A stretch of 64,000 bases of DNA, taken from Apostichopus japonicus. Its lineage: Eukaryota; Echinodermata; Holothuroidea; Aspidochirotida; Stichopodidae. Under the pieces are notes generated by a model, which was not told where the DNA came from, searched no databases, and saw only the letters and a program-made list of their open reading frames with translations. The position numbers and the translations under genes are program-made. This document shows, in pieces, positions 1 through 64,000 of this stretch (positions are counted from its first letter, which is position 1; every line of letters begins with the position of its first letter). Where the stretch lies: positions 3,727,001 through 3,791,000 of the forward strand of contig NC_092576.1 of the NCBI RefSeq assembly GCF_037975245.1, given 5' to 3'.

Positions 1-2945
1 GAGATATAACACACACTGAACACTAAGGAGATAATAACACACACTGAACACTAAGGAGGTAATAACACACACTGGACACTAAGGAGATAATAACACACAC
101 TGGACACTAAGGAGATAATAACACACACTGGATACTAAGGAGGTAATAACACACACTGAACACTAAGGAGATATAACACACACTGAACACTAAGGAGATA
201 ATAACACACACTGAACACTAAGGAGATAATAACACACACTGAACAATAAGGAGATAATAACACACACTGAACACTAAGGAGATATAACACACACTGGACA
301 CTAAGGAGGTAATAACACACACTGAACACTTAGTAGATAATAACACACACTGAACACTAAGGAGATATAACACACACTGAACACTAAGGAGATAATAACA
401 CACACTGAACACTAAGGAGATAATAACACACACTGAACACTAAGGAGATAATAACACACACTGGACACTAAGGAGATAATAACACATACTGAACACTAAG
501 GAGATGATAACACACACTGAACACTAGGTAGATAATAACACTCACTGGACAATAAGGAGATAATAACACACACTGTTCACTATTGAGGTAATAACACACA
601 CTGGACACTAAGGAGTAAATAACACACACTGAACACTAAGGAGATAATAACACACACTGGACACTAAGGAGATAATAACACACACTGAACACTAGGTAGA
701 TAATAACACTCACTGGACAATAAGGAGATAATAACACACACTGTTCACTATTGAGGTAATAACACACACTGGACACTAAGGAGTAAATAACACACACTGA
801 ACACTAAGGAGATAATAACACACACTGAACACTAAGGAGATAATAACACACACTGGACACTAAGGAGATAATAACACACACTGGACACTAAGGAGATATA
901 ACACACACTGAACACTAAGGAGATAATAACACACACTGAACACTAAGGAGATAATAACACACACTGAACACTAAGGAGATAATAACACACACTGAACACT
1001 AAGGAAATAATAACACACACTGGATACTAAGGAGGTAATAACACACACTGAACACTAAGGAGATAATAACACACACTGGACACTAAGGAGATAATAACAC
1101 ATACTGAACACTAAGGAGATGATAACACACACTGAACACTAGGTAGATAATAACACTCACTGGACAATAAGGAGATAATAACACACACTGTTCACTATTG
1201 AGGTAATAACACACACTGGACACTAAGGAGTAAATAACACACACTGAACACTAAGGAGATAATAACACACACTGAACACTAAGGAGATAATAACACATAC
1301 TGAACACTAAGGAGATGATAACACACACTGAACACTAGGTAGATAATAACACTCACTGGACAATAAGGAGATAATAACACACACTGTTCACTATTGAGGT
1401 AATAACACACACTGGACACTAAGGAGTAAATAACACACACTGAACACTAAGGAGATAATAACACACACTGAACACTAAGGAGATAATAACACACACTGGA
1501 CACTAAGGAGATAATAACACACACTGGACACTAAGGAGATATAACACACACTGAACACTAAGGAGATAATAACACACACTGAACACTAAGGAGATAATAA
1601 CACACACTGAACACTAAGGAGGTAATAACACACACTGGACACTAAGGAGATAATAACACACACTGGACACTAAGGAGATAATAACACACACTGGATACTA
1701 AGGAGGTAATAACACACACTGAACACTAAGGAGATATAACACACACTGAACACTAAGGAGATAATAACACACACTGAACACTAAGGAGGTAATAACACAC
1801 ACTGGACACTAAGGAGATAATAACACACACTGGACACTAAGGAGATAATAACACACACTGGATACTAAGGAGGTAATAACACACACTGAACACTAAGGAG
1901 ATATAACACACACTGAACACTAAGGAGATAATAACACACACTGAACACTAAGGAGATAATAACACACACTGGATACTAAGGAGATAATAACACACACTGA
2001 ACACTAAGGAGATATAACACACACTGGACACTAAGGAGGTAATAACACACACTGAACACTTAGTAGATAATAACACACACTGAACACTAAGGAGATATAA
2101 CACACACTGAACACTAAGGAGATAATAACACACACTGAACACTAAGGAGATAATAACACACACTGAACACTAAGGAGATAATAACACACACTGGACACTA
2201 AGGAGGTAATAACACACACTGAACACTTAGTAGATAATAACACACACTGAACACTAAGGAGATATTAACACACACTGGACACTAAGGAGATAATAACACA
2301 CACTGAACACTAAGGAGATAATAACACACACTGGACACTAAGTAGATAATAACACATGCTGAACACTAAGGAGGTTATAACACACTGAACACTAAGGAGA
2401 TATTAACACACACTGAACACTAAGGAGATAATAACACACACTGAACACTAAGGAGATATAACACACACTGAACACTAAGGAGATAATAACACACACTGAA
2501 CACTAAGGAGGTAATAACACACACTGGACACTAAGGAGATAATAAAACACTTTACACTAAGGAGATAATGACACACACTGGACACTAAGGAGATAATAAC
2601 ACACACTGAACACTAAGGAGATATTAACACACACTGAACACTAAGGAGGTAATAACACACACTGGACACTAAGGAGATAATAACACACGCTGAACACTAA
2701 GGCGGCAATAACACACACTGAACACTAAGGAATAATAACACACACTGGACACTAAGGAGATAATAACACACACTGGACACTAAGGAGATAATAACACACA
2801 CTGGACACTAAGGAGATAATAACACACACTGGACACTAAGGAGATAATAACACACACTGGACACTAAGGAGATAATAACACACACTGGACACTAAGGAGA
2901 TAATAACACACACTGAACACTAAGGAAATAATAACCCACACTGAA
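1..2945. repeat. 28-bp minisatellite/satellite array, about 100 units
   Basis: Head-to-tail units of about 28 bp with the core cacacactgaacactaagga, running from the left edge of the window to about 2945. Variants include a 26-bp unit (gatataac in place of gataataac), gaacac versus ggacac, and ttcactattgagg. A composite block of variant units (aggtaga, actcactggacaat, ttcactattgagg, then ggagtaaat) recurs at about 520, 700, 1140 and 1330, which shows higher-order amplification. ORFs of 60-71 codons across it on the minus strand arise from the repeat and are not genes. It appears to lie in the intron before the exon at 3087. Confidence 0.95.
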
Positions 2946-3086
2946 AGTAATATTATATGTTAGTGATTGTAACATATTGAACGTCAAATACTATGACTGG
3001 AGGTCTCTGCTTTAATTATCTTACTGATTGTAACTTAGCAAAGACAACTACTAAGTTATTAATTGTAATTCCATTTTCACCTCCAG

Positions 3087-3335
3087 AGGTTGTTTCAGAA
3101 CTTCATGGTGTTACCGATGAACAGTTTCAAGTTCTAAACAAGTTATTGACGATCAAACGTGATTATAATCGAGAAGACATCAGAATTCAGATACAGGATG
3201 ATGATATTGTCAATCTTGAGGAGAGAAAAGTAAAACTCACCCTGGTACCAGAATCATTGACAGCATTAGGCAAATCAGCAGCATTGGTTATACTGGACGA
3301 TGAGGTGTCCAGTACACCGCACGGTGGGGTGTCAG
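3087..3335 (+). CDS. Exon: Calx-beta-like segment
   Basis: Open in one frame between acceptor ctccag (3081-3086) and donor gtatgt (3336). Both introns are phase 1. It encodes about 83 residues with the acidic DDD, LEER and ILDDE stretches typical of Calx-beta domain ends. An alternative acceptor, gtttcag, ten bases further in would shorten it slightly. Confidence 0.65.
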
Positions 3336-6057
3336 GTATGTAAAGAATACATGCTCCTCCATTTGACTGGACTATGATATGTTAGGCTAAGAATACATGC
3401 TCCTTCATGTTAGGTTAAGAATACATTCTCCTCCATTTGACTGGACTATGATATGTTAGGCTAAGAATACATGCTCCTTCATGTTAGGTTAAGAATACAT
3501 GCTTCTTCATTTTACTGGATGATGACATGTTAGGTTAAGAATACAGGCTCCTTCATTTGACTGGACTATGACATGTTAGGCTAAGAATACATGCTCCTTC
3601 ATTTTACTGGACTATGACAGGTTAGGCTAAGAATACATGCTCCTCCTTGTTAGGTTAAAAATACATGCTCCTTCATTTTACTGGACTATGGCATGTTAGG
3701 CTAAGAATACATGCTCCTTCATTTTACTGGACTATGATATGTTAGGCTAAGAATACATGCTCCTTCATTTGACTGGACTATGATATGTAGGCTAAGAATA
3801 CATGCTCCTCCATGTTAGGCTAAGAATACATGCTCCTTCATTTGACTGGACTATGACATGTTAGGCTAAGAATACATGCTCCTTCATGTTAGGCTAAGAA
3901 TACACGCGGACTTCATTTGACTGGACTATGACATGTTAGGCTAAGAATGCATGCTCCTTCATTTGACTGGACTATGATATGTTAGGCTAAGAATACATGC
4001 TCCTCCATGTTAGGCTAAGAATACATGCTCCTCCATGTTAGGCTAAGAATACATGCTCCTTCATGTTAGGCTAAGAATACATGCTCCTTCATTTTACTGG
4101 ACTATGACATGTAAGCTAAGAATACATGCTCCTTCATTTGACTGGATGGTTACATGTTAGGCTAATAATACAGGCTCCTTCATTTGACTGGACTATGATA
4201 TGTAAGGCTAAGAATACATGCTCCTTCATTTGACTGGACTATGATATGTTAGGCTAAGAATACATGCTCCTTCATTTGACTGTTGTTATATCCTTTGATC
4301 ACCACAGTGAGAAGCATACCTCTAGCCATACTCAGTCAGTGTTGTCTTTGTCCACCACTGATAAAAGCATTCCTTTTTAGAATAATCCCACATCCTAAGA
4401 TAAAAACCCAAGTTCTAATCTAGTGTATTCCTGTGGTTTATGACACATTTATAGACATAGCTTAGGACATTTTTTTAAAATACATTTCAAATTCTGTTTA
4501 TTAATATCATAATGTTCCATATATAATGTTAGACCAAAATTGTATTATCACACAAGTTTATGCTTCATTCATTTACAACTGTAATATTTAAATGGAAATT
4601 ATATCAGGAAGGCAAACATTGCCTAGACATTTTTTCCTGCTCTTTCTTTGTCTTATGCTTTAATTGTTTAATTTCCTTTCAAAGACTGCATGATTTTAGT
4701 GGTATGGTTTTTCAATCGTACCATATAATACTTCAAAAGATTTCTACATCTCCAAAATGATCATCTCCTCAAGTTCTTGAAACAAGCTAAAATGAGCCTC
4801 TCAGAATATCTCTGATTTTGAAAGTCAAGATTGTTGATATACATTGGGGAATTCAGTTTACTTGTTGTTTTAAAAGTGACATTTCAATGTGGTAGTCAGG
4901 TTAAAGTGGACCCGAGTGAAGGGGTCATAACATTCTATATTTAATTTATTATGTAACCGTGCTCATCAAAGTGATACTAGCTTGCTACAGTATATCCTTA
5001 GACATGTCAGGCATATTTAACCTCAAGTGTCACCATGCTATTATGTTATTATTATTATTAGACATGTCACTCATATTAAACTTCAAGTGTCAGGTAAATT
5101 TGATGAAACAAACATATTTTGGGCCTATATTCAAACTGTTACACTAAAGGGTCTTATGACTTTGTCACATTACAGTTTGTTTGTTATGCTTGTAAATAAT
5201 TTGGTAAGAATGATTTTGTATAATTTTGCTCTCCTCTTCAGCAAATACAACTTCAACACCAAAGGATGATGATGAACCTGGTGGCAGTGCTGGTGAATCT
5301 TCTTATCTCATTACTTGATCAGTTTTACTTTCTAGAGTGTTTTGATGTTGTTAATGGTCTAGTGATATCAATCCTATATCAGATGCTATACCGTAGTGTG
5401 AGCTGTGAAGAGGTGTGAACCAGTTTAGAGCTAGGTTGAAACAGTTTAGAGCTAGGTTGAAACAGTTTAGAGCTAGGTTGAAAGAGTTTAGAGCTAGGTT
5501 GAAACAGTTTAGAGCTAGGTTGAACAGTTCTTAGAAAGTTGAGCCCCAAGACTTGAACTAGTCTAAATAAACATATGTGCTTGTCTTTTTCTGTATCTAT
5601 GGTTACTTTGATTTGGCTGGTATTGATTCATGAAAAAACAAAACAAAGGGAATGGTTGTCTTCCATTAAAATTGTTTCATAACGCACCAAAAAATCCCAA
5701 AAATGGAATATAGAAATTTTGTAAAGCTGATTGGATAATAGTTGCTGTCATGTCAGATGAAGTTTACAGTTAGACTGTTTTGCATTTTTTATAGATGGTC
5801 GCTATGTTCATGTTCTTTTATACTAAGTGTCGTGTATTTCAACCCCTGTTTTTTTCTTCTTGTTTACAGTTTGGATCATCATCGTCATCATAATAATTAT
5901 CATCGTGGTCGTGGCTGTAGTTGCTGTGATTCTCTGGACGAAGAAAAGCAAGGCACAAAGCAGCACGACACCTGCTGGCCAACAAGCAGCTTACTCAGCA
6001 GTGCAGGGAGAGGGTGACAAGAAGGTTTACAATGCTACTACAGAGGAAATAGCATAG
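3087..6057 (+). CDS. 3' part of a single-pass membrane protein with Calx-beta-like ectodomain (3 exons)
   Basis: Three exons join in phase 1: 3087-3335, 5242-5292 and 5870-6057. The first encodes an acidic segment (IRIQIQDDDIVNLEERKVKL, then VILDDE) that matches the DDD..E..E..L / ILDDE layout of the second half of a Calx-beta domain. The second encodes a short Thr/Asp/Gly linker (NTTSTPKDDDEPGG). The third starts with a strongly hydrophobic run of Ile and Val of about 22 residues, followed by WTKKSK, then a cytoplasmic tail of about 35 residues rich in Gln, Ser and Thr, ending KVYNATTEEIA-stop. I infer a type I surface protein with an extracellular domain and a short tail. Earlier exons lie left of the window. 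Boundaries rest on the acceptors ctccag, ctcttcag and gtttacag and on the donors gtatgt and gtgaat. The Calx-beta call is tentative; the membrane anchor and stop are solid. Confidence 0.7.
3342..4272. repeat. 46-bp intronic minisatellite starting at a splice donor
   Basis: About 25 units of roughly 46 bp with core ggctaagaatacatgctcct, and short units of about 28 bp lacking the tttgactggactatga part. The array begins within a few bases of the donor at 3336. The donor context (ggtatgtaaagaatacatgc) looks like a diverged unit (tgttaggctaagaatacatgc). Confidence 0.9.
4273..5241 (+). other. Remainder of intron; no gene seen
   Basis: AT-rich intron sequence. The only structure I see is a two-copy direct repeat around 4999-5095, each copy starting tagacatgtca and continuing to caagtgtca. 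Small ORFs of 60-80 codons here have no recognisable content. Confidence 0.6.
5242..5292 (+). CDS. Exon: juxtamembrane linker
   Basis: A 51-nt exon between acceptor ctcctcttcag and donor gtgaat. It keeps phase 1 on both sides and encodes a Thr-rich then Asp/Gly-rich linker. It was found because it joins the upstream and downstream exons without a frame break. Confidence 0.6.
5419..5525. repeat. 21-bp tandem repeat, about 5 units
   Basis: Units of cagtttagagctaggttgaa plus one base, in the intron between the linker and transmembrane exons. Confidence 0.9.
5870..6057 (+). CDS. Terminal exon: transmembrane helix and cytoplasmic tail
   Basis: Acceptor cttgtttacag, then a hydrophobic stretch beginning VWIIIV and ending AVILW, a basic stop-transfer KKSK, and a short polar tail to TAG at 6055-6057. 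The tail contains two tyrosines (AAYSAV and KVYNAT) that could be phosphorylation or sorting sites; that is inference. Confidence 0.75.
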
Positions 6058-6079
6058 ACAGAGCTGACTGGTATATGTT

Positions 6080-6832
6080 TGGAGCATGGGGTGGGGGAGA
6101 CAAATTGGGTCAACACTGTTAGTGTTTGGGGGTGGAAGGCACAGAATGGTTCAATACTGTTAGTGTTTGGGGGTGGGGGGTGGGTGAGGGAGACAAAATG
6201 GGTCAAAATTGTAAGTGTTTGGGGGTGGGTGGGGGTGGGGAGACAGAATGGTTCAGTACTGTTAGTGTTTGGGGTTGGTGGGTGGGAGAGACAGAATGGG
6301 TGAAAATTGTGTGTTTTGGGGGTGGGGATGGGGGAGACAGAATGGGTCAATACTGTTAGTGTTTGGGGTGGGGATGGGGGTGGGGGAGACAATGGTTCAA
6401 TACTGTTAGTGTTTGGGGGTGGGGTGTGGGTGGGGGAGACAGAATGGTTCAATACTGTTAGTGTTTGGGGGTGGGGGAGACGGAATGGGTCAATACGGTT
6501 AGTGTTTGTGGTGGGGATGGGGAGACAGAATGGGCCGATACTGTTAGTGTTTGGGGTGGGGATGGGGGTGGGGAGACAGAACGGGTCAATACTTTTAGTG
6601 TTTGGGGTGGGGATGGGGGTAGGGGAGACAATGGTTCAATACTGTTAGTGTTTGGGGGTGGGGGAGACAGAATGGTTCAATACTGTTAGTGTTTGGGGGT
6701 GGGGGAGACGGAATGGGTCAATACGGTTAGTGTTTGGGGTGGGGATGGGGAGACAGAGTGGGCCGATACTGTTAGTGTTTGGGGTGGGGATGGGGGTGGG
6801 GAGACAGAACGGGTCAATACTTTTAGTGTTAG
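6080..6832. repeat. G-run minisatellite in the probable 3'UTR
   Basis: About 16 units of 40-50 bp starting 23 bp after the stop codon. Each carries gggggtgggg-type G runs, gagacagaatgg and tactgttagtgtt. The + strand has many groups of four or more G-runs close together, as needed for G-quadruplexes. The array lies between the stop and the AATAAA signals at 6855, so it is probably transcribed in the 3'UTR. ORFs of 60-140 codons on both strands come from the repeat. Confidence 0.9.
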
Positions 6833-6854
6833 TACATTCGGAGAGCAAAGAATC

Positions 6855-6865
6855 AATAAAATAAA
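6855..6865 (+). promoter_or_regulatory. Poly(A) signals of the membrane-protein gene
   Basis: Two overlapping AATAAA hexamers (6855-6860 and 6860-6865) just after the G-rich array, the first good signals after the stop at 6057. They imply a 3'UTR of about 0.8 kb if used. Confidence 0.5.
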
Positions 6866-7339
6866 AGTGAACAAAGGCAAGGATTGAGTGCAAGCTGGGT
6901 ATATGAACAACAAAAAAATGTTCAAAATGGAAAACAAGTTATCAATAGGATAGATGTCTTGGAAGAGGAATACGAAAGTCTCCTTCTACAATCGAGGGTT
7001 TTTTACTTAATTGTTACATTCTCTCTGTCTTTGTTGGACATGTATGTATAGTACCATCCTGGGTTAATGTCAGTCTCTGGAATCCTGGAATCGAACGAAT
7101 ACCGGAAAGTCTTTTTGTCTTGGAGAAGAACAAAGGGTTATAATAACCAAGAAGTTAAAGAAAAGTTAGTCAGGGGAGTTTTGTCTGTAATACTGTTTTT
7201 TTTTTAAGAATCAGCTGTAAATTTAATGGGTGCTTAAGTGTTAATTGATACAATTATAATGTACTGGCAAATCCATGCTTTTTATCTGTAAATAGGTCTG
7301 TGCATGATAATACAGCAAAATGTTTTGAGAATTTTGTGG

Positions 7340-7682
7340 TTAAAGGCATTGAAGACTCGCCCCAAACCGTGTGCCGCCCTCTGAAAAAAAGTTAACTTTC
7401 CCTTGCTTGCAAGTGAAGTTCTTTTCTTGATGCAACAAAATGCAGACAGTAATGAAACGTGATACATTGTTATCTTTTATCTGGACCTGAGATTTCCATC
7501 GCTGCTATGTACACTGTGTTGTGGGTATTGACCGTAGCTGCATGTATTGACTGTACAGTACACTAGTGTCTAATTACCTATGGTGATGGTGGTGTCTAAA
7601 ACTTCTGTTACACCTCATTCGAAACTAGGTCAGATTACCGGCATCAGACGTTTCTTTGTGCAAGAGTCTTCACTCCCTTTAA
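7340..7682 (-). mobile_element. MITE copy A (343 bp, TTAA ends)
   Basis: Begins ttaaaggcattgaagactc and ends gagtcttcactccctttaa, an imperfect terminal inverted repeat of about 19 bp flanked by or including TTAA. The body matches 16365-16717 and 26311-26677 in reverse complement over the full length (shared landmarks include tacactgtgttgtggg and its complement). It has no coding capacity. TTAA ends suggest a piggyBac-like target, but the family is not identified. Confidence 0.85.
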
Positions 7683-7900
7683 GGCAGTGGATTTGCGATC
7701 TAAGGTTTGCAGGTTGAAGTCCTAACCAGATCATTACGTTGTGTCCTTGGGCAAGGCATTTAATCACCTTCGCCTATCTTCACCCAGGTATATAAATGGG
7801 TAACTTGTAAATATAGTTGTGTGCGCTGGTTTGTGGCTGTTGTACACAATGGGAAGTCCCCGAGGTGGTGCCCCGGGAGGGATTGCTTGAATTTAACACA
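7683..7900 (+). mobile_element. tRNA-derived SINE with L2/MIR-like 3' segment
   Basis: A polymerase III B-box-like stretch (caggttgaagtcct) is followed by tgtgtccttgggcaaggca, tcttcacccagg and ataaatgggtaa. That order resembles the conserved part shared by MIR/L2-type SINE tails. It abuts MITE copy A. Confidence 0.55.
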
Positions 7901-8767
7901 CTTTGGTGTGTGGGTGTGACAAGTTACCAATGACCAGGTGTTAAGTCTTAAAGCAGTGTGAGATAGCCTTGAACAAGACTGTAAACCTTCAACTATAAAA
8001 TGTAAAATTAATTTGATAATCTTGAGATTGTCTAAGATTCGGTGTATTTTTTAATTTTTATGGCTTAGTATTTCACTATGTATCTAATTAATTTTACTTT
8101 GTGACATTCCACAGTCTTTCTTTTCTTAGCTGCTTTAATAATTTTAGAAGGACTGTGATAACTGGATATAGTGCCCATGCAACCTCAAGAAATCATCGGA
8201 ATTAACTTCTCTGTGATTGGTTGATTAATGTTTATATGTCTTAAAAAGCATCAATGCCTATAATTCTTACATATCGAGTCCTAATTAATGATAATATATT
8301 TACTGCAGCCTATCAACGGGCCAATACTACTTTCATAATGAATAGATCAAAACCTAACCTATATTAATATCATTATTTTCATAGACTAACATTTGACAAA
8401 CACGTACTACTATAAAATCATGTTTGAAAGCCTAAACTCATTTAATGAAATATTTGATACTAGCCTAACATTGAGCCAACACTACTGTATTGTTGAGTGT
8501 AATAATACCTAATTTATGTATGTTTAGAGCCTACTGTAGCATTGCTTCATCTGAAATATATTTCCTATTTTATATTTATATATATGTTGTTGTATCAACT
8601 ATTAAACCTAGTCACATGCACCAAAGGCAATAATCTTGGTACAAGTGCATTAAGTTGGAGTAATTCTTCAGAACAAAATAACCTGCTGTTTTCTTTCACG
8701 ATCATTGATTTGGAGATATAATTAGTCTTTAAACAGGCGTACTAGTGAACTACCTCTTAAACGACAG
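7901..8767. other. Non-coding AT-rich stretch
   Basis: No ORF, splice-compatible exon or repeat family recognised on either strand. Confidence 0.6.
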
Positions 8768-9040
8768 TACAAGTTCATGTATGTGTTTTACGTACATTAC
8801 ATATACAAAACCTTGTAACCATGACTACATATACACAACCTTGTAACCATGACTACATATACACAACCTTGTAACCATGACTACATATACACAACCTTCT
8901 AACCATGACTACACACACTATTTCATCAAGTTCATGTATGTGTTTTACGTACTTTACATGCATCTGCTATATATACAAAACCTTGTAACCATGACTACAT
9001 ATACACAACCTTGTAACCATGACTACACACACTATTTCAT
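8768..9040. repeat. 28-bp tandem units inside a larger direct duplication
   Basis: Several copies of ccttgtaaccatgactacat plus eight bases. A larger block beginning gttcatgtatgtgttttacg occurs at about 8773 and again at about 8930, so short and long tandem duplications are nested. Confidence 0.85.
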
Positions 9041-9905
9041 CATGTGATATGTTATTCCATGACATATATATATATATCTATATATTATAAAGAAAAACCA
9101 TGTACTCCAAAAGAAAATACTATTACAAATAGCACAGAAATAAGATATGACTCCTAATTGACAAATAAGGAGTTATTGTTTTAGAGAATATATTGGAATT
9201 TTCGGTCCCCCTGGGACCTTCGTCAGCAATACTTGGCAGTCCAATGTATGCACAAATATGTTTATATATTTTATATGTATATATGCATTAATATATGTAC
9301 GTTTATATATATATCTACATATTTGTGCATACAGTAAATGTATTGAATGCTCAAACAATGTTCATATAGTACGCCCCATTATTCACACCCTTGTAACCAT
9401 GATAAACACACATTATTTTACTCTATGGGATGTTATTCCATGACTAAACATACATGAAGTTTATAGGTAAAACATTGCTCCATTACATCAGCAGTTTGTT
9501 GGACCTTCTCTTTAATATCAACCATATTTGAATTGGAAATTTAATTATAAACTAAACAGTGTTTTAATATGTTGTACAAAATAAATGTAAATTTGTGTTT
9601 TTTTAACAGCAAAGTTCAGTTTGATTAAATACTAATTGGAAAGTTTTTAAAGTTTTGCAAGTTGAATAAATCATGTCATCAGTAACATATATACATTTTG
9701 CCTTCCTTTATAACCATCATGCCTGACCTTGGACAACAATCGTGGTAATTGAAGTGCCAAAGTAAAATATAGTGAGAAGTGCTGTGAGATAACGAGTTAC
9801 ACGTAGTTGTCTAACATCGCCTATAGTCTTGATATCAAACAGGAAAAAATTGCAAACATATCCCAGAGATTCCCATTCTTTGGAGGTGTGTGATGTGGGG
9901 ATGTA
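9041..9905. other. AT-rich stretch with microsatellites
   Basis: TA-rich runs near 9062 and 9240-9330. It contains the hairpin motif at 9200-9226 and otherwise no gene or repeat that I recognise. ORFs across it are short and low in complexity. Confidence 0.5.
9200..9226 (-). other. CTGACGAA-hairpin-GAAA motif
   Basis: On the minus strand: CTGACGAA, then GGTCCC, a 3-nt loop, GGGACC, then GAAA. This is the arrangement of a hammerhead ribozyme core (CUGANGA, stem II, GAAA), with one extra A before the stem. Stems I and III are not obvious. The same layout occurs at 26778 and 31145. Confidence 0.4.
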
Positions 9906-10012
9906 TATATATAATTGAAATCGTAATGAGTTATAAAATCCAGAACAGTGAAAAAACTTCCATCCTCCACCGGGATTCGAACCCGGGGCCTCCCGCTTTA
10001 CCAAAAAAAAAG
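9906..10012 (-). mobile_element. tRNA-derived SINE, family 1 (minus copy)
   Basis: On the minus strand a canonical B box, gggttcgaatcccgg, is followed by a body (ttcactgttctggattttat, then tcattacgatttcaatt) that ends in a TA-rich tail. It matches the plus-strand copy at 57658-57812. The part upstream of the B box differs between the copies. Confidence 0.75.
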
Positions 10013-11433
10013 TCTTCACCCTCCCTTGACAAAATAATGTAATTCATCCATTGTAAACTTTAAGATTTCCGCGTTTTCGACCTACATTTAGAGACCCAAG
10101 AATCAAGAAGCCTTAGAGTAGCTTATTTGAGCCCCTATCCGTGTTAGATCGTGGATGAACACTGGCTTTTTTCAAGCCTTCTCTTTTCGATAAGTGTTCA
10201 GAGGATAACGAGGCAGGGGTGTGAACTTGCTCCCATTCCTGCTCCCGGGACCGCCATTTATTAACTTCCCCATCCGACGTACGAGAGTGTATACCCCAGC
10301 ATGTGACCACTCTCTCAAATACTGTGGTAGGCAAAGGCACCCCATTCGACGTCACTGCAGTGCAGCCATGACGAACAAAGTTTTCTCAAAACCAAGTGAA
10401 GAACAGAAACAAACCCCTTCTACCAAGTTAACAAACCAGAAATACCAAATCCACGGAAGACTGCACATCACCACTGCACTGCAGCGATTTTTAAATCGAT
10501 CAAGAGAATCTGGCTCCTGGCAGAATTTTGATCCTGGAACCTAAGGATTGTGAGGCGGACTCTCTTACCGCTGAACCAAGCAGAGGAAGGATCGCTCACT
10601 GATCAATCAAGTTATCCATTTCATATGATCACATGGCCTAAGTGTCAACAGTGATTGTCCCGGCACTTTTGTTCGCGGTTCTTGAATAGAATCATATATT
10701 TTAGTTTAAACCCAGATTTCAGTTAAGATCAATTCACAATGATACAGAAATTAATTTTAACAAAATTGATAAAAAGCAAAACATTGAAATGATACACAGG
10801 ATGATCAAGACATAGTAAGGTTTGGGTTTGACTGATTTTGGAAAGATGTTCTCTAATCCAAGTCAGAGTGAACAAAACATGGATTAGAGCACAAAGCCGA
10901 ATTATCAGAGGCACAGGTCATTAATCACTCGCTTATTTTGTTATATGCTCATATGCATCTGTAAACTCCTAATAATCATGTACTTACCTATTTGATGATA
11001 CTGCAGTTGTTGAAGGCAGAATATATATAGCAGCAAGGGCAAAACCATGTATATTGGGATGGGTATGAGGGGTGGGAGATAGGGTATACCAGGAAGGGGT
11101 GTGGGGGTAGGGTAAGATTTATCCCCCATCCCCAGAAAAGAGTTGAACAGTGACCCACAATCAGTGGCATGCACAGAATTTCCAAGGTGGGGTAGGGGAA
11201 CATTTAAATAATTTCCCCCAGTTAGGGTACGGCGCTGAACTTTTGTGGAAGGACCAATATGAAAGAAGCAATTTATGAAGAATGGGCGCTGTCGTTGGGA
11301 GATTAAAGCCAACTCCCATGTAGCCTATTGGAGGTCTTCCTTCCCCAGACAAAAATAGCAGTTAGATGGTGCGTTCTGTAACTTCTGTTCAACCAGTTTT
11401 AGACTAAATATGTAGGTTTCCATACCTCTAAAC
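10013..11433. other. Non-coding stretch with SINE-like and G-rich fragments
   Basis: 10100-10640 is richer in GC than its flanks and holds the tRNA-like fragment at 10530. 11040-11220 has several G-rich runs and cagtggcatgcacaga-type ends seen in DNA transposons, but no matching second end. No credible coding exon; ORFs of 60-123 codons lack recognisable content. Confidence 0.45.
10530..10582 (-). mobile_element. tRNA-like SINE fragment
   Basis: The minus strand reads ggttcagcggtaagag (A-box-like), then about 20 bp, then taggttccaggatc (B-box-like). It is probably the head of a tRNA-derived SINE rather than a functional tRNA: no acceptor-stem pairing or cloverleaf could be drawn. Confidence 0.45.
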
Positions 11434-11771
11434 CAGGGTTGTCCAACCTATGGCCCAGGGGCCACAGTCCGGCCCGCCGCAGGGTTGCGTCCGGCCCGCC
11501 AGAGATGCTCTACGGTGCGAAATTTTAGTGAGCAGAGTTATTGATAACAATTTGAAGCTATATAATCAATCATTCGAACCTTCTGGGTCCAAAAAACTGC
11601 ATACAGCTGGTCAGTTTGTGTGACACTCTCTAAATGGAGGGGGGGGGGGGGCGGCTGGACTTAATTCATCTGTTTTATCAGGAAGGAAAATAAATCAGTG
11701 CGCTCCACGCGCAGTGCTCACATTTTGTTGCCTTGGGCTTTGGGCCCTCTGCAAAAGGTTGGACAACCCTG
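11434..11771. mobile_element. Non-autonomous hAT element, 338 bp, perfect 8-bp TSD
   Basis: Starts cagggttgtccaacct and ends aggttggacaaccctg, a perfect 16-bp terminal inverted repeat. It is flanked on both sides by the identical 8-bp duplication ctctaaac (11426-11433 and 11772-11779). The interior has ggcccgcc-type repeats and no ORF. The 8-bp TSD and CAGGG ends are diagnostic of the hAT superfamily. Confidence 0.93.
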
Positions 11772-11779
11772 CTCTAAAC

Positions 11780-14700
11780 AGAAGGTTTCCGCTAATAAAT
11801 AACATGACATTAAAACTTCCCTGACTGATTAAGGCAAGGGTCATGAAACACTTTTTGTAAGGGCGGGGGGGGGGGTGGGTGGGGGAAGGTTCATTGCAGC
11901 TGTGTCCTTGTAGGGGGTTGGTGGATCATCCCCCAAGAAAAAAACATCAAATGTTGCATTTTGCGGGATATTTAGACTCGAATTAATTACGTCTATAGAA
12001 GTAGGCCAAAATACAAGGTTTTGAAATAGGTTGAAAAAAAAGGGGAGGGAGGAGGGTACATCGGTTTTAAAGGTCACCTGTTTCCCTGGCAGAATGCAAA
12101 AATCTCCAGACTGATCCGTTTTCTCCAGACTAACACTCGGAGGTGGGGGAATCCACGCCCCCCCCCCATGCACTTGCATTTGCTCGCCATCGTCAAATCA
12201 TCATATACTGGTTATATTCAGATCACTGGGATACCCCCCCCCCCTTATGCCAACCAACAGGATTTCCAGTTTGCCAGTACCGACAATGTTTAGCATTGAC
12301 CAGCAGCTCACAATCTTTACTCGGGCGATATTGGACTCAAACTCTCATTTTGGTTCAAGATTGACTACTGACGGAGACGGGATTGATTTTGTGGTTATAC
12401 TACAAAAATATAAAATATTGTATCAAATCAATAAAATTAGTAGTTAATAAATCTTCATTTATTGGGGACAAAATTAGCAGGGTTTCTTAGTTTAAATAAT
12501 TGAAATTCTCTAATATGCTGCACATTGTCTTTTCAGTTTTTTTGTTGATATTGTGTATAGCCATTTCAAGAATGTTAATGACTATAAACTATGCTTTATT
12601 TCCCATTTGATGTAATAATAATAATCAGAAAGAAATAATCAAACCAGAACCAGCAAATGTGAACGATAATAATATAATGTATTAGTACCTGCTTGGTCAT
12701 ATAACTTTTGTAATTACAATAAATACTTCAAAGATATAAAAAAAAAAGATGTATTTTTTTTGCGATATGTCACTGAATTTTACAAATTTTACTGCGTAAA
12801 GAGTAATGAGTCGGTCACAGCAATTCACAAGCATATACTGTTAAACACAAGAAACCTTAACTTCCTTCAAGTAATAGTAGATAGCGTTAGTAGATAGCGT
12901 TAGTAGATAGTAATAGTAGATAGCATTTTACATACAACTATAGATTCAAAGGTATTAAACTTCAAAAATGAGAGCAACATTTCAAATGCAAAGGCTTCAT
13001 ATATTTCTAAAAACATGAGTAAATTTCTAGGTAACTTCAGAGAATATATATATATATATATATATGTTAAATGAAAAAAAAAATGGAAAACTAACAAGAG
13101 AAACTGAAATAACTTCAAACAGTTTATAATTAACTATGAAGGCAACACCGCATGGACATTTAACTTAAAAGCTAATAATATATAAACTCTAAACAGTTAA
13201 GTTTTAAAGGCAGCACACCCAATTAAGGTAAACCGGGTTAATTCATATAGTTTGATGATAGTGCTAAGGTAAAACATACAACTAGTACCAGAATTGTTAG
13301 GTAACCAGCTAACTGATCATGTGCAGGTAACAAAGTGGAACTGTTCGCGTTACATCACACACAGTGAACATTTCAATAAACCAAACATAAGAAATGCTGC
13401 TTTAAGATGCACAACAGAACCTGATGTGTAACAAAGATAAAAGTAGCAGTAACACCTCATTGCAAATAATCTATCATTATTCCAGATAATCTATAAAGTA
13501 AATATTTATTATTACATAAGATCAATGACAGATTATTAATTAATTAATTAATAATTAATTAATTCATATGTAATTTCTATGGACATCGTATTTATATTGA
13601 CTTCTACACACATTAGTCTCCCTATCTGCTTAACAATAGACTTGGCTTATTTAACTTAATACTTCTTAAAATTTTAAAGTATACTTCAATACTGAAATAA
13701 GACAATGTCTATAAATATGTAATTTAATATATATGTGTTGTGTTCTCATAACATTTGAATGGTAACATAAAAGATAACTTTATTTCAGAATACAATATAT
13801 ACATACATATTTTAAACTTATTGCATGTAATGAGTATATAGGGCAAGCTTTCTTTCCTTGCAGACGTATGTAAGTTCCAATAACGAACCAACTGGTTATA
13901 ACCTTCACTGTGTTGGAAGTTGTCATGGAAAAAAAAACCAGGATGTAATTGATCAAATGAAAAACTTAAAAAAAAATTAATTTTAAAATTGAAAATTTTA
14001 AAAGTTTAAAATTAAAAAAAAAAAAAATTTAAATTAAAAAAAAATCAATTAAAAAAATTCAAAATTTATCAAGGAAAAAAAACAACAAACAAGATACATT
14101 CCAAATATGGTTTGAATATTTCGAATTTAGCTTTACTTACACAGTTTCAAAGTGTTTAAGTTAGGTGGATTTTGAGTGGACACTTTATACAATGAATGTG
14201 TATAATTTCAATAATCAGTGTAAGTTTGAAGGTTTCCTGTTGCATGCTCCATATAGATATATATGACAATTGCAATCAATTAAAGGAACAATTAGCAGTC
14301 TGCAACCATAATCAAAACAATAAAAAAATGAAGTAATTACCTAATTAGTGCATAAACAAATCACTAATAAAAACAGTTCCATTTATTATTGATGCTATAA
14401 GACTATAGTAATTGATTGGTCATCTAAAATGATTACGCTAAGCATGTTGAACTATGGATACTATGGGTATGTCACTGTGTGGACATAATATACACATTTC
14501 ATGAATTCTTAGAGAACTGTGTGAAGATAGGAACAAACAAACAAGATACAGAGAGTTAAATAAAGAATACAGCAGTAATTATTTAGGTACATTGTGAGGA
14601 CAATGGACAACATTTATACTAAGATGTCTTCTACATCAGACTTAATACTTGAAAAAAGTATAATCCCTATCTTGGAGATGAACCAAAGACAGGCATGACA

Positions 14701-15104
14701 GCCCTAATTACTTCTAAGATGAGTCTGATATTAAATGGCAAGAAACTTGTACAAATGGCATTAATAGATAATAATAAGAGATGAGACTTCATTCAATGAA
14801 GGAAATGCACCAATGCTTTAGTTTAACTGCAAGTAAAGCAAACAGAATGAAGGGGAAAACGTACCAACTTGATGATATCTTGGAATACTTTAATTAGACT
14901 TAACCATACTAGGCAGTAAAGAACTGGAAACATAGAAAGAAAAGAGTTTATACAAGAGTACTGAAATATTAAGTTTCATACAGCATCTGATCTAATAATA
15001 GTTCTTGGTAATCCTGTGCACCAGAGTGTGTTAGCATGACTAAATGAAGAATGTACAACAATAACATTATTAATCTGCAGACTAACATAGAGCAACCTGG
15101 AGAC
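11780..15104. other. Intergenic sequence without a recognised gene
   Basis: 11860-12240 has poly-G and poly-C runs (at about 11866, 12160 and 12235) that may mark a decayed element. 12430-15100 is very AT-rich: (AT)n at 13047-13067, a ttaattaa-type palindromic run at 13533-13565, and A/T homopolymers at 13960-14090. No exon-like ORF on either strand. Confidence 0.55.
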
Positions 15105-15980
15105 TATATCTATATGGGCAAATGGTGTATCTAACGATACGGGCAAATGGTGTATCTAAGGATACGGGCAAATGGTGTATCTAAGGATACGGGCAAATGG
15201 TGTATCTAAGGATACGGGCAAATGGTGTATCTAACGATATGGAAAAATGGTGTATCTCACGATACGGGCAGATGGTGTATCTAACGGTACTGACAAATGG
15301 TGTATCTAACGATACAGACATATGGTGTATCTAACGATACGGGCAAATGGTGTATCTAACGATACAGACAAATGGTGTATCTAACGATACAGACAAATGG
15401 TGTATCTAACGATACAGACAAATGGTGTATCTAACGATACCGACAAATGGTGTATCTAACGATACCGACATATGGTGTAACTAACGATACGGGCAAATGG
15501 TGTATCTAACGGTACAGACAAATGGTGTATCTAACGATACAGACAAATGGTGTATCTAATGATACAGACAAATGGTGTATCTAACGATACAGACATATGG
15601 TGTAACTAACGATACGGGCAAATGGTGTATCTAACGGTACAGACAAATGGTGTATCTAACGATACAGACAAATGGTGTATCTAACGATACGGGTAGATGG
15701 TGTATCTAACGATACGGACAAATGGTGTATCTAGCGATACAGACAAATGGTGTATCTAACCATACGGACAAATGGAGTACCTAACGATACGGACAAATGG
15801 TGTATCTAATGATATGGACAAATGGTGTATCTAACGATACAGACAAATGGTGTATCTAACGATACAGATAAATGGTGTATCTAACGATAAGGACAAATAG
15901 TGTATTCAACAATACAGACAAATGGAGTATCTAACGATAAGGACAAATAGTGTATTCAACAATACAGACAAATGCAACAT
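15105..15980. repeat. 25-bp minisatellite, about 35 units
   Basis: Units of the form gacaaatggtgtatctaacg plus atac and one base, with variants gggcaaatgg and cagacatatgg. No spacer structure. Confidence 0.95.
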
Positions 15981-16364
15981 TGGTAATTGACAGATTTACA
16001 ATAACGTAAATCCAAAGCACAGATGATGAATAATCAATGCAGCAGGGATAATCTCTATAATTAACAGGGAAGTCAAGCATGAAGGGTTGTCAGCACAGAT
16101 AAAATGGAAAGTTAAATTGTTCATGCAGAGACAGAAAGAATGATGGAAGGGGTGACAAGGAGACAGGTTTTGCTAATCAACATAACAAAAAAACAAAAAA
16201 ATTGATTGATAAAAGAAGTGTTACAAAAAAAAAAAAAAGTATTGCACAAACCTGGCAGAATAGTTTGGCAGACTGGTAAGCTATGAGATGATATCACTGC
16301 TAATAGCAAGGTACTACAGATATAAACCTCTATATGACAGCATCAAACATACCACTGATTACTG

Positions 16365-16717
16365 ACAGGGAGTGAAGACTCACGCACAAAGAAACGTCTC
16401 ATGCCGGTAATTTGACCTAGTTCAAATGAGGTGTAACAGAACTGTTAGACACCACCATCAATCCTAGAAAATACACACACACAGCTTGCTACCGTCGGTA
16501 ATTAGAGACTAGTGTACAGTCAGTACATGCAGCTACGGTCCATGCCCACAACACAGTGTACATAGCAGCGATGGATATCTCAGGTCTAAATAAAATATAA
16601 CGAGGTATCAAGTTTCATTACTGTCTGCATTTTGTAGCGACAAGAAGAAAACTTCACTTGCAAGTAACAGAAAGTTAACTTTTTTCAGAGGGCGGTACGA
16701 GTCTTCAATGCCTTTAA
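16365..16717 (+). mobile_element. MITE copy B
   Basis: Starts gggagtgaagactcac and ends gagtcttcaatgcctttaa. Same family as 7340-7682 (inverted) and 26311-26677 (same orientation). The right end keeps TTAA; the left flank has lost it (gacaggg in place of ttaaaggg). Confidence 0.85.
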
Positions 16718-17377
16718 GGTATCCATGTTACTGGTCCCTAATAACAGTAGACAAATTATACAGAGAGCATTTACTACATCTCAATAGGTCTTCAAAAGAT
16801 ATTCAAATTGACCAGCAATAAATCTTCCTCAGCAACACCGCTGATTATCAAGATTAATGACTACAAAGGGTCATCACAAAACACATTCTTAGATCTGCCA
16901 GGACATTCATCTATTTCACATCTATTAAGAGCTCTTAGCATTAACTTTCCAAGTAACGAAATAACTGAAAATAAAAACAATACTCCTTACTAAAACCTAT
17001 ACTTACAGCTGCCAGAACACTAAATTCACTTTTGATCAATTATGATTATTATGATGAATTATACATATTCCAATCAGTAGCTAGGATTGAATTTTGAATT
17101 AATAACAAACACTAGAGTTCAAGGTATGATCAGTAGAATCTCCTGTTCTATAGAAATAAAATTGATACTGAGTAAATCATGGCAAAGCAAAATTGCAAAA
17201 GCAAAGAGAAAAAAAGTCAAAATAAACTTGGAAGACTGAAAGCAGTAATTTGAAGAAAAAAAAAAATTGAAAAAGCTAATCAAGAATTTCCTCTTCTTTT
17301 TCTTCTTTACTTCTTCTAACTTGTTTAGGTATATTTATATACAACATTAATTTGAGTAAAGCAGGTACACACAAACT
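16718..17377 (-). other. 3' flank or 3'UTR of the unrecognised minus-strand gene
   Basis: AT-rich. A good AATAAA on the minus strand close to the stop is not visible, so the extent of the 3'UTR is unknown. The 61-codon ORF on the plus strand is not recognisable. Confidence 0.4.
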
Positions 17378-17557
17378 CTAGGGCAAGATCGTGCAGGAGT
17401 TACCATCAAGAGTAGGCATATATCTTTGTGGAATCACACGGTAGCCATGTTGAATTTCTCTGAGCTGGAACATATACCCAGTACAATATCTAACATGGAG
17501 TCCATTATAACGTTGCTGCTGCAAACATTCCTTCATCATGTCATACAGATGGGGAAG
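17378..17557 (-). CDS. Terminal exon of the unrecognised gene
   Basis: 59 codons plus TAG (17378-17380), open from acceptor cactttag. The peptide contains HVRYCTGYMFQLREIQHGYR. No database family recognised by eye. Confidence 0.65.
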   Translation of the reverse strand, partial: LPHLYDMMKECLQQQRYNGLHVRYCTGYMFQLREIQHGYRVIPQRYMPTLDGNSCTILP

Positions 17558-18224
17558 CTAAAGTGACCCTATGAATAGCTGTAAGGTAATGTACTAACAG
17601 AACACTTTGCAAGCCTTACCTTCACAGCCTGATAGCTAAATAGCTGCAAAGTGATGTACTTACAGAACACTTTGTAAGCCTAACCTTCACAGCCTGATAG
17701 TTACATAGAGCTGCAAGGTAATGTACTAACAGAACACTTTGTAAGTCTTACCTTCACAGCCTGACAGTTACATAGAGCTGCAAGGTAATGTACTAACAGA
17801 ACACTTTGCAAGCCTTACCTTCAGAACCTGATAGCTACATAGAGCTGCAAGGTAATATACTAACAGAACACTTTGTAAGTCTTACCTTCAGAACCTGATA
17901 GCTACATAGAGATGCAAGGTAATGTACTAACAGAACACTTTGTAAGTCTTACCTTCAGAACCTGATAGCTACATAGAGCTGCAAGGTAATGTACTAACAG
18001 AACACTTTGTAAGTCTTACCTTCAGAACCTGATACTGTAGCTACATAGAGCTGCAAGGTAATGTACTAACAGAACACTTTGCAAGCCTTACCTTCACAGC
18101 CTGATAGCTACATAGAGCTGCAAGGTAATGTACTCACAGAACACTTTGTAAGCCTAACCTTCACAGCCTGATAGCTTTTTGGGCAACCAATGTATTCATA
18201 CAGTCTTGTAGTGATTGAACAAGG
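17378..18224 (-). CDS. C-terminal two exons of an unrecognised gene
   Basis: Exon 18159-18224 (66 nt, phase 0 on both sides) joins exon 17378-17557 (180 nt including the stop). Together they encode about 81 residues: ...TRLYEYIGCPKSYQAVK, then LPHLYDMMKECLQQQRYNGL and on to RVIPQRYMPTLDGNSCTILP-stop. The piece is rich in Tyr, Gln and Arg, with no membrane segment or known motif. Acceptors are ggtcactttag and ttaactttag; the donor is gaag|gttagg. I did not find the upstream exons; they should lie between 18225 and the poly(A) site of the next gene near 22190. The function is unknown. Exact frame continuity and the exon-derived repeat next to it support a real gene. Confidence 0.6.
17570..18158. 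repeat. 67-bp array derived from an exon end and its 5' splice site
   Basis: About 9 units. On the minus strand each holds ctatcagg(ctgt or ttct)gaag followed by GTAAG or GTTAG, which is the last part of exon 18159-18224 with its donor. Each unit also has an acceptor-like attaccttgcag 26 nt before the donor. The array fills nearly the whole intron between the last two exons. Confidence 0.9.
18159..18224 (-). CDS. Penultimate exon of the unrecognised gene
   Basis: 22 codons, phase 0 at both ends, between acceptor ttaactttag and donor gttagg. Its last bases (agctatcaggctgtgaag) plus the donor recur in every unit of the adjacent 67-bp array. Confidence 0.55.
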
Positions 18225-18338
18225 CTAAAGTTAAGTACCATCACATAATACCTTAAATGTTCCACTTTACATCCTTTGTTGGACTACCATATATATCTAT
18301 GTGTGATTCCAAAGAATGACAAAAGATAACAGTAAACA

Positions 18339-18423
<85 letters not shown>

Positions 18424-20689
18424 TTGTCGATGTTAAATTAATGTAAATCAGAAACTAGGGAAACAATAGGGAAATAGAAACCTGACATTCAGAGTACTTA
18501 ATATATTAAAGTAAACACTTGAAATGATCTGCCTTCTTCAGCAATCTCATGGTTGGTACAATTGAAAAGGAGAAGGTTAAACACAAAAATGGTGCGAGAA
18601 TATAAATGGGAAACTCTTGAGATTTCAGGGATCTGTGGAGAGTGTAATGTGTTTAGTCAGTCGATGTGTTTGTTGAGTCTAAACACTTACTCTACTTACT
18701 ATACCCTAGTGTTTAAATTTCTGCCAAGGGAGAGTAAGAATACAGTAAACAGCAAGAGATTTTATTGACAGATTGGCAGGAACTCAAGGTTATCATGGAC
18801 AAATCATTTAGGATACTGTCTGTAAAACCTTCACAAGATCTACCTGTGATGATGTTATTTAATACATGTAGTACTCTGAAAGTCACTATGTTAAGTTACT
18901 ATGCATCTGTTCCTTAACTGGTTTAAGATTTATAATATAAATCGAGCTCACATGCACTCCTGTACACATACATATTAAAGAGTGAAACGACATCTATATA
19001 GATCTGATATGCAGCTACCATTCATCACAATATGTGGCTTTGATAGGCTAATAATAGACTCAGGCAAAGAGTACCTTAGTATTACTGTACCTCCTTCACA
19101 TCCAGCATCAGCTGTTACAAATATATTTACAGAGTAAAAATTCAGTCCGTTCAATGACTATGCTACATAAAGAATGATCATGATGCATCAAGAGGTAAAA
19201 CTATGTAACACTTCTTAAACAACTATCAGCACTACTCTGTAAAGTGATTCCTCAACGTGTTGATCACCAAAGAGTTCAACACTTACATTCTTTCACTGAC
19301 CAAGCAAGGATTCAAGAATTACTGCCAGCATGTAATCAATTAAGCAAGATTGATTAACAGTGGGTGGTCACAAGCTGAAAAATTTTCTTAAGAAACTAGA
19401 AAATTTCAAGTTTGACATTAATCCCTCTGCCTTTTTCGATATTTTCTGAGTACTTTGGGGAAAGTGGAAAACCACATGAACTCATGCAGAATGGCCAAAT
19501 AATGTTCCAGAAACATTAATGTCACATGGTCAATTGCTGACATCTGATATCGACAAATTTAATGTGAATGAAAAAGTATCCTCTATGTTCTAGTTACCAG
19601 GAACTCCACGCATTTGTAAACTCTGACAGTCAAAAATAATTGAGTAACATTGAAATATACAGTTTTGTACTATGTAATGAGATACTAACATGTATTGGCC
19701 TAGCCTAAGCACAAGTTTTTCAATTTCTTGTATAAGCAATGTTCTATCAAACTGAAAATTGTGATGAATTTTCATTCCTTTCTCTCATGGGCCATCTTTC
19801 AATACACATAAAATCGTTAAATGACAAACTTGATGAAAAAAAAACCCAGACTCAGACAACGATATGATGTATCAAATTAGTTCTTATCAAATTAGGAACG
19901 CTTTGATGGTTGCAATTTGTTACTTATATTTATACCTTGTTTCAATGTAACCTGCCTTCCATATTTCTATTATATTTGTAGCCAGTAATCTTTCTGTCTA
20001 TGTAACATGTGTTCTTTAGAAGTTTTAGGTGATGCACATTACAGAAGTTGCACAATACCTCAGGCTTCCATGAGCATCTACAATATTGGCCTTAATTGCC
20101 TCTCACTTCAAGATATTTGCTATTGCACTACCCTTTTGACATCTGCTTCCACTAAAAGATATTACGATACAGCTATGTGCTGTTTGAAACATTCAACCTA
20201 TTAAAAATGTTATTTACTACTTATTTATAGTTAACTATAGTTGATCAATGATACTCATTATTAAACTTGAGCTATGAGCTGTTTGAAACACTGGATATGT
20301 TAAATAATGGGATTTTAGTATTTACCACCGTTTAATAGCTGATGAACACTACTCTAAACATGTTACACATTTATGTCCTGAAAAGACCACAATAACAAGA
20401 AATTTGGTAGTTGAAGAGACAAGGGGGATCTGCCATGGATGCAGTCAATACATATATTTAAAAATATTTGAAATATGGTAGCTATTAACGAGCTGTTTTT
20501 GACTGGATCTGCATAGCAAAACACCAAGCTACGGTAGGCAAGAATTAAGACTTCTTAACATTATCTAAAAATTCATCAAGATCAAGTATTGTAGACTACT
20601 TGGCTGTATATTCCAGCTGTGGCTCCTTGAATGCTATTTTTTTCTACTGGTTTCAGTCAATTTATCAAAGGTATTTGATACTAAAATCC
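18225..20689. other. Intergenic or upstream intron of the unrecognised gene; no exon proven
   Basis: It should contain earlier exons of the minus-strand gene. A 21-nt microexon candidate (19092-19112) and a 40-codon frame near 19440-19560 were seen but could not be joined. The ORF at 18553-18768 (+) is unsupported. Confidence 0.35.
18341..18421. repeat. (TA)n microsatellite, about 40 repeats
   Basis: An uninterrupted alternating TA run of about 80 bp, the longest simple dinucleotide tract in the window. Confidence 0.95.
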
Positions 20690-21930
20690 TACAATAGTTA
20701 TGACTAATACCCCTTAACTTGTGTTTTACTTTTCATTTCAACTACTCCATATTTATGACTAATACCCAATAACTTGTGTTTCACTTTTTGTTTCAACTAC
20801 TCCATATTTATGACTAATACCCCATAACTTGTGTTTTACTTTCTATTTCAACTACTCCATATTTATGTCTAATACCCCTTAACTTGTGTTTTACTTTCTA
20901 TTTCAACTGCTCCATATTTATGACTAATACCCCTTAACTTGTGTTTTACTTTCTATTTCAACTACTCCATATTTATGACTAATACCCCATAACTTGTGTT
21001 TTACTTTTCATTTCAACTACTCCATATTTATGACTAATACCCCATAACTTGTGTTTTACTTTCTATTTCAACTACTCCATATTTATGTCTAATACCCCAT
21101 AACTTGTGTTTTACTTTTCATTTCAACTACTCCATATTTATGACTAATACCCCATAACTTGTGTTTTACTTTCTATTTCAACTACTCCATATTTATGACT
21201 AGTACCCAATAACGTGTGTTTCACTTTTCATTTCAACTACTCCATATTTATGACTAATACCCCTTAACTTGTGTTTTACTTTCTATTTCAACTACTCCAT
21301 ATTTATGACTAGTACCCAATAACGTGTGTTTCACTTTTCATTTCAACTACTCCATATTTATGACTAATACCCCATAACTTGGTTTTTACTTTTCATTTCA
21401 ACTACTCCATATTTATGACTAATACCCCATAACTTGTGTTTTACTTTCTATTTCAACTACTCCATATTTATGACTAGTACCCAATAACGTGTGTTTCACT
21501 TTTCATTTCAACTACTCCATATTTATGACTAATACCCCTTAACTTGTGTTTTACTTTCTATTTCAACTACTCCATATTTATGACTAATACCCCATAACTT
21601 GGTTTTTACTTTTCATTTCAACTACTCCATATTTATGACTAATACCCCATAACTTGTGTTTTACTTTCTATTTCAACTACTCCATATTTATGACTAGTAC
21701 CCAATAACGTGTGTTTCACTTTTCATTTCAACTACTCCATATTTATGACTAATACTCCATAACTTGTGTTTCACTTTTCATTTCAACTACTCCATAGTTA
21801 TGACTAATACCCCTTAACTTGTGTTTCACTCTCTATTTCAACTACTCCATATTTATGTCTAATACCCCTTAACTTGTGTTTCACTTTCTATTTCAACTAC
21901 TCCATATTTATGACTAATACCCCTTAACAT
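20690..21930. repeat. 55-bp minisatellite, about 22 units
   Basis: Units with tttcaactactccatattta followed by tgactaatacccc and aacttgtgttttact. Sub-types (cataac, cttaac, caataacg) alternate in blocks, which indicates stepwise amplification. Confidence 0.95.
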
Positions 21931-22205
21931 TTGATTGTCCTCATTTGTATGAAGTTGGCATACTTTACAACATATTGAATACATTAACAGCAATGGCAGT
22001 GGGCTTGATAACCAAACAAACAAACAAACCTCTGAATCACAAATCAAATTCATCAAACCCACTCTGAAAGGATAAACCACAGATAAATTAAAAATGCATA
22101 TAATTGATATCAGAAACATGAAACAGCAAAGAAACAGCACATCAACATTCTCCCAAATTCCAAACTACAAAACAAAAGTTTTGTTATAAAAACAAACTGC
22201 GGACT

Positions 22206-22211
22206 TTTATT
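22206..22211 (-). promoter_or_regulatory. Poly(A) signal of the adenylate-kinase-like gene
   Basis: AATAAA on the minus strand, 84 bp after the stop codon at 22295-22297. It implies a short 3'UTR of about 100 bases. Confidence 0.6.
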
Positions 22212-22294
22212 GCAAAGTAATTACCATGGTAACATAACATTTTTGGCCTTTGTTTTTATCTTTTAGTCCGTGGTGAAGTAATCAGTGAAGTGTC

Positions 22295-22322
22295 CTATGA
22301 TGTCGCCATTACATGTGTGGAC
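22295..22322 (-). CDS. AK-like gene exon 9 (stop)
   Basis: 28 coding bases from acceptor tttcttttag to TAG at 22295-22297, encoding the end STHVMATS. Poly(A) signal 84 bp downstream. Confidence 0.65.
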
Positions 22323-25300
22323 CTAAAAGAAACATAAGAGAAGATCATTTAGCAAAATAATAAAAATATGAAATTGTGATTCAAGATTCATTTTAAGACT
22401 CATTTTAAGAGTTTATTATTGGCATTAACCTAGGTATGGTCTAGAAGACAAATGGTTAACAGAATTTATCACTTTATAAGTAAGATTATCTACCTTTCTC
22501 CTCTAAATATTATCAGCAGTTCTATGGCAAACCTCATTATACCTCTCACTGCATTAGAAATCTGCTACTTAAGGTGGCATACTCCTATTAGCGTCTATAT
22601 CCATCCGCCGCAAGTGTTCTCCTTCAGGAAAAGTGCCAATTAGGAGCAGGAGAACAACTTTTTTTCTATGTTATCAATTAGGATGTGCTTTTTTGTGGCT
22701 TAAGATGTTAAAGAACAATGGAAGCACATGTGGTTAAAAAATGGGGGTAAATTGAGGCAATTTTAGACCAGTTTAGCCCTCCCAGGAGCAGCGTACAAAG
22801 ATTGTTTACGACTGAGTAAAGAGGTTTGTTTACAAGTGACGAAAAGTTCCGGCTCTCGTAGCAAAAAATCTGCACGGTCATGGTACGGAAAATTGATGGT
22901 GCCATGAAAGACCAACTTGTCAGCTATCCAGTGATGGGTAGCGTTTAGCAAGTGAAAACTTCTATCTAGACTTAGAGAACACATTACTTTTGTGATTTAG
23001 TGTGTAAGTCAATGGGGCTTTTAATGGGTGTATGCTACCTTAGTGGGGAAAGTTGGTTTCCCTATCTCATTTGACTTCTTTCTGCATTAGAAAACTGGAA
23101 CTTCTCTTTTATTTCCTGTCATGAAAGAGGGTTATGATCAACTCACCTTGTTAAATCTCTCTCCTTACTCATGAGATCAGCTATTTTATGACACAGGTCC
23201 GTGTTAGTGTCTGATGAGAACAGACAGACTTCATTCTCTGTGCTGGCAACAGCTTTGAACGTCACCGGGTACAGGCTGTTTTTTCGACTTCTGTCTTTCT
23301 TTTCGTTGCTGATGAATATAAACTTGTCCAGGTAGGTGTTCTCAGATTCAAAGAATTTAATTTGTCTTTTGGTCTGGGGGAAGAAGGAAACAAAACTTCT
23401 AGAATGTAATCAATTGGATATACAGGATTTTTGGCAATTAATTAGATAAGGCCAGTTGCTTGAATGGCTTCCCTTGCAAAGAGAAGAGAGGCTAAGAAAT
23501 GTTTAATGGCTAATAGAAATTGTATGTAAATTGGCTGTTCTTGAGACATTACTGCCTTTTCTTCTTGTGGTGGTCCTATGACCTAACTTGTATACAGCCC
23601 AGACACTGCGGGCAAATATTCTGTATTGTCCTCTCACGTACTGAGAGAGGTATGTAACCTGTATATGGCCCACATACTCCTGATAGTCCTCTCAAGTACT
23701 GAGAGAGGTATGTAACCTGTATACAGCCCACATACTCCTGATAGTCCTCTCAAGTACTGGGTGTGGTATGTAACCTGTATATGGCCCACATACTCCTGAT
23801 AGTCCTCTCAAGTACTGGGTGTGGTATGTAACCTGTATATGGCCCACATAGTCCTGATAGTCCTCTCAAGTACTGAGAGAGGTATGTAACCTGTATACAG
23901 CCCACATACTCCTGATAGTCCTCTCAAGTACTGAGAGAGGTATGTAACCTGTATACTGCCCACATAATCCTGATAGTCCTCTCAAGTACTATGAGAGGTA
24001 TGTAACCTGTATAGAGCCCACATACTCCTGATAGTCCTCTCAAGTACTGAGAGAGGTATGTAACCTGTATAAAGCCCACATACTCTGTATTGTCCTCTTA
24101 TGCACTGATTTTTCTATACTGTTGATTTAACAGCTAACATCTTTTGATCTTGACTCACCTCACCCACAGGGCAACGGCTTAGCGTGGTCTCTGTACAATC
24201 AACCACAAATGATTCAGCAAGAGGGGCTGATGTGTCTATCTTGTGACAGAGGGCAGTAATCAGTTTCTCCTGAAGTAAAGAAAGAAAAGGGAGCACAATA
24301 TGTTGAATTAATACCTATTCAGTAAGCTGCTCATTGCTTTGTGTGATTTAAGTCATACATTTGGTACAAAGAATCTTTAACATAAAGAAGAAAGAAAGAT
24401 TTTCTACCAAATCAAATAAAACAAACATTTTGTAAGATTGGTCAATTTCAGGTCTTCCATATGATATCCGTCCACACACACACAGTCACAAAATACTTAC
24501 TAATGGGGCATCGCTTTTATCCACAAAACTGACCAATTTCAGGTGTTCCATATCTGTCCATATTCTAACATACACACAGTCGCAAAATACTTACTAATGG
24601 GGCATCCTTTTTATCCACAAGACTGGCCAATTTAAGGTGTTCCATATGATATCTGCTCAAATCCAAATCCTGAAAAGCATGATCATCTGCAAGAAAGAAG
24701 CAACTTTGATCAATTCCACAATATTAGGCAAAGATCATGTTAATTTGCTGGTGAGGAATTTGTTTTTTAATTTGTTTTCAGTTAGTTGCTTGTTGTGATC
24801 CACCAACCAATGGAATGGGGTTTCATGCTCCCAGTTGCAGTGGTTATAACCATGTTCTTCTCACACTGCTACCATGTCATCATGTGATAAAGGGTTGCTT
24901 CAGATGGTTTCATGGAAGTATGAGGTTTCACGCTCCTAGTTGCAGTGGTTATAACCATGTTCTTCTCACACTGCTACCATGTCATCATGTGATAAAGGGT
25001 TGCTTCAGATGGTTTCATGGAAGTAAGGGGTTTCACGCTCCTAGTTGCAGTGGTTATAACCATGTTCTTCTCACACTGCTACCATGTCATCATGTGATAA
25101 AGGGTTGCTTCAGATGGTTTCATGGAAGTATGAGGTTTCACGCTCCTAGTTGCAGTGGTAATAACCATGTTCTTCTCACACTGCTACCATGTCATCATGT
25201 GGTAAAGGGTTGCTTCAGATGGTCTCATGGAAGTAAGTGGTTTCATGCCCCTTAGTTGCAGTGGTTACAACCATGTTCTTCTCACACTGCTACCATGTCA

Positions 25301-28300
25301 TCATGTGGTTAAGGGTTGCTTCAGATGGTTTCATGGAAGTATGAGGTTTCACGCTCCTAGTTGCAGTGGTTATAACCATATTCTCCTCACACTGCTACCA
25401 TGTCATCATGTGATAAAGGGTTGCTTCAGATGGTTTCATGGAAGTATGAGGTTTCACGCTCCTAGTTGCAGTGGTAATAACCATGTTCTTCTCACACTGC
25501 TACCATGTCATCATGTGGTAAAGGGTTGCTTCAGATGGTCTCATGGAAGTAAGTGGTTTCATGCCCCTTAGTTGCAGTGGTTACAACCATGTTCTTCTCA
25601 CACTGCTACCATGTCATCATGTGGTTAAGGGTTGCTTCAGATGGTTTCACGGAAGCCTCTATAGCGGAGACTGGAGCGACTAGCTGTTAATTCATTTGAC
25701 CCTCCATAAACACTCCATAGGAGTGTTATCTCAGTGGTTAACGCCGGTGCCTATCAATCATAAGGGCCCCCGTTAGAGTCACTCCCAGATTAATGTATAT
25801 GTCGTCCAGTTACAGAGTTGTTGACAATTAACAATTCATAATCATGGATGTTAAATATGAATGTAAGAGACTGATTTTGGTCAGCTTGCAGCTTTGATAA
25901 GCCAATGAGGCTTCTTCGCGAGTTCCTGCTTGAGGGAGGATTTAAAATACATACATACGCACACACATACACCCAGACACATTACAATATAAATCAGTGA
26001 TTACACAGAATCATCAAAACCAACCACACATCCTCTTATACATCCTGAGAACTTTCTATCCAAGTTAAACTTACCAAAAGCAAATACAATGACTGTATTA
26101 ACTGTCTTGTCAGGCACCAGCTCTAAATCCTGTCCAAAGAAATCGCTGACTCTATGCCAAATGAGATCACCGATACCACATGAGACATCTACCACCACAA
26201 GTCTGTTTCTCTCCTTGAAGAAATTTAAAGACCCTTTAACACTCTGGGCGTAGATGGCATGCCGTCTCTGACAGAAGAAGAAGAAACAACAAATATACTT
26301 GAAAATTGACTTAAAGGGAGTGAAGACTCACGTACAAAGAAACATCTGATGCTGGTAATCTGACCTAGTTTCGAATGAGGTGTAACAGAAGTGTAAGACA
26401 CCACCATCGATCCCAGAAAATACACACACAGCTTGCCACAGTCGGTAAGTAGACACTAGTGTACAGTCAATACATGTATGCAGCTACGGTCAATACCCAC
26501 AACACAGTGTACATAGCAGCGATGGACATCTCAGGTCCAGATAAAAATAACAAGGTATCACATTTCATTACTGTCTGCATTTTGTATCGACAAGAAACCA
26601 ACTTCACTTGCAAGCAACGGAAAGTTAACTTTTTTCAGAGGGCGGCACGTGGTTTGGGGGAGTCTTAAATGCCTTTGAAAACTGCAAACAAGAATTGTCT
26701 TCTTAGTATGATTATTGTTGGGAGCCAGTTAATATTTATAAATATCACAACATTTCAGAAATTTCAAGTAACAGCCTCTGAAGAAGATCCTGCTAGGATC
26801 GAAACGTCAACTTACTTTTACACATTCTATTACACAGGCTCTCTAGTGGATAAGCAGTTTGCTAACAGTTTTATTTTATTTTGATTTAACATTTCAGTAA
26901 TTGGCAGCTTAATTATAGGTTATTCCTAATGGGCTGCCTTATACCCTTCTAACTCATCTCATCTATATCCCTATATCTACAGTCATACTACTGTACTTTT
27001 GTCTCCTCCCCGTCCCCCGTACACCTTCTCATCGTCCCCCTTTTTCCTCTTCCCGTTTCGCCCCTCCCCTGTCCCCCTTTTCCCCCATCCTCCTTCTCAG
27101 CATCCTTGCACCTCTTTCATATCATCAGACCTATGGTTCCTGTTTATTTATTGACTTACTTGTGTCCTGGTAAAGTCAGCTTCATCACTCTGCCCCCCTT
27201 CTCCACTTCTTCCCTGTCACCCTTCTCCCCCGCCCCCCCCCTTCTCCCCGTCCCCATTCTCCCCGTCCCCATTCTCCCCCGTCCCCCTTCTCAGCATCCT
27301 TGCACCTCTTTCAGATCATCAGATCTATGGTTCCTGTTCATTTATTGACTTACTTGTGTCCTGGTGGAGTCAGCTTCATCACTCTGCCCCCCTTCTCCCC
27401 TTCTCCCCTGCCCCCCTTCTCCCCCGTCCCCCTTCTCCCCCGTCCCCCTTCTCCCCGTCCCCATTCTCCCCCGTCCCCCTTCTCCCCTGTTCCCCTTCTC
27501 AGCATCCTTGCACCTCTTTCAGATCAATGTTTCCTGTTTATGTATTGACTTACTTGTGTCCTGGTGGAGTCAGCTTCGTCGCTCTGCCCCCCTTCTCCCC
27601 CCATCCTCCTCCCCCGTCACCCTTCTCCCCCGACATCCTTCTCCCCAGTCCTCCTTCTCAGGATCCTTGCACTTCTTTCAGATCATCAGATCTATGGTTC
27701 CTGTTTATTTATTGACTTACTTGCGTCCTGGTGGAGTCGGCTTCGTCGCTCTGCCCCCCTTCCTTCATCTTGTCTGGGTGTTTAGCTCCATGAGCCTGTA
27801 CCTCCTTAACCGCTTTCTGCTCAGGAATGCTCAGATTCAACGCAAAGCAATCAGGAAACTGACACAAGAAATAATGATGAATGTTAATTGACTTATTAAC
27901 TATTAAATGTTCAACTATGTGAATAAGAAGTTAATTTCATACCTGTCATGAATGTTTGCTGTTAACACCCACACTGTAACTGTAGACTTTACTAATCAAA
28001 TCTCATATTTGCTAAATACTCTGTTTTGTTTTTTATAATGAAGGAAAATTTCAAACAGTTACAACTTTCTCAAGTCTTAAAGCCTTAGCTGGATCAAATG
28101 CAATATTAATCTGCTAATTAATCAGCCCATGTGGTAAAATTATCGGAAAAAGATTAAAAAAAAAAGAAAAAAGAACTTTGAAAAGATGCTTAGATATTGA
28201 AGTTCTGTTTCTGTTGCACCAGACTACAGATTTAAATTTCTGTGATCTTAAGATTAATTCCTGTGAACATCTTTGGTATATGACTATACAAAAATTAAAC

Positions 28301-31300
28301 GATGGCTCATCAGACCACAAAAAAAGTCTTAGCTGCCCAAAATACTAACCTTCTCGCAAAACCTCTTCAAATGATAATCTGGTTCCTGAAGAAAATTTTC
28401 ACATCTAAGCAGGAATTTGAGGTTAGGTACAAGATCTATAAGATGCATTGTCTTGGGTTCCAGCTGAAGTTCAGTTGCTATCATGTCAATCACCCACTCA
28501 AGGTCAAGAACACTAGGATTATCCTGAAAGACATTTAATAAAATATAAACAAGTTATTATATTTGCAGGTCATGATATTACACAGTGATACCAAATCAGC
28601 AGCCTACCGGGCCTAAAGTTAACCACATGTATGGTGATTGGGTATTAAGGCCCTTTTGGCCATAGACTTTAACACCCAGCCAGCCTCTATCTTTATCACA
28701 TTACTCAATATCTAGGTAGAACAGCACCATACAATATGGTCACACTTTGGATCACTCTGAAAATGAATTTAGACAACCCTTGATATGGAGTATTTGTATA
28801 TATACTACTATGCAAATCCTAAAAATGCATCTGTTACTCCTTCCTCCATAGTTTGCAAAGATTAATTTTGATTCTTGCATAAGCCAGGACTTTGGTTGTG
28901 TACTACAGGTAGTATGGAACAACAAAATGCCATTGTGTAACACATGTGTGTATTAGTGTAGTCACCACATACAGGTACACTAAGAACATCATGTACTGTA
29001 CACATGAATGTTTGCATTTAGTGTGTCACCACATGTATACTAAGAACATCATGTACTGTACACATGGATGTGTGTATTAGTGTAGTCACCACATGTTACT
29101 AAGAACATCATGTCATGTAGTTAGTACATATCTTGTGTAATACATACTTTCTCCATACTTGTCATATAGTTAGTACATATCTTGTGTAATACATACTTTC
29201 TACATACTTGTCATATAGTTAGTACATATCTTGTGTAATACATACTTTCTCCATACTTGTCATATAGTTAGTACATATCTTGTGTAATACATACTTTCTC
29301 CATACTTGTCATATAGTTAGTACATATCTTGTGTAATACATACTTTCTCCATACTTGTCATATAGTTAGTACATATCTTGTGTAATACATACTTTCTACA
29401 TACTTGTCATATAGTTAGTACATATCTTGTGTAATACATACTTTCTCCATACTTGTCATATAGTTAGTACATATCTTGTGTAATACATACTTTCTCCATA
29501 CTTGTCATGTATATTTATTACATATTCTTGTGTAATGCATACTTTCTTCATACTTGTCATGTATAGTTAGTACATATCTTGTGTATTAATACATGATATT
29601 TATACATTCATTCAATAGTATACTGTTACAATAGTCTCCACTGCCAAGTCAAAGTGAATTAACCCATTGAATTCATCAATTTATCAGCAATGATTGTCAA
29701 AGAGTAAGTTACCAACTGTACATGTTACATCCAGTGGCTCCCCTACAGGGCATCTTTTAAGTGTCATGTTCTATGTAATACACATGTTCTGGTTGTCACG
29801 AACCACATTGTGACAGTTATTAGATTAGCTCTCATTCCAGAACAAACGTACACCTCTGACTGGATTCACTGTGCAGATGTATACACACAATTAATGTGAC
29901 ATTAACTGCTTGCGACCGATGTGCTGTGGTTAATGGGTGTCATCAAACACACTAGACTGTCGAGTTTGTAACAGACTTGTCAAATGAAATAATAACTACA
30001 GTATGGACAGCACTTCAATTTGTTGTTTTGCGATCATGTGTCTTTAAGTTCATCTGGCAGGCTTACAGATAAACATGTACAGAGAGGATTAGTAATTTAA
30101 TTGCTAGGTAGTACTGTGAAATAGACGTATATATAGGTTGAGACTAGTGGAACACTAGTAGTTGTTACTCAGAGTTTCATGCGTTGAGCGATCGTCAGAC
30201 AACTCATATAGATACATATCAAGATAGATAGGAATAACGGAAAAACTGTTAAACGACTATGCTGCATTTAGAGAAAGGCTGGATCTTGAGTGAGATACAA
30301 TAATTAAACTAAGTAACTGATTGGAGGTAAAACAGCCAATGTTTGGTTTTTGCAGAGCTTTCGAGCAAAACTAGCTCTTTCCCATCCTTCCCATGCCCTC
30401 TACCCCGCCCCTCTTTACATCCTTACATGCCACTGGTGTAACTGTTAATATGATATAGTAGCAAGTAAATCGACTTCACTGATCTGGTACTGGTCATGCA
30501 TGTAGAATACACTGTACCGTATAGCTTATCATTACATCGCAAAGTGTGATTGGCTGTCCAGAGGTTGACACGGTAGACCTACAATATGTAATTTATTATT
30601 CAAATTAATGAGGGCTGTTCTACAATGCAGTATTTCAGGACAGGTATGTGGATACTGAAACTACCATTGCATTGAAGGGGTGTACAATCTGGTGTGACCT
30701 TGTGTGCAGGTCAACACCCCTTGGGAGTGTGAGGCAGGACTCCAGGGGGTACAAAGCTATAGACATCTAGACAAATTACACTAATGAGTAAGAACAGAAA
30801 TTCAATCATTCTAATAATTTGTTATATTTAATGGACAATTATGTGCCACAGAGTCTATGAAGTTAAATTGTGTCCAAAAGGTTTTCAGGTTCCCCCCTCT
30901 GTTGACCTTAAATGACCTTTGATCTTCACAGAAAAGACATTAGGTTCTTGGATCAATAGGACCGATATATACCAAGCACGATAATCATCCGCAATGAATG
31001 TCTTTTTCTCCATCATTTCTCTTCTCCATCCCTTGTCTACTAATCCCCTTACATCTATCTCTCTGTGTTCACTATGCTCATTAACCTGTCTGTATTCTGT
31101 GTATGTATTTGTCCCTTTTGTTACTGTTACTTGTCATTCAGCCTCTGAAGAAGATCCTGCTAGGATTGAAAAGTCAGGCCAACTAATACTTTAACACATT
31201 CTCCTACACAGGCTCTGTAGTGGATTTAGCAGTTTGCTAACAGTTTTATTTTACTTTGATGAATGTCTTTAGTTAGTGTAAACTTACACAGGTGTCACAT

Positions 31301-34300
31301 ATATAAATAGTAATACACACACACACATCAACATTAATTGATTAATTGTGTGTAGATGGGACATTATTTTCTCATCTGTTGTAACTACCTATAAATACCC
31401 ACACACATTGTGTGTAGATTGGACATTATTTTCTCATCTGTTGTAACTACCTACAAATACCCACACACATGGTGTGTAGATGGGACATTGTTTTCTCATC
31501 TATTGTAACTACCTATAAATACCCACACACATGGTGTGTAGATGGGACATTATTTTCTCATCTGTTGTAACTACCTATAAATACCCACACACATTGTGTG
31601 TAGATGGGACATTATTTTCTCACCTAGATTTGTAACTACCTATAAATACCCACACACATTGTGTGTAGATGGGACATTGTTTTCTCATCTATTGTAACTT
31701 CCTATAAATACCCACACACATGGTGTGTAGATGGGACATTGTTTTCTCACCTAGATTTGTAACTACCTATAAATACCCACACACATGGTGTGTAGATGGG
31801 ACATTATTTTCTCATCTATTGTAACTACCTATAAATACCCACACACATTGTGTGTAGATGGGACATTATTTTCTCATCTATTGTAACTTCCTATAAATAC
31901 CCACACACATTGTGTGTAGATGGGACATTGTTTTCCCACCTATTGTAACTTCCTATAAATATCCACACACATTGTGTGTAGATTGGACATTATTTTCTCA
32001 CCTAGATTTGTAACTACCTATAAATACCCACACACATTGTGTGTAGATGGGACATTGTTTTCTCATCTATTGTAACTTCCTATAAATACCCACACACATG
32101 GTGTGTAGATGGGACATTGTTTTCTCACCTAGATTTGTAACTACCTATAAATACCCACACACATGGTGTGTAGATGGGACATTATTTTCTCATCTATTGT
32201 AACTATCTATAAATACCCACACACGGTGTGTAGATGGGACATTGTTTTCTCATCTATTGTAACTACCTATAAATACCCACACACATGGTGTGTAGATGGG
32301 ACATTGTTTTCCCACCTATTGTAACTTCCTATAAATATCCACACACATTGTGTGTAGATTGGACATTATTTTCTCATCTGTTGTAACTTCCTATAAATAC
32401 CCACACACATTGTGTGTAGATGGGACATTGTTTTCCCACCTATTGTAACTATCTATAAATACCCACACACATTGTGTGTAGATGGGACATTGTTTTCCCA
32501 CCTATTGTAACTACCTATACATACCCACACACATGGTGTGTAGATGGGACATTGTTTTCTAATCTAGCTGCTGTAACTACCTATAAATACCCACACACAT
32601 TGTGTGTAGATGGGACATTGTTTTCTCACCTAGATTTGTAACTACCTATAAATACCCACACACATGGTGTGTAGATGGGACATTGTTTTCTCACCTAGAT
32701 TTGTAACTACCTATAAATACCCACACACATGGTGTGTAGATGGGACATTGTTTTCTCACCTAGATTTGTAACTACCTATAAATACCCACACACATGGTGT
32801 GTAGATGGGACATTATTTTCTCACCTAGATTTGTAACTACCTATAAATACCCACACACATTGTGTGTAGATGGGACATTATTTTCTCACCTAGATTTGTA
32901 ACTACCTATAAATACCCACACACATGGTGTGAAGATGGGACATTATTTTCCCACCTATTGTAACTACCTATAAATACCCACACACATGGTGTGTAGATGG
33001 GACATTGTTTTCTCATCTGTTGTAACTACCTATAAATACCCACACACATTGTGTGTAGATGGGACATTGTTTTCTCACCTAGATTTGTAACTACCTATAA
33101 ATACCCACACACATGGTGTGTAGATGGGACATTGTTTTCTCACCTAGATTTGTAACTACCTATAAATACCCACACACATGGTGTGTAGATGGGACATTAT
33201 TTTCTCATCTATTGTAACTACCTATAAATACCCACACACATTGTGTGTAGATTGGACATTATTTTCTCACCTAGATTTGTAACTACCTATAAATACCCAC
33301 ACACATGGTGTGTAGATGGGACATTGTTTTCTCACCTAGATTTGTAACTACCTATAAATACCCACACACATTGTGTGTAGATGGGACATTGTTTTCTCAT
33401 CTATTGTAACTACCTATAAATACCCACACACATGGTGTGTAGATGGGACATTATTTTCCTACCTATTGTAACTACCTATAAATACCCACACACATGGTGT
33501 GTAGATGGGACATTATTTTCTCATCTATTGTAACTACCTATAAATACCCACACACATTGTGTGTAGATGGGACATTGTTTTCTCATCTATTGTAACTTCC
33601 TATAAATACCCACACACATGGTGTGTAGATGGGACATTGTTTTCCTACCTATTGTAACTACCTATAAATACCCACACACATGGTGTGTAGATGGGACATT
33701 ATTTTCTCATCTATTGTAACTACCTATAAATACCCACACACATGGTGTGTAGATGGGACATTATTTTCTCATCTATTGTAACTACCTATAAATACCCACA
33801 CACATGGTGTGTAGATGGGACATTATTTTCTCACCTAGATTTGTAACTACCTATAAATACCCACACACATGGTGTGTAGATGGGACATTGTTTTCTCACC
33901 TAGATTTGTAACTACCTATAAATACCCACACACATGGTGTGTAGATGGGACATTGTTTTCCCACCTATTGTAACTTCCTATAAATACCCACACACATTGT
34001 GCGTAGATGGGACATTATTGAATAAGTTTGATCTTAATAGTTTTTACTCTCTCTTGTAATATTATTCAAATCAGTTGATCTTATTTGATAACTTTATACT
34101 CCAGGTCTGTAACCTCCTGGTTAATATCACACAATAAGTAACAAATATGATAATCCCCCCCCCCCAATTGGGGATGTGGGATGTTACCTGTTATAATATG
34201 TTCACTCTAGGGGGGGAGAGAGGTAGAGAGAGAGAGTTCTGAGGTTGAAGCAAGCAAGGAAGGGGAGTAAACTTGACAACAACAGAACTTACTATACATA

Positions 34301-37300
34301 CATAGAGTTACAGTAAGTCAGTAAGTACTGCTGTATAAATTCATGTTAATCGTGTTATGATCCATGCAGTACCACATTATCTTCAAGTCCATATAATTTA
34401 CAATTCATGTTAATCGTGTTATGATCCATGCAGTACCACATTATCTTCAAGTCCATATAATTTACAAACCATGCATGCATTCTTACCAGTTACAATACCA
34501 GAGTACTTACTATACATAGTATAATGTCAGTAAATACTGGCCAGAGTATAAACTACTTTAATCGTGTTATGACCCATGCAGTACCACATTATCTTCAAGT
34601 CCATATAGTTTACATACCATGCATGCATACTAATTATCAGTTACAAAATCAATTTACTTACTGACAGTGCTATGTACAGTAATAATGTAGGCATCAAACA
34701 ATAACAAATTTGCATAACAATGCATCTTACTAACATCTCTCCTTAATTTGGACATTAATGTAGCTTGTACACATATACCTATGATTATTCATCCACTATA
34801 GATGACACCAAGCATTCCCCTGTACATGTGGACATGTTACAGTATATATATATTTACATGTAGTATACATGTAACTAGTATTTAATGATCATGCTGTATC
34901 CACATAGTTTATACCGTAGTACTCATATAACTCTATGAACATGTAAATCTATATAAAGAACAACACAATGTTTACATCTCTCTGCATTGATACCACACCA
35001 GCATTAACAAGAACCCTTTGAAACCCTCACCCCAAGGCTGTATCTCTCTCATCTCTGAACAATTAATGATGTCATTATCTACTGACGACCTGCCAGGGCT
35101 ACTGCTGCTACTACTACTGCTGTGCAATCCACATGATAACACAGCTACGTATGTCAGAAGAATAGATCCCCTCAGACAATTATTTCACAAGGTGCTTAGA
35201 ATATTTGTTTCATATTTATTATTGTACACAATATTATCATACAATGATGCATCATAACAGGCAACAATACACACTAGTTAATGCTATGTCACAGACAAGA
35301 CTACTGTATACAGTAAGCTCAAGTTTGCACTATACTGTATTTGGTGAGACCTATAAAGTGTATGAATACATGCAACAATACACACTAGTTTATATATGCT
35401 ATGTCACAGACAAGACTACTGTATACAGTAAGCTCAAGTTTGCACTATACTGTATTTGGTGAGACCTATATAAAGTGTATGAATACATGCAACAATACAC
35501 ACTAGTTTATATGCTATGTCACAGACAAGACTCTATGCTGTATTTGGTGAGACCTAAATAAAGTGTATGAATACATGCAACAATACACACTAGTTTATAT
35601 GCTATGTCAAAGACAAGACTCTATGCTGTATTTGGTGAGACCTATATAAAGTGTATGAATACATGCAACAATACACACTAGTTTATATGCTATGTCACAG
35701 ACAAGACTCTATGCTGTATTTGGTGAGACCTAAATAAAGTGTATGAATACATGCAACAATACACACTAGTTTATATGCTATGTCACAGACAAGACTCTAT
35801 GCTGTATTTGGTGAGACCTATATAAAGTGTATGAATACATGCAACAATACACACTAGTTTATATGCTATGTCACAGACAAGGCTAGTTACAAGCTGAAGT
35901 TTGCACTATACTGTATTTGGTGAGACCTATAAAGAGAATGAATACGTACATGTGCAACAATACACATTAGTTTATATGCTATGTCACAGACAAGACTCTA
36001 TGTACAGTAAGCTGAAGTTGGCACTATACTGTATTTGGTGAGACCAATAAAGTGTATGAATTAATATAAAGGTCATCACCATCATCAGTGTTAGATCCAG
36101 ATTTCAGCATGCTAAAGATTGGTTGCAATATGCAATGGCAGTCCTGGCCCTACAGATTAATAATATAATAATCATAATTATAGTATTTGATTTTTATATA
36201 GCGCTTTACACCAGCGATAGGTCTCAAAGCGCTTAACAGACGTTATATAACCCCTGGTCAATGATAACCTGTCCCAGAGACAATCCCTCCAGTAGATTAC
36301 TTGTAGACAATGAGCTAGAGAAGGGCTATTGAAGTAGACATAAATCATATGATGTATACATGAGTAAATACTCTGCTGTCAGGATGTCTGTAGAATAATA
36401 AACTCAATCTGAAGATGACTTAAGCATAAATTGTTCCTTTTAATATCTAGCATTTTACTCTCTATTAGAGGTAACAGTTACTGCATGGTTGTAACCTATT
36501 GATAATGGGGCACAATTATTATAGTGTACCACCAATGCAGTAACTGTCTAGCAATAGCAATGTCTTGTCACCAGAAAATATGCACACTACATGGATAGTT
36601 GTTGATATATGTGTTGGTTACCTTTGATCAGCTTACATACTGTAAATGTATGGTAGTCTTTGATCATCATGAATATAGTATATAAAGTGTAGTCTTTGAT
36701 CAGCTTACATAGTCTTCCTGCAGCATACATATAGTGTAGTCTTCAATCAACATGTATAGATATATAGTGCAGTCTTCAATCAACATGTATATAGATAAGT
36801 GTACAGTAGTCTGTCTCCAGTCAACATACGTAGATCTATAGTGTAGTCTTCAATCTGACCTGCCAGTCATACAGTACAGTAGTACTACTTACAAGATGGC
36901 CAGATGTACCAGCATATGCATCAAATGAATGAGTTCAGCAAGGGTTTGTTCAGAAATGCTGGTTAACTGGCTTGACCTCCTTTAATTTATAACGAACATC
37001 ACAGCTAGATCAATACCAGTCGTTCTTGCAGTAAATCACTGCATGTATGTATAGTATAAATGAAGAATCCAATATACAGGCATGTTACATACAGTACCTA
37101 GACTTGTGCTACTACAGAGCTGCACACCTTGACACAACTGGTGAGAGTTTCTGTAGACTATTTCAGTATATACTGTACATGAAGAACACCACATAAAGCA
37201 CTCCTTTAAGATTTAACACAAACAATTCTAATTAAATTCTTTATTGTACAGTAGTTAGCCATTAATGACACTACTATATGCAAGACTCACAGTAACTGTA

Positions 37301-40300
37301 ATTATACAGCACAATGAAAAACAGAAACCCAAAAGTTTACTGGTTTTGGGTCTTTATGAATGACGATACTTACCTGTCTCCAGTATCTGCACTCCAAATA
37401 CCTAGCCTAAGAACTGGTAACATTCTTGCACAGCTGTGCCAACAATGACCCTCTATATTAAGATGGATGTAAATCCTAGGTCAAAAAATGAGCTGAAGGC
37501 CTCTAGAATGGTTGATTTGGAAGGAAGGAGGTGGGGGGGGGGGTGGACCTCATCTATATAGAGGATCTTTGTAGGCACAGACTGTTTGACCAGTTTGCAG
37601 GCTAGGTACAGTATATAGACTAGATTGTAAACTGTATACAGTGTAGGAGCCCTGAGCCAGGTTAGAGAGCTGGAATCAAGTTGGTGGTCCAAGCATTTCC
37701 ACATGTATGCAATTGTACTGCACTGTATAAAATGATGTTAGTTAAGAACCTAACTATATATACACAACGACAAGTACGAAAGTTCAACCAATGCATATCA
37801 CAGTTCAGGAGAAACTAATTAACTAATATATGCACCAGTTAATTTAAACTTTAAATATACTGATACATGTACAGTCTGTACTCTGCAATTACTTATAATT
37901 GCAATGTTCTGTACATATTGATTAAAATGTGTACAAAGTGACCACAAATACGGTGATTAAATTAACTATGTAATGCAAGGTACTGTACGTACTATAGTCT
38001 CATGAATTACAAGTTTCTAATGCACAGTTCATAGATTGATACTGCATACATGTATGTATGGTTATCACAGCTAGAGCTCTGATCAATGTACTGCAGTACC
38101 CTACAGCCCCTATACTGTACTTCAGACATTAATTCATCACTCCCAACTTGTACAACAGACTTTATCATCAACAAACTCTCAGGCTGCTGCTTGCCCTTCT
38201 TATAAATTGATAACTTTACCACTGAGTCGAGACCAAGCACAGAGTTTGCAACCAGCAGCTATAGTACTTCTGCTTGCCACACAGACTTACTGTGTAATCT
38301 GTGTTCTGGTGAGTTGAGCGCTGCTGCTGTAGCAATCTACCGTGAATGACGGCTGTTCAGCTTGCCTACTCACACATGTGTGTTCATTTAATATTAAGAG
38401 TCACTGCTATTACTGTCATGCACCTACTGTACCTTATGACGACTTACGCTAAAACAACTGGCTTTTAGAAATTACACACTATCCCCGAGGGAACTTGAAT
38501 GCAAATTATGTGGAATTGTACATCTCTGCGCTACTATTGTATATATGCTAGCTGCATGAGCATGTACAGCAATTACTTAATGGTATGTATTTAAGGGATG
38601 ATCTTAAAAAGAAGCAGCATCATTTAAAAATGTTATTTGGGGAAGGTTGCAGTCATTTTAGCTGATACTGTACACAATGCCTACATGGTAGTAAGAGGAT
38701 CAGTTTAAGATGAATTTAAAGTGTTCATTGAGCACAATCTGGTCATAGCCAACACCATGAATGCCATTACCAAACAGATAGCTAAAAAAAAAATTCCTTT
38801 TTTATAGTCATATTTATCCAACTTAATAAATAATAAGCAAGTATCTAAAAGGTTTGCAAATTATATAAGAAAAAATAAAACACCAGTTGGCATTAAAATT
38901 GTGCGGCACAAAAGTTTCTCAATATTAATTAACTAAAACATGCAATCACGTCATAATTAAAAACAGACAAGTTTATTATTCCATGGTACCTCAAAACTGT
39001 TAAACTGGTTTAACGAGTATTTATAACTGATCTAAATACTTAACCTGTACAAACTAGAATCATTATTGTAATGTGTCCCCAATTACCCTCTTATTTCCAG
39101 ATTGATCAGAAGTACAGTAATGTATTCTCATCTACTGTAGGTAACATGGTACTGTAGTTAAGGCTTACAATGACAATACAGCAGCTACAGTAAGGTTATG
39201 ACTGTATAAAGCGTTGAGGGATACATGTAAGTTAAGGACTTACAGTGATATTATAACACAGATCAAGTAGAGTTATTCCTGTTGTATACGAAGCATTGAG
39301 AGATACTTGTATTAAAGGCTTACAGTGACATTACAACACTGCTACAGTAAGGTTATGACTGTTGTATACAAAGCATTGAGGGATACATGCATTTAAGGCT
39401 TGTAGTGATATTATAACACAGCTACAGTAGGGTAATTCCTGTTGTTTACAAAGTGTTGAGGGATACATGTATTTAAGGCTGACAGTGATATCACAACACA
39501 GAGCTACAGTAGAGTAATTCCTGTTGTTTATAAGATGTTGAGGGATCCTTAAAATTGAACATAAATTTGAAGGACAACACATTAGGCCTCTTGTGTACAC
39601 TGTACAGTAAACATTGCATGTGACGTCGCGTTTACAAATAATTCCATGTGCATGTTGACTTGCTGATAAAAATGAAATCTTACAGTAAGGTTGATCATTC
39701 TTTAGAAAATGGTTAATTCCTAAGGGGAAGAAACACAGGTCTAATTATCATATATAAGTCTGTGATATATGTGAAGTAACCTGTCAAAAGATTTAGGATG
39801 CCATGGTGACCATTCACATAGACATGAGTGTTGATAATGGAATGTAGAATGCATTAATCATTAAATGGTAGGAATAGCTACTTCAATCAAATGTACATAA
39901 ATCTCTTCAAGTGAAATGGTCAATTGAGTTATCAGGGTATCATTGTAGGCAGCTATAAAGTACAGAAGTGGACAAAATCAATCATTTCTACCAGCTGTAT
40001 ATTCTAAGTGTTGAGGGTTGCTACCAGGTTTTGTTGCTTGCAAATTGTACTGTTGACCTCCATGAAGCATATATATTCTACCATCCATATTTAGGCTGTT
40101 GCTTGACTGTTGTACTAGGTAACAACACTGTGAACACACAAGAATACCAGTTAAAAGAGTTCTGTTGTTTATCATTGTGTACCCACTATAAAAATTGAGT
40201 ATTTTTTTGTACAGTTAGTTAAATGAATACTATAGGGAACACATGGGTTTAGTTCTTTTGACCTGCAGTGAAGTATTTTAGAAGTGTGTAGTACACTAAG

Positions 40301-43300
40301 AAGTCTTGGCAGTTTTTGTTGAATAATATAACCAGGGTGTATGTATAGAGTACTGTAGTATGGGCTGGCATGGTTCACTGTTTGGTCTATCAACAGAAGA
40401 GTACAGTAGTACTTGAGTAGAGATCCAAGCATAAATCCAGGCTCAGGTTGTCATAGGGACCAACAGTTTACAGTTAAGCTTGACAGATTAAAGTATCAGG
40501 GAATATCGCACAAAGCAAATGCCATGCAAAATGTGAGCAAAAAGTGTGCACAAATTGATATTTAAGTCTGTAGATACAAACAACAATATTTTGTATAAAG
40601 GAACCACAGCAATTTATAAAATAAACTTCAGAGCTTTCAACACAACTGTACAAAGTTTGAACTTCCCTCTGAATAATCATTTGCCATGAATATTCATTGT
40701 TGTTTGTAGACTTACCACAAGCATCTGTGCCAGTGCCTTGGTGTTCTGTACAGCCATTACATTCTGTACTTTCTTAGGCAGTTCCCTCATAATCATGTCT
40801 TCCACTATAAGAGGCTTGAAGCCATACATGTGTACAAGGTCATCAACCACACGTCCCTTCCTGGACCCTGGACCACCTGTTGGTGATAAAAACAGGAGAA
40901 AAATGATCAGTCTTCCACTCATCATACGTTCATAAATTTGCAAGTATAGTGCAGACTTTTGTAACATATATGAGGTGGCTCTTATATTAAATGTTATATT
41001 AATGCTTTAACGAAAAAATGTTTTGAAATAATAGCCCTGAAAACGTTTTCGTGACATATTTATTACACCACAAATAACGTTATCAAAACAAAAGACGAAA
41101 CGTTTTAATAACATTTAAAATCGTTTTTGTGTTTGCTGGGTATGTACACAATGTAATATTTGTGTATTGAACTATAGCTTGTAAACATACATTAAACTAG
41201 AGAAGTACTTTATTATAGTTAAACCCTTGACAATGAATTCATGAATTCATTTGTGACTAACAAAGCAATGAGCTCCTCCAAAGTGTGGCTACTCTTAATA
41301 ATCCAATTTCTGCGATATCTGCGATATGTATTTCTCTTGAACAATGTAAGTAAGTCAGCAACGTAGCTGACAATTCCTGCTGAGTTATAAGTAGTCTTTC
41401 AGCCTCAGGGCACATGTTAAACAAATCAGGCTTGATGAATGCTCAGTACAGCAGTAATTTATGTTAGCAATATATATGTTCTTGCTGCTGATGCTGTCCT
41501 TACATGATAAATGTTTACCTGTGGAAAGAATAAATTACCCTAGTACAGCTAGCTTCAGGCTATTTCTACTAATCTTGAGATTTTTATCAATTTACTTGCA
41601 TTTAGCAAGCACTTTAGCCAGATCTTGGAGGCCTGTCTGCAATTATCAAAACATTTCATTTTCAGCTCTGTTTCAGTCTGGGTTTGCCTAAATTACTGAG
41701 TACTGCAAAAAATAATGCTGCTGTTCAAAAAAGACTTAGTTTCAGACTCCTTCAAAACTACTTTAAAAAAAAAAAAAAAAAAAATTACTGTAAATTGTAA
41801 GAAATTTCATCTTTTCTTTGTTACCCTTAGCTTCATTATAATAAATTGTAACATGGAACTCTTCTTATCTAAAGAAGATAAGAACATGGAACAAAAACCA
41901 TACAGCTATTAGTCAATCAAATTCACAACCAATTGTACCTTTTCAACTGAAAATTTATGAGAGACCTGCTTTCTATAGTCACAGTTGCTTCAATGTCATA
42001 TACAGTAGCTCAAGATTATTATGCAGCTCTACAGTAGCACCATTAGGCCTTACAGTACTGTTGTAATACAGTTTTCACTCAATAACATTTAATATTTGAT
42101 AGTTATTGATATAGGTGGAAGAACTCTGGTGAAATTCCATGCAATCAGTAGTAACTGGTCTGATTTGACCTGCAATGAGTTGTCTTCATTCAGTGTACAC
42201 TAATAATCACATAAATGTAAAGGCATTTACAGTAGTTTAATGCAATCTTTGCAGTTCTCACATCGGAAAACTCCCTCGACTTGGAAATTAATCTAGTTGA
42301 GATTAATTAATACTGTTTTGTTGTCCTATATAGTCACTTTATAAACTTGCAGTTACATGTCCGTGACATCCCTTCCCCTTGTTGTCTACACAAGGTTAAT
42401 TATGGCACAATTAATGACTGCATCGGGCTACAATTTTTCTCTCACAACAACAAATTTAGTCCAATTAACTCACATTTATACTGCCTGCAGTCTAAATTAT
42501 TATCGTTGATGTAATTTACAGACAAGAATGAGTCATCAATTTCATCCAATTCTGGTTTTAAGAGATGTTAATATATACAATATACGTACTGCCGATAGCA
42601 GGCATGTTTTTTATAATACTTTATGTGTTAATGTGTACATAACATAAAGAGTGATTTTGTCAAACATGTTAATGCGCCTTACATCCATCAATCCCTTAAA
42701 TTTTTAAATTTATTACTTTTACATTGAACAGTCTCTGAAGAAGATCCTGCTAGGATTACAACATCAGGCCCACTTACTTTTATATACTGCTTTTAGCTTA
42801 TTTTTAACCGAGCTAATATTTGGTCACCCTCCACACATTATAATACTAGTGTTTTTAATATTTAGCCTACCGTAGTTACAGCTGTATTTGTTAGCCAATG
42901 TCTACCATTTCCATAGTAACATTTCGACTCATAATTTACAGCAATCTGTGGTCTGATAATTAAGGTCACAACAAAGCGTTATTGAACCCTAAGATATATA
43001 CTGATCGATAAACTCTGTTGACCATGCATGGATGGACATATTGCCTTAGAGAGCTCCCCCTATATTCACTGTCTTGTTACCTGTTTCTAAATTAAAATTC
43101 TGTGATCATCTGACCAATATCAAGAGATGAAATGAAAGTTGTTTGGAATTATTACTAAGCCAGGCTGGATATTTTGTACGACCTACTGATGTAGAATAAA
43201 TATCACATGTGATAAAATATATGCAAGGGTGGTAGTACTGCATGCTGCTCTTTACAGGTGAACAGTGAAGGCACTCTAGGTAATATAGTAGTTCTATATA

Positions 43301-46300
43301 TAGATGGGTGTACAATACAAGCCTTCTTATATACATAGTGTGTGTATATTGAGGCCAGTAAAGCAGTGATGAATGAATAAATATATGTGGCCTAGAGACC
43401 ATTGCTATTGGTAATTTAAATACACAACCATGCACACATTAATGGACTCTCAATATATATGAGATATTTTCATGAAAGGAGTTATAACTTAAGTAACCCA
43501 CCGTCGATCTCATATAGTTTATCATATGACAGTATCATTAAGAAAGATGTCATTAATATCAGGGAACACTTGAAGTGTTTGCAGCTTGAGTGGCACACTT
43601 GAGGTGGGTACATTAGCACCTAAAATGTTTACTTAATCAAGGTTTGCACTTTTGCAGCTTTTAATCACTGAACTGGTGTAGACAAGAGTTATAACTGTAA
43701 AGAACAGCACATTAAAAATCGAGAAGAACAAAGACTTTTGCTTAATTCATTTATTTCTAGGGTCTTGCAAGCAGTCAAAATAGCGTGTGTGTTTGTGGGG
43801 TCCTAAACAGCAGTCAAAATAGCGTGTGTGTGGGGGGTCCTAAACAGCAGTCAAAATAGCTTGTGTGTGTGTGGGGTCCTAAACAGCAGTCAAAATAGCT
43901 TGTGTGTGTGTGGGGTCCTAAACAGCAGTCAAAATAGCTTGTGTGTGTGTGGGGTCCTAGACAGCAGTCAAAATAGTGTTTGTGTGCGTGGGGTCCTAAA
44001 CAGCAGTCAAAATAGTGTTTGTGTGTGTGAGGTCCTAAACAGCAGTCAAAATAGTGTTTGTGTGCGTGGGGTCCTAAACAGCTCAGTCAAAATAGCGTGT
44101 GTGTGTGGGGGGTCCTAAACAGCTCAGTCAAAATAGCGTGTGTGTGGGGGGTCCTAAACAGCAGTCAAAATAGCTTGTGTGTGTGTGGGGTCCTAAACAG
44201 CAGTCAAAATAGCGTGTGTGTAAGGTCCTAAACAGCAGTCAAAATAGTGTGTGTGTGTGTGGGGGGGGGTCATACAGCAGTCAAAATAGCCTGTGTGTGT
44301 GTGGGATCCTAAACAGCAGGCAAAATAGCATCTGTGTGGGGTCCTCAAGGACAGGCAGAACAGTGTGTGGATCATAGAAGCCATAAAACAATAGGGGTGG
44401 ATTGTTCACCTTACATTACCATGCTAAGAAGCAGTATCAGGTCAAAGGTTATCTCTATGAAGGAAATATTTGGTGGGCTTAACCTGGCAAAAATGTGAGG
44501 GCATATGATATTCCCTCACACATGGAAGTGAATACATCACTCCTCATGGTCCCGAAAACCGTCTCAACCAAGAACTAAGGAGATCGCGCTTTCTCGGTCA
44601 CTGCACCGAAGCTTTGGAACTACCTACAACACGACATAAAGACTGCCAAATCTCTCGCCAAATTTACGAAAATTTTACAAACACATATCTTTTTAGTTTC
44701 GCAACGTGATTTTGTCACTTTTATATACTTGTGTTTAAATCTAGACTTTTACTTTTTTACAACTCTATTTCATGTGCTTATCCTTTGTTTTGTTTTTATA
44801 GATTTTGGTCTGTTTTATAATTCTTCTTGTGTTTTTAGATTTTTGTGTTTGTATTTTACATACAGTACTGTACTGCTTAATTTTCGTTTATGTGTTTTTT
44901 AGACTTTTTATTCCTTTGATTTCTCTGTCTTTTTATTTTTTTATTTGTTTTTATGTTTTGTAAAGCGCCTAGAGGCCTTTTGGTATTTGTAGGCCATGGG
45001 CCATGGCCAATTTAAATGCACTTTTGTTCACATGGTAAGTGGGGAAAGTTAATTTCTCTGAAATAGTTAGTATAAATATGTACTGAATCAAGATTGACTT
45101 GTTCTTTTTGGTTCTACTGGCACAAACAGTCAGAATTTAAGAAAAACTAACAAAAGAAATTACCCACTGCTCTTAAAAGAGCTTATCTAATTGGTCAGTA
45201 TTTTCAGGTCAAACCTTAATTGACCAATCACAGCTGTTGATCTGTGGTCTGGTTACACCATGGTTACACTAACTGCACAAACATGGCTGCTCCCACACTC
45301 AAATGTTGTATGCATGTGTGTGCACAGACAAATACGAATATTTCATCCTTTTCTGACAGCTCTTTTGCCAAAGTCAAGGATTGTGTTTTAAGGTGGATTG
45401 TGTAACCAGGTATTTATGGTGCATTAGCTAGAGATGTCACTTCAAAATACTGTATAGAGAGCTCAAAATCTTTAGCTGATTTTCAAGATCATGAGCATGG
45501 TGAGTCGTGCATTGGCTATCATTGTGAGTGCTAACAGAGATTCACAGATGAATAAACTCAACAAGACTGAAGAAAGGCTTGCAAAAAATCCGCTCAAAGA
45601 TGGTAAGCAAACATTTAAATAATATTATGAGTATGAATCCATTTTCCAACTGAAATTAGAAATGTCAATCTGACATTTTGTGGAATGTGGTTGTGCTTTT
45701 ATTTAAGTTTTTACATTCGCTCTTGACGGTTTGTTATTGTATTGTAACCTAGTCCTGCTGTCATTTTGTTGTGCAAAATGCATCAACCTGATGTAATCGT
45801 GAATTTATTTGGGTTAGGGTTAGATATGTACAAACAACAGGGATACATTTACAATCAAAATCTCTATTGAGTGTGTGTTAAGTTACATTTGGCATGTGTT
45901 CAACAAATAGAAGTACCTGTCATGGGGGGGGGGGGGGGGGTTGGTATTTAACTTTTAGACTTTCTTCAGTAGTTGCTCCATGATTTTATAAAATGAGACG
46001 AGGGCCCAAACCCATGCCCAAATTTCCATTTGCGCTTAGTTGATTTTTTTTTTTATATGGGTGGACTGGAGATCAATATTTCATTATTGCTCCGTGAGTT
46101 TTATAAAATAAGATGAGGGCCCCAAACCCACGCCCAATTTTTCATTTGTACAAATACTTGGTTGATTTTTTTATATGGGTGGAGGTCGATATTTCATTAT
46201 TGCTCAATGATTTGATAAAATAAGACAAAGGCCCCAAATCTGTGCCCAATTTTTCATTTGTAAAAAAAATTATTCATTATAACAAGTTTAGATAAACTGG

Positions 46301-49300
46301 GCTAGGTTTGTCAATTCAAGTTGTAAAACGGTGTAGGTTAATGAATTCAGAGCAAATTTTTTAATATGTATCTTTCTCTTGTTTGAATGTTACAGATGAT
46401 TCCACTGATGATGACAATGACGATGTTGAACCTGTCTGTAAGGAGCGAACACTAAGATCAAATGTAGCTGGACCATCTTCTTCAGGCAGACCACACATAC
46501 TTCCAGTGTCGTGCATCATTTGTCACGCTGATCACTGGATATGGGGCAAGGTGACCTGTAAGAGACGAAGAGAGCCCCTGACTCGTTACGAGACAATAGA
46601 TGCTGGGAAACTCAGAAAGGCTGCTGAGCTGACATGTAACGAATCCCTTCTTTTGCAAATGCGTGGCAGAGACCTTGTTGAAGTTCCGAGGCAAGATACC
46701 ATCCGAGTTGTTTTCGCAACGTAACCAGATTTCTCACTCGGAACTGGCCAAAAGAAACAACAGATATTCTATATGCAGAGGCTTATGCAAAGTTTTGCCA
46801 CAATGTCATTGATGAACAGATTCTTAAACAACAGGGTGCGATCAGGATGACAAAACTCACAGCCCAGTTCATCAAAACGGTTAAAGAAGTTCAAGGGATT
46901 GATGCCTCAAGTTACAGATCCTACAACTTAAAAAAGCATCTCCAAGGCTCCTATCCACAACTTCATTTTTGCGACCAACGCGACGCTATGAAAGTGAAGT
47001 TGTAATTTCCAGAACTGTAGAAGCTCAGGATCTAGCAGTAAACCTGGTTAATCTACAATATGATACAAAGTCAAGTAACGAGTTAGACATTTCAAGTGGT
47101 AGTGAATCTGATTTGCAGCATGAACAAAGAGGTTCATGTAGAAGTCAAGGCATTTCATTGAGTGACATGTACTTTACAGCTAGACAGCTTAGAATTGCTG
47201 TCCAAGAGGTACATGTGGACACAGCATGACATCAGACATCAATTGGACTTTGGAGTAATATTTCAAAATCTAGCATTTTTATAATGTGAACTCAAAAATT
47301 GTGATTGTTAGATGTGTAAATACATGTAGGAATGTGTGAACTAAATATAGTGCATCATTAGTTACATGTTCAAATAATGTGTAAGAAAATAGAGGGATCT
47401 GTAGGACAAACATGAAGAAAACAAATTCAGTAGTGTCAAGAGTTGTGGCTATGCATTTAGTTTGAAAAAAAAAATCAAATTGTACTCTGTTGTAACTTTC
47501 AGTATCAGTTGGAAAAGGTGTAGGACTATAATGTGATTCGAAATGGTCCCATGAAGTAATATCTCACGTTATTGTTTATTCAATTTGATGCAAATTTCCA
47601 CACAAATTGTTGTTTTATTTCATGTTAGTTTAATCGTGGCTGACACCAGTCTCCAGAACACCATTTCAGTATGGAATCTAATATACAATAATCAAGGACA
47701 TAGTCAGTGCACCACACCCTATTGAATATTGATTATGCGATCACTCAAACACCCCCCCCCCACCCGCAAAAAAAAAACAAACAAAACGAGGCTCAATTTT
47801 TGTGGATGGGTCCTGTGTGTACAGTCGTTTAACTTGTTGTTGACGAGTAAGTGCCACCCATTCACCATGGGTATTCATAAGAGTACAACTTACTGATACT
47901 ATCTACAGAAAGTTTCATGTGCAATGTTATGATCAACAAACAGTTTTAATGCATATTACAAATGAGATTTAAAGTTTTTTTGTGAAGGTAGTTAGGTGAA
48001 GCGCTGCTTGTAACAAAACATTGTACATGTAGTAGTCTGTTGTGAACTTTGGTGTTCTAAACATGTTGAAAAGATTTGCAGTTGATAAATAAAAGAAGAA
48101 CATATAGATCTGAGTTTGTCACTTTTTTAGGGCTGTTTAGACATACTTTGTTTGTTAAAAAAGTCTATCGGAATCTCCAGTTTGATTATAATGAATATGA
48201 AATAGTGTGCTTATTTATTCACCAAGAATGACCCCATCCTCAATCATGTTATAATGTATACATGCTGGCCTACTCCTTGCTCTCATTTGTTATTACTGGA
48301 TCATTAATTGCCTAGAAATAGTGTATTTCAACAATTTAACAATGAACAAACTGGCCTATCCCCACCACAAATAAACACCAAGTACAGTTGAAAAATATTA
48401 TTCCAATAGTTATATGCCTATCCAAACTTTTAGAAATGTTGTGCCATACATATTCTTTACAATTATAAAGGTTTCCACATTAAAATGTGAATTTTTTGGG
48501 GGTTAACTGTTTCTTTCTGGAGACAGAATAATTATTTTTGAAAAAGTGAGGGCGCTATTTTTCTTATGTATTTCTTTATGTTGGAAAATGTGACGTTTAA
48601 TCCGTGAATTACATATTATTGTGCCACTTTTGAGCAAAAGAACAACTTGATTCTTTATTAAGGACATATTATCTATAACTCAGACTATATTTCATGTAAT
48701 ACCACTCCGGACGTAACAAGAATCATTTTCTGGAAGGATTTCAGAGCCACGGCCCATGGCCTATTGGCGCTATATTAAGAACTTCATTATTATTACATCT
48801 GTACATTAAACAGTATTATGTGTATCTAAATACCAGACTTGCTATTTTGCAAGAACAGAAGCAGTGAAGCATAAACATGGCTCTTATAGGCCCTACATTG
48901 ACTTTATTTTTTACAACTATCTGTCACACTCTAGTTAATTTTAGTACTAGCGATCAGACAGTCACGTATGTAGTCTTGTTTCAAATTATCTGTTCAAGTA
49001 CTATAGACACATATATTTATGCATGTTAAAACCGTTATATTGCTGGTGCACACTGCTGCAGTCAAAGGATCTCTTAGAAAGTCTGCAGTATTATTCTAGG
49101 TAAATTAGAGGCCACAGAACAGAATCAATCTAATGTATGGTGGTACAATGTTAAAGTTGACGATGATTAACCGCTGTACATACATACTGTAGCGTATCTT
49201 GTGCATGGTTCATGTGTATCTATATGAACCATATAGATACACATGAACCATATCCTTTTTGATAAGAGACAATCAAAAGAACCTTTAAATCTGCTGCTAC

Positions 49301-52300
49301 ACAAACTTTGAACAGAGCTAAATTATTTCCTGAATGCAGAATGTACACACATAATTAACTAGAAGTAGATTGAATTCTTGGATTGACTTCAAGGGCATTA
49401 ATTACCGAGATTTCATTCTGCATTATAATCATCAGTTTACCTTCTAACTTCTAAGATACATAGTCATTTATTGAAGATGTCAGACATAGAGCTGTAGACC
49501 GTACTAGCTGTCCTTTAAGCATTACTGTAAGCATTACCATAGACTGACGGTACTGTACTACAATACTATAAGTACTAAGTACTACGTCCGGACAGAGTAT
49601 GATGGAGAGTGGTACTCAACACACCCATCACAAATAACAAGTACATGCATGTTGCCTTGAGTACATCCCACCATCTAGTCGTATCATACAGTACTATAGA
49701 TGTAAACAGCTCAGGTAAAACTTACGGGTTAATTCTCAGTACATTACCAATAGAATAAAGTAAGCAAATACAGTAAAGCAAGCAAGATATTAAATTGGTG
49801 GGAACCAAATGTTTAATATATTGGACAATACAATTAACCACTCGATTCTCACTACTTACAGTAGGAACAATACAATGACTAATGTGGCACATGCATAACC
49901 TGTAACTTCTTTGATTGAGAATAGACTGTAAACATGAACCATTTTTGTATACAGTGCAAACAAACCCCTTCATATATGTCACAGCATCTATGTCAATAAA
50001 AATAATTTTTCCTTGTATAACAGGGGATGCATAATAAACACAACACAAGTACAGTAGAGTAAGATTTTCAGTAATTAATATTATTATTGTAGAGATCCAA
50101 CAGTATTCCGAATAAATGGATAACAGTACAGTAGGGATGCACCGGATCCAAATTTTTGGATCCGGCCGGAACCGGATTTTGACGGATAGTACGTGAAATC
50201 CGACCGGATAAAATCCGGCCGGAACCGGATTTTTTCATTACACAAAAGAAAATCATTAATAAGAAGTAGAAGTATGAAACAAGGAGCAAATCTTAGGTGA
50301 GGTATATGCATATTATAAAGAAGGTGAAATTAAGACCCCATTTATGAGATTAAATATGACTTAAAGTGGTGTAATCTACATTCTTTAATAAAATAACTAC
50401 AATATTAAACTGATGAAGGCTGCAAGAAATGATTTCACTGCAAACTGTATTTGTTGTATACTGTATAGCTTCATATTATTACAGTAGTTGTATTGTTTTG
50501 GTTGATCTTTAGAAACAGTGGGTCAGACCATTGGGAAAATTAAATTAAACATGTTAAACCTAATTTTTCCTTACTTTGAATGTTTTTATTAATTTTTGGA
50601 AATAGTTTACATTGATTTAAGTTAATACCAACACCTTTTTAACGGATGATTTAGGCCAGATTTTGAAAAAGATCCGGAACCAGATAATTTCTCACTATCC
50701 GGCCGGATAGTCCGGCCGGACCGGATATCCGATGCATCCCTACAGTACAGTACTGTGTAATAAAGTAAAATGCAAAGTAATGAAGTAGTGATTCTCGTCA
50801 GCTGAATCTATGTGATACTTGTGCAAGATCCAGCAGCTTATAGCCATTGAACCTGTAGTGTACTTTACTGTATAGTATATCAACATGGCAACTGACAAAG
50901 TTTACATGATCTTCTATACACATTATTAATACATTGCACTTGCGTGACTGTCCAGTTAGGCCTATGGGCTCCACTTTGGTAACCATTACTTTAAAATAAA
51001 TTATGACTTGATATAATTTTAGTACATAATCGATTCATAACAATTTTTTTCTGCATCAGATGTACTTGTAGGTAGGCTACTCTAAGTTGAAACCGATCTA
51101 CAGATGGTCATTTTGTCAGCCTTAATGTACAGTAGGCCTACAGTATGAAGGCCTCTATGGAAAAGTCTATAAAGGCTACACAACATCATCCATAACGAGT
51201 AACACATTTGGCTCCCTATAATATTGGTCCTAACAGACGCTAACTCATCAGCATGTAAATCTGGACCGAACATGTCAATGAGGAGAATCGCAATAAAAAA
51301 CAATGTTGTGCAGTACCAACCATGGATGGTCAAGTGACCACTGACCAGCTTCCTAGAAGCACTCAATTCTTAATCGTACTCATCGAATGTATACGTTTCA
51401 TTCCAGTAACTTTTGTCATGTTTTTCATACATTCCTGGTGAAGCTACACTATATGCAAACAACAGAATTTAGCTAAGTGGTACATTTTTTGAAAACATTT
51501 TCATTAAATTGGGAAATTTTCTGTCAAACAATCGAACCGCAGCTGGACCACACAGAGCTTATCAGGACTGTACACAATGTATACAGAATGTGACACAGAC
51601 AAGAGAAGCAGAAGACAGGATTCGTGGTTCCTTAGCAACCCAAGTCTCCTTGCCGTTTTTGTACATAAAATGCCGCTTAACATGATCTAGTGTCCGCTGC
51701 ATGCAATCTATAAGACTTAAATTGGCAGTAGATGTTCAAATAGCAGTCAGGGTCCATACATGTACAGTATATCAAATCTTTTGTGAGACTAAACATAAAT
51801 AATCATTCAATACGAAGCAATTATTCTCAGATGTATAAACCATAAAAACCTGTTACTCGTTAGGGTGGCGTTCAGTTGTCTACAGAATGCAAATCTCTTC
51901 GAACTGACAAATGGTAAAATACAGTAAGAACTCCAATTATCCGAACCCTGTTATCCAAAGCCCAGATTTTCCGGACTGGCAATTTGTTCATTCATAAAAA
52001 AAAGTCATACGACGTAACTTTGTGATCAGCTTTCAAATTCTTTGGACAAAGCAGGAATAATTTCGTTAATTTTTTCCTGTTATCCGAAGCCCAGATTTTC
52101 CACACCGGCAAATTGTTCATTCATAAAAAGTCATATTATGTACAACTTAACTTTGTCAACTTATGTAACGATCAGCTTTCAAATTCTTTTGACAAAGCAG
52201 GAATATTTTCATTAATTTCTCCATTTCCTTAAATCGAATAGATTATCATCTGGGCCTACTACATAAACAATCTGATTGTTGTTTATATCAAGATTTTTAC

Positions 52301-53630
52301 TGGTTTACAGCTCAATTGTTATTTTCTGTTCACACACTTTTTTGACGATGACGATGACAACAATTTATTTCCAGCAATTGTGTACAGTACATGAATGTTT
52401 AAGAAAGTATAAACAAATATTTTGATATACAATACAATCTATAGAGAGACAGGTACAAAGAAAAAACATTCATCATGTTAATGGATATACCATATTTAAG
52501 CTTTACAAATGCATGGAAAAGGAGAAAAAAGATCGCAATGCTTATAGAATGTTTTCCCCGGGCCATTTGAAAATATATCCTGGAGAGCAATTGGTGAAAG
52601 GAAACAAAAAACTCTAAACCAAAAAATTAAATAGCATAAACCATGAACCTTCATTATGCTAGTGCTTGTGTGGTTAGCTGGCAGGCTATGGCATTTGATT
52701 ATGCGATACTTGATTTGAGCATTTACGCCTTTCTACTGCCTACCAAGATTCATGTCTACGCCAGTTGAAATTCTAGCTGCAGCAAAAACTTTTGATGATA
52801 TAGGATTTGTGCAAAGGCTCACTGTATGTGTAGCAATTATAGATTACAATATTCACACTTCATGACAATGCCAGGTTTATTTACTTGCAGTGTTTGCATC
52901 ATTTTTACATTTTGTAATTATCAGAAGTCCCCTAATCCATGATTGTTCCAAAGAAATTTATGACAAATGAGGGTATTGACTTACACAATGAATAAGGAAC
53001 CAGCTGTTAATTTGAAATTGCTTCAAACTGATTAGGGACTTTATGCACTACTAATCATGTGGGCAGAGTGGTGAGAGTACGCGGACTTTGGGCCTAACTT
53101 AATTCCGGGCTAGCTCAGCCTAATGAGGCCTAGTCTAACAAAGGTTACAGTACTGTAGTTGTTTAGGCTACCCTGGATTTTGGGAATCCCCACACAAACA
53201 ATTTCGAAGGACTAGGCTACTGCTCCTTCGCATCTTTACTGCACTTCACAGTGATTTCTGTGGAATCGCATCCCAATTCCTTCGTCAGTAAAGTCATTAG
53301 CCTACAAAGGATTCAACAAGTATATAATTCCAACTTTGTATAGAGATTAGGCATAATTTGCAAATTGAATATTGTTTTACTAGCCTAACATTACAACTTT
53401 ACGTGGTAACCATGTGTAGGCTAAGGAACGAACATGATCGCTGCGACGAGTAATTGATGATACCCTGGAAAATACTCACCGAACACAAACACTACGGGAG
53501 CATGTTTACTCGTCGATTTCAGGTCTGGAATGTCATTCCCGTGAATCCGTATGCTAACTTTAGGCCTACGATGAAAGAATCCTTTATCGGTATCATCTCC
53601 ATTCCCTTCTGAGCTGTTGCCGCACCCCAT
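22295..53630 (-). CDS. Adenylate-kinase-like P-loop protein, N-myristoylated, 424 aa, nine exons
   Basis: Exons 53480-53630, 40716-40876, 28350-28523, 27721-27858, 26075-26267, 24595-24686, 24159-24269, 23147-23373 and 22295-22322 sum to 1275 nt (424 codons plus stop) with all phases matching. The protein begins MGCGNSS, a classic myristoylation plus palmitoylation signal. VVFVFGGPGSRKGR (about residues 46-59) is an adenylate-kinase-type P-loop in which the Gly before the Lys is Arg and the following Thr is Arg. LIDLVPNLKFLL (132-143) and CFALNLSIPEQKAVKEVQ (166-183) fit the core strands and helix of the kinase fold. RHAIYAQSVKGSLNFFKERN (210-229) fits its C-terminal helix. Residues of about 260-424 are not recognised. 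The usual DG[FY]PR motif is missing, so it may be a pseudoenzyme or an atypical nucleotide binder. It is likely membrane-tethered in the cytosol. Length is about twice a minimal adenylate kinase. Confidence 0.8.
23147..23373 (-). CDS. AK-like gene exon 8
   Basis: 75 codons plus two bases, acceptor ttcccccag, donor gtgagt. It encodes FFESENTYLDKFIFISNEKK, a basic KDRSRKNS stretch, and LYPVTFKAVAST with NEVCLFSS. Family unrecognised. Confidence 0.8.
23600..24105. repeat. 58-bp intronic minisatellite, about 9 units
   Basis: Units with tagtcctctcaagtactgag, aggtatgtaacctgtata and cagcccacatact, in the intron after exon 7 of the AK-like gene. No exon sequence is included. Confidence 0.95.
24159..24269 (-). 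CDS. AK-like gene exon 7
   Basis: 37 codons, phase 0, acceptor tacttcag, donor gtgagt. It encodes EKLITALCHKIDTSAPLAES and FVVDCTETTL. An alternative donor five bases earlier would break the frame. Confidence 0.75.
24424..24594. repeat. Tandem copies of exon 6 3' end plus donor (about 95 bp)
   Basis: Two extra copies beside the real exon. Blocks at about 24435-24496 and 24497-24594 contain caatttcaggtgttccatat and aaaatacttactaatggggc, the complement of the exon 6 end with its GTAAGT donor. Confidence 0.85.
24595..24686 (-). CDS. AK-like gene exon 6
   Basis: 92 nt, acceptor tcttgcag, donor gtaagt. It encodes DDHAFQDLDLSRYHMEHLKL and ASLVDKKDAPL. Its 3' part with donor is present in two further tandem copies just downstream on the minus strand. 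Confidence 0.75.
24800..25655. repeat. 105-bp minisatellite, 8 units
   Basis: Each unit has tgcagtggttataaccatgt, tcacactgctaccatgtcat and gggttgcttcagatggt. Because 105 is a multiple of three, the + strand stays open through several units (146 and 114 codons). That ORF is a by-product: no start context or splice context, and it lies antisense in intron 5 of the AK-like gene. Confidence 0.95.
25725..25960 (+). mobile_element. tRNA-derived SINE, family 2
   Basis: A-box-like tatctcagtggttaacgccg, a degenerate B box (gttagagtcact), then a body with gctttgataagccaatgagg, gttcctgcttg and aggattta, ending in aatacatacatac. Shared with 54940-55065, whose B box is the canonical agttcgaatc. Confidence 0.75.
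26075..26267 (-). CDS. AK-like gene exon 5
   Basis: 64 codons plus one base, acceptor ttctgtcag, donor gtaagt. It encodes the helix AIYAQSVKGSLNFFKERN and strand LVVVDVSCGIGD, then HRVSDFFGQDL. The VDVSCGIGD piece looks superficially like a methyltransferase motif, but its position fits the last strand and helix of an adenylate kinase. Confidence 0.8.
26311..26677 (+). mobile_element. MITE copy C
   Basis: Starts ttaaagggagtgaagactca and ends agtcttaaatgcctttgaa. Same family and orientation as 16365-16717, inverted relative to 7340-7682. It lies in intron 4 of the AK-like gene, 43 bp from the exon 5 acceptor. Confidence 0.85.
26771..26884 (+). mobile_element. Dispersed repeat with CTGAAGAA-hairpin-GAAA core
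   Basis: acagcctctgaagaagatcc, loop tgcta, ggatcgaaacgtc, then cacaggctctctagtggat and agcagtttgctaacag. About 115 bp is shared with 31139-31259, and the core also with 42731. The core hairpin is perfect (gatcc/ggatc). Unidentified element end. Confidence 0.6.
27000..27720. repeat. 165-200 bp array derived from exon 4 end and donor, with C-rich filler
   Basis: Three extra copies (about 27152, 27347, 27548) of the block gacttacttgtgtcctggtg plus gagtcagcttc and ctctgccccccttct. This is the complement of the last ~40 bases of exon 4 and its GTAAGT donor. Between them are variable ctccccgtccc runs and a shared agcatccttgcacctctttc block. The 175-codon proline-rich + strand ORF here is a repeat artefact. 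Confidence 0.9.
27721..27858 (-). CDS. AK-like gene exon 4
   Basis: 46 codons, phase 0, acceptor ttgtgtcag, donor gtaagt. It encodes FPDCFALNLSIPEQKAVKEV followed by a hydrophilic Lys/Glu/Asp stretch. The last 40 bases and the donor are copied in the adjacent array (27000-27720). The long proline-rich ORF on the opposite strand is a shadow. Confidence 0.8.
28350..28523 (-). CDS. AK-like gene exon 3
   Basis: 58 codons, phase 0 on both sides, acceptor ctttcag, donor gttagt. It encodes LEWVIDMIATELQL and HLIDLVPNLKFLLRCENF, with LIDLVPN at the place where the DGFPR strand of true adenylate kinases would be. Confidence 0.85.
28950..29107. repeat. About 60-bp tandem repeat, 3 units
   Basis: Units contain tgtagtcaccacat and ctaagaacatcatgtactgt. 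Confidence 0.85.
29108..29600. repeat. 49-bp minisatellite, about 10 units
   Basis: Units gtcatatagttagtacatat, cttgtgtaatacatactttc and tccatactt; the last units are diverged (tcatgtata). Confidence 0.95.
31139..31259 (+). mobile_element. Dispersed repeat with CTGAAGAA-hairpin core, copy 2
   Basis: Matches 26771-26884 over about 115 bp. The hairpin is kept with one G-T pair (gatcc/ggatt), followed by gaaaagtc. Confidence 0.6.
31355..34012. repeat. 62/66-bp minisatellite, about 42 units
   Basis: The longest intronic array, 2.65 kb. Units contain ctataaatacccacacacat, ggtgtgtagatgggacatt and ttttctcatctattgtaact; a second type has cacctagattt. Each unit includes the inverted repeat acacacatggtgtgt. 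No unique spacers, so it is not a CRISPR array. Confidence 0.95.
34320..34640. repeat. Two direct copies plus one diverged copy of a 60-90 bp block
   Basis: ccatgcagtaccacattatc and ttcaagtccatataatttac recur at about 34361, 34425 and 34575. Confidence 0.85.
35255..36062. repeat. About 90-bp minisatellite, 9 units
   Basis: Units contain caatacacactagtttatat, gctatgtcacagacaagact and gtatttggtgagacctata. The first, second and last units are longer. Confidence 0.95.
36165..36310 (+). mobile_element. LINE/SINE 3'-tail fragment (tatatagcgcttt type)
   Basis: tttatatagcgctttacacc and ctcaaagcgcttaacagac resemble the conserved 3' ends of CR1/L2-clade retrotransposons and dependent SINEs. No reverse transcriptase coding is left. 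Confidence 0.5.
39175..39545. repeat. About 80-bp minisatellite, 5 units
   Basis: Units contain cttacagtgatattataaca, cagctacagtag and caaagcattgagggatacat. The minus-strand 89-codon ORF is a by-product. Confidence 0.9.
40716..40876 (-). CDS. AK-like gene exon 2 (P-loop)
   Basis: Acceptor caccaacag, donor gtaagt. It completes GGPGSRKGR and encodes VVDDLVHMYGFKPL and REL-type helices comparable to the NMP-binding region of adenylate kinases. Phase 1 in, phase 0 out. Confidence 0.85.
43765..44345. repeat. 36-bp TG-rich minisatellite, about 16 units
   Basis: Units tcctaaacagcagtcaaaat plus agcgtgtgtgtgtgggg, with several length variants of the GT tract. The 96-codon + strand ORF (CGVLNSSQNS repeats) is a by-product. 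Confidence 0.95.
44531..45005 (+). mobile_element. 3' end of a CR1/L2-like LINE (reverse transcriptase C-terminus)
   Basis: One frame from 44531 reads LLMVPKTVSTKN, stop, GDRAFSVTAPKLWNYLQHDI, then KTAKSLAKFTKILQTHIF. This is the conserved C-terminal end of LINE reverse transcriptase ORFs. The TAA at 44574-44576 sits where the family has a sense codon, so the copy is dead. It is followed by a T-rich 3'UTR and gtaaagcgcctagaggcctt, a typical tail of this type. Confidence 0.8.
45491..45602 (+). pseudogene. Exon 1 of the CIICH-family pseudogene
   Basis: MSMVSRALAIIVSANRDSQM followed by a Lys/Glu-rich stretch to NPLKD, then donor gtaagc. The in-frame TAG just upstream supports this ATG as the start. 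Confidence 0.55.
45990..46265. repeat. About 90-bp degenerate tandem repeat, 3 units, in the pseudogene intron
   Basis: Each unit has ataaaata(a)gacgagggcccc, aaacccacgcccaatttttc and tttttatatgggtgga. It directly follows a 17-G homopolymer at about 45925. Confidence 0.85.
46396..47229 (+). pseudogene. Exon 2 of the CIICH-family pseudogene, two frame breaks
   Basis: Three consecutive frames share one family: to about 46690, 46691-46967 and 46969-47229. The first break is not in a homopolymer; the second is in cattttt. The segment LKKHLQGSYPQL in the middle frame and the ending VEAQDLAVNL...VQEVHVDTA in the last frame look like real protein. Confidence 0.6.
48735..48800 (-). mobile_element. 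LINE 3'-tail fragment with (AAT)n end
   Basis: The minus strand reads aatatagcgccaataggcca, then tgggccgtgg, preceded by taataatgaa. It resembles the 3' tail of the LINE at 44531-45005. Confidence 0.5.
49205..49251. repeat. Perfect 22-bp inverted repeat with a 3-nt loop
   Basis: The left arm (49205-49226) begins atggttcatgtgtatct and ends atatg; the right arm (49230-49251) is its exact complement; the loop is aac. A DNA cruciform or RNA hairpin is possible. No flanking TSD recognised. Confidence 0.9.
50132..50742. mobile_element. Non-autonomous hAT element, 611 bp, perfect 8-bp TSD
   Basis: Starts tagggatgcaccggatcc and ends ggatatccgatgcatcccta, inverted repeats carrying extra subterminal ccggccgga and ggatccgg palindromes. 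It is flanked by identical cagtacag (50124-50131 and 50743-50750). No transposase ORF. TAGGG ends with an 8-bp TSD are typical of hAT. Confidence 0.93.
51920..52225 (+). mobile_element. pogo/Tigger-like DNA transposon fragment with internal duplication
   Basis: After a TA dinucleotide, cagtaagaactccaattatc and cgaaccctgttatcc resemble Tigger/pogo terminal repeats. A block of about 130 bp (gcccagattttcc, caatttgttcattcataaaa, gatcagctttcaaattctt) occurs twice, at about 51951 and 52080. The opposite end was not found. Confidence 0.55.
53480..53630 (-). CDS. AK-like gene exon 1 (start codon)
   Basis: ATG at 53628-53630; 50 codons plus one base; donor gtgagt. It encodes MGCGNSSEGNGDD, a polar region, and the beta-strand PVVFVF that leads into the P-loop completed by exon 2. 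Overlapping ORFs in other frames are shadows. Confidence 0.8.
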
Positions 53631-54939
53631 TTTTGGAGAAAATCTTTCGGTACGGTTCCAACAGATTCGGCAGTGCGATGCTGTCCAAGTTCACATAGTA
53701 TCCGAGTTATTAAAACCATACCGTACACAGTATAAAATACACGTACATATACAGCATGCGCGCCCCAATATCGTACAAGTTAATTTTCGTTACAGTAGAG
53801 CGCTATTTCGAAATAATTTGATCACAAAAACAGTAGCCAAGTCCATAATGACGGGACTGGGTGAGAAGAGTTTGGAGCGGAGTTGGGGTGGCCGGGTGGG
53901 GGTGGGGAAAGGGAATGGGGTCTCTTGTGAACCATTTCCCTAAACCTTAATTTCAAGCATAATTTTGATCTATAGAAGTGACATGGCCCTCTTACTATCG
54001 CTAGTGCATCTTTACATTTCGCCGATGTGTCTTACTTAGGCACGTTTATTTCTCAACAAATTTGTGGATCCAATCAAATGGGTGCATGAGTCACAATGAA
54101 TAAAACCATAATTTAATCGGAGTTGATCGGAGTTAAAGATCTGCTTTATTGGCTCCAATTATAACACGCTATAGCTAGGAATGTTTTGTGAATACGTAAT
54201 CGACCTACCAATGTCGTAAATCTACCTCAGGCTGTACAGTTAGCCTGCGTAGCTTCTTAAATCTTTGGGTAATTTCTGTGTGAAAAAAATATATATGTTC
54301 ATGTCTATAGTGAAGTTAATCATACAGTGATCACACACATACAATCATACAAGAAAATATATGTGGCAAGCGTGGCAGACTAATTGGTAAAAAGAGGTCA
54401 TTTACGACGAAGGCAGGTCGATTATGTAATCTCAAGAAACTTGTCCATGATAGTGTGCCATAGTTGGGGTCTATACAGCAGCCCTTTAAGAATACCAGAA
54501 CTCAGATGGGGACATTAACACATGGAAGTTTTCCTTTGGCTTTAATTCCCAAAGTGAACCACATAACTTACATCTAAGTTTGAATTGATTGAGGAATACA
54601 GACTCCCTTTCCCCACCACCGTCCTCCTTTGAGGCAGTCTTGGTTTGAACAAATTAGCTAGACTGTACGTGCCCTTCTGTTTGAACATCCTTGTGTAGAA
54701 CACCCAACCCCAATTAACCTAACTAAAATCTATATATATTGCTTTGAACATACCTGTGTAGAAACCACTGGCCAATAGATGTCTTGGGTTTTGTGCATTC
54801 CTGTGCAGAAACCCCCCCAGGAAGCTGTATGGATTTGAAACCTTAGGCCTCATGCCCTCAAAGGTAAGTTAATGTGTTGTTTGATGTTCCACACTATTTA
54901 CAGTGGCATACACAAAGGGAGATCCTCCATCTTCAGCCG
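53631..54939 (-). promoter_or_regulatory. 5' flank of the AK-like gene
   Basis: The promoter must lie here if exon 1 holds the start codon. I see no TATA box in a convincing position; 53750-53830 is relatively rich in CG dinucleotides (gcatgcgcgcc). The rest has no recognised gene. The + strand ORF at 53617-53943 is antisense to exon 1 and unsupported. Confidence 0.35.
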
Positions 54940-55065
54940 GCAGTGCATCAACGCCGGTGCCTTTCAATTATAAGGTCCCCAGTTCGAATCACTTGCGGCT
55001 TTGATAAACCAATGATGGCTTCTACACAAGTTCCTGCTTGCAGGAGGATCTAAAATACATACATC
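54940..55065 (+). mobile_element. tRNA-derived SINE, family 2 (second copy)
   Basis: catcaacgccggtgcctttc, a canonical B box agttcgaatc, ggctttgataaaccaatgat, gttcctgcttgcaggaggat, and the tail aatacatacat. Matches 25725-25960. Confidence 0.75.
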
Positions 55066-55364
55066 AGCCTGGGGAAGAACTTTCGGTCAGACTTTCTTTC
55101 TCCAAAAAATGTATAGACCTCTTTGATATGCCTTAAAACTAACCACTGAGGTCTAAGGTTTTTTTTGGGGAGGGGGGAAGGGGGGTGGGGTTTAACCCCA
55201 GATACCCTATATGGGCATTGCATTCAACACCCCCACCACACCACCCCTCTGATGTAACCTTTTCAATCCACCTATGGACTGTCCACAACAACTTTCATGC
55301 CTCTACAAAAATCAACCAATTGTAGCAAAATTTGATTTTGTTCCCTCCACTAATGCTATATGCA

Positions 55365-55899
55365 TACCTGTCAACTCTCCCGGTTTTACCGGGAGACTCC
55401 TGGCTTTTACTCGAATCTCCCGGCCTCCCGGTTTCATATTCTATTCTCCCGGTTTTTCTATGTTCTACACTTGCGACATTTCTGAGAACAGCCAACAATT
55501 AGTCCTATGCTTAGTAATTCCCCACAGTAACGCTGAACAGGAAAGGCTATTCAGAGTAGTTCGCAAGAACAAGACAGTCGGTCAAGTCCCAAGCTTGATG
55601 GGACTCAATCTAGCATACTAGCCATGAAGTCACAGTACCTAGAGTCCAATGTTCCCTGTTTCAAATGGAAGCCTATACTAAAGAAACCCTGAAGAAAGCG
55701 AAGCGAGCTGCTGTAAACTACAACAAGAAACACTGATTGGATGATTCTCTCACTGTATTGCATAAGTAGACTATACTTATTTAGGAGTATTTAGGAGTGA
55801 AAATTACCAACCTCCCTATTTTCCCCTTGTTCTCCCTATTTTTTGGCTCTGAAAAATGTTATTCTCCCTATTTTGGGGTCAAACAGGTTGATAGGTCTG
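55365..55899 (+). mobile_element. Internally deleted hAT element with transposase C-terminal fragment
   Basis: The left end tacctgtcaactctcccgg and right end gttgataggtctg form short imperfect inverted repeats, flanked by tatatgca and tatatgta (7 of 8 matching). Inside, LCLVIPHSNAEQERLFRVVR, then KNKTVG, then in shifted frames KLDGTQSSILAMKSQYLESN, CFKWKP and LKKAKRAAVNYNKKH-stop form the hAT C-terminal dimerisation region. At least two frame breaks make it inactive. Repeated ctcccggt and ctccctatttt motifs lie near the two ends. Confidence 0.85.
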
Positions 55900-55907
55900 T
55901 ATATGTA

Positions 55908-57199
55908 CAAATCTATGGAAATAAAATCATATAGTGAACAAAATTCAAAACCTAAAATAAGAAAAGGACAAATAAATGACAAAGAGGCAGAAACAAGCCA
56001 GAAGGGTAATGGTTTGGTTTTTACTGTTTGTATTGCACTTATCCCTCACTACACCAGATTAAAACAATAAACTGATCGATAAATTAAATACATAAATTAA
56101 GTACTTTTAGAAACAACTCTTCATAACATAAACCTCAACATGGCAAACGAATACAGTACTATGTATAGACTTTCATCATATGAATATTCAATAAGTAAGA
56201 ATAAATGTTAGTATTCTTTTCTTTTCCATTCCAAAAAATAGGACAAATCAAGAATGACTGAAGAAAATGAAATCGAACCTTCGAAAAAGATGAAGAAAGA
56301 GACAGAAAGAATGAAACAAGTTTAGAAAGAAAGAAATAAATCTGCTAATTAAGAGAAATTTTACATCTTTTCCAAACTCTAAATAAATAAATATGATTTA
56401 TTTTCTTCATGTACAATTTTCCGCTTAAATTAAATCAAATAATCTTTTATGGAATACATGCTGTGGTTTATAAAGTTGTCATGCTGTGGTTACATAACAT
56501 AAATCCAAATCAATAACAAAAGAATATATACTGCATTTCAGTGCATTATTTAGTTTCACAATTATCCTTAAATTCCTACTACTTTTGTTTGAAATCAGGT
56601 CGCCGGATTAATATTTTTAGGTTTGACACTGTACTTAAGCTGTTCAATTGTACTTAATATGGTCACTACCCCAAGTTTCAGGTATATATCAATTCGCTAT
56701 TGATTGAGCCAATTGATATGAACTTAAGGTATAACTTGCTACACTTTGTCAAATTATTAAGGTTTAGGTTTATAAAACAGCAGCAGGAGAAGTACTTTAT
56801 AATATCCGACGTTAGCCACTTGATATTAAGTTAAGCCATTCTTTGCCACATTATTAGTACTAATATCACTCCCAAGTGCACCTCATGCATTACAAGTCAA
56901 TATTTTACAGTGACTGATTCTCTTCAGCTGAAATATTATTAATAGTATACATTATACACACTCCAATACTTTGTCTGTTATGTGTAACTGATAATGAGAG
57001 TACCTGTAACTATTATAAGTAGCATTAACTCACTGATAAATGTGGTCTAGTCTAACATTGTACATTATAATGGTACCTGCTCCTCTTCAACTATACAGGC
57101 TAGCCTGGGCAGGTCATATTACACATTTTCTTTATTTAATCATGAAAGTAAATCTTTGTTGAAAATGAAAGTGAAATATTCTTATTATTGATTGTATCA
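55908..57199. other. Intergenic AT-rich stretch
   Basis: No gene or repeat recognised. A 56240-56340 purine-rich stretch (agaaagaatgaaac-like) is low complexity. Confidence 0.55.
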
Positions 57200-57560
57200 G
57201 GGGCAGCAATATATGTATTATGATGTATGCAGCAATATCTACAGCAATATCATATTGTAAATGTGTACAGTAATTTATGTATTGTAATGTGTACAGCAAT
57301 ACATGTATTGTAATGTGTACAATGATATATATATATATATATATTTATATATTGTAATTTATACAGCAATATATGTATTGCAATGTGTACAGTAATTTAT
57401 GTATTGTCATATATACAGCAATACATGTATTGTAATGTGTACAATGATATATATATATATATATATATTGTAATTTATACAGCAATATATGTATTGCAAT
57501 GTGTACAGTAATTTCTGTATTGTATAGCAATACATGTATTGTAATGTGTACAGTAATATA
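57200..57560. repeat. 25-26 bp tandem repeat with interspersed (AT)n
   Basis: Units acagcaatatatgtattgta and atgtgt, with alternating AT runs at about 57325 and 57448. Related units continue after the SINE at 57815-57930. Confidence 0.85.
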
Positions 57561-57657
57561 TCACCAAAACAGAACTAGTATTGTTCGATACAGGTGACAA
57601 ACGCCAATAGTGGAATTACGACCTTCCTTACTGGTTTCGAACCTCTGGACATACAAT

Positions 57658-57812
57658 CAGCGCCCATAGCCTAGTTCTTAGGGATGTCCGCATATAAAGC
57701 GGGAGGCCCGGGTTCGAATCCCGGTGGAAGCTGGAATTTTTTTCACTGTTATGGATTTTACAACTCATTACGATTTCAATTATATTTATATATATATATA
57801 TATATATATATT
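57658..57812 (+). mobile_element. tRNA-derived SINE, family 1
   Basis: A-box-like tagcctagttcttagg, perfect B box gggttcgaatcccgg, then ttcactgttatggattttac, caactcattacgatttcaat and an (AT)n tail. It sits inside the 25-bp array, so it inserted into or seeded the AT repeats. Matches 9906-10012 in the opposite orientation. Confidence 0.8.
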
Positions 57813-57930
57813 GTAATGTATACAGACATTTATGTATCGCAATGTATACAGCAATTCATGTATTGTTATGTAAACAGCGATTCATGTATTGTTATGAAAA
57901 ACAGCAATTCATGTATTGTTATGTGTAAAG

Positions 57931-59454
57931 GCCAGTCGTTTACGCAAGGCACCAGTAAGACTACGTGCAAACTTTAAAGATGGCGACATGGTTTCTAGCA
58001 GGGTCTTGTGACAAGTGTAATCATTCCTAGAATCAGAAGAGGCTGATTAGTTGCCATATACACTGTTTGATATATACACTGTCCTCAGTGTAACTTTATC
58101 AATGTTTGCTACGTAATGTCTAACTATTACCTTTGAACATGGTACATCAAGGTCCCTACAAAAGAACTGATTCTAAAGAATTAGGTTAGTTAATGAAGTT
58201 TAATATTAAACCATAAAGAATACTGATATATACTGCAGCAATAAACTAACTGAATATTTGCAGCTGTATATGGATCTAATGGATACAGTCCCTAGTGTAG
58301 ACATTAAACAGTCTGTCTTTGATGAGAGCTGCAAGTAAGCTTGTTTTATACAACACCTAATTGTATTCTGGTCATTTGATTGGTCAATTGCTCGTTGATT
58401 GCATGCAAAATCTGCTCTATTCCACTCTATGAAATTGAACCATGGGTTATACTCTTTTGGTAGCACTTTTTTCAATGGTAAGAGAGCAGAGAAACATGTC
58501 TGTTCAAAACAATCTGTTGCATGACTGCATTTTACCCATCTTAATATAATATGTTGCGCCTCGTTGAATGGAACAAATTACATCTTTCAACTCGTGAGAT
58601 ATTTGCACTATTGCACGAATGGAAACCATTCATTATTTGTATAATATTCCATGGCCTCTCTCTCCTCCACTAACGAAGACTGGCACAATGATGATGGCCC
58701 AGATCACAGTCCTTCCACTCTTGTTCTAATCATATGTAAATTACAATACCTATTGCGATGGATTTGTGGCATAGGTTAAATGTTTGTATTTGTGATAAAA
58801 AAGGACACAGAGTTACTGAACGTCTTAGCCATCTGCTGTGACCTTTCGTACTTTGTACTGTTCATTAACTCAGGTAGTTTGGGAGTCTGTACGCTGTATG
58901 TAAGCTGTATGAGTCTGTACGCTGCAAATATAAATGGATGCTTATATCCTGAGTAAACTTGGAAAAGGATGAAGATTGGAGAAAGGATGAAGAAAAGGAT
59001 GAAGATTGGAGAAAACAGATGGGCATGGAGAATAAATATGATAAAAGGAAGTTAACCAAATCTATATATAATGCTAATGAAAGAAGAATGGTTATGATTT
59101 GCACTAACCCTGGGAATACAAATGTCCTAAAATACATGAATATGCAGTAGAAATGGTTCTAAGCTACTAGACTGTTGTGATAAATGAAAGAAAACATAGA
59201 AAAACATCAAATGTAGAATCATGAAATGAATAAATGAATGTAATCTAAGCATATACAGATACTGGAATAGAGACCAGAATGTTTTGAGGCAAATGTCAAA
59301 CTTTAGGGATAAACAAGTTGATTTTAAGCATTTTTAAAATATCATTATATGACAAATGTGGAACAGAAGGATAAATCAAATAATACCATCTGAGAATCAC
59401 CGAGAAATGGAATACAGAGTCTACTTAAATCTAAAATAGAAGATTTCTTTGGAA
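57931..59454. other. Intergenic sequence, no gene seen
   Basis: 58970-59030 has a short three-unit repeat of ggatgaagattggagaaa. Otherwise nothing recognisable on either strand. Confidence 0.5.
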
Positions 59455-60330
59455 GAAACTTATAATGCTACAACCATGTGGAGTCTACTGTGATGATTAA
59501 TACAATACTAACATACCTATGACATTGCTAGTTGATATTTATCCTCAAGGCTCCATCTGTCCAGTTGTATACAAACTTATAATGCTACAACCATGTGGAG
59601 TCTACTGTGATGATTAATACAATACTAACATACCTATGACATTGCTAGTTGATATTTATCCTCAAGGCTCCATCTGTCCAGTTGTATACAAACTTATAAT
59701 GCTACAACCATGTGGAGTCTACTGTGATGATTAATACAAACTAACATACCTATGACATTGCTAGTTGATATTTATACTCAAGGTTCCATCTGTCCAGTTG
59801 TATACAAACTTATAATGCTACAACCATGTGGAGTCTACTGTGATGATTAATACAAACTAACATACCTATGACATTGCTAGTTGATATTTACACTCAAGGT
59901 TCCATCTGTCCAGTTGTATACAAACTTATAATGCTACAACCATGTGGAGTCTACTGTGATGATTAATACAAACTAACATACCTATGACATTGCTAGTTGA
60001 TATTTATACGCAAGGTTCCATCTGTCCAGTTGTATACAACCTTATAATGCTACAACCATGTGGAGTCTACTGTGATGATTAATACAATACTAACATACCT
60101 ATGACATTGCCAGTTGATATTTATACGCAAGGCTCCATCTGTCCAGTTGTATACAACCTTATAATGCTACAACCATGTGGAGTCTACTGTGATGATTAAT
60201 ACAATACTAACATTCCTATGACATTGCCAGTTGATATTTATCCTCAAGGCTCCATCTGTCCAGTTGTATACAACCTTATAATGCTACAACCATGTGGAGT
60301 CATCTGTGATGATTAATACAATTTGATGTA
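59455..60330. repeat. 117-bp minisatellite, about 7.5 units
   Basis: Units contain acttataatgctacaaccat, gtggagtctactgtgatgat, acctatgacattgctagttg and ccatctgtccagttgtatac. On the minus strand each unit carries catag|gtatgt, a donor-like site, but no open exon could be joined to it. Confidence 0.95.
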
Positions 60331-60569
60331 TTTTTATGCAGATATAATATGCTCACTCTTTACATAACATTTCTAAACTTTAGCCATCATTTTAAGATAA
60401 AATGCAGAGAACTTTGTGAAATCTTGTACTTGGACTGGAATGAATAGCTTGTACTGTGTCTGCACTTGAAAGGAAAATAACATTGTATCTACAATAACTG
60501 AACTCCCTGCATAGAAGAGAGTATAAAGAATATTTCCCACACCTCTCCCTCCACCTTCAGAAAGTGGAA

Positions 60570-60660
60570 TAGGAGGGAAGGGGAGGGGAGGGTAGGGGAG
60601 GTAGGGGAGGTAAGGGGAGGGGAGGGGAGGAAAGGGGAGGGGAGGGAAGGGCAGGAGGGA
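60570..60660. repeat. GGGGA-rich low-complexity tract
   Basis: Purine-only run of ggggagg/ggggaagg repeats on the + strand, with G-quadruplex or triplex potential. Confidence 0.85.
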
Positions 60661-61080
60661 TTGGGATTATATTACCCTTAAAAGCAGACATAAGTTTACT
60701 AACAAAGCAAACTATTTAGTCTGTATTCCCAACAGAAGACTTGCTTAAATTAACACAAAAATATTTGTCATATTTAGATATTGTACTGACCAATCAGAAA
60801 TCTGCTTATCCCTTAAATCCACCAATGGGATGAGACCAACAACATGAAGAAAGCTTGACAAAAACTGAAAACGATAAATGGAAGCCCCTTGCTTTAAGCT
60901 TAAAATGCTAATATTTCTTTTCTACTATCAAAGACCAGTTCTCTTTTGTTTTCAATAATTTAATTTAAAGTTTCAATACTATGTGTAATTCGGAATGTCT
61001 CTAGTATGTCTACAGATTTATGCTGTGTGCTCTTATGTTAACATTGTCTGTGTGAGACACTCTATCACATGTTAGATGGA

Positions 61081-61086
61081 TTTATT
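61081..61086 (-). promoter_or_regulatory. Poly(A) signal of the RUNDC1-like gene
   Basis: AATAAA on the minus strand about 295 bp after the stop at 61381. Confidence 0.5.
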
Positions 61087-61380
61087 CAGCTATGAAACCA
61101 TAACCTTATGACAAAATGTGAATGATTCTTTGCCTGTATTAAACCAGGATATCACATTTAGTTAAAGAACCATGCATATTCATGAGGTGAAGAAGTATGT
61201 ACATTATATGCTTCAGTTGTTACAGATCCATTTTAACATGCTGGTCTACTAATCCTATCGGATTAAGCTTTTTAGCAGCCATGATCCACCCATCTGATCC
61301 CTAATCTGATCCCATGGCTTGATCCCTGATATACTGTCATCACCTCCTGATCCAATCAGAACAAGGAAGAGACTGACTTT

Positions 61381-61487
61381 TCAGAAGGCATCCTTTATGG
61401 CAGTGAACTGCTTGACAGCGAGGTCCGCAGGCAGATGGAATTTCAGTTCGTTGAGTTTATCAAGAATCTGAAGCACACTGTCAAACT
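61381..61487 (-). CDS. RUNDC1: RUNDC1-like terminal exon
   Basis: Acceptor ttctctgtag; 34 codons plus TGA (61381-61383). FHLPADLAVKQ just before the end is the most characteristic part. Confidence 0.8.
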
Positions 61488-63494
61488 CTACAGAGAAAAA
61501 GAACAGTGAAAAGAAATCATGATACATGTCAAAATAAAAGTTTAAGACTCTGATTGATTGGTTGAAATGAATTACCTACCTTACTGCTTAGTAGTCATGT
61601 AGGAATATGTGACTTACTTGATGCAGCCATGTATTTATAAGTAGTATAGTAATTGATACAGACTAAGTCATATGTACCTTACTTAAAACAGCCATTTAAT
61701 AATAAGTATCTCACTTGATACAGCCTTGTATTCACAAGTACTTGATACAGTAATGTAGTCATAAGTATCTTACTAAGACAGTCAAGAAGGAATGGGTATA
61801 CTTACTCCAGGAAGGTTGGTAGAAGTAAGAATCATACTCGATACACTCAAGTAGTATTAAGTACCATACTTGATATATCCATGTTGTAATAAGAATATTA
61901 CTTGATACAGTTTTGTAGTCATAAGTAACTTACTTAGTACACTAATGTAATAATGAGTATTTGTACTTGATACACACACGTAGTAATATTAATTAGGACT
62001 TCATACAGAAATGAGTATTGTACTTGAGTAATATGCAGTAATATGTTTGTTACTTGATACAGTATTTTAGTAATAGGTAACTTACTTGATGTAGACATGT
62101 AACTCCATGATAAGTAATTATTCTCTATCAGGTACTTGACAGAGTCTTGCAGTAATATATATGTTACTTGATACAGTCTTTTAGTTATAGGTAACTTATT
62201 GATGTAGACATGTAACTCCATGATAAGTAATTATTCTCTATCAGGTACTTGACAGTCTTGCAGTAATATGTATGTTACTTGATACAGTCTTTTAGTAATA
62301 GGTAACTTACTTGATGTAGACATGTAACTCCATGATACGTAATTATTCTCTATCAGGTACTTGGTCTTGTAGAGGTGTTTACACCAGACTGACAACTTCC
62401 TTTGACTGAATAATACAAGGAGGAAATGTTTGACATAAGTAAAACAAAATCACACAAACGCAGCAAACTATTGTACTGACCTCTGACACACTAATTGTTT
62501 ACAAATGATACGAAAAATGTGGAATTAAAAAAGCATTGAAGCAAAACATGTGATGGAAGGTTATTACCTATCAGTACTGCAATCATATATCTAATTGATG
62601 TAAGCTTGATGATTAAATATTAATAATCAAGAACATTTTCTGGTGTTAATATAACACAGGTGTTCTGTAGATATAATATGTACATTACCTATATTGTATT
62701 TTATTCTACAGTTTTACTACATATTATGTGTCATATATTTTTTTACTGTTACATAGCCTTTTAGAGCACTTTTGTGGATTTTATGCTTCATAAAATAAAT
62801 TATTATTATTATTATTATTATACTTTGCTGTTTAGTTATAGCTCATGTAGGTATGTTTATTATACAATGCTGTTTAGCTACTGTTCATGTTTATTATACT
62901 ATGCTGTTTTGTTACTGTTCATGTAGATATGACATGCTCATTACAGCGTGTTCTACAACTCACTTCAGGGCTTCACAGAAGAGGGCCTTGAACCTGGACT
63001 GTGTGCTCGTTCTTACAGTTTTACAACTCACTTCAGTGCTTCACAGATCAGGGCCTTAACCCCAGACTCTGTGCTTATTCTTAATATTTTACAACTCACT
63101 TCAGGGCTTCACAGATCAGGGCCTTCAACCTAGACTCTGTGCTCATTCTTACAGTTTTACAACTCACTTCAGGGCTTCACAGATCCGGGTCTTGAACCTA
63201 GACTCTATGCTCGTTCTTACTGTTACATAACTCACTTCAGTGCTTCACAGATCAGGGCCTTGACCCTAGACTCTGTGCTCATTCTTACAGTTTTACAACT
63301 CACTTCAGGGCTTCACAGATCAGGGCCTTGAACCTGGACTCCGGGCTTCTCTTCAGAGGGTTGTGAGATTCCTCTATTGCATGAATCGTTGCCAGTAGAA
63401 TCTGACGGGAGGTAATAGCAGTCCCACCGACAATGTTCAGATCAAATGCCTGGGAGAGACACCTTGCTGGAGACTCGGAAAACTCTTTCCCATG
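61381..63494 (-). CDS. RUNDC1: RUNDC1-like RUN-domain protein, last three exons
   Basis: Exons 63304-63494, 62311-62405 and 61381-61487 join in phase into 130 residues. Exon 1 of this set gives ARCLSQAFDLNIVGGTAITS, RQILLATIHAIEESH and SRFKALICEAL. The second gives NQRKLSVWCKHLYKTKYLIE and NNYVSWSYMSTS. The third gives FDSVLQILDKLNELKFHLPA and DLAVKQFTAIKDAF-stop. The order FKALICEALN..KLS.W, then a stretch like Y..WS, then a short helical end fits the second half of a RUN domain close to the C-terminus, as in RUN domain-containing protein 1. RUN domains bind small GTPases of the Rap and Rab type and RUN proteins act in vesicle traffic or signalling; that part is family knowledge. The N-terminal coiled-coil part would lie right of the window. 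Family assignment by memory of the pattern, not by search. Confidence 0.7.
61560..62310. repeat. Tandem array derived from RUNDC1-like exon n-1 end plus donor
   Basis: Two near-identical units of about 110-120 bp (from about 62076 and 62187) contain gtagacatgtaactccatga and taagtaattattctctatca, the complement of the exon end. The rest of each unit is gttacttgatacagtctttt. Older degenerate units (acttgatacagccatgta-like) extend down to about 61560. One unit has lost a donor base (aacttattgatg). Confidence 0.9.
62311..62405 (-). CDS. RUNDC1: RUNDC1-like exon n-1
   Basis: 95 nt, acceptor tattattcag, donor gtaagt. It completes the RUN-domain helices. The 3' part (tacctgatagagaataatta to acatcaa) with donor is repeated in the intron just after it. 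Confidence 0.8.
62795..62822. repeat. (TTA)n microsatellite
   Basis: aaataaa followed by about eight tta repeats; possibly the tail of a LINE/SINE insertion (ttagagcacttttgtggat before it). Confidence 0.8.
62945..63303. repeat. 69-bp array derived from RUNDC1-like exon n-2 end plus donor
   Basis: Five extra units of caactcacttcagggcttca, cagatcagggccttgaacct and agactctgtgctcattctta. The first two parts are the complement of the exon end, including its GTGAGT donor, which is kept in every unit. Confidence 0.95.
63304..63494 (-). CDS. RUNDC1: RUNDC1-like exon n-2
   Basis: 63 codons plus two bases, acceptor tttatacag, donor gtgagt, phase 0 in. The last 38 bases and the donor are repeated five times in the array 62945-63303. 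Confidence 0.8.
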
Positions 63495-63729
63495 CTGTAT
63501 AAAAGATAAAACACACGACAAGATCCTAATGAAAAGATGGAAGATTGCTGAACTGAGAAGATGACAAACACCATCAAAGAGGATTGAATTGTTCTGAAGG
63601 CACCAATCACCTATACAGTTAATTCAAATTAAAAAGTATGGCTTTGGTTTATGTTAACAAAATAGATGATTTTACCTCAAAACTAGGAGATTACCTCACA
63701 ATTACCCCATCATCACACTCATTTTTTCT

Positions 63730-64000
63730 GATAATCCATTGACCCCCTCACCCTTTCCACCATGCCAGTGTACCCCTCACCCTCTCCACTATGCCACTGC
63801 TCCTCTCACCCTCTCAACCATGCCACTAACCCCCTCACCCTCTCCACCATGCCACTGTTCCCCCTTACTCTCTCACCATGCCACTGACCCCTCACCCTCT
63901 CCACCATGCTATGTTCGCCTCAAACTCTCCACCATGCCACTGTTCCCCTCACCCTCTCCACCATGCTATGTTCCCCTCACCCTCTCCACCTTGTTCCCTG
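63730..64000. repeat. About 35-bp C-rich minisatellite to the window edge
   Basis: Units cctcaccctctccaccatgc and cactgttcccc, at least seven, continuing to the right edge; intron of the RUNDC1-like gene. Confidence 0.9.

Follow-up and report, generated by a model that had tools for sequence, protein, structure and literature searches.

Repeated donor sites within a minisatellite occur in the human gene IFI6/6-16, in which the repeat unit has a length of 12 bp and alternative donor use has been reported. In amphioxus, minisatellite-like tandem copies over an exon-intron boundary, which are located in the intron and often keep the AG/GT, are termed mirages, a name credited to Canestro et al. 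2002 in the available parts of the amphioxus literature (PMC3087553, PMC3902484). These parts describe mirages in Adh3, the globin genes BflGb6 and BflGb9, troponin C, and PGBD5, of which the last two were added by PMC3902484; in case of BflGb6, the two haplotypes contain 6 and 3 repeat units, respectively (PMC3087553, PMC3902484). Both 5' and 3' boundaries are affected, RT-PCR suggested regular splicing (PMC3087553), and mirages were put forward as a source of intron gain (PMC3087553, PMC3902484). Intron gain of the Rogers type is based on the tandem duplication of AGGT segments, with a potato RdRp variant, fission yeast SPOG_01682, and ATP2A1 as examples in the accessible part of PMC4974935.

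Arrays of this kind were observed in the sea cucumber Apostichopus japonicus, in and around a window of 64,000 nucleotides located at C16:3727001-3791000, by which we refer to the whole stretch of DNA presented above. The exon-edge arrays are real, but their kind is already known (mirages) and they are not specific to donors. With IFI6/6-16 they share the minisatellite with repeated donors, but the IFI6/6-16 unit is short. Similar to amphioxus mirages, the units contain exon as well as intron bases, are located in introns, and occur at both boundary types. The amphioxus cases differ in being from lancelets and in being accompanied by RT-PCR, whereas the present ones are from an echinoderm and their splicing is read from gene models. 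Furthermore, the 6 and 3 units of BflGb6 contrast with up to 73 copies in the sea cucumber, and an intron made up entirely of donor and acceptor copies, as observed here, does not occur in the available parts of the amphioxus accounts (PMC3087553, PMC3902484). Rogers-type gain, as described in the accessible part of PMC4974935, resembles our observations in that a splice site or AGGT segment is tandemly duplicated and that intron sequence derives from exon sequence, but the sea cucumber introns seem to be existing ones that are growing. A literature search by title and abstract opening revealed no such arrays in echinoderms, which does not establish their absence from print. The echinoderm case, the wholly array-derived intron, and decoy donors that would each add a stop codon are apparently the newer points.

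Gene models and donor-edge arrays in the window

Exon edges were fixed by tblastn of the predicted proteins P0001, P0121, and P0135 combined with frame continuity, which resulted in three gene models with 27 introns, both edges of each intron being fixed by homology. The RUNDC1-like gene (minus strand) comprises 15 exons, and its model equals A. japonicus P0001 (584 aa) letter for letter. Once the exons were spliced, the Pfam RUN domain was found, and a database search with this protein, assembled from exons in the window and in its right flank, gave the RUNDC1-like P0001 as the best match with 99% identity. Unspliced reading frames scanned in full length against Pfam, with X in place of stops, yielded no match even over the true RUN exons, so that these scans are insensitive. 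The AK-like gene (minus strand) consists of 9 exons and its model is identical to A. japonicus P0121 (424 aa), which is uncharacterised but similar to UMP-CMP kinase 2 and to adenylate kinase; a PDB search with a partial protein of this gene gave only two matches, with E values of 0.34 and 0.41. The CRK-like gene is situated approximately 34 kb to the right of the window. Its reference P0135 originates from another A. japonicus contig and is matched by the model across six mapped exons except for one residue. The 5' end of this gene (first residues of P0135) is unmapped, and its first intron lies outside the 27 introns.

All window features listed in the following are encoded on the minus strand. 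In the numbering of this analysis, exons 1, 2, and 3 of the AK-like gene (tblastn model, P0121) are located at 53630-53480, 40876-40716, and 28523-28350, followed by exon 4 at 27721-27858, exon 5 at 26267-26075, exon 6 at 24595-24686, exon 7 at 24269-24159, and exon 8 at 23147-23373, the latter without edge duplication; exons 4 to 8 likewise follow P0121. The last coding exon (22296-22322) encodes the protein end RSTHVMATS, directly followed by the stop. In case of exon 4, the last 42 bases, the donor GTAAGT, and adjacent intron sequence recur at +167, +367, and +561, which corresponds to a TRF array at 27064-27762 with a spacing of 167-200 bp and three extra copies. G-rich sub-repeats of approximately 16 bp are situated between the donor copies of this array and represent a second-level minisatellite. 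A genome-wide search with a 601-bp query over exon 4, in which common words were skipped and only the best candidates scored, retrieved only the query itself and the three local copies. In case of exon 6, the last 53 bases and GTAAGT recur at +94 (TRF, 24474-24647, 94 bp), and a third copy is truncated.

Two further arrays belong to exons of the RUNDC1-like gene that follow P0001. The last 38-45 bases of exon 13 (63304-63494) and its donor GTGAGT are copied in an array with a unit of 68 bp (TRF, 62950-63341), in which all five extra copies keep GTGAGT. For exon 14 (62311-62405), the last 53-62 bases and the donor GTAAGT are copied with a unit of approximately 112-113 bp (TRF, 62034-62363), and degenerate copies continue to approximately 61640. 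The last exon of this gene (61381-61487, also in agreement with P0001) is free of duplication. The initial annotation had assigned copied 3' ends to five exons of three minus-strand genes. The strand and four of these exons, starting at 27721, 24595, 63304, and 62311, are confirmed, but the four belong to two genes, the RUNDC1-like and the AK-like gene.

The fifth claimed exon, 18159-18224, is unsupported. It is absent from P0121, and no gene was found that uses an exon at this position. Since the AK-like CDS ends at approximately 22296, the claimed exon is situated 4 kb beyond the stop and thus outside the CDS. An ab initio exon scan, from which predictions with more than 60% of their length in arrays were dropped, did not list it either, but this is weak evidence, because several true exons, including 24595-24686 and 62311-62405, were missed by the same scan. 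An array with a 67-bp unit and approximately 9 copies (TRF, 17577-18176, minus strand) is present at this site. Its unit contains an AGGTAAG-like motif and a TTGCAG motif, and an unannotated exon may or may not be associated with the array.

Donor and acceptor edges compared

A boundary was considered a strict case if the copies revealed by local alignment contained 20 or more exon bases. Among the 27 introns, strict copies were observed at six donors, namely those of RUNDC1-like introns 13 and 14, CRK-like introns 3 and 4, and AK-like introns 4 and 6 (33-62 exon bases in the best copies), and at two acceptors, those of CRK-like intron 2 (34 exon bases) and intron 4 (21 exon bases). The donor of RUNDC1-like intron 5, with 6 exon bases, is a borderline case. 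Five introns thus carry strict copies at the donor only, one at the acceptor only, and one at both, which gives p ~0.22 in a sign test by hand. When 40-mers straddling an edge were required to recur in the adjacent intron with at least 30 of 40 matching positions, seven donors, including that of RUNDC1-like intron 5, and one acceptor were flagged, with the acceptor of CRK-like intron 2 being missed. An earlier list of 31 exons with seven donors and no acceptors, in which some edges were approximate, was replaced by the 27 introns.

As a sample from elsewhere, 25 myosin exons in 20 stretches on eight other contigs were taken from 70 Pfam matches in the genome. Their edges were placed at the best AG/GT near the HMM match, so that some may be wrong, and copies were sought within approximately 650 bp on each side. 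No strict donor, one strict acceptor (L039, contig C19), and one borderline donor (L035, 7 bases) were found. The acceptor array of L039 includes 69 exon bases; upstream, there are two additional, near-identical copies complete with tract and AG.

In total, the tested span covers 61 kb of genes and the 25 further exons with approximately 650 bp per side. Strict copies occur at 6 of 52 donors and 3 of 52 acceptors, and at these nine boundaries the exon share of the best copies is 21-69 bp, i.e., the unit spans exon and intron. At least one strict case is found in 7 of the 27 introns of the three-gene neighbourhood, and at 1 of the 50 myosin exon edges. The claim that the acceptor end is never copied therefore does not hold for the genome, given the acceptor copies at CRK-like introns 2 and 4 and at the myosin exon on C19. 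Without the four donors of the initial annotation, two strict donors are left against three acceptors (four against three if borderline cases are included), and the two kinds are about equally frequent.

Minisatellites also occur in the window away from mapped exon edges, at 1-2945 (28 x 106 copies), 15112-15974 (25 x 34), 20694-21928 (55 x 22), 31348-34016 (62 x 42), and 59456-60322 (117 x 7). Two observations concern other parts of the assembly. On C16, three similar predicted exons, Ig-like by eye only, are located approximately 15 kb apart at 3611654, 3626814, and 3640898 (plus strand); they apparently form a local gene family, and none of them carries an edge array. Contig C29 (31,219 bp) contains COX1 split into several fragments that include TGA codons (approximately 14745-16086 and 30842-31219), which are either a rearranged mitochondrial copy or a nuclear insertion, the mitochondrial contig being C35. 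The mitochondrial genes are arranged in the order known from sea urchins and sea cucumbers, and AAA stands at conserved Asn positions, in accordance with the echinoderm code.

Decoy donors and an intron built from its two ends

CRK-like intron 4 (C16:3826451-3831096, outside the window) consists over its whole length of 4,646 bp of tandem repeats. In this intron, a donor unit of 62 bp is present in 73 copies, directly followed by two extra copies of an acceptor unit of approximately 50 bp. The true acceptor is that of the third acceptor unit, and the unique core of the intron is gone. With this intron, which is 100% array, the proposal of repeated tandem duplication of an exon edge and its splice site, accompanied by intron growth, is supported.

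As to the statement that nearly all copies keep the donor, GT is retained in 91 of the 95 copies counted in the six strict donor arrays. Retention of GT is close to that of the rest of the unit, being somewhat higher in five arrays and lower in one, RUNDC1-like intron 14 with 3 copies. In the array of CRK-like intron 4, each GT base is kept at 0.986, and the remaining positions of the 30 compared bases average 0.944 (73 copies). A GT about as conserved as the remainder of the unit fits young, homogenised copies.

In all introns with donor arrays, the gene model takes the first donor. If any of the 91 alternative GT donors (71 of them in CRK-like intron 4) were used, the retained piece would contain an in-frame stop in each case. 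As every decoy donor would add a stop, the first donor presumably wins, as judged from the sequence. In the three genes, the copies are intronic and leave the predicted protein unchanged, as models with the outermost sites equal P0001 and P0121; in case of the CRK-like gene, a single residue differs from P0135 across the exons that were mapped.

Origin of the arrays and its implications

Tandem arrays with a unit of at least 20 bp constitute 20% of the 264-kb neighbourhood, with 38% of the three-gene span compared to 14.6% outside, and 9% of the myosin stretches; five kinase loci were used solely for codon training and array density. As arrays fill 38% of the three genes, chance straddling of exon edges is expected to be common. 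We regard the arrays as mirages, i.e., ordinary minisatellites from local tandem duplication of which some straddle exon edges, and assign to this reading a probability of roughly 0.78. The mechanism that we infer would start with a local tandem duplication by slippage or microhomology, in a genome with many intronic minisatellites. Where the first duplication by chance straddles an exon edge, the copies would fall in the intron. Subsequently, unequal exchange would enlarge and homogenise the array, and selection would tolerate the copies as long as the site at the exon edge, the first donor or the last acceptor, stays in use. The outcome would be a longer intron and an unchanged protein.

The initial annotation had instead proposed a donor-linked mutational process, such as slippage or R-loop-linked duplication, and had argued that chance would not pick donors so often; U1 pairing or co-transcriptional breakage at GTAAG would be further ways of seeding donor copies. 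When the 33 arrays of the three genes were re-placed at random, with exon-swallowing placements rejected and an overlap of at least 8 bp required, the expectation was 2.2 overlaps for donors and likewise 2.2 for acceptors, compared to 6 and 2 observed (P=0.013 for donors, 0.70 for acceptors, and 0.056 for both edges). Two further arrays, those of RUNDC1-like intron 5 and myosin L035, begin 6-7 bases inside the exon end. However, the donor value includes the four sites that prompted the study, which make up four of the six donors. When only exons beyond the window were considered, with 16 arrays and a required overlap of 5 bp or more, three donors compared to 1.6 expected (P=0.18) and two acceptors compared to 1.6 expected (P=0.49) were observed, and the myosin sample contributed no strict donor but one strict acceptor. 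Moreover, the 25 genic arrays beyond the edge set lack a strand bias of donor motifs, with mean best scores of -0.79 in sense and -0.75 in antisense; the donor and acceptor score tables of the analysis contain rough values. A donor-seeking process is thus possible, but the donor excess leans on the initially selected sites and loses significance once the window is left; with acceptors duplicated as well (3 of 52, compared to 6 of 52 donors), a mutational process of the proposed type is not demonstrated by these counts, and we consider it improbable. A general descent of genic arrays from donors is not supported by the motif strand-bias test.

A donor excess would also result from selection in the absence of any mutational preference, if arrays at acceptor edges were less tolerated than those at donor edges: a duplicated polypyrimidine tract and AG upstream would in many cases be chosen for splicing, but at donor edges the first site would win by exon definition. 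The excess in the three genes and the harm predicted from use of any of the 91 alternative GT donors are in agreement with such a filter, and, provided that the models are correct, an intron with 71 decoys requires a strong choice of the first donor. Arrays at donors may be favoured by selection over those at acceptors; acceptor arrays do exist, however, including the one at myosin exon L039 with its upstream copies, and the asymmetry between donors and acceptors is not significant in the sign test. As an explanation of the arrays, the filter is conceivable but somewhat unlikely. False copies introduced during assembly are very improbable. Tandem arrays are error-prone in assemblies, but size and chromosome number agree with those of a published PacBio HiFi assembly (671.60 Mb, 23 chromosomes; PMC10344927), which is, as we infer, the present one, the majority of copies deviate from the true boundary, with differences of up to 28%, and edge arrays occur at five unrelated loci (three genes and two myosin exons).

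Interpreted as mirages, the arrays extend this phenomenon from lancelets to an echinoderm, where it may be common. Common mirages in echinoderms would fit either an old habit of deuterostomes or a repeated origin. It is tempting to speculate that exon-edge duplication serves sea cucumbers as a routine engine of intron growth, in which introns are reconstructed from copies of both their ends, possibly with a true mutational or selective preference for donors, and in which splicing strictly follows the first donor although up to 71 decoys retain GT, but we consider this extension rather doubtful. The array-bearing genes represent natural experiments on how a single 5' splice site is selected by the spliceosome from dozens of near-identical candidates, and open the way to a whole-genome test of boundary duplication as a mode of intron growth.
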